Source of the DNA: a virus
Virus record (IMG/VR): IMGVR_UViG_3300032331_001618
Coordinates: 1 to 20,843 of that record
Length of the DNA stretch: 20,843 nucleotides
Direction: 5' to 3' (one strand)
Below are positions 1-20,843 of the stretch, piece by piece. The notes beneath the pieces are model-generated. The model saw only the letters and a list, made by a program, of their open reading frames with translations. It searched no databases and was not told the origin of the DNA. A program made the position numbers and the translations under genes. Within the stretch, counting starts at the first letter, position 1. The number at the start of each line of letters is the position of its first letter.

Positions 1-387
1 GTTTACCTAACAACCAATTTAGAAACAAATCGCCAATATATAGGTAAAAAAATATTTAAACACACCCAAAATAAAAAATTAGGTAAAAAAGAATTAGCTG
101 CCTTACCTACTCAACGTGGTCGTGTTCCCTCTAAAAAGAAAATAGTTAAAGAATCTGACTGGAAAACATATTATGGCTCAGCAGATGAAGTTAAACAATG
201 GGTTAAAACAACACCCACCGATAAACTAACTCGCGTTGTGTTACGTTTATGCAAATCATCTAAGGAACTAACATATTATGAGACTAAATACCTATTTGAT
301 AATAACGTATTATCTGATAGTGAACGTTGGGTAAATAATAATATATTAGGAAAGTTTTTCCCGAAAGACTTGGCTCCCCAAATATAG
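1..387 (+). CDS. GIY-YIG/Seg-like endonuclease, C-terminal part (5' end outside window)
   Basis: Frame 1 is open from the first base to the TAG at 385-387, giving 128 residues with no start inside the window. The visible protein begins VYLTTNLETNRQYIGKK, which fits the two short strands of the GIY-YIG nuclease core (VYL... and YIG). It continues with SDWKTYYGS, a Leu/Cys-containing RLCKS segment and a YYETKYLF segment. This arrangement is what I know from Seg-like or 'putative endonuclease' proteins of T4-like phages, where such enzymes nick or cut DNA and often act in homing. The catalytic Glu of GIY-YIG enzymes may be the Glu of YYETKY, but I cannot prove that. The gene ends 18 bases before the primase start, so both may be on one transcript. 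The family call is moderate; the reading frame is certain. Confidence 0.6.
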   Translation, partial: VYLTTNLETNRQYIGKKIFKHTQNKKLGKKELAALPTQRGRVPSKKKIVKESDWKTYYGSADEVKQWVKTTPTDKLTRVVLRLCKSSKELTYYETKYLFDNNVLSDSERWVNNNILGKFFPKDLAPQI

Positions 388-405
388 GGTATTATATTGT
401 AGAGT

Positions 406-1332
406 ATGGTAAATCAAGCTTTGGTTACAATAATAAATTCTGTTTTAGGTAGTGGTAAATCCACATCTAAGGGCAATTATGCTTATCCTTGTCCTTTTTG
501 TAAACACCATAAACCTAAACTTGAAATTAATTTTACTGAAAATAAAGAAGGTGTTAATCCATGGCATTGTTGGTCATGTGATAAACGAGGTAAAAAACTA
601 GCTCAATTACTTAAACTATTAGACACACCAAAGGAAAAAATAGCAGAGCTAAAATCATACCTTAAAGTTGATGTACATGATATTACACCTACTGTAACTG
701 ACAAAGTACATTTACCTAAAGAATTTAAATCATTACTAAACTCAAATAATTCAGTTATAGCTAAACATGCTATGGTTTATCTTAAAAAACGAGGTATTAG
801 TGAAGATGATATTATAAAATATAATTTAGGGTATTGTGAATCTGGAGTTTATTCTAAACGAATAATAGTACCATCATATGATGAAAATGGCGTATTAAAT
901 TATTTTACAGCACGTAGTTTTGAAAAAGACAATCCAATAAAATATAAAAATCCAAATTCATCTCGTAATATTATTCCGTTTGAATTTTTTATAAATTGGG
1001 ATTTACCATTAGTATTATGTGAAGGGCCATTTGATGCTATAGCTATAAAACGTAATGCCATTCCATTACTTGGTAAAAATATTCAATCTAATCTTATGAA
1101 ACGTATTGTTATGTCATCTGTTGAAAAGATTTACATAGCATTAGATAAAGACGCTCAAAAGAAAGCATTAGAATTTTGCCAACAACTCATGAACGAAAAC
1201 AAAGAAGTATATCTAATTGATATGCAAGATAAGGATCCATCAGATATGGGATTCAAACATTTTACACACATTATACAAGATACTGAACCACTAAAATTTT
1301 CAGACTTGTTATATAAAAAACTTATGTTATGA
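406..1332 (+). CDS. DnaG-type DNA primase (T4 gp61-like), zinc ribbon plus Toprim
   Basis: This 308-residue protein has the primase layout and would make RNA primers for lagging-strand synthesis with the phage helicase. An N-terminal zinc ribbon is formed by C29-P-F-C32 and C55-W-S-C58. A Toprim domain follows: LCEGPFDAI with the metal-binding Glu at 206, then ALDKDA with D247 and D249, then KDPSD at 276-280. The length is close to T4 gp61 (about 340 residues). The ATG at 406 precedes the conserved LGSGKSTSKGNYAYPCPFC region by a dozen residues, as in relatives. No Shine-Dalgarno is present. The stop overlaps the next gene as ATGA, implying translational coupling with the nuclease. Function is assigned with high confidence from the motifs; helicase interaction is inferred from the family. 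Confidence 0.9.
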   Translation: MVNQALVTIINSVLGSGKSTSKGNYAYPCPFCKHHKPKLEINFTENKEGVNPWHCWSCDKRGKKLAQLLKLLDTPKEKIAELKSYLKVDVHDITPTVTDKVHLPKEFKSLLNSNNSVIAKHAMVYLKKRGISEDDIIKYNLGYCESGVYSKRIIVPSYDENGVLNYFTARSFEKDNPIKYKNPNSSRNIIPFEFFINWDLPLVLCEGPFDAIAIKRNAIPLLGKNIQSNLMKRIVMSSVEKIYIALDKDAQKKALEFCQQLMNENKEVYLIDMQDKDPSDMGFKHFTHIIQDTEPLKFSDLLYKKLML

Positions 1333-2117
1333 TAGAAAAAAACGTAAACGTTAATAAAAAACACGTTAAACGACTATTAGAAATTGATGACTCTTCTAAA
1401 AGAGTAACAATAATGGATGATAGGTATTACACCAGATATGATAAATACTACCCATCCGTTACTAGTATTTTACAATATATGCCTAAAAATAAATTCTTTG
1501 AAACCTGGTTAAAAGATGTAGGACATAATTCAGATATTATAATGAGAAAAGCAGCGGATGAAGGTACACAGGTACATGACGCTATTGAAAGATATCTTTT
1601 AGGTGAAAAAATATCATTAATTGATGATAGAGGATTTTCACAGTATTCGATGTTTGTATGGCAAATGATTTTAAAATTCCATGAATTTTGGTCTACATAT
1701 AAACCAACATTAATAGAAAGTGAAGCTCATTTATTCTCAGACAAATTTATGTTTGCAGGAACATGTGATTTAGTAGTTGAAATAAACGGCGAAAAATGGT
1801 TATTAGATATTAAAACATCAAATTCATTACATACAAGTCACGACTTACAATTATCCGCATATGCTCAAGCATGGAATGAATTGTATGAGGAGAAAATCGA
1901 ACGTGTAGGTATTATTTGGTTAAAATCTTCAAAACATAAAGCCGATAAAAAAGGAGAAAAAATGCAAGGTAAAGGATGGGAAATATACGAACCAACCCGT
2001 ACTATTGAAGAAAATTTCAAACTATTTGGATATATACATGAATTGTACAAACTAGAACATCCAGACCCAAAACCAATATCTAATGATTTTCCAACTGAAA
2101 TTCAAATAGGAATGTAA
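1329..2117 (+). CDS. PD-(D/E)XK exonuclease, RecB/Cas4-like nuclease domain
   Basis: The 262-residue protein carries the full RecB-family nuclease signature. H84 lies in the EGTQVHDAIERYL helix, E132 in the ESEAHLFS strand, D147 in FAGTCDLVV, the D160-I-K162 active-site motif is in WLLDIKTS, and Q174/Y178 form QLSAY. PDDEXK_1 enzymes of this size in T4-like phages act as single-strand or double-strand exonucleases in recombination or DNA turnover. The ORF starts with an ATGA overlap with the primase, so the pair is probably one replication/recombination unit. Residues 20-50 (YYPSVTSILQYMP) match the usual N-terminal segment of these nucleases, supporting the start. A Cas4-like iron-sulphur cluster is not expected because the characteristic cysteines are absent. 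Exact substrate cannot be read from sequence. Confidence 0.85.
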   Translation: MIEKNVNVNKKHVKRLLEIDDSSKRVTIMDDRYYTRYDKYYPSVTSILQYMPKNKFFETWLKDVGHNSDIIMRKAADEGTQVHDAIERYLLGEKISLIDDRGFSQYSMFVWQMILKFHEFWSTYKPTLIESEAHLFSDKFMFAGTCDLVVEINGEKWLLDIKTSNSLHTSHDLQLSAYAQAWNELYEEKIERVGIIWLKSSKHKADKKGEKMQGKGWEIYEPTRTIEENFKLFGYIHELYKLEHPDPKPISNDFPTEIQIGM

Positions 2118-2124
2118 CTAGCAA

Positions 2125-2132
2125 TATTTATG
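2125..2132 (+). promoter_or_regulatory. ATATTTAT-type box before the NTase gene
   Basis: TATTTATG lies 13 bases before the ATG at 2146, in the 28-base gap after the nuclease gene. It differs by one base from TATTTATA, found before many genes in this window. No TTTG element lies at the -33 position. It could be a phage promoter -10 element. Confidence 0.4.
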
Positions 2133-2145
2133 TTAAACCATTAGA

Positions 2146-3054
2146 ATGATTTCTTTAATCAAAATTTTAAAAACTATAATAACGGAAGGAGGTAATGTAT
2201 TTACTGGTACAGAATATGATACAGATGATATATTATTAAATAATATTAAACCAACCATAGATGAATTTATATCAACTTTAAGTAGTATATTTCCTAAAAA
2301 GAAATCAACATTTACATCTTTAAGTGATAGTAGTAACTGGTTAGGATCTACTGGTAAAAAACCAAAATCAGGAGACGTAGACTTAGCATATTCATCTGAA
2401 TACTTTTTTAAAGACGGCCAAATAGATACTGAAGGATGGGGGGTAGATCAAAATGAATATACCCAATTATATGAAAAAAACAAAAAAGCAGCTCGTTCTG
2501 CTAGTGACGAACAAATCCAAGTAAAATCATTAATTCAATTAATTGTTAAAAAAATTAATGGATCTGGAAAGGATATATATGCAAATGATAAAGCAGCTAA
2601 TGGTGGTACAATTCACTTTTCGTACCCACAATATTCTGACAGTGAAAAATTAGACACAAATGCTCAACTTGATTTAGATACAGGAGACCTAGATTGGTTA
2701 AAATTCAGATATAATTCTGAATTACCAGATGATAATCAAGAAATTAAAGGATTACATAGAGGACAATTAATGTTAGCTATGTTTGCAGCTACAGGTTATA
2801 CATTTAAAAGTGGTAAAGGTTTCGTTCGTAAAGAAACAGGCGATATATTAGGTGATAAACCTCAAGATGCTATAGATGTATTTAACAATGAGTATAAACC
2901 TAAACAACCATTAGATTTAAAAATAACTAGCAATTATAATAAATTAATGGATTATGTTAAAACTAATCTTGACCCTGAAGACAAAGAAAATACATTAAAA
3001 ATGTTTGCTGAGGCTTTAAGAAGAGCTAAGGCATATGTACCTGATAATATTTAA
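2146..3054 (+). CDS. Nucleotidyltransferase-fold protein with N-terminal [LI]xE tag
   Basis: The 302-residue protein shows a polymerase-beta-type nucleotidyltransferase signature: G67-S68, then D77-V-D79 (in SGDVDLAY), then a third acidic strand near D176/D178 (AQLDLDTG). Enzymes of this fold transfer a nucleotide to RNA, protein or small molecules; the target here is unknown. The first 14 residues, MISLIKILKTIITE, form a hydrophobic/basic helix ending I-T-E|G, the candidate capsid-targeting tag seen across the window, so the mature enzyme may start at G15. The last seven residues, AYVPDNI, recur inside the protein encoded at 8651-9817. The gene follows a TATTTATG box and is separated by five bases from the next gene, whose N-terminal domain is also an NTase. 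The fold is likely; the function is unassigned. Confidence 0.6.
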   Translation: MISLIKILKTIITEGGNVFTGTEYDTDDILLNNIKPTIDEFISTLSSIFPKKKSTFTSLSDSSNWLGSTGKKPKSGDVDLAYSSEYFFKDGQIDTEGWGVDQNEYTQLYEKNKKAARSASDEQIQVKSLIQLIVKKINGSGKDIYANDKAANGGTIHFSYPQYSDSEKLDTNAQLDLDTGDLDWLKFRYNSELPDDNQEIKGLHRGQLMLAMFAATGYTFKSGKGFVRKETGDILGDKPQDAIDVFNNEYKPKQPLDLKITSNYNKLMDYVKTNLDPEDKENTLKMFAEALRRAKAYVPDNI

Positions 3055-3059
3055 ACAAC

Positions 3060-4967
3060 ATGAGTGGAGCAGCAGGCGGATCACGCATTAAAAAAGAAGA
3101 TTTAAAAGCCACGATTCGTGACTATAGAGATAATGTCCTAAAACCATTAGGTCTTGATAAATCATATACCATAACTGGAGTTCGTTCTAGACCTGAAAAA
3201 GAAATATTTGGGGATATAGATGTTGTTGTGTCATTTCCTGAAGGTGATAAAAAAGAACTTAAACAAATTTTAGCTAGTTTTGTAGAACAAGTCAATAAAA
3301 TCCCTGAAATACCACAAAAGAAGAACAAAAAATATTTTATACATGGTTCTATAGTTTCTATATTGTACCCAATATATGGAAAAGAAAATGAATATGTTCA
3401 AATAGATAATATAGTAACAGCATCGAAAGAAGAGGGCAAATTCACATATAAAATGCTAGACCTCCCAGCTCAAGAGCAAGGTTTAGCTTTAGGTTTAGTA
3501 AAAGCAGTATTTTCTGAATTAGATCAAAATCAAATTGATGAATTATTTAAAGATTTAGGTTTATCAAATGTTGAAAAACCTGGTGAAGATGAAGAATATG
3601 ACTTCAATCTAAATCCTTCAGAATTATCATTAAAAATAGTTAAAAAAGGTACTAGTAATGGTAAAACAATATGGACTTCAAATAAATTTTCTGATATAAA
3701 AACAGTATTATCTGCATTAGGTATAGATATTGAAAAAGACAAATTTGATACTATAGTTAGTAAGATTAAAAAATTCAAAAACAGAAGATCAATAGATCGT
3801 CTTAAAGGAATGTATGCTAGAAATATAAGAGTAGGTGATGCTGAAGTAGGACTTGAAAAAGGTATTAAAAAACAACAATCATTAGATACAGTTAATGCAT
3901 TACAAGAAAAACACAATGCGTTAGTAATGAAAATGATTACTCCATTATTAATGGAAGAAAAAAAATCAACAATAGCTGTATTTCCTGGCAAATTCAAACC
4001 ACCACATAGAGACCATTTAGCTCGTATAAATGCTGCTGCAAATGCTGCAGATGAAGTTTTAGTAATAATAGGACCAAAACCAGTAGATTCATTTACTGCT
4101 GAAAAAACATTAGATTTATTTAATTTATTTAAATCAAAAGGTTTAGTACCTAACAATGTTAAATTTATAATTAGTGATTTACCATCACCAGTTTTAAAAG
4201 CATATAAAGAATTTGAAGATAATCCTAATCAACAATATATTGGTGTGTTTGGTAAAGATGATATAGCTCGTTTTAAAGGTATTAGTAAATTACCTAATGT
4301 TAGAGTTGATAATTTTGAAGAAGCAAATGTTGGTAATTTAAGTGCAACTGATTTAAGAAATGCTATTGTAAATAAAGATATTTCAACTATTCAATCAATG
4401 ATGCCTGACGGTATTAATGCTAAAGAATATATCCAAACATTAACCGGTCAAAAAAAATTACAAGAAGCAGTAACTGATACTGAAGTAATTTGTGATAACT
4501 GTGGTTGGCATTGGTCTATTAAAGATGGTGGTGATGATTTATATGTTTGCCATAAATGTGGGTATGATAATACACCTAAATCAAATAAGACTTGGAATCT
4601 CCAAAATGGGATCGTATCTTTAACTAAATACATGTTAGATAATGGGATGAATATATCACCATTACCTAAATTAAAATTTATAGATAATGATAAAGAGAAT
4701 GCAGGTGAATTATTAGGAAAAACGGCATATTATAACCCGTTAGAAAAATCAATCACATTGTATACTTTAAATCGTCATCCTAAAGATATATTACGTTCAT
4801 ATGCTCATGAGATGGTTCATCATGTTCAAAATTTAGAAAATAGATTAAATAATATTAATACTACTAATACAAATGAAGATGGAGCATTGCCTGAAATTGA
4901 AGAGGAAGCATATAAATTAGGAAACATGATGTTAAGAAATTGGGAAGATAATATTAAAAATAAATAA
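3060..4967 (+). CDS. Multidomain protein: NTase + HIGH-type nucleotidyltransferase + zinc ribbon + HExxH peptidase
   Basis: The 635 residues hold four recognisable modules. Residues 1-280 are a second polymerase-beta-like NTase: GDIDVVV with D52/D54, then VQIDNIV with D116. Residues 303-462 are a cytidylyltransferase-like (HIGH superfamily) domain: FPGKFKPPHRDHL with H316 and H319, and SATDLR at 428-433 as the ISxTxIR-like motif. Residues 478-500 form a zinc ribbon (C478, C481, C497, C500). Residues 515-635 contain AHEMVHH at 582-588, an HExxH zinc-peptidase motif, with EEEAY at 614-618 as a plausible third ligand region. The domain junctions carry LLME|E (297-300) and KLQE|A (467-470), both resembling T4 gp21-type cleavage sites, so this may be a polyprotein precursor. 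The HIGH-type domain is a common phage module. The peptidase is short and could be structural rather than active. There is no obvious N-terminal tag on this protein. Confidence 0.75.
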   Translation: MSGAAGGSRIKKEDLKATIRDYRDNVLKPLGLDKSYTITGVRSRPEKEIFGDIDVVVSFPEGDKKELKQILASFVEQVNKIPEIPQKKNKKYFIHGSIVSILYPIYGKENEYVQIDNIVTASKEEGKFTYKMLDLPAQEQGLALGLVKAVFSELDQNQIDELFKDLGLSNVEKPGEDEEYDFNLNPSELSLKIVKKGTSNGKTIWTSNKFSDIKTVLSALGIDIEKDKFDTIVSKIKKFKNRRSIDRLKGMYARNIRVGDAEVGLEKGIKKQQSLDTVNALQEKHNALVMKMITPLLMEEKKSTIAVFPGKFKPPHRDHLARINAAANAADEVLVIIGPKPVDSFTAEKTLDLFNLFKSKGLVPNNVKFIISDLPSPVLKAYKEFEDNPNQQYIGVFGKDDIARFKGISKLPNVRVDNFEEANVGNLSATDLRNAIVNKDISTIQSMMPDGINAKEYIQTLTGQKKLQEAVTDTEVICDNCGWHWSIKDGGDDLYVCHKCGYDNTPKSNKTWNLQNGIVSLTKYMLDNGMNISPLPKLKFIDNDKENAGELLGKTAYYNPLEKSITLYTLNRHPKDILRSYAHEMVHHVQNLENRLNNINTTNTNEDGALPEIEEEAYKLGNMMLRNWEDNIKNK

Positions 4968-4971
4968 AAAT

Positions 4972-5394
4972 ATGGGATTTAAAAGAATTGTAGCAAAATC
5001 TGAAGACGATTTAGTAGAAATTATAGAAAATATAAAAGATTGGTTTAAAAACAATAAGTTCTATAAAACAGAAACAACGTCAGAGAAACGTAAATTTATG
5101 GATCCTGAAACTAAAAAAATCATTGAAAAAAATATTGATGGTTTAAAGGTAATAGATCAAAATAATAAAAAAGAAACAACTATAAAATTCATTCCATTAC
5201 TTAAACCAAACGAAATAAAACTTGAACTTGGGGGTGAAAATGAAACTACTATGGCTGGTAAAATCAAAAATCAAATGATGGGTCGAGGTGTATTAAAATC
5301 GTATAATAAAGATACTAAAGTACCACTTAAAGAAACTATCGCTAAGTCTGAACTTAGAAAAATTATTCGCGAAGAAATATATAAAATTATTTAA
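4972..5394 (+). CDS. Unknown protein with C-terminal LRKIIREEI helix
   Basis: I do not recognise this 140-residue protein. It is strongly charged (Lys/Glu rich) and predicted soluble, starting four bases after the multidomain gene. The C-terminus ends KSELRKIIREEIYKII, an amphipathic helix similar to the N-terminal tag LRELIRKVLKE of the gene at 11596 and to LREKIREMILAE inside the gene at 7561. Here the helix sits at the C-terminus and lacks a clear terminal [LI]xE. This could mean that the helix is a docking element that works at either end, or that the resemblance is only that of generic amphipathic helices. The short gaps to both neighbours indicate co-transcription with the NTase genes upstream and the spanin-like pair downstream. 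Confidence 0.7.
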   Translation: MGFKRIVAKSEDDLVEIIENIKDWFKNNKFYKTETTSEKRKFMDPETKKIIEKNIDGLKVIDQNNKKETTIKFIPLLKPNEIKLELGGENETTMAGKIKNQMMGRGVLKSYNKDTKVPLKETIAKSELRKIIREEIYKII

Positions 5395-5395
5395 T

Positions 5396-5737
5396 ATGAA
5401 AATAAATTATGGTAAAACAATAGCTGTAGCAGTTATTATAGTTGGGTTATGGTTAATCAATATGGTAGTTCGAGATGAACGAGACCACACTAATGGTTAT
5501 AAAAAAACAATAGACAGTTTAAACATTGAATTAGTTAAGATTGATTCTATTCATAAAAAACAAGATGATACTATTATGATATATAAAGACAGTATCGTTT
5601 ACTTAGATAAAATAATTGAAGTTAATAAAGAAAATATAAACAAATTAAAAGAAAAACATGACAAAATATATTATATCGTTACTCAGTACTCTAACGCTCA
5701 GCTTGACAGCTTTTTCACAAACCGTTACGGACACTAA
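5396..5737 (+). CDS. Inner-membrane spanin-like protein (Rz-like)
   Basis: The 113-residue protein has one N-terminal membrane segment (residues 8-25, rich in Ala/Val/Ile/Leu/Trp) followed by a long charged, probably coiled-coil region and a short C-terminal motif (LDSFFTNRY). This is the architecture of an i-spanin: anchored in the inner membrane with a periplasmic coiled coil that bridges to an outer-membrane partner during lysis. The 3' end overlaps the next gene by 80 bases in another frame, and the next product has a signal peptide, which is the nested-gene logic of Rz/Rz1 pairs. No holin or endolysin is evident next to it. Sequence identity to characterised spanins cannot be shown here, so the call rests on topology and gene overlap. 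Confidence 0.6.
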   Translation: MKINYGKTIAVAVIIVGLWLINMVVRDERDHTNGYKKTIDSLNIELVKIDSIHKKQDDTIMIYKDSIVYLDKIIEVNKENINKLKEKHDKIYYIVTQYSNAQLDSFFTNRYGH

Positions 5738-6074
5738 TTACATCAAACTTCCAATCCCTATCGCTAGACAAATAACATTAGATTTAGTTGATGGAGATAG
5801 AGCGAAAGTAGAATTAATATCTACTAAAGACTTACTTAATTTAACAGAACAATCCTCAAGTATGAAGGATAATGTTATTAGAAGTTATGAGACTAAGGTA
5901 GGATTATATGAAAAACAAATTTCAATATACGGCGAGAAAGAAAAGACATATGTTTTAAATATCAAAGAAATAGAGTCTAAAAATAAACGGCTTAAGATTG
6001 AAAATAAATTAATTAAAAGAACAGGATTAACAGCTTTATTAGCTATTAGTGCGTTGTTTATTATATTAAAATAA
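5658..6074 (+). CDS. Secreted coiled-coil protein with C-terminal membrane anchor (spanin partner candidate)
   Basis: The 138-residue product starts with a signal peptide (K3, hydrophobic residues 4-19, cleavage likely after A-F-S20 before Gln21). Ending in FSQ is typical of Bacteroidetes secreted proteins. A heptad-like charged region spans about 65-120, and residues 122-137 form a second hydrophobic segment at the extreme C-terminus. There is no lipobox cysteine, so it is not a classical Rz1 lipoprotein. The start lies inside the upstream Rz-like gene (80-base overlap), as in nested spanin genes. A role in bridging the envelope at lysis is inferred. An alternative is a membrane-anchored periplasmic protein of another function. 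The stop is followed at once by the ATG of the next gene. Confidence 0.6.
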   Translation: MTKYIISLLSTLTLSLTAFSQTVTDTNYIKLPIPIARQITLDLVDGDRAKVELISTKDLLNLTEQSSSMKDNVIRSYETKVGLYEKQISIYGEKEKTYVLNIKEIESKNKRLKIENKLIKRTGLTALLAISALFIILK

Positions 6075-6075
6075 T

Positions 6076-6642
6076 ATGGCAGATACAGTTTTAAAAAAAG
6101 AATTCCAACAGCGTGACGTACAACGTCTGCGTAACTTAATGACCGGAAAACAAGGTGACAAAACAGTTATTGGAGTTGGTTATACAAAAAAAGAAGAATC
6201 CCACAGTGAAGGAGACGTGTGGGAAGACAATGGTCGTAAATGGACTATACAAAATGGTATTAAACAAAACATAACTAAATTAGATAAAGCTAAAAAAGAA
6301 CTTCATCTTCCATTATTTTGTTCAGAATGTAACAATTTAATGAAACCACATTTAGATAAACGTTTCTGGATTATGTACAAACGTTGCTTTAATTGCCAAG
6401 TTGACTTTGAAGCTGAAATAAGAAAACAAGGGTTGTGGGAAGAGTACGAAAAAAATATCATTAACTCGGATATAGATTCTTTAATACAAGAATTTATGAT
6501 TTGGAGTGATGAAACATTAGAGGAAAACGATGCATTCATTACAGAATCAGGTGAGGTTGAAAGTTGGGTTGGTAATGGTAAAAAAATGTTGTTGCAAAAT
6601 CGAGAAGATACAATTAAATATTTACAAAGTTTGAAAAAATAA
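6076..6642 (+). CDS. Conserved T4-like phage zinc-ribbon protein, function unknown
   Basis: This 188-residue protein resembles a hypothetical protein I know from marine T4-like phages: a GDVWEDNGRKWTI block at about 46-58, a KLDKAKKELHLPLF block, then a zinc ribbon (C82-S-E-C85 and C104-F-N-C107) followed by FEAEIRKQGLWEEYE. The ribbon suggests nucleic-acid or protein binding. The family has no established function that I can name with certainty. It starts two bases after the upstream stop and its TAA overlaps the next ATG (TAATG), so it is translationally coupled to the GAF-like gene. The C-terminal 50 residues are acidic. Confidence in the gene is high and in a function low. Confidence 0.8.
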   Translation: MADTVLKKEFQQRDVQRLRNLMTGKQGDKTVIGVGYTKKEESHSEGDVWEDNGRKWTIQNGIKQNITKLDKAKKELHLPLFCSECNNLMKPHLDKRFWIMYKRCFNCQVDFEAEIRKQGLWEEYEKNIINSDIDSLIQEFMIWSDETLEENDAFITESGEVESWVGNGKKMLLQNREDTIKYLQSLKK

Positions 6643-7271
6643 TGGAATTTACAAAATTAGAAGTCATTGCCCCAATCATAATAGCATTTATAACAGCTGT
6701 ACTAGGACCAGTATTAGTTGAGTGGGTAAGAAATAAATTTAAAGCAAAATCTACTAAAACACCAATACAGGATGCTATTGAGTTAAACGAATTAGTAGAC
6801 ACTCAATTAGATACAATGATGGATGAATTGAATTGTAATCGAATATGGATTGCTCAATTTCATAATGGTGGTCATTTTTACCCAACAGGTAAATCTATTC
6901 AAAAATTTTCATTCTTCTATGAGAAAGTAACTCCAAACACAATATCAACTCAACACACATTCCAGAACATTCCTGTATCTTTATTTCCTAAAGCGTTAGG
7001 TAAAATATACAAAGATAGTGAATTATCTATTTTAAGTTTTAATGACGGTAATGAAAAATATGACTTAGAAACATTTTCAACAGAATATGATACTAAATCA
7101 TTTTATATGGTTGGCTTATATAGTTTAGATAACCATTTAATAGGACTTATGGGTATATCATTTACTGAAAATGAATATAAAATGAACAAAGAAAATTGGA
7201 TATTTTTACGTCAAAAGGTAGGTGTTATAGGTACATTATTAACTGACTATTTAAATAATAAGAAAAAATGA
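6642..7271 (+). CDS. Membrane-anchored GAF-like domain protein
   Basis: The 209-residue protein has an N-terminal membrane segment (residues 7-26) followed by a basic stretch and a cytoplasmic-type domain. The conserved part, IWIAQFHNGGHFYPTGKS at about 68-85, followed by NIPVSLFP and a KSFYMVGLYSLDNHLIGLMGISF strand pattern, matches a GAF-like domain seen in marine phage proteins. GAF domains bind small ligands or mediate dimerisation; no catalytic motif is evident. With a single membrane helix next to the spanin-like genes, a role in timing of lysis or host signalling is possible but unproven. The gene overlaps both neighbours by one to four bases (TAATG at the start, ATGA at the end). Confidence 0.6.
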   Translation: MEFTKLEVIAPIIIAFITAVLGPVLVEWVRNKFKAKSTKTPIQDAIELNELVDTQLDTMMDELNCNRIWIAQFHNGGHFYPTGKSIQKFSFFYEKVTPNTISTQHTFQNIPVSLFPKALGKIYKDSELSILSFNDGNEKYDLETFSTEYDTKSFYMVGLYSLDNHLIGLMGISFTENEYKMNKENWIFLRQKVGVIGTLLTDYLNNKKK

Positions 7272-7531
7272 AATCACCGGTTCCATTCTTAAAACCTAAA
7301 TCATACTATTCATCACCTATTAAATCACCAGTTATAAGGGATGAAATAACAGTACAACATAATCCGATTCAACCTATTGTTGAGGATGTAGTTGTTCCTG
7401 AAGAAGAACCGGTAATTGTTGAAGAACCGTTAGTTGAAATTGAATTTGAACAACCATTAGAAGAACCAGTTATCGATCAACCTAAATCAAAAAAATTAAA
7501 ACATAACAAATCGCCGAAACCGGAACTTTAA
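7268..7531 (+). CDS. Small Pro/Glu/Val-rich disordered protein
   Basis: An 87-residue product with no recognised domain. Residues 1-25 are basic and Pro/Ser rich; residues 38-75 consist of repeated acidic units such as VEEP and EEPV; the last 15 residues are Lys rich. It is probably unfolded and may be a linker, scaffold-associated or membrane-adaptor peptide. Its start overlaps the GAF-like gene by four bases (ATGA), so the two are likely translated together. It is the last gene before a TATTTATA box, suggesting the end of the envelope-gene block. Coding is supported by tight coupling and lack of overlap with other genes; function is unknown. Confidence 0.65.
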   Translation: MKSPVPFLKPKSYYSSPIKSPVIRDEITVQHNPIQPIVEDVVVPEEEPVIVEEPLVEIEFEQPLEEPVIDQPKSKKLKHNKSPKPEL

Positions 7532-7533
7532 CA

Positions 7534-7541
7534 TATTTATA
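7534..7541 (+). promoter_or_regulatory. TATTTATA box before the tagged duplicated-domain gene
   Basis: TATTTATA, extended to CATATTTATAA, sits 19 bases before the ATG at 7561 in a 29-base gap. No TTTG element is found at the matching -33 distance. It could serve as a stand-alone -10 element for a block of structural or packaged genes. Confidence 0.45.
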
Positions 7542-7560
7542 ATAAATAAAACCATAAAAA

Positions 7561-8634
7561 ATGAACAAAGAATTCAGTAGAATGCAAAAACTTGCAGGAC
7601 TTTTAACAGAAAACATGGGGGGTACAGATTTAGACTCTACCGCTAGTGATGTATATGATTACTTTAGTAAGAAATCATCATCAACAAGTACAGATAGAAG
7701 AAAATATATAAAATCATTGGGTTTATCTGATGATGATACAGAAACAGTAATGATGAAAGTTACAGATATGATGAGTGATAACATGAACGAAAACATGGGT
7801 GGTACAGATTTAGAATCTGTAGCTAATGATGTATATAATCACTTTAGTAAAATGTCATCATCAACAAGTACAGATAGAAGAGATTATATAAAAGACATAT
7901 ATAGTTTATCTGATGAAGAAACAGAAGATATAATGATGAAGGTTACAGATATGATGAGTGATGAGGGTGATATGAGAGAAGGTGTAGCATCATATGAGTA
8001 TGAAATGGGTAAAAAAGCTGGTAATAAAAATAATTTCCGTGATCCAATTGAATTAGCAAAAGCTGTTGTTGGTAAACATGGACAAGAATTAAAATCATCT
8101 AAAGATTTAAGTCCTAGAGAATTTGAAAGTAAAGCTTTAATGTATGCTTCTAAAATGATGAAAGAAGCAGGAATGGAAAAAGTTGTTATGACAAATTTAT
8201 TTATTGACGAAGATTGGCCATCAGATTATATATCTAAAGTGTCAGAACTTTTACGTGAAATGAGTGGAAAAGAAATGGGTATGGAAGAAGGTTTAAAAAG
8301 AACAATACGTGAAAGTCAAAAGCAAAAATCACTAAGAGAAAAAATACGTGAAATGATTTTAGCTGAAATGAACGATGTTGATTTATATGATCCATTAGAT
8401 GAAGCTAAAAAAGACGAAGAAGAAGTAGAAGATATTGAAGTAGAAGATGTTGATGTAACAGATGAAAAAATGGTTGGAAATGACGATCCAAAAGTAACTA
8501 AAATCCAAGATTTACTTAACCAACTACAAGACGCTGCTGAAGAATTAGGCGATGAAAAGTTATTAACACAAGTTGGCAATACCATTACATTCTTTACTCG
8601 CGAACATGTTGCTAATGCAGATAACATGGGCTAA
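7561..8634 (+). CDS. Tagged virion-protein candidate with an internal duplication
   Basis: The 357-residue protein begins with EFSRMQKLAGLLTE|N (Glu17), the same MQKLAG tag used at 16439 and 19099. Residues 17-76 and 77-136 are a near-perfect tandem copy (ENMGGTDL..., SSSTSTDRR..., MMKVTDMMSD). Residues 140-235 are helical and unrelated to anything I recognise. A second tag-like helix, SLREKIREMILAE|M, ends at residue 269, and LYDPLDE|A follows at 281, so the C-terminal 75 acidic residues could be released separately. The C-terminal part (KIQDLLNQLQDAAEELGDEKLL then ITFFTREHV) is reminiscent of small T4-like phage proteins of unknown role. It follows a TATTTATA box. A packaged or prohead-core protein is inferred; no enzymatic motif is seen. 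Confidence 0.6.
   Translation: MNKEFSRMQKLAGLLTENMGGTDLDSTASDVYDYFSKKSSSTSTDRRKYIKSLGLSDDDTETVMMKVTDMMSDNMNENMGGTDLESVANDVYNHFSKMSSSTSTDRRDYIKDIYSLSDEETEDIMMKVTDMMSDEGDMREGVASYEYEMGKKAGNKNNFRDPIELAKAVVGKHGQELKSSKDLSPREFESKALMYASKMMKEAGMEKVVMTNLFIDEDWPSDYISKVSELLREMSGKEMGMEEGLKRTIRESQKQKSLREKIREMILAEMNDVDLYDPLDEAKKDEEEVEDIEVEDVDVTDEKMVGNDDPKVTKIQDLLNQLQDAAEELGDEKLLTQVGNTITFFTREHVANADNMG
7609..7971 (+). repeat. Tandem in-frame duplication, 180-base period
   Basis: Two adjacent units begin at GAA 7609 and GAA 7789 and stay closely similar at the DNA level, for example in GGTACAGATTTAGA and the TCATCATCAACAAGTACAGA block. The second unit is one codon longer after the TATATAAAA stretch. The high DNA similarity points to a recent duplication inside the gene. 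Confidence 0.85.
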
Positions 8635-8650
8635 TTAAATAATACATAAC

Positions 8651-9817
8651 ATGAACGAGAATAAAATTAGAGAAATGATTGTATCTGCTCTCTTGAACCC
8701 TATGCCTGAGAAGATTGATTCTAAAGAATATGTTTCAAACCGCAAACAATCAAAATCAAATCCTATAGACACAATAACAATGGACGTTCCATTATTCATT
8801 CGTATGATGGAATTTGCTCGTGAAGATGCTAAATCAGACTTAGACTTACACGATGTTGCTGAAAAAGCAATTTCGTTAAGCAATAATGGCAAAACATTAA
8901 CAATGTCAGATTATGAGACTATGTTTGGTGGTGAATTAAATGAAGCTCAATCATCTAGTAATGAATCTTTAGCTAAAAAAGTAGAAGAAGTAGTAAAATC
9001 ACTTACCACATTACATAAAAACACATCAAACAACTCAAATATACCAGAAACTGATAAAAAAGGTTTATTACGTGCTTTTGATATGTTGAAAGGAGATTTA
9101 GAAACTGTAGTTACAAATCTTAAAGGTGGTTTATCTGAAAGTATGTTAGATGAAGCCTATGTTCCTGACAATATTAAAAAATTCGCTAAACAAAGAGGTG
9201 TATCTTCTTTAGTTAATAAAGCAGCGGGCTGGGCTGAAAAAGTAGGCAAAAGAATTAATGGCGGTACAGCTATTGGTAAAAATTATAGCACACTTGTTCT
9301 AGATATGGGTTACCAAACGGGTGATATCCACATCAATACAGACGATGAAACTATTAAATTATATGGTGAAGAAGTTAACAGCTTTCCTGAATTTAAAGAA
9401 GTCTACATGGATCAAATAAGTGATAAAAAAGAAGATTTAGACGAAAATAAAAAAGGATGGAATTCATCTAAAGACACTCCAGAAATTAAAGCGTTAATGG
9501 CCATAGCTGATGATACATCTAATTCATATATTGAAAGAGATGAAGCAAGACAAAAAGCATACGATTTACGTGCTGCTATGTCAAAACAAGATGAAGGTTT
9601 ATCTAAAGGATATTGGGCTAAAAAAATACCTGGAGGTAAAATGGAAGAATCATATAAAACCTTAGTTAATAAAATTAAAAAACAAGGTAAATCTGAAAAA
9701 GCATCTAAAGCAATAGCAGGTGCTGTAGCATCATACAAATCAAAAGGTGGAGGTTCTGGACCAACCGCAAAACAAAAATCAATGGCCGAAACCATCATGT
9801 CTAAATTAAAAGGGTAA
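8651..9817 (+). CDS. Conserved unknown multi-segment phage protein, possible packaged protein
   Basis: This 388-residue protein has three parts separated by tag-like sites. Residues 1-97 begin NENKIREMIVSALL, a helical start like the tags but without a clean LxE, and include VPLFIRMMEFAREDAKSDLDLHDVAEKA, a block I know from marine phage proteins of unknown role. GELNE|A (98) closes it. Residues 99-168 form a helical region ending SMLDE|A (168). Residues 170-388 start YVPDNIKKFAKQRG and end with a basic Gly/Lys/Ser-rich tail (KQGKSEKASKAIAGAVASYKSKGGGSG), which could bind DNA. The gene starts 16 bases after the previous stop without a Shine-Dalgarno. No catalytic motif is visible. It may be processed like the proteins around it, but this is inference. 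Confidence 0.55.
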   Translation: MNENKIREMIVSALLNPMPEKIDSKEYVSNRKQSKSNPIDTITMDVPLFIRMMEFAREDAKSDLDLHDVAEKAISLSNNGKTLTMSDYETMFGGELNEAQSSSNESLAKKVEEVVKSLTTLHKNTSNNSNIPETDKKGLLRAFDMLKGDLETVVTNLKGGLSESMLDEAYVPDNIKKFAKQRGVSSLVNKAAGWAEKVGKRINGGTAIGKNYSTLVLDMGYQTGDIHINTDDETIKLYGEEVNSFPEFKEVYMDQISDKKEDLDENKKGWNSSKDTPEIKALMAIADDTSNSYIERDEARQKAYDLRAAMSKQDEGLSKGYWAKKIPGGKMEESYKTLVNKIKKQGKSEKASKAIAGAVASYKSKGGGSGPTAKQKSMAETIMSKLKG

Positions 9818-9822
9818 TTAAA

Positions 9823-10377
9823 ATGACCAAAGACGAACTTAAAGAAAAAATAAAAATACTAGTTAAGCAGGCGTACAAACCTGCTTCTAGTAATTCTATA
9901 GACGATATTGATATTGACACTGATGTTGACACGGACACTGATGTCGACGTTAATGTGCCTCCAAAAATAGAGAAGTTCCCTATCTTTCAAAACTTTCCTC
10001 CTTTAAAAGAAGCTATAGAAACATTACTTTCACCAGATTATGAACCATTCATATCTGATATACAATGGGTAGCACCTAAACCTTTAACATTCCGAGTTAT
10101 ATTATCTAATGATGAAATATTTTATTTAATATATTCACCAAAAAGTTGGATAGCTCAAATTGAAGGTAAAAAATATTACTTACTTAATATAGGAGAAGAA
10201 GAAGCAGCTTGTGATTCTTTATCAAGAATGTTATATTATGGTGGTAAAGAAGCAGAACCAGAAGAAGGTGGAGCTATAGAAATACCAGGAGAAGAAACAG
10301 CAGCACCAGCCGCTGAAGAAAAACCAGAAGAAACACCAAAAGAAGAAGCACCAGCAGAACCAGAAGAAACAGCTTAA
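9823..10377 (+). CDS. Conserved unknown protein with acidic Pro/Ala/Glu tail
   Basis: The 184-residue product starts MTKDELKEKIKILVKQAYKPAS, a helix of the tag type but ending in Gln-Ala rather than LxE. A run of Asp/Thr/Val pairs (IDIDTDVDTDTDVDV) follows at about residues 28-44. The folded core (about 60-140: FPPLKEAIETLLSPDYEPF, WVAPKPLTFRVIL, SWIAQIEGKKYYLLNIGEEEA) resembles a small conserved protein of marine T4-like phages, without known function. The last 45 residues are almost only Glu, Pro, Ala, Thr and Lys and are probably disordered. It sits five bases after the previous gene and four before the next, so it belongs to the same operon. Confidence 0.6.
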   Translation: MTKDELKEKIKILVKQAYKPASSNSIDDIDIDTDVDTDTDVDVNVPPKIEKFPIFQNFPPLKEAIETLLSPDYEPFISDIQWVAPKPLTFRVILSNDEIFYLIYSPKSWIAQIEGKKYYLLNIGEEEAACDSLSRMLYYGGKEAEPEEGGAIEIPGEETAAPAAEEKPEETPKEEAPAEPEETA

Positions 10378-10381
10378 TATT

Positions 10382-11587
10382 ATGAATCCATTCGATACAT
10401 TTTTTAAAAAATACTCATATAAATTTCCTAAAGGATATCCTGACATGAACAATGAACAGGATATTTTATTGTTAGAAAACATATTAGAAGATTTAGTAGG
10501 AGAAGCATTTAGTGTATTTCCTACAACTGAAGATGAGATATCTAATGAAAAGATAAAGGAACTTTTTAGAATAATTAAAAAATACCCTAATTTATCTATA
10601 AACGATCCAATTGTATTAGATCCTAAACATCCAAACACCGCTAAAATATCTCGTTCATTGCAACGAGACTCAAAATTTCTTGAATATTTAAACAATGAAT
10701 TAGATATTGAATTAGATCCAATAGAAGGTAGCAAATGGGGTGGAATTAATATTAAATGGGGTGAAGGTTCACGTGGTGGTAGAGGTATTAACTCAAAAGG
10801 TATAGGCTTTGAAAATGAATTAATCTCTGACTTAGAACTATTACGAGAACATGGTATTTCAGACTCAAATAAAGATCAATTTAAATATCCTAATTTAATT
10901 ATAGAAATATCTAAAGAATTAGGATTAAAAGAAGGCAATTTTAAAGTAATACCTGAAGGTGCAAAAAATCAATCTAGACCACTTGGATTTGAATCAGGAG
11001 GACCTGTAGTAGAATTCTCAGCAGGAAGTGCAGCCGCGACATTAACCGATATTACTATTGATAAAGGAAATACTAAGTACTATTTATCCGCTAAATTTGG
11101 AAATACATTAACATTCTTCAATTCAGGAATAACTAAAATATTACCAGCGTCAGAAATTAAATCAGGCAAAATTACTAATTCAGATGGTATAGCTTTATTA
11201 GATACTTTTGGTATAGATAATGAAACTTTTTGTAAAGTATTCAATGAATATGGGAATACTAATTTCTCCGATACAAATGGAGCTTCTACTAAATATAGTA
11301 TCTCTAAAATGAAAAATTTAATAAAATCAGGAATTGGTGAAGGATATTATATGATTAAAGCCGGAGGAAAATCAACACAATTCGAACATATAGACTCAGA
11401 ATATACAAATACAGCTTCCGATATAACAGCTGCACCAACTATAATATATTATGGTGGTAAAGGTGGTACTGGTAAACGAGTAGATGTTACATTTGAATCA
11501 TCTATTTATAAATTTAAGGTTAATATTAGAAGCAAATCGGGTGGTTTATACCCAACTCACATTATGTGTGATTACATTAAAAAATAA
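10382..11587 (+). CDS. Unknown phage protein, possible PD-(D/E)XK-like nuclease fold
   Basis: The 401-residue protein has a helical N-terminus (1-110), a Gly-rich segment (GSKWGGINIKWGEGSRGGRG at 116-134) and a central region with GIGFENEL (E144/E146), NQSRPLGF and TDITIDKGNTKYYLSAKFG. The order Glu in a helix, Asp223 in a strand and SAK (Lys238) in the next strand fits the restriction-endonuclease fold, but I cannot confirm it. I have seen similar proteins in marine phages only as hypotheticals. Residues 260-300 (LLDTFGIDNETFCKVFNEYG) form another conserved block. A tag-like helix, LLLENILEDLVGE|A, ends at 41. The gene lies in the block of putative packaged proteins. Function is unassigned; a nuclease is one hypothesis. 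Confidence 0.5.
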   Translation: MNPFDTFFKKYSYKFPKGYPDMNNEQDILLLENILEDLVGEAFSVFPTTEDEISNEKIKELFRIIKKYPNLSINDPIVLDPKHPNTAKISRSLQRDSKFLEYLNNELDIELDPIEGSKWGGINIKWGEGSRGGRGINSKGIGFENELISDLELLREHGISDSNKDQFKYPNLIIEISKELGLKEGNFKVIPEGAKNQSRPLGFESGGPVVEFSAGSAAATLTDITIDKGNTKYYLSAKFGNTLTFFNSGITKILPASEIKSGKITNSDGIALLDTFGIDNETFCKVFNEYGNTNFSDTNGASTKYSISKMKNLIKSGIGEGYYMIKAGGKSTQFEHIDSEYTNTASDITAAPTIIYYGGKGGTGKRVDVTFESSIYKFKVNIRSKSGGLYPTHIMCDYIKK

Positions 11588-11595
11588 TACTAAAC

Positions 11596-12285
11596 ATGAA
11601 TAACTTACGTGAACTTATTAGAAAAGTACTAAAAGAACGCACCCACGATTGTGGATGTGGATGTCATGGTAAATGCGCTAAAGCACCCATGCTAAACGAA
11701 AATTTAAGCGCTAAAATAACGATGACTGAAAATATGTCATACCATATTAATAATAAAAAACCATTAACAGAAAACACGTTTAGATACGGTTCAGATGCAT
11801 TTTTAGATTTATGGGCTGAAGCACGTTACTTATATTCTCGCAACGCTATTCATTTGTTAGGTGAAGATAAAAAAATAGTTACTGAAACTAATTTAGGCGA
11901 ATATGGTATGTACAATGGAGAACAAGTACCATTAGATATACCTATGATTGATGAAACAGCAGATGACAATGAAATGGAAGAAATTGAAGAATCATCAGAA
12001 TATCAAGGTAAAAAAGTTCAACTGAACAAACCTAAACGAGGTGGATCTAAAAAATTCTACGTTTACGTACGTAATCCTAAAACTAAAAAAGTTAAAAAAG
12101 TATCATTCGGAGATACAACTGGACTATCTACTAAGGTAAATAATCCAAAAGCACGTAAAGCTTTTGCTAAACGCCAACAATGTGATAAGAAAAAAGACCG
12201 TACAAAACCAGGTTATTGGAGCTGTAACATTGGAAGATATTGGAAATCATTAGGTGGAAGTTCAAACTTCAGTGGATACTGGTAA
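11596..12285 (+). CDS. Tagged Cys-rich protein with SFGD...YWSC C-terminal phage domain
   Basis: The 229-residue protein starts MNNLRELIRKVLKE|R (Glu14), a clear tag. A short Cys/His segment follows (C19, C21, C23, C27 in CGCGCHGKC) that may bind metal, then three further tag-like ends (LNE35, MTE45, LTE59). Residues 62-115 (GSDAFLDLWAEARYLY, TETNLGEYGMYNGEQVPLD) match a block conserved in T4-like marine phages. Residues 137-229 form the widespread phage/virus domain with VQLNKPKRGGSKKFYVYV, KKVSFGD, a Cys at 196 and YWSC at 207-210; it probably is a small metal-binding or structural domain. It ends in an aromatic Gly-Tyr-Trp. The gene precedes the LRR cassette and probably belongs to the packaged set. 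Biochemical function is unknown. Confidence 0.65.
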   Translation: MNNLRELIRKVLKERTHDCGCGCHGKCAKAPMLNENLSAKITMTENMSYHINNKKPLTENTFRYGSDAFLDLWAEARYLYSRNAIHLLGEDKKIVTETNLGEYGMYNGEQVPLDIPMIDETADDNEMEEIEESSEYQGKKVQLNKPKRGGSKKFYVYVRNPKTKKVKKVSFGDTTGLSTKVNNPKARKAFAKRQQCDKKKDRTKPGYWSCNIGRYWKSLGGSSNFSGYW

Positions 12286-12293
12286 TATTTATA
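12286..12293 (+). promoter_or_regulatory. TATTTATA box three bases before an LRR gene
   Basis: TAATATTTATAGCC is followed directly by the ATG at 12297, with the upstream stop TAA as its left edge. If it is a -10 element, transcription would start near the ATG and give a leaderless mRNA. The same arrangement occurs before 14146 and 14580. Confidence 0.5.
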
Positions 12294-12296
12294 GCC

Positions 12297-12905
12297 ATGA
12301 TTAAACTCATCGACTTACTTAAAGAAGATAGCCCATTCGTTCCAAGGGGCTCAAAAGAAGAACGAGGAAAAGAATATGAACGAATATCCCAAAATATAAT
12401 CCAACAATATATAAAAGACGGAATGAAAGGAGATTTAGACTTATCTGATACTCCAATCACCTCACTTCCCTCTAACTTAACTAAAGTTGGAGGCGATTTA
12501 AGGATATTAAATACTCCAATCACCTCACTCCCAAATAACTTAACAGTTGGAGGTGGTTTATATTTAATTCGCACCCCAATCACCTCACTCCCATCTAGTT
12601 TAACTAAAATTAATGGTGATTTAGATTTATATAAAACCCCAATCACCTCACTCCCAGATAACTTAACTAAAGTTGGAGGTAATTTAGATTTATCTTTTAC
12701 CCCAATTACCTCACTCCCTGACAACTTAACAGTTGGAGGTTATTTAGATTTATCTTATACTCCAATTACCTCCCTCCCATCTGACTTAAAGGTTATGGGT
12801 AGTTTAAATTTACGTAAAACTCCACTATCTAAAAATCATTCCGAAGCGGAAATTAGAGCAATGGTACCAAATGTTAAAGGTAAAATCCTTATGCAATATT
12901 TATAA
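12297..12905 (+). CDS. Tagged leucine-rich-repeat protein, 6 repeats (LRR paralog 1)
   Basis: The start is set at the ATG at 12297, giving MIKLIDLLKE|D, identical in form to the paralogs; the longer reading from 12240 would run through the upstream gene. The 202 residues contain the tag (1-10), a charged linker ending QQYIKDGMKGDLDLS, and six repeats with TPITSLP at 52, 73, 93, 114, 135 and 155. The period of 20-21 residues is that of short bacterial LRRs as in YopM and IpaH effectors. A cap TPLSKNHSEAEIRAMVPNVKG closes the domain. LRR domains bind proteins, so an interaction with a host or virion protein is likely. No catalytic domain is attached. It is one of three paralogs in a cassette interrupted by the WCT gene. 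The tag suggests packaging in the capsid, which is inferred. Confidence 0.8.
   Translation: MIKLIDLLKEDSPFVPRGSKEERGKEYERISQNIIQQYIKDGMKGDLDLSDTPITSLPSNLTKVGGDLRILNTPITSLPNNLTVGGGLYLIRTPITSLPSSLTKINGDLDLYKTPITSLPDNLTKVGGNLDLSFTPITSLPDNLTVGGYLDLSYTPITSLPSDLKVMGSLNLRKTPLSKNHSEAEIRAMVPNVKGKILMQYL
12452..12790 (+). repeat. Tandem LRR-coding DNA repeats, about 60-63 base period
   Basis: Near-identical segments such as CCAATCACCTCACTCCC recur every 60 or 63 bases in phase with the reading frame and encode TPITSLP. The low divergence between units favours recent expansion and contraction by recombination or slippage, matching the differing repeat numbers (6, 4, 3) among the three paralogs. Confidence 0.85.
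12897..12904 (+). promoter_or_regulatory. TATTTATA box overlapping the end of LRR paralog 1
   Basis: The box spans the last codons and part of the stop of the LRR gene and lies 13 bases before the ATG at 12918. It encodes Tyr-Leu-stop in frame, so coding constraint alone could partly explain it. Confidence 0.35.
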
Positions 12906-12917
12906 TAAAACAAAACA

Positions 12918-13649
12918 ATGAACTTAAAAAAATTATTCAAAGAAAATAAACAATACGTTTCAGAAACCCTAAAACAAGCTAAAATGTATGTTGAACAAGG
13001 GAAACTATCTCCTGAAGATTTAAATACTTTAATAGAATTATCACCAGATCCTAAATATCTAGGATGGTTAGCTAAAATATGGATTGCTGAACGCCCAGAT
13101 ATAGATGACTTACGTAATAATATAGAAGAATATGATGTGTTTGCAAAAAGAGGCAAAGTTTTAACTAAAGACATCAACCAATTTAAAACGTTCAAAGATT
13201 TATATAACGAAGTAGACCAAATCAATAAATCAGGTGCAGGAGTATCAAGCAAAAGTTTGGAAAATGAATATGATGTTATAAAAGACGACAACGATTTATA
13301 TATAGCATCACCTAGAACCCATGAAGCTTCACGTAAACTTGGTTTATCTAAATTCTCTTTTAGAGATTGTGAAGGTGGTGGAAAAGATTCGGCATGGTGT
13401 ACTACTTACAAAGCTCCTGACCATTTTAACAACTACTATTATAAAAATGGCGTAACGTTTTATTATATTAGAGTTCTATCAGAAGATATAATGAACAAAT
13501 TAAAAGAAGCATTTCCTAAAAAATATAAATCTTTAGAAGTAGTAGCATTAGCTGTCCTACCAGACGGAAGAATGGATGCTTATGACGGGCTTGATAAACA
13601 AATACCAAAAGCTGAAATAAATAAATTTTTAAAAATAATAGGATATTAA
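12918..13649 (+). CDS. WCT-motif phage protein with short N-terminal tag
   Basis: The 243-residue protein begins MNLKKLFKE|N, a short version of the tag. Residues 20-100 are helical. The conserved region is 118-185: YDVIKDDNDLYIASPRTHEASRKLG, then SAWCTT at 158-163, HFNNYYYKNGVTFYYI, followed by a strand and helix. This W-C-T block, preceded by a 'place in the path of a ligand' strand and followed by an aromatic HF..YY segment, is known to me from several phage hypotheticals ('KWCT' proteins) without assigned function; the Cys and the surrounding His/Asp may form an active site. The gene sits between LRR paralogs 1 and 2, so the LRR cassette was either duplicated around it or it was inserted. 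The next gene starts two bases later. Confidence 0.6.
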   Translation: MNLKKLFKENKQYVSETLKQAKMYVEQGKLSPEDLNTLIELSPDPKYLGWLAKIWIAERPDIDDLRNNIEEYDVFAKRGKVLTKDINQFKTFKDLYNEVDQINKSGAGVSSKSLENEYDVIKDDNDLYIASPRTHEASRKLGLSKFSFRDCEGGGKDSAWCTTYKAPDHFNNYYYKNGVTFYYIRVLSEDIMNKLKEAFPKKYKSLEVVALAVLPDGRMDAYDGLDKQIPKAEINKFLKIIGY

Positions 13650-13651
13650 TT

Positions 13652-14134
13652 ATGATTAAACTCCTTGACTTACTTAAAGAAGACAACCCATTCGTTTCAA
13701 GAGGTGGGAAAGAACGTGTAGAAGCTTATTCTTTAAAGAGAAAAGCTGAAATAGAAAATAAAATACAACAATATATAAAGGATGGAATGGAAGGCGATTT
13801 AGATTTATTTGACACTCCAATCACCTCACTCCCACCTAATTTAACTAAAGTTGGAGGTGATTTAATTTTGAATAGAACTAAAATTACTTCACTTAATAAC
13901 TTAACTAAAGTTGAAGGCGATTTAAATTTATTTCGCACCCCAATCACATCACTTCCAGATAACTTAACAGTTGAGGGCGAATTAGATTTAAATAACTCTA
14001 AAATCAGTAAACTCCCTGATAACTTAACAGTTGGAGGTGATTTATATTTAGATGATACTCCACTCTCTAAAAAATATTCTGAAGATGAAATTAGAGTAAT
14101 GGTGCCAAATATTGAAGGTGAAATCTATATATAA
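13652..14134 (+). CDS. Tagged leucine-rich-repeat protein, 4 repeats (LRR paralog 2)
   Basis: At 160 residues this paralog shares the tag MIKLLDLLKE|D, the linker (NPFVSRGGKERVEAYSLKRKAE then KIQQYIKDGMEGDLDL) and the LRR cap (TPLSKKYSEDEIR..MVPN) with its neighbours. Its repeats are TPITSLP, TKITSLN, TPITSLP and SKISKLP. The second lacks the usual Pro and is one codon shorter, which would slightly distort the solenoid. It starts two bases after the WCT gene with no TATTTATA box, so it probably depends on the transcript from upstream. A protein-binding role is inferred from the LRRs; the partner is unknown. Confidence 0.75.
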   Translation: MIKLLDLLKEDNPFVSRGGKERVEAYSLKRKAEIENKIQQYIKDGMEGDLDLFDTPITSLPPNLTKVGGDLILNRTKITSLNNLTKVEGDLNLFRTPITSLPDNLTVEGELDLNNSKISKLPDNLTVGGDLYLDDTPLSKKYSEDEIRVMVPNIEGEIYI

Positions 14135-14142
14135 TATTTATA
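14135..14142 (+). promoter_or_regulatory. TATTTATA box three bases before LRR paralog 3
   Basis: The stop TAA of paralog 2 is followed by TATTTATAACC and the ATG at 14146. The arrangement is identical to that before 14580 and close to that before 12297, suggesting it was copied with the genes or is under selection. Confidence 0.5.
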
Positions 14143-14145
14143 ACC

Positions 14146-14568
14146 ATGATCAAACTTCTCGATTTACTTAAAGAAGATAACCCGTTTGTTCCACGGGGTG
14201 GGAAAGAACGTGTAGAAGCTTATTCTTTAGAAAGAAAAGCTGAAACAGAAGATAAAATACAACAATATATAAAAAACGGAATGAAAGGGGATTTAAAGTT
14301 ATTTTATACTCAAATTACAACACTCCCTAATAACTTAACAACTGTTGAAGGCAATTTAGATTTAGATAACTCTAAAATTACTAAACTTCCTGATAATTTA
14401 ACAGTTATGGGTAATTTATATTTATCTGATACTTCAATTGATTCACTTCCATATGATTTAACTGTTGGAGGTAATTTAAGTTTAAGAAACACACCACTCT
14501 CTAAAAAATATTCAAAAGATGAAATTAGAGCAATGGTGCCAAATGTTAAAGGCAACATTAGAATGTAA
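14146..14568 (+). CDS. Tagged leucine-rich-repeat protein, 3 repeats (LRR paralog 3)
   Basis: This 140-residue paralog has the same tag and linker as paralog 2 (MIKLLDLLKE|D, GGKERVEAYSLERKAE) but only about three LRR units, with the more diverged motifs TQITTLP, SKITKLP and TSIDSLP. The cap TPLSKKYSKDEIRAMVPNVKG is retained. The linker is more conserved than the repeats, so the linker and tag may be the constrained parts while the repeat face varies, as expected for a recognition protein facing a changing target. Three bases of leader separate it from a TATTTATA box. Confidence 0.75.
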   Translation: MIKLLDLLKEDNPFVPRGGKERVEAYSLERKAETEDKIQQYIKNGMKGDLKLFYTQITTLPNNLTTVEGNLDLDNSKITKLPDNLTVMGNLYLSDTSIDSLPYDLTVGGNLSLRNTPLSKKYSKDEIRAMVPNVKGNIRM

Positions 14569-14576
14569 TATTTATA
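14569..14576 (+). promoter_or_regulatory. TATTTATA box three bases before the DUF5872-like gene
   Basis: TAATATTTATAACC lies between the stop of paralog 3 and the ATG at 14580; the flanking bases are the same as before 14146. It may be a -10 element for a leaderless or very short-leader transcript. Confidence 0.5.
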
Positions 14577-14579
14577 ACC

Positions 14580-15263
14580 ATGATCAAACTTACAGACATA
14601 TTAAACGAATCATATAACCCAAATGTATATCAAATTGAATGCAGGGTAGTAATGGGTGCTGGAAATCGCCCAATCCAAGACATCATATCAGATATCAGAG
14701 CAATTCCTGGCGTTACCGTGGTAGATACAATTGAATCAGATTATAATACTGAAGAAGGAAGACACGTTACTGACCTTAGTATTAAAGTAGACCCATCACC
14801 ATTCAATCCATTTGACCGTAGTTCTTATATTAAAATATTAAATGATATAAAGAAACTACCTGACGTTAGAGGAGCTAAATACATTTCAGCCCCAGTTGTA
14901 GCTGAAAATAAATTACAAAGATTAATCAAAGAAGTACTACAAGAAGATAGATGTAAAAAAATAGCAGACCGCAAATACGATAAACCATCAGCTTACAAAT
15001 CGGGAGCTATAGTAAGATGTCGTAAAGGAGATATTTGGAAAGACTTAAAAGAAGACGAATCTTTACATAAATGGTTTAAACGTTCAGGCCCTAAAGGTAA
15101 AGAAGGAGGTTGGGTAGATTGTAATGCACCTGATGGAAAAGGAGGATATAAAGCATGTGGTAGAAAAGAAGGTGAAAAACGAGCTAAATACCCATCATGT
15201 CGTCCTACACCAGCACAATGTAAAACACCTGGCAAAGGTAAAAAATGGGGCAAAACAAAATAA
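14580..15263 (+). CDS. Tagged two-part protein: unknown N-domain plus DUF5872-like C-domain
   Basis: The 227-residue protein starts with MIKLTDILNE|S (Glu10). Residues 14-103 look like a small alpha/beta domain (VYQIECRVVMG, IQDIISDIRAIPGVTVVDTI, TDLSIKVD, YIKILNDIKKLPDVRGAKYI), possibly ferredoxin-like. A second tag, NKLQRLIKEVLQE|D, ends at Glu122. Residues 123-227 match the virus/phage DUF5872-type domain: VRCRKGDIWKDLKEDESLHKWF, GGWVDCNAPDGKGGYKACGRK, YPSCRPTPAQC, followed by a very basic tail. The Cys residues suggest a metal site. The internal tag sits exactly between the domains, consistent with cleavage to two products. DUF5872 has no known biochemical role that I can state. Neighbours: LRR paralog 3 upstream, a tagged small protein downstream. 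Confidence 0.7.
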   Translation: MIKLTDILNESYNPNVYQIECRVVMGAGNRPIQDIISDIRAIPGVTVVDTIESDYNTEEGRHVTDLSIKVDPSPFNPFDRSSYIKILNDIKKLPDVRGAKYISAPVVAENKLQRLIKEVLQEDRCKKIADRKYDKPSAYKSGAIVRCRKGDIWKDLKEDESLHKWFKRSGPKGKEGGWVDCNAPDGKGGYKACGRKEGEKRAKYPSCRPTPAQCKTPGKGKKWGKTK

Positions 15264-15265
15264 CA

Positions 15266-15273
15266 TATTTATA
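15266..15273 (+). promoter_or_regulatory. TATTTATA box before a small tagged gene
   Basis: TAACATATTTATAATTAAAC separates the DUF5872-like stop from the ATG at 15282; the box is eight bases from the start codon. No -33 TTTG element is evident upstream, where the sequence is coding. Confidence 0.45.
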
Positions 15274-15281
15274 ATTAAACA

Positions 15282-15599
15282 ATGATAAGACTACTCCAAC
15301 TATTAACTGAAGCTAAAGAAAGCTTTGAACAATTTGCTAAAAATCGTTTAGCAGGTGCTGAAAAAATTATAGCTAACGCTAAGGAAAAAGGTGGAGATGC
15401 TTTATTAACATACACCCACTTTAAAATAAAACCATCTTACTATAAAAAAGCCATAGATGGTAAATTTGATAAAGAAGCAGCTAAAAAAGAATTTGATGAA
15501 ACATATAAAAAAATTTCATTAGATATGACTCAAACTGAATTTCAACGTGAAGTTGGACGTTTAGAAGTATTAGGTGAGCTATTAATAAGAGAAAAATAA
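15282..15599 (+). CDS. Small tagged helical protein
   Basis: I do not recognise this 105-residue protein beyond its tag, MIRLLQLLTE|A (Glu10), which has the ideal T4-like context of Leu at P3, Glu at P1 and Ala at P1'. The remainder is predicted mostly helical with repeated Lys/Glu/Ala (FEQFAKNRLAGAEKIIANAKEKGGD) and a central HFKIKPSYYKKAIDG segment. It is small, basic to neutral and has no membrane segment. After tag removal it would be about 95 residues, in the size range of T4 internal proteins IPI-IPIII. It follows a TATTTATA box and is five bases upstream of the next gene. Confidence 0.65.
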   Translation: MIRLLQLLTEAKESFEQFAKNRLAGAEKIIANAKEKGGDALLTYTHFKIKPSYYKKAIDGKFDKEAAKKEFDETYKKISLDMTQTEFQREVGRLEVLGELLIREK

Positions 15600-15604
15600 A
15601 CAAT

Positions 15605-15868
15605 ATGAAACAATTCGATATAACTGATTATTTATTAAATCAACAACTTAAAGAAGAATATGGTGGCCCAGGCCCTATGGTATTACCTGACAATCACAGT
15701 GCAGGATTAAAAGTACCTAAAGGAGGTTCTTGCTGTGCTAACTGTAAATGGTGGAGTAAAGAAGAACAAGTATGTAATAGCAAATATTATCAAGAATGGG
15801 CAGGTACAAATACTATACCTTACGCTGCAGACGAATATTGTACAAACTGGTGGGAACCGATAAAATAA
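15605..15868 (+). CDS. Small Cys-rich protein, probable metal-binding
   Basis: The 87-residue protein has five cysteines: C43, C44 and C47 in GGSCCANCKWW, C57, and C79 near the C-terminus in DEYCTNWWEP. Similar 'SCANCK...C...G..P.P.DEYC..W' proteins occur in marine phages; four of the cysteines could bind zinc or an iron-sulphur cluster. The N-terminus MKQFDITDYLLNQQLKE|E could be a degenerate tag. The last base of its stop is the first base of the next start (TAATG), so it is coupled to the cupin-like gene. No function can be assigned; a HiPIP-like redox role is conceivable but unsupported. Confidence 0.65.
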   Translation: MKQFDITDYLLNQQLKEEYGGPGPMVLPDNHSAGLKVPKGGSCCANCKWWSKEEQVCNSKYYQEWAGTNTIPYAADEYCTNWWEPIK

Positions 15869-16131
15869 TGACCCCATACACCGACATAGAAATTACAGAC
15901 AAATATATTATTCGTGAATTTAACGAAAATATAGATCCCATTGAATTACTTTGGCATCGTGATGATGAGGATCGCGTAATAGAAATATTGGGAGAAACGG
16001 ATTGGCAAATACAACTTGATAATCAATTGCCCACATCCATGAACGTTCCTATATCTATTCCTAAACATATGTGGCATAGAGCTATTAAGGGGACAGGTTG
16101 TTTGAAATTAAAAATACATAAAACGTGTTAA
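15868..16131 (+). CDS. Small cupin-like protein
   Basis: The start is placed at the ATG at 15868, which overlaps the upstream stop; a longer reading from 15796 would sit inside the Cys-rich gene and adds residues unlike the family. The 87 residues follow the pattern of a phage cupin: IELLWHRDDEDRVIEILGETDWQIQLDNQLP, a strand, then IPKHMWHRAIKGTGCLKLKI. H30 and H70 lie where cupins place metal ligands, and the IPK...HR...KGT block is characteristic. Proteins like this are common in T4-like marine phages but have no proven role. No signal or membrane segment is present. Confidence 0.7.
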   Translation: MTPYTDIEITDKYIIREFNENIDPIELLWHRDDEDRVIEILGETDWQIQLDNQLPTSMNVPISIPKHMWHRAIKGTGCLKLKIHKTC

Positions 16132-16142
16132 AAATATCGTAT

Positions 16143-16388
16143 ATGAAACTATCTAAACCTCAATTGAACGAGTATATTGGGCTTTATCTTAACGATCTTA
16201 ATGATTATGGGTGTGATCAAGACAATTACTTATTGGCTGAGCAAACATTGTCCGAGTTTAGTAATTTATTAACTGAGTCTAAACAAGACGTTAGAAGAAT
16301 GCTTAACGAAGCTATAACTAAATCTGATAAAAATACTAGAGAAGTATATGAGGAATTCTTAATGTATATTCAGGAATTACAAGACTAG
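16143..16388 (+). CDS. Small unknown helical protein
   Basis: I prefer the ATG at 16143 (81 residues) over the GTG at 16125, which overlaps the cupin-like gene. No domain is recognised. It starts MKLSKPQLNEYIGLYLNDLNDYG and is probably all-helical and acidic. The middle contains FSNLLTE|S and RRMLNE|A, which resemble the tag ends seen elsewhere, though in a short helical protein these may be chance. It is the last gene before the first of three bipartite promoters. Confidence 0.55.
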   Translation: MKLSKPQLNEYIGLYLNDLNDYGCDQDNYLLAEQTLSEFSNLLTESKQDVRRMLNEAITKSDKNTREVYEEFLMYIQELQD

Positions 16389-16422
16389 TTTGGGTATTTA
16401 CCTTTTCTTTCATATATTTATA
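16389..16422 (+). promoter_or_regulatory. Bipartite promoter P1 (TTTG -33, TAnnTTT -7)
   Basis: TTTGGGTATTTA at 16389 is followed 24 bases later by TATATTTA at 16413, the core of a TATTTATA box at 16415-16422. The pattern agrees with the Bacteroidetes consensus of TTTG and TAnnTTTG with a 17-23 base spacer (here 20), apart from a final A. The spacing is identical in the promoters at 16851 and 18241. It precedes the tagged gene at 16439 with a predicted leader of only about ten bases. Confidence 0.65.
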
Positions 16423-16438
16423 ATAAAATAAAAATAAA

Positions 16439-16762
16439 ATGTCAAAACAAATATTAAGTGAAGAATTTCGCAGAATGCAAAAATTAGCAGGTATTATTAA
16501 TGAAAACCAAAATAAAGTATACGGTATAGAAAAAGATTATGAACCTTATGATTTTGGACCATATACTAAAGAAGAAGCTGAAGCTAAAGCTGAAGAATAT
16601 CATAAAAAAGATAGCTTTAGTATTTATAAAGTTGAGTTATATAACAGCATGCATAATAAACTCACAGGTATAGACAGAATGCATACGCCGAGATTAGATG
16701 CAAATGGTAATTTTATGGATCTTGATCAACCATTTAGTAGTGGTGATTTAGCAGATTATTAA
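16439..16762 (+). CDS. Small MQKLAG-tagged protein
   Basis: The 107-residue protein starts SEEFRRMQKLAGIINE|N (Glu22), the MQKLAG tag shared with the genes at 7561 and 19099. The remaining 85 residues include YDFGPYTKEEAEAKAEEYHKKDSFSIYKVELYN, a helix-strand arrangement that looks like a small alpha/beta fold, and an acidic, polar C-terminus. I do not recognise the family. It is transcribed from the bipartite promoter P1 and is followed by a hairpin, so it may be a single-gene unit. A packaged role is inferred only from the tag. Confidence 0.65.
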   Translation: MSKQILSEEFRRMQKLAGIINENQNKVYGIEKDYEPYDFGPYTKEEAEAKAEEYHKKDSFSIYKVELYNSMHNKLTGIDRMHTPRLDANGNFMDLDQPFSSGDLADY

Positions 16763-16816
16763 ACAATACAGACCAGATTCATAGCCGGTCGCTTTAACAA
16801 ATAAAACATGACAGTT

Positions 16817-16853
16817 GTGGCGTCACCTATAAAAGGAGACGCCACCTTTCTTT
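16817..16853 (+). terminator. Intergenic hairpin with T-rich tail, probable intrinsic terminator
   Basis: GTGGCGTC (16817-16824) pairs perfectly with GACGCCAC (16838-16845). Inside, CCT and AGG can add three pairs across an A-A mismatch, leaving a five-base loop. A pyrimidine run CTTTCTTT follows. The hairpin is GC-rich in a very AT-rich genome and sits between a stop at 16762 and promoter P2. It lies in a 19-codon ORF (16808-16867), which I consider incidental. Confidence 0.7.
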
Positions 16854-16884
16854 GGCTATTTAAATAAAAGATATTAAATTTATA
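16851..16884 (+). promoter_or_regulatory. Bipartite promoter P2 upstream of the FAD oxidoreductase
   Basis: TTTGGCTATTTA at 16851 and TAAATTTA at 16875 have the same 24-base offset as P1 and P3. The -7 element is within one base of the TATTTATA box at the equivalent position. The promoter begins directly in the T-rich tail of the preceding hairpin. The ATG at 16889 follows the box after four bases, so the transcript would have almost no leader. Confidence 0.65.
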
Positions 16885-16888
16885 TTAT

Positions 16889-18184
16889 ATGAAATATACA
16901 GATAAAATTGTAATAATCGGAGCAGGTGTATCAACTCAATATGGAGTACTTCACCTTTTAAAAAATGGATATGATCCTAAATTGATAACCATCATAGATA
17001 AAGGTAATAGTATCTATGATAGACAACCTGAAGAAGTAATGACAGGAGCAGGTGGTGCTGGAACATGGAGTGATTTTAAAGTAATCCCTTCATTTAAACA
17101 AGGCGGACTATTTCACCCACACTACTGTAAGGATGAAGAATATGCAACAGAATTATCTAAACAGTTATATGATTATATAGTTGAATACCACCCAGATCCA
17201 TCTAAAATCATGTACACTGAACCAGTTGAAGAACCTCAATTCATTAAAGATTCACCATTTGAATTAAGACAATCACCTTGCTATCACTTAGGTACAGATT
17301 ATGGTCAACAACAGGTAAAAAATATATTTGAATACTTCGATAAAGTTGGAGTAAGACAAATATATAATGTTGAAATAACAAATATTAATTTTAAACGTAA
17401 TGAAATCGGTATAGGACACGACTACATTAAATATGATAAATTAATCATTGGAACTGGTAAATCTGGTATGGATCTACTTACTAAACTAATAAATGATTAT
17501 AGTCTAGAAACAGTACCTAAACCAGCACAGTTTGGAGTACGTTATGAAACTGATGGAAAATATTTTGAAGAATTAAACAAAATAGCATACGACTTCAAAT
17601 TATATAAGAAATTTGGAGAAGATAGTGCTCGTTCATTCTGTACAAACAATTTCGCAGCGTTTGTAGCTGAAGAAGAAACATATGGTATGAAGTCATATAA
17701 CGGACATGCTCATAAAGATAAAGATAAATACAATGGCTTAACTAACTTTGGCATATTATTAGAAGCACGTGGTATTGAAGACCCATTCAAATTCAGTACA
17801 CAATTAGTAAATTTTTTCCAAGACAATGGTGAAGCAGTATATTATTCTCCATCTGACCGTGAACCATCATTAACAGATCAAGGTAATAAAGTACCCGGGT
17901 ATAAAATATCATTAGATAAATTTAAAGAAGGTTTTGGCAAGTATGCTGATTATATATTAGAATTCATAGATGATTTGAATATAACGTTTGGTATAAACGA
18001 CAATTACATATTCTATTGTCCTGAAGTTAAATTCTTAACTAATGAAATAGCATTAGATAAAAACAATTTATCTTTACCACAATATCCTAATGTTCACTTA
18101 CAAGGAGACGCTGCTGGAGCTAGAGGAATTTATATATCAGCTTTGCATGGATTATATATAGCATCATATTTATTAAGAAAATAA
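16889..18184 (+). CDS. FAD-dependent oxidoreductase (COG2509-like)
   Basis: The 431-residue protein begins with a Rossmann dinucleotide-binding site: IVIIGAGVSTQYGVLHLL (GxGxxx G at 11-19) and a following acidic strand end, IIDKG (D37). Other flavoprotein features are GAGGAGTWSDFK at 53-64, LIIGTGKSGMDLL at 185-197, FGVRYE at 215-220, and the C-terminal FAD motif VHLQGDAAGARG at 402-413. The order and spacing fit the 'uncharacterised FAD-dependent dehydrogenase' family (COG2509). Substrate is unknown. Such enzymes are bacterial-type metabolic proteins and uncommon in phages, so this is a likely host-derived auxiliary gene. No tag is present, so it should act as an ordinary cytoplasmic enzyme. 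It has its own promoter (P2) and terminator upstream. It is full length with no disrupted motifs. Confidence 0.8.
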   Translation: MKYTDKIVIIGAGVSTQYGVLHLLKNGYDPKLITIIDKGNSIYDRQPEEVMTGAGGAGTWSDFKVIPSFKQGGLFHPHYCKDEEYATELSKQLYDYIVEYHPDPSKIMYTEPVEEPQFIKDSPFELRQSPCYHLGTDYGQQQVKNIFEYFDKVGVRQIYNVEITNINFKRNEIGIGHDYIKYDKLIIGTGKSGMDLLTKLINDYSLETVPKPAQFGVRYETDGKYFEELNKIAYDFKLYKKFGEDSARSFCTNNFAAFVAEEETYGMKSYNGHAHKDKDKYNGLTNFGILLEARGIEDPFKFSTQLVNFFQDNGEAVYYSPSDREPSLTDQGNKVPGYKISLDKFKEGFGKYADYILEFIDDLNITFGINDNYIFYCPEVKFLTNEIALDKNNLSLPQYPNVHLQGDAAGARGIYISALHGLYIASYLLRK

Positions 18185-18186
18185 TT

Positions 18187-18234
18187 ATGTACAAAGACCC
18201 AGAAGAATTTCCAGAATTTATAGAGAATTATTAG
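18187..18234 (+). CDS. Possible 15-residue micropeptide
   Basis: An ATG two bases after the oxidoreductase stop opens a 15-codon frame (MYKDPEEFPEFIENY) ending at a TAG. It is acidic and aromatic. The position right behind a stop favours coupled translation, but the length gives no statistical support, and there is no homology evidence. It could be a remnant or chance. Confidence 0.2.
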   Translation: MYKDPEEFPEFIENY

Positions 18235-18240
18235 CATAAA

Positions 18241-18274
18241 TTTGGCTTATTTAAAAAATAATATTATATTTATA
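18241..18274 (+). promoter_or_regulatory. Bipartite promoter P3 upstream of the 81-residue gene
   Basis: TTTGGCTTATTTA at 18241 and TATATTTA at 18265 repeat the P1/P2 arrangement with the same offset. The box TATTTATA (18267-18274) overlaps TATAAATA on the same strand (18273-18280), the T4 late promoter consensus, so one site carries both orientations. The ATG at 18288 is 13 bases beyond the box. Confidence 0.65.
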
Positions 18275-18287
18275 TAAATAAAAACGT

Positions 18288-18533
18288 ATGATTTCAAAAC
18301 AATTAAAACAAAGTGATGGTACTATTGTGCATTATGTTATAATTAATGGTAAAACATTAACACATAACTATGATGGGCCTGCTTTAATACCACAAGGTAA
18401 TAAACGATTAGCTGAGTATTATGTATTTGGTATTAAGAAAACTAAAGAACAGTGGGAAAATATTAAAAAAGATGGTGAAGGTGTTCCATTCCATAAAACA
18501 GCAGCTGGCAAACAATCAGGAACAAGAGCATAA
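18288..18533 (+). CDS. Small conserved phage protein, unknown role
   Basis: The 81-residue product contains DGPALIPQGNKRLAEYYVFGIKKTKEQWENIKK, a block I know from T4-like marine phages as a hypothetical, similar in style to MORN-like 'GPA...YY..G' proteins. The C-terminal tail (GVPFHKTAAGKQSGTRA) is basic. It follows promoter P3 and is separated by 11 bases from the kinase gene, so both likely share a transcript. No enzymatic motif or tag is present. Confidence 0.7.
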   Translation: MISKQLKQSDGTIVHYVIINGKTLTHNYDGPALIPQGNKRLAEYYVFGIKKTKEQWENIKKDGEGVPFHKTAAGKQSGTRA

Positions 18534-18544
18534 AATAAAACAAT

Positions 18545-19069
18545 ATGAGAATAGGATTAGCAGGAACAGTATCAGTAGGTAAATCTACATTAGCAAAAGC
18601 ATTAGGAGAAATTGATATATTTAAAGATTATTTAATTCAGACTGAACGTAGCAAATATTTACGAGATCAAGGTATAGCATTAAATACAGATTCAACGTTG
18701 AAAGGACAAATTGTATTTGCAGCTGAACGTTCAATTGAATTGTTAAATGAAAATATAATTACAGATCGTACAATATATGATGTTTGTTCATTTACATTAA
18801 GTGCTAATTCAATTGACTGGAATGTTAAAGAAAAATTTGTTGACTTAATGATGCGTATACGTGACGATTATGACGTAATCGTTTATGTTTCTCCTGAAGG
18901 TGTTGAAATTGAAGACAATGGAGTACGTACTATAGATAGTGAGTATCGTGATAAAATTGATTTTACTATTAAAGAAATGTTAAAAGAATATCCACCTAAA
19001 TGTTTGATTGAGGTTAGTGGAACTACTGAAGAACGAATCAATAAGATTAAAGAGACATTATCTGTATAA
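18545..19069 (+). CDS. P-loop kinase, AAA_28/NadR-like
   Basis: The 174-residue protein has a Walker A motif GTVSVGKST at residues 7-15, TERSKYLRDQG at about 34-44 and a helix with IITDRTIYDV at about 70-79. The D-R pair after a hydrophobic strand is the usual nucleobase/phosphate-site motif of NadR-type and deoxynucleoside kinases. A further DVIVYVSP strand and EYRDKIDFTIKEML helix complete the fold. AAA_28 proteins include nicotinamide-riboside kinase (the C-terminal domain of NadR) and small phage nucleotide kinases. A role in nucleotide or NAD salvage is plausible; substrate choice cannot be read from sequence. It lacks a tag and lies in the same unit as the gene at 18288, with the flavoprotein just upstream. 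Confidence 0.75.
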   Translation: MRIGLAGTVSVGKSTLAKALGEIDIFKDYLIQTERSKYLRDQGIALNTDSTLKGQIVFAAERSIELLNENIITDRTIYDVCSFTLSANSIDWNVKEKFVDLMMRIRDDYDVIVYVSPEGVEIEDNGVRTIDSEYRDKIDFTIKEMLKEYPPKCLIEVSGTTEERINKIKETLSV

Positions 19070-19077
19070 TATTTATA
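19070..19077 (+). promoter_or_regulatory. TATTTATA box before a MQKLAG-tagged gene
   Basis: The stop of the kinase gene is followed by TATTTATATTAAACCGC and the ATG at 19099. It has no -33 TTTG element at the matching position. The adjoining leader is repeated before the gene at 19584. Confidence 0.4.
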
Positions 19078-19078
19078 T

Positions 19079-19101
19079 TAAACCGCAAAATAAAAATAAT
19101 G
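19079..19101 (+). repeat. Duplicated leader, copy 1 (TAAACCGCAAAAT...)
   Basis: TAAACCGCAAAATAAAAATA is followed by ATG at 19099. The copy at 19564 differs by one base (A to G at the 14th position) in the 20 bases before its ATG at 19584. Matching distance to the ATG in both makes the second Met (19584) the better start for the downstream gene. The function is unknown; it may be a translation enhancer or the trace of gene duplication. Confidence 0.7.
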
Positions 19102-19548
19102 AATAAAAAACAAGCATTAAACGAAGAATTTCTTCACATGCAAAAACTAGCAGGTATTATTACTGAAGGCGAGTATAAACAAAAATTAAATGAAGCTTCA
19201 TTTTCAAGTACTGATGTTAATGCTATTTTAAAAGCTGCTAGAGCTGCTGTTGAAGCAGGTAAAGAGGTAACTGTTGATGGTATTAAAATAGGAAAGGTAG
19301 TACCTGGATTAGGAAGATTTATCCCTGCTGATGGTAGCCAATCTTTAAAAATTATGGATTACGTTGGTGAACCAGAAAAAATTGTAATTGATGGAGTTCC
19401 TGCTGTATTGAAACCAATGGAACCTTCTAAACCACAACCTGATACAAGAACACCAGAAGAAAAAGCAAAAGCACAAGCTGCGTTTGATGATAGATACGGC
19501 CCAGGTGGTGGATATGATACAGCATTCGGAAGATACACAGGCGATTAA
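19099..19548 (+). CDS. MQKLAG-tagged protein with second LNE|A site
   Basis: The 149-residue protein starts LNEEFLHMQKLAGIITE|G (Glu23), followed by a second site KLNE|A at 30-33, a repeat of the tag end. Residues 34-100 form a small alpha/beta domain (SSTDVNAILKAARAAVEAGKEVTVDGIKIGKVVPGLGRFIPADG). The C-terminal 45 residues are Pro/Asp/Lys rich with a Gly-Tyr tail (RYGPGGGYDTAFGRYTGD) and probably disordered. I do not recognise the domain. It and the next gene precede the terminase, where phage core and head genes usually lie, which supports a head-associated role. Confidence 0.65.
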   Translation: MNKKQALNEEFLHMQKLAGIITEGEYKQKLNEASFSSTDVNAILKAARAAVEAGKEVTVDGIKIGKVVPGLGRFIPADGSQSLKIMDYVGEPEKIVIDGVPAVLKPMEPSKPQPDTRTPEEKAKAQAAFDDRYGPGGGYDTAFGRYTGD

Positions 19549-19563
19549 AAATTTAAATAAAAC

Positions 19564-19586
19564 TAAACCGCAAAATGAAAATAATG
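19564..19586 (+). repeat. Duplicated leader, copy 2
   Basis: This copy carries an in-frame ATG (19575) nine bases before the aligned ATG at 19584; the first ATG arises from the single-base difference to copy 1, so it is probably not the ancestral start. Confidence 0.7.
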
Positions 19587-20429
19587 ACTAAAAATCAATT
19601 AAAAGAATACATTAAAGAAATTATTATTTCTGAAGTAACTATGGTTGGACCAAAAACTGATCCAGGTGACGCAGCTGAAATTGCTAAAACTGAACGTACA
19701 GATGCAAATACAGTAAAAACCGCTATGACTCAAGCTAAAAAAACTGGCACAGCTGTAGGTGTAGCTGAAATGTCATTAAATGAAATGGCTAAAATAGCTG
19801 GTGATCTTGATGCTGCTATTAGAAAAGTAATTGAAGACAACCCAGATTTAGAAGGTCTTCCGCTTAAAAAAGCAATTAAAGGAAGTGAAAAAGTAAAAGA
19901 TGCACTTGATACTGATGAATTGTATGATAATCAATTAAATAAATTTATTGCTCTTGTAAGAGGACAAAGAGAATTAGGAAAAAAAGGTCGTAAACCTTCA
20001 GAAAAAGCTGATGAACCTAAGAAAGAAGAACCTAAAGCTAAAAAAGAAGCACCAAAGAAAGAAACACCTAAAAAGGAAACACCAAAGAAAGAAGCACCAA
20101 AGAAAGAAAAAAAGGCTAAAGACGAAGACGAGGAAGAAGTAGAAGACAATTGGAACAAATCAGGTGAAGACGATGGTATGGAAGATGAAAAAAGCATTGA
20201 CAAAAAAGCTCAAGCTGCTGCTAAAAAAGGTGGAAGTAATCTTACTAAACTTAATCGTGCAATTTCTCAAGTTAAGGAATTAGAAAAAGAAATGAAAGAA
20301 ATAGCTAATGATTATAAAAAAGCTGAAGGTAAAGAAAAAGAAAATTTGCTAAATAAACTTAAAGAAAAAACTAAGGAAAAAAAAGAATTAGAAAAACTAC
20401 AAGATGAATTAGCAGCAGACGTTGTATAA
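19584..20429 (+). CDS. Lys/Glu/Ala-rich scaffold- or core-like protein with tag
   Basis: With the start at 19584 (281 residues) the protein begins MTKNQLKEYIKEIIISE|V, a tag ending I-S-E17. A start at 19575 would add three residues. Residues 18-130 are helical. Residues about 143-185 are tandem Lys-Pro-Glu/Ala units (KKETPKK, KKEAPKK), followed by an acidic stretch (KDEDEEEVEDNWN) and a long coiled coil rich in Lys/Glu from 215 to the end. This charge pattern is common in prohead core proteins and in DNA-condensing proteins, but neither can be assigned. It is followed by a strong terminator and the terminase gene, where T4-like phages carry head-assembly genes. Confidence 0.6.
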   Translation: MTKNQLKEYIKEIIISEVTMVGPKTDPGDAAEIAKTERTDANTVKTAMTQAKKTGTAVGVAEMSLNEMAKIAGDLDAAIRKVIEDNPDLEGLPLKKAIKGSEKVKDALDTDELYDNQLNKFIALVRGQRELGKKGRKPSEKADEPKKEEPKAKKEAPKKETPKKETPKKEAPKKEKKAKDEDEEEVEDNWNKSGEDDGMEDEKSIDKKAQAAAKKGGSNLTKLNRAISQVKELEKEMKEIANDYKKAEGKEKENLLNKLKEKTKEKKELEKLQDELAADVV

Positions 20430-20458
20430 TATTATTCCCAACCAAATAACCTTATTTT

Positions 20459-20485
20459 AAACCCGACTTAGGTCGGGTTTTTATA
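20459..20485 (+). terminator. Intrinsic terminator before the terminase gene
   Basis: AAACCCGAC (20459-20467) pairs with GTCGGGTTT (20472-20480) across a four-base TTAG loop, followed by TTTATAT. The nine-pair stem with a T-rich 3' end is the typical rho-independent form. It isolates the scaffold-like gene from the terminase gene, which therefore needs its own promoter. Confidence 0.85.
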
Positions 20486-20496
20486 TCCTTATATAA

Positions 20497-20504
20497 TATT
20501 TATA
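20497..20504 (+). promoter_or_regulatory. TATTTATA box before the terminase gene
   Basis: The box lies 12 bases after the terminator tail and 14 bases before the ATG at 20519. Since the terminator cuts off upstream transcription, this box is the best candidate promoter element for the terminase. No TTTG element stands at the -33 position. Confidence 0.55.
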
Positions 20505-20518
20505 AACACATTAGTTAT

Positions 20519-20843
20519 ATGAGTCAAGATATTAAACAAATAATAAAGGAAGAATACATAAAATGCGCTAGTGATCCTGCACATTTCATGCGCAAGTACT
20601 GCCATATCCAACACCCACAAAGAGGCCGTGTAATATTTAATCTATACCCATTCCAGGGTAAAGTATTGACACTATGGAAAGACAATCCATATTCAATAGT
20701 ATTAAAATCTAGACAATTAGGTATATCAACGTTGGCCGCTGGATATTCATTATGGTTAATGATATTTCATAAGGATAAAAACATTTTATGTTTATCTAAG
20801 ACCCAAGAAACAGCCAGAAACATGGTTACTAAAGTTAAGTTCA
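20519..20843 (+). CDS. T4 gp17-like large terminase, N-terminal 108 residues (truncated by window)
   Basis: The terminase large subunit is the ATP-driven DNA-packaging motor and headful nuclease. The visible part starts SQDIKQIIKEEYIKCASDPAHFMRKYCHIQHPQRG, a block typical of T4-like terminases, followed by LYPFQGKVL and SIVLKSRQLGISTLAAGYSLWLM. SRQLGIST (64-71) occupies the Walker A position (SRQLGKTT in T4), but Ile stands where T4 has Lys; this deviant form is, as far as I know, common in marine T4-like terminases. FHKDKNILCLSKTQETARNMV follows as expected. The Walker B and nuclease domain lie beyond the window. The ATG at 20519 follows a terminator and a TATTTATA box and has no Shine-Dalgarno. 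Confidence 0.9.
   Translation, partial: MSQDIKQIIKEEYIKCASDPAHFMRKYCHIQHPQRGRVIFNLYPFQGKVLTLWKDNPYSIVLKSRQLGISTLAAGYSLWLMIFHKDKNILCLSKTQETARNMVTKVKF

Follow-up and report, generated by a model that had tools for sequence, protein, structure and literature searches.

Candidate Capsid-Targeting Propeptides on Diverse Proteins of a T4-Like Phage Group, Including a Tag That Resembles the Scaffold C-Terminus

Introduction

In bacteriophage T4, the internal proteins IPI–III and Alt differ widely but all begin with a capsid-targeting sequence (CTS), a short propeptide whose last residues are L/I-x-E (PMC9026906, PMC9958956, PMC3012670). In the portion of the source cited here, residues 4 and 7 of the CTS matter most for targeting and residues 8 and 10 for processing (PMC9026906). 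A recent review, in its text on the T4 core, calls mysterious how certain proteins get placed there and states that other core proteins do not have the CTS (PMC9958956). Head-packaged ejection proteins of SPN3US and phiKZ also carry propeptides that are removed by a prohead protease (PMC5694885, PMC7411985), the phiKZ protein gp175 being an S80 type peptidase, and in P1 the N-terminal 30 residues of DarB suffice for directing a reporter into the capsid (PMC9024508).

Here, these systems are compared with a 20,843-nt stretch of viral DNA (the window) and its relatives. The phage group is T4-like, and at least one member infects Flavobacterium. One of its tag subtypes occurs on the scaffold itself, which allows a testable docking model. 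The tags would also provide a sequence handle for predicting which proteins are injected by this little-studied group of phages and are candidate delivery tags for Flavobacterium phages.

Results

Tag Inventory

Twelve window genes begin with a tag of 9–23 residues; when start codons and tags were checked in the sequence, all twelve were where an earlier note on this DNA had placed them (Table 1). The tag ends in [LI]xE in 11 of the 12, with FKE in the gene at 12918, an exception that the note had recorded. The earlier description of the proteins as unrelated goes too far: because those starting at 12297, 13652, and 14146 are paralogues (50–65% identity), the window holds about ten independent bodies. 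With respect to the listed starts, the ATG at 12297 lies inside a longer ORF that opens with TTG, and the 19584 gene has a further ATG in frame at 19575. Support for the 12297 start comes from an AATATTTATA element 12 nt upstream, at the spacing found for 14146 and 14580. The ATATTTATA upstream element, AT-rich and late-like, lies within 40 nt upstream of a start in 10 of 10 cases (0.6 expected).

Two features were absent from the earlier list: the 14580 protein has a second segment of this kind in its interior, and the 15605 protein probably carries a tag as well. Residues 1–15 of the 2146 protein have a pLDDT below 50 in the predicted structure, the LRR_1 match of the 12297 protein (E 0.0072) is below the cut-off, and the DUF5872 match of the 14580 protein reaches 26 bits (cut-off 27.5). 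In the 3060 protein, in which the NTase and zinc motifs were assigned by eye, LxE sites occur as LLME (Glu at residue 299) and KLQE (Glu at 469); PPR chains returned for it by a PDB sequence search were taken as spurious, matching a 23-residue stretch only. A tblastn search with the 19575 protein gave no match in phages. Homologues of the 10382 protein occur in cyanophages.

Table 1. Tags and associated features of the window
Feature	Positions	Strand	Remarks
I-type tag MISLIKILKTIITE	2146..2187	+	Precedes the body of a pol-beta-like nucleotidyltransferase; gene 2146-3054
Multidomain protein lacking an N-terminal tag	3060..4967	+	NTase-like region, LxE, cytidylyltransferase-like domain, LxE, Zn-ribbon/HExxH-type segment
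R-type tag MNKEFSRMQKLAGLLTE	7561..7611	+	Gene 7561-8634
K-type tag MNNLRELIRKVLKE	11596..11637	+	Gene 11596-12285; similar to gp67-like N-termini; tag absent from some orthologues
Upstream element ATATTTATA, example	12285..12293	+	Also at 7533, 12896, 14134, 14568, 15265, 16414, 18266, 19069, 20496
I-type tag MIKLIDLLKE	12297..12326	+	Paralogue 1, weakly leucine-rich-repeat-like protein
Tag MNLKKLFKE	12918..12944	+	Not strict [LI]xE
I-type tag MIKLLDLLKE	13652..13681	+	Paralogue 2
I-type tag MIKLLDLLKE	14146..14175	+	Paralogue 3
I-type tag MIKLTDILNE	14580..14609	+	Gene 14580-15263
Internal second tag-like segment NKLQRLIKEVLQE	14907..14945	+	14580 protein residues 110-122, between first domain and DUF5872-like domain
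I-type tag MIRLLQLLTE	15282..15311	+	Gene 15282
Probable tag MKQFDITDYLLNQQLKE	15605..15655	+	One relative carries MISLINILKE in its place
Long R-type tag MSKQILSEEFRRMQKLAGIINE	16439..16504	+	Gene 16439
Long R-type tag MNKKQALNEEFLHMQKLAGIITE	19099..19167	+	Gene 19099
K-type tag MTKNQLKEYIKEIIISE	19584..19634	+	Gene 19584
Terminase large subunit (gp17-like)	20519..20842	+	Cut by window end

Abundance of the Tags

[LI]xE with the glutamate at residue 9–23 is present in 17 of the 31 window genes listed in this analysis. Shuffling whole proteins gave an expectation of 5.8 (SD 2.2), and shuffling restricted to residues 1–30 gave 5.7. Under stricter demands (a hydrophobic residue at both P7 and P4, [LI] at P3, Glu at P1), 6 genes matched versus 0.5 expected. 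Regular expressions for four subtypes, which like the subtypes themselves and the island limits were chosen after the data were seen, matched 12 of the 31 window genes and, in relatives, 13/63, 15/180, 13/222, 13/227 (immuto), 14/237, 17/247, and 13/209 called genes; the summed shuffle means were about 0.1–0.7 per contig. Overall, 12–17 genes matched per contig, versus fewer than one in shuffles. The coding sequences of the I-type tags in the window show synonymous differences from gene to gene, and the R-tagged proteins comprise 87 distinct bodies in 54 clusters.

The R Tag and the Scaffold C-Terminus

At their extreme C-terminus, the scaffold proteins of these phages carry a match to the RMQKLAG tag: this held for 75 of 75 genes lying immediately upstream of the capsid gene (64 by strict regular expression and 11 by eye, some of the genes being near-duplicates). 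The scaffold was taken to be the gene of at least 120 residues just upstream of the capsid gene, and 5 of 80 loci had no such gene; the capsid search returned at least 592 related stretches, not all necessarily of this phage group. In the first set, the scaffold C-terminus corresponded to the R motif in 19 of 19. A separate count gave 90 of 92 scaffolds with a selection clause that contained the motif, and the 75/75 count is therefore relied on. An R-tag profile scored the scaffold end at 21–30 bits in five genomes and the next non-R window at 7–8 bits in four of these; an unexplained window in genome G11, KLTWQKKAGII (16.5 bits), heads the non-N-terminal list of this profile.

Cargo R tags mostly keep a methionine where scaffolds vary (Met, Trp, Phe), and hence the tags follow the scaffold of the same phage only loosely. 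LAFG forms are present in both scaffold and cargo; covariation between the two is a weak lead, the two contigs with LAFG cargo having yielded no capsid match. At the level of the peptide, the comparison suggests that the R tag (RMQKLAG[LI][IL]xE) is a copy of the C-terminal peptide of the scaffold, which in turn suggests that the tagged proteins are packaged in virus heads and passed on to the next cell infected.

K and I Tags Compared with Core Proteins and the T4 CTS

A basic-helix tag opens a gp67-like head protein, and the sequence after it closely resembles the junction in the capsid protein itself (LKE/VSATGTGASFTPGSGEQ compared with VSE/VSSTGTGAFFTPGQGEQ). Judged by sequence, the K tag resembles the N-terminus of this gp67-like core protein. 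The gp67-like proteins were listed by a regular expression that requires the junction and also caught proteases, and they therefore serve as examples rather than a rate. At the capsid junction, 75 of 76 matches have Val at P3 instead of Leu/Ile. In three contigs the K pattern also picks up the start of the terminase, so that this pattern alone is weakly specific.

The five 10-residue I-type window tags have hydrophobic residues at positions 4, 7, and 8 and glutamate at 10, a layout that, among T4 CTSs (MKTYQEFIAE, MKTFKEF...), is also seen in IPIII; R tags look different by eye. The likeness of I tags to the scaffold N-terminus is modest: the scaffold's best window ranks 8–10 in three genomes, among them immuto, where it is not the N-terminal window, and 39–213 in three others. 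Across these six genomes, the ranks make the scaffold N-terminus a weak lead as the source of I tags.

Relatives, Prohead Protease, and Tag Turnover

The relatives are contigs of 49–163 kb, including the cultured Flavobacterium phage immuto, and have a comparable island of tagged genes, which precedes a T4-type head module in the order gp17–gp20–gp67/68-like–gp21–scaffold–gp23. The gp21 homologue that the earlier note would look for lies in this module downstream of the terminase; it matches PF03420 (S77, gp21-type; E mostly about 1e-30) and phrog_207. An S77 protease was found in 4 of 8 relatives and, among 24 long contigs with R tags, in 17; many of these contigs are fragments. It is important to note that the protease and scaffold evidence comes from relatives' contigs, as the window contig ends in terminase.

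Orthologues lose, swap, or internalise tags. The immuto orthologue of the 2146 protein is without a tag and starts at the junction (ITE/GGNVF versus MGGNVF), the predicted cut; several orthologues in the 11596 family also lack the tag, and thus not every copy would be packaged. In 15282 orthologues, LxE is kept in 9 of 9 listed, and the next residue is Ala in 8 of them and Val in the other, while the rest of the tag varies. The DUF5872-like body occurs after different tags or internally, with an N-terminal tag preceding it in several relatives, and the 3060-type cytidylyltransferase-like body is preceded by an N-terminal tag-like segment in G3 (L029) and L137. The tags on these proteins are probably removable.

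Discussion

The tags are very probably capsid-targeting propeptides cut by the prohead protease that load late-made, probably injected cargo. The gp21 homologue and the matches to the scaffold C-terminus, the gp67-like/capsid junction, and the T4 CTS layout support the T4-style reading proposed earlier, from which we infer docking, cleavage, packaging, and injection. Cargo genes would be expressed late, alongside the structural genes, and each tag would dock its protein in the assembling prohead core via a peptide reused from core proteins: a copy of the scaffold end (R), an approximation of the gp67-like N-terminus (K), or the CTS layout (I). Upon shell closure, the S77 protease would cut after the glutamate and free the body inside the head, from which the cargo would exit with the DNA into the next host. 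Literature searches found no proteomics of such a phage.

A simpler model would hold that the tags are docking peptides only, the tagged proteins being minor head or core components; LxE would belong to the docking helix, and neither cleavage nor injection would take place. The match between R tag and scaffold does show docking-type reuse, and P3 differs at the capsid junction; however, the sharp boundary after the glutamate in 2146 and 15282 orthologues, the position of the gp67-like tag at a capsid-like junction, and the gp21-type protease of the relatives make this model improbable. We give still less credence to a role apart from the head, with the tags as amphipathic signals that direct proteins to the membrane, the phage nucleus, or the replication site. 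I and K tags look by eye like short amphipathic helices and the terminase starts with a K-like segment, but such signals would leave the scaffold and capsid junction matches and the LxE boundary unexplained.

Recombination or conserved translation-initiation sequences could also generate shared 5' ends whose peptide has no function, as the grouping of the tagged genes and their common AT-rich upstream element might indicate. Against this, the search pattern permits 3 peptides and the 126 R matches encode these with 92 distinct DNA sequences, on which ground conservation at the DNA level was rejected, and 25 of these matches are located past residue 45 of the ORF, in some cases at the C-terminus; this origin is barely credible. 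The earlier caution that [L/I]xE is frequent by chance is borne out by its presence in 36 of 172 internal 30-residue windows of the same proteins, and matching N-termini might simply have been picked. Yet 17 genes were reached in 0 of 5000 shuffles and the 30-base R pattern recurs in at least 120 stretches of viral contigs; together with the regular-expression counts across contigs, this led us to reject chance, which is almost certainly not the source.

Within the propeptide model, our judgment is evenly balanced on a further step, in which the R tag would derive from the scaffold and act as a movable cassette (N-terminal, interdomain, or C-terminal) that yields polyproteins processed in the head and a toolkit of about a dozen injected proteins. 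If true, this would reveal the nature of capsid-targeting sequences as copies of the docking end of the scaffold. The long R form, [LI]xE-xF-x-RMQKLAG-[LIV]-ITE, has a putative protease site on both sides. The toolkit would include nucleotidyltransferase-like proteins, a zeta-toxin-like kinase, and possibly an ADP-ribosyltransferase and nucleotidases; the PARP match of the possible ADP-ribosyltransferase (E 0.0022, below the cut-off) remains a hint, because its AlphaFold model, made without an alignment, had a pLDDT of 40.

Comparison with Known Systems

P1 parallels the role proposed here for the tags in that an N-terminal segment suffices for capsid entry, but it appears, in the portion of the source cited, to be without a separate scaffold and to have no reported shared tag family (PMC9024508). 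SPN3US and phiKZ are similar in their removable propeptides and in two paralogues with common first 15 residues (PMC5694885, PMC7411985). In contrast, their cleavage follows AxE or SxE and uses another peptidase family, whereas the relatives encode PF03420 (S77) and phrog_207 proteases rather than an S80-type enzyme and have [LI]xE tag sites; in the parts of these sources cited, no gp22 counterpart is confirmed for comparison. The Immutovirus Flavobacterium phage vB_FspM_immuto_2-6A (NC_055915.1) has a similar island order, tags, a prohead protease, and a scaffold ending in VSRWQKLAGIIK, and differs in adding a fourth tag subtype, NFDLKKFLVENKL; in the region examined, the annotation of its tagged genes reads hypothetical or gives an enzyme name, packaging never being mentioned. 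T4, as described in the cited parts of its literature, shares the short N-terminal L/I-x-E sequence, a putative propeptide here, on diverse proteins, the gp21-family protease and T4-type head genes (seen here in relatives), and the CTS layout of the five I tags. Unlike in T4, about a dozen genes per contig are tagged here, with several subtypes, and R motifs are also internal and C-terminal.

Tagged Genes in the Window and Its Relatives

The window is a 20.8-kb piece of a T4-like phage (30% G+C) in which genes resembling primase and exonuclease, identified through the gene order of the cultured Flavobacterium phage vB_FspM_immuto_2-6A (immuto), are followed by an island of small genes and then by the beginning of the gene for the terminase large subunit. 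All twelve genes that the earlier note had listed as tagged, designated here by start coordinate, begin with the N-terminal peptides it described, that of 12918 terminating in FKE. Its argument from the position of [LI]xE is borne out: the Glu falls at residue 9–23 in 17 of the 31 window genes, against 5.8 for shuffled proteins, and 17 or more were reached in 0 of 5,000 shuffles. The description of the tagged proteins as unrelated no longer extends to 12297, 13652, and 14146, three of the twelve, which are paralogues. Most bodies of window proteins gave no family match in a family search.

Four regular expressions defined the tag subtypes: R (RMQKLAG), I (MIKLxxLLxE), K (basic helix ending IIKE or VLKE), and D (NFDLKKFLVENKL). 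They match 12 of 31 called window genes, a count that takes in the terminase and leaves out 12918, and 13–17 genes in each of seven relatives; shuffle means summed over subtypes are about 0.1–0.7. Because the K class also takes in the gp67-like protein, the terminase (in the window and the relatives G1 and G15), and a recurrent protein that its position assigns to the tail region, some K matches are not cargo. The K-pattern N-terminus of the window terminase may signal limited specificity of the K pattern or tie the terminase to the head.

With the 8651 protein as query, 13 loci were found, including contigs of 147 kb (G002), 155 kb (G003), and 49 kb (G001). The R-tag DNA pattern yielded at least 120 matching stretches among viral contigs and also matched one genome contig, from a Flavobacteriaceae MAG. 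One locus belongs to immuto. The main tagged island is flanked by an exonuclease-like gene and the terminase in immuto and the relatives G1, G2, and G3; G2 has a second tagged cluster, and further tagged genes are scattered. Pooled over G1, G2, and G3, [LI]xE at residue 9–23 occurs in 52/93 island genes versus 86/372 others (Fisher P 2.4e-9, an optimistic value, as the island limits were set after the tags had been seen and the second G2 cluster was picked for its tags); for G1 alone, P is 0.04.

Features of the window and of related contigs
Feature	Location	Strand	Description
ATATTTATA element	window 7533, 12285, 12896, 14134, 14568, 15265, 16414, 18266, 19069, 20496	+	12–30 nt before gene starts
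Multidomain protein	window 3060–4967		NTase-like, cytidylyltransferase-like, Zn-ribbon, and HExxH-type segments; LxE at junctions; portions found separately in relatives, behind tag-like N-termini
Protein with tag-like C-terminus	window 4972–5394		untagged N-terminus; C-terminus SELRKIIREEIYKII resembles a K tag at the opposite end
Terminase	window 20519		N-terminus MSQDIKQIIKEEY matches the K pattern
Zeta_toxin-family kinase	G2 24481 (L019:5981–6781)		I-tagged; E 3e-16
Weak PARP/KptA matches	G1 39572 (L001:15317–16111)		I-tagged; internal LNE before C-terminal domain
KLTWQKKAGII	G11 43279 (in L202), residues 50–60 of 191		16.5 bits with R-tag profile, far over other background windows; leads G11 list
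Double R motif	G15 82104 (in L213), 805 aa		near N-terminus and again at extreme C-terminus, scaffold-like

Tags and Bodies Occur in Different Combinations

The window and three relatives have a tag on the 2146 body, but the immuto orthologue starts MGGNVF, exactly past the predicted cut. In the AlphaFold model of 2146, residues 1–15 have pLDDT below 50 and the body is confident, matching DNA polymerase beta weakly (Foldseek probability 1.0, TM about 0.3). In several relatives, a DUF5872-like body (26 bits, under the cut-off of 27.5) has an I- or K-type tag in front of it; in the window 14580 protein, it follows an internal tag-like segment. The LxE at the 15282 junction is kept in nine of the nine orthologues listed; several orthologues in the 11596 family have no tag.

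Gene 67235 of G3 has a tandem pair of R cassettes, of which the second carries its own Met. Among 126 R matches, 101 lie inside the first 45 ORF residues and 8 lie close to the C-terminus, ending at most 12 residues from it; the other 17 are at neither position. Distinct R units with seven or more residues upstream number 111, including 45 short tags with exactly seven. [LI]xE directly precedes the motif in 44 of the 111, versus 183 of 2,084 background 8-mers; past residue 45, it does so in 14 of 22.

Head Genes and the Scaffold C-Terminus

A gp21 homologue, which the earlier note had proposed to locate, was sought in the relatives: PF03420 (gp21 family) was matched in 4 of the 8 relatives and in 17 of the 24 long contigs carrying R tags, mostly near E 1e-30. 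The head module order is gp17, gp20, a ~285-residue protein, gp67-like, gp68-like, protease, scaffold, gp23. PHROGs names the protease and capsid, and two scaffolds checked against it gave no match; "scaffold," "gp67-like," and "gp68-like" are names by position relative to T4.

The scaffold ends in R[MFW]xx[LI]A[GN] in 19 of 19 cases, some pairs being near-identical. A gene directly upstream of the capsid gene is present in 75 of 80 capsid-selected loci; 64 of these 75 genes carry the strict R motif at the C-terminal end, and the remaining 11 end, by eye, in R[MW]xxLA[GF]. With the R-tag profile, the scaffold end scores 21–30 bits in five genomes, and the next-best window outside R motifs 7–8 bits in four of the five; only R motifs occupy the best three profile rows in G3. 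In a sixth genome, G11, the scaffold ends within the profile window, outside the best three. The KLTWQKKAGII segment of G11 may represent an internal R motif that has diverged, or a chance match.

In Microcystis phage Mel-JY01, the C-terminus of the scaffold reads ERMKKLAGIVK, and the R tag is absent from all 23 genes examined around it; a composite R-tag peptide searched against the phage collection matched immuto records only. Both results fit a scaffold motif that predates the R tag.

Junctions can be compared within single contigs: KKLKE/VSATGTGASFTPGSGEQ in the gp67-like protein versus QLVSE/VSSTGTGAFFTPGQGEQ in the capsid protein of G002, and VLKE/MSMTGGGTAGAAFSPGVG versus LVME/SSQTGAGTAGAAFTAGVG in those of G003, further gp67-like examples having been picked by regular expression. 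Because P3 of the capsid site is Val in 75 of 76 matches, the protease would need to tolerate Val there. The propeptide of T4 gp23 has 65 residues according to PMC9958956. In the gp23 sequence it is followed by FLTE/AE, and by this analogy the capsid protein would be cut at its junction.

An Upstream Element and Candidate Cargo

On the window + strand, all 10 ATATTTATA sites are found no more than 40 nt ahead of a gene start, where 0.6 would be expected; eight precede genes from the list of twelve, one precedes 18288, and one the terminase. The reverse complement core, TATAAATA, is enriched far less. Of the TATTTATA sites, 26/41 in G2 (1.9 expected) and 28/50 in G3 (2.8 expected) lie within the same distance, preceding sheath-, tube-, and other virion-like genes (by position and sequence) and some other genes. 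This placement fits late expression; in this phage group, ATATTTATA may serve as a late promoter or as a start-site element.

The Zeta_toxin-family kinase of G2 is a candidate injected effector. Tagged proteins of relatives gave weak NT5C, CTP_transf_like, and, in one case, PARP matches, under curated cut-offs. The C-terminal domain of G1 39572 is possibly ADP-ribosyltransferase-like.

The literature searched, which covers few subscription journals, contains no occurrence of the MQKLAG peptide, and no account of these tags appears among the matches listed for the targeting of proteins to capsids, prohead proteases and scaffolds, mimicry, and the Bacteroidetes. Related propeptides and targeting are treated in PMC3012670, PMC5694885, PMC9024508, and PMC7411985. 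Two T4 proteins serve as precedents: Alt, which is an ADP-ribosyltransferase, and IPI, which inhibits restriction (PMC9958956, PMC9026906). T4 gp22 has a C-terminus without the R motif.

Follow-up and report, generated by a model that had tools for sequence, protein, structure and literature searches.

Is the 635-residue protein encoded at positions 3,060 to 4,967 of this viral DNA one multidomain enzyme, or is it a chain of enzymes that the phage cuts apart? The window, meaning the whole 20,843-nucleotide stretch that was analysed, belongs to a T4-type phage whose hosts are probably flavobacteria. The initial annotation had read this frame as an NTase, a HIGH-type nucleotidyltransferase, a zinc ribbon and an HExxH peptidase, joined at sites resembling those of a prohead protease. 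All four modules are present (Table 1). The answer favored here, and held with good confidence, is that the gene encodes a head-targeted modular polyprotein of internal enzymes that would be cut by the prohead protease.

Table 1. Window features discussed in the text (a slash marks a predicted cut)
Feature	Position	Strand	Details
Upstream tagged gene	2146..3054	+	MISLIKILKTIITE/GGNVF; likely second NTase-type protein; same tagged-protein cluster
Putative polyprotein ORF	3060..4967	+	635 aa; relatives L002-L066, immuto gp088
Module NT1, pol-beta/MNT-type nucleotidyltransferase	3060..3944	+	Residues 1-295
Predicted prohead-protease site 1	3945..3956	+	LLME (296-299)/E300; kept in 19/20 aligned relatives; low-pLDDT linker
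Module NT2, NMNAT/NadD-like HxGH nucleotidyltransferase	3957..4454	+	Residues 300-465
Predicted prohead-protease site 2	4455..4466	+	KLQE (466-469)/A470; 21/21 ZR contexts; low-pLDDT linker
Module ZR, zinc ribbon (CxxC-CxxC; CDNCGW...CHKCG)	4467..4592	+	Residues 470-511; mobile module
Module PEP, HEMVHH zincin-type metallopeptidase	4593..4964	+	Residues 512-635
Tagged protein	7561..8634	+	MNKEFSRMQKLAGLLTE/; many internal [LIVM]xE
Tagged protein	14580..15263	+	MIKLTDILNE/; internal LKE/DES site

The modules and their mosaic relatives

NT1 starts with MSGAAGG, without an N-terminal tag, and carries the motif GDIDVVV...VQID. Its Pfam matches (DNA_pol_B_palm/NTP_transf_2) are weak, and its Foldseek matches include DNA polymerase lambda. 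NT2 matches phrog_395 (E 8e-12), has NadD and NadM as its top PDB matches and carries an ISSTxxR-type motif, here LSATDLR. Its counterpart in the Flavobacterium phage immuto is annotated as an NMN adenylyltransferase. A distant homologue of NT2 in a Lak megaphage is standalone and untagged, which speaks neither for nor against a polyprotein. A link between NT2 and the Namat of NARP1 was considered and dropped because Namat is described as Nampt-analogous. PEP is conserved in most relatives, and a close relative of it matches Peptidase_M91 with an E-value of 0.003, under the Pfam cut-off. Neither NT1 nor PEP reaches the curated Pfam cut-offs, and both assignments also rest on motifs and fold matches. 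The putative functions of the modules are read from folds and motifs. It is tempting to speculate that an NMNAT-like enzyme could help to maintain NAD in the infected cell.

How common is this architecture? A first scan returned 65 related IMG/VR loci together with four records of immuto phages; when a larger relative then served as query, the collection grew to about 100 loci, several of which share contigs. Mosaic versions of up to 1,222 residues occur in these IMG/VR loci and in cultured immuto. No relatives were found in bacterial or archaeal genomes. Among cultured phages only the immuto records have these modules, weak zinc-ribbon matches elsewhere being uninformative.

The relatives combine NT1, NT2, ZR and PEP in many ways, and ZR turns up downstream of many different modules. 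Further modules are ART-like, ParB-like, a HAD phosphatase, a second zincin (GRYD...HEIEH), a basic module, a DUF6934-like module and peptides of about 20 residues, although several module names are based on matches under the Pfam cut-off. Several unrelated effector-type domains share each polypeptide in a shuffled architecture, as is characteristic of polyvalent proteins. The protein of 1,222 residues (L016:3300-6968) has two NMNAT-like modules and two zincins, with a zinc ribbon after the first zincin. In another locus NT1 and NT2-PEP are two genes (L028:3836-4786 and 5162-6637); this NT1 ends in a tag-like helix without LxE, and the NT2 starts with its own tag.

Sites at the module joins

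The initial annotation numbered the residues of the two sites one too high, but both sites and the fragment starts that it predicted (E300 and A470) are right. It had also described them as flanked by short linkers at the domain junctions. In the AlphaFold2 model both are in low-confidence linkers, with pLDDT below 50 at residues 283-301 and 464-475, which cover site 1 and site 2, respectively. The window protein has seven [LIV]xE in its 635 residues, and three are in low-confidence residues where 0.8 would be expected (p=0.03). This makes the coincidence of sites and linkers weak in the window protein by itself; it is the relatives that make it strong. In the model of one of them (L058), 12 of 16 sites are in low-confidence linkers (p=3e-5).

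Conservation singles out the same positions. E299 of site 1 is kept in all but one of the 20 aligned relatives, whereas other [LIV]xE glutamates are poorly kept (E83 in 4/12, E161 in 3/12, E283 in 9/21 and E615 in 2/21). A conserved LxE also occurs within the zincin (E612, kept in 15/21). Each of the 21 distinct zinc ribbon contexts has [LIVM]xE at the KLQE position. Thus, the junction residues are conserved and the flanks vary, which is the opposite of domains persisting while their junctions drift. There is no site at the ZR/PEP boundary of the window protein and therefore three fragments are predicted, not four. In immuto gp088, the predicted cuts after TLAE, VVKE, RLPE and VMAE would give fragments starting at A287, G497, G566 and G703, respectively. 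An internal translation start at a Met before site 1 was rejected because the Met residues there are not conserved in relatives.

Is the motif a general property of the joins? One approach was blind to it, taking breakpoints from pairwise alignments of 39 non-redundant proteins with no use of any motif. Among 316 gapped residue pairs, LxE, IxE and VxE ranked 1 to 3 in enrichment within six residues of the breakpoints. Where at least five alignments supported a breakpoint, [LIV]xE was near 130 of 193 (37 expected), but control pairs were not enriched ([LIV]xD 27 against 39.5 expected, [FYWA]xE 12 against 25). The breakpoints of related proteins are not independent, and this comparison is therefore given without an exact p-value. 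For other tagged proteins of the same loci the figure was 162 of 293 breakpoints against 73 expected, and for untagged proteins it was 61 of 226 against 30.

The other approach was anchored on six mobile modules. For each distinct upstream context, the residues at the three positions preceding the module were recorded, after removal of similar contexts within each module. In 48 of 49 non-redundant left contexts they are exactly [LIVM]xE, a motif with a background of 1.9% per position. P3 is L in 18, V in 15, I in 13 and M in 2, P1 is Glu in 48, and P2 is variable (mostly N, K, Q, T or E). The codons also vary between contexts (TTA, CTA or CTT; ATT, ATA or ATC; GTA, GTT or GTG). When PEP forms the protein C-terminus (RNWEDSIKNV and variants) none of 11 forms has a site; when another module follows, a site lies no more than 10 residues away in 10 of 13 forms. 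A few joins have no close site, in L030 and also in L009 and L019, where it is about 20 residues away.

Tags, tagged neighbors and mobile peptides

A comparison with relatives in which the modules are separate genes had been proposed at the outset, and its outcome was the one predicted. Where NT2, ZR or PEP is a gene by itself, the product opens with an N-terminal tag of the T4 type. For the NMNAT module such tags, among them MNSLTKVLVGGILE/ and MNQLVKELVKGLFE/, were counted in 29 ORFs without dereplication; MNILVSSLVEHLTE/ precedes the zinc ribbon in L039, and MISLVKLLKE/ precedes the zincin in L049. An N-terminal tag is present when NT2, ZR, PEP or HAD comes first and absent when NT1 does, as in the window. 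NT1 always starts untagged (MSGxAGG) in relatives, so N-terminal head targeting is absent from the window architecture. Perhaps the helix before site 1 acts as an internal tag. The NT1-NT2 join closely resembles the tag of a free-standing NT2 (HNSLVQNLISGLINE in L012, MNQLVKELVKGLFE in L028).

The gene immediately upstream provides a natural comparison. Its immuto homologue starts M/GGNVF and is untagged, while other relatives have a tag ending in xxE before GGNVF. These tags end exactly at the untagged immuto start, and the last three residues of the L028 tag are TAE. By reading of the gene list, about 14 window genes begin with such tags. Three neighboring genes (12300-12905, 13652-14134 and 14146-14568) are paralogues with the tag M(I)KLxDLLKE/D(N/S)PFV and LRR-like repeats (SLPxNLTxVGGDL). 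The product of 8651-9817 is a tagged or modular protein in which the blocks LDE/AYVPDNIKKFAKQRG and EGLSKGYWAKKIPGGKMEE are shared with other carriers, and its peptide AYVPDNI is also the end of the 2146-3054 product.

Short peptides are mobile too. Relative to the 14580-15263 protein of the window, its immuto homologue gp084 (L067:16054-16524) carries an insertion of some 20 residues (DPQAGxAxPYGSG) at the LKE/DES site. The fuller form, A[SD]DPQ[AS]GxAxPYGSG[FY]AxV[KN]E, has LxE sites on either side of it in unrelated carriers, also including those of L025, L036, L065, L081, L086 and L108. A second mobile peptide, GTCGYDTxxKTGxxLxTPGGLEE (L024, L043, L051, L062, L009 and L019), has [LIVM]xE directly before it in every context seen.

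The prohead protease

In T4, gp21 is known to cleave behind L/I-x-E, and internal proteins are targeted to the head by their N-terminal tags (PMC9026906). A protease of this type (S77, PF03420) is encoded in 8 of 13 records, including immuto (gp070, E 7e-36) and every near-complete one; the records with no PF03420 match are fragments. The 20.8-kb window fragment itself contains no capsid or protease gene. Immuto also has gp20- and gp23-type head genes. At the gp23-type propeptide end, the capsid proteins all have [IV]xE in immuto and in nine related records, in the forms LVTE/, LVME/ and IVSE/. V at P3 of the module joins fits because the capsid proteins keep these same forms.

A proposed polyprotein cut in the head, and other explanations

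The tagged free-standing modules, the conserved junction residues and the gp21-type protease of near-complete relatives all argue for the polyprotein that the initial annotation had suggested. No proteomic or biochemical data on these proteins were found; the fate of the chain, from its targeting and cleavage to its place in the virion, its delivery and its function, is inferred from the sequences. The polyprotein would assemble into the prohead core, as T4 Alt and IP proteins do, and the S77 protease would then cut C-terminal to Glu in the [L/I/V]-x-E linkers. The window protein would yield three products: NT1 (residues 1-299), the NMNAT-like enzyme (300-469) and the zinc ribbon together with the zincin (470-635). 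Modules are shuffled, added and dropped among the relatives while nearly all joins retain a site, and therefore each module could be freed as a separate virion enzyme. The freed enzymes would probably enter the host together with the DNA and act there, for example in NAD metabolism, ADP-ribosylation or proteolysis.

A broader proposition is also reasonably likely, namely that a T4-type phage lineage has made the proteolysis of capsid maturation serve as a general polyprotein system with cassettes exchangeable at prohead-protease sites. The cassettes would range from peptides of about 20 residues to enzymes. With in-frame insertion at such sites, new virion-delivered effectors would not have to bring their own gene, promoter or tag.

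Could the joins simply be relics of fusion between adjacent tagged genes, with the tags left as uncut linkers or internal targeting helices? The likeness between the NT1-NT2 join of L012 and the free-standing tag of L028 is what such fusion would leave behind. However, P3 and P1 are kept in 48 of 49 contexts while adjoining positions vary, and most joins retain only a short xxLxE without the tag helix. Retention of P3 and P1 when the tag helix is mostly gone points to selection on a cut site, which makes uncut relics unlikely. The modules are clearly mobile and their insertions are always at the motif, as would be expected if module shuffling at DNA-level recombination hot spots yielded it as a by-product. 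Yet the motif codons vary, P2 is free and there is no evident shared DNA word, and this explanation is highly improbable.

Cleavage could instead have a different agent or purpose. The embedded zincin (HEMVHH) might process the polyprotein in place of the prohead protease, as has been proposed for the zincin-like peptidases of polyvalent proteins (PMC5512222), and a zincin is present in most relatives. Nevertheless, the junction motif matches gp21 specificity and is also kept at the capsid-protein site. N-terminal tag sites occur on proteins without a zincin, and immuto gp084, which has none, carries its mobile peptide at an LxE site. Processing by the zincin is thus quite unlikely. A role in the core or scaffold, in which the protein would be shredded and expelled as T4 gp22, gp67 and gp68 are, with cuts serving removal and not enzyme release, is very unlikely. 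The same motif is indeed cut several times in T4 core proteins (PMC9026906), but the sites here are at domain joins, the enzyme motifs HxGH, HExxH and DxD are kept, and the modules also exist as separate tagged genes. Cleavage by the prohead protease that releases enzymes remains the preferred explanation.

Comparison with known systems

According to the initial annotation, the layout is not known to be described for T4-like phages. Among open-access papers no report was found that connects a capsid targeting sequence or prohead protease with a polyprotein or domain shuffling, an absence that is not proof. Nor was there, in the papers searched, a description of mobile enzyme modules whose joins nearly all carry a prohead-protease site. 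A multidomain parallel is the polyvalent proteins of phages (Iyer et al., 2017; PMC5512222), which combine zincins with ART, ParB and NTase-type domains. They are proposed to be delivered and processed, and the authors note an analogy with viral polyproteins. The difference is that processing is ascribed there to the embedded zincins, whereas the motif described here points to the prohead protease; a term search of the paper returned no passage on a prohead-protease site at joins. In the giant phages phiKZ and SPN3US, a gp21-like protease cuts many head proteins after x-x-E, some of them multiply (PMC5694885). Those cuts remove propeptides, and the passages of PMC5694885 concerned do not describe cuts between enzyme domains.

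T4 itself offers two comparisons. Its core proteins gp22, gp67 and gp68 have multiple [LI]xE cuts per chain, but the products are small peptides, most of which leave the head. Its internal proteins (Alt and IPI-III) are alike in having a short N-terminal tag ending in [LI]xE, which is seen here on proteins that begin with NT2, ZR, PEP or HAD. Also alike are an S77 protease, a gp23-type capsid and a diversity of internal proteins delivered to the host, a delivery that is presumed for the present system. However, each T4 internal protein has one or two terminal propeptides, in contrast to several enzymes per chain with sites at nearly every join.

If the polyprotein reading is true, the motif would predict virion-delivered effectors from sequence alone in many uncultured aquatic phages, and a natural rule would be suggested for loading multi-enzyme cargo into T4-type heads. 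The enzymes loaded by way of the polyprotein would be directed at the host and would form a changing set. Some tailed DNA phages would then make a true polyprotein that is cut by the capsid protease, and retroviruses cut their Gag-Pol polyprotein likewise.
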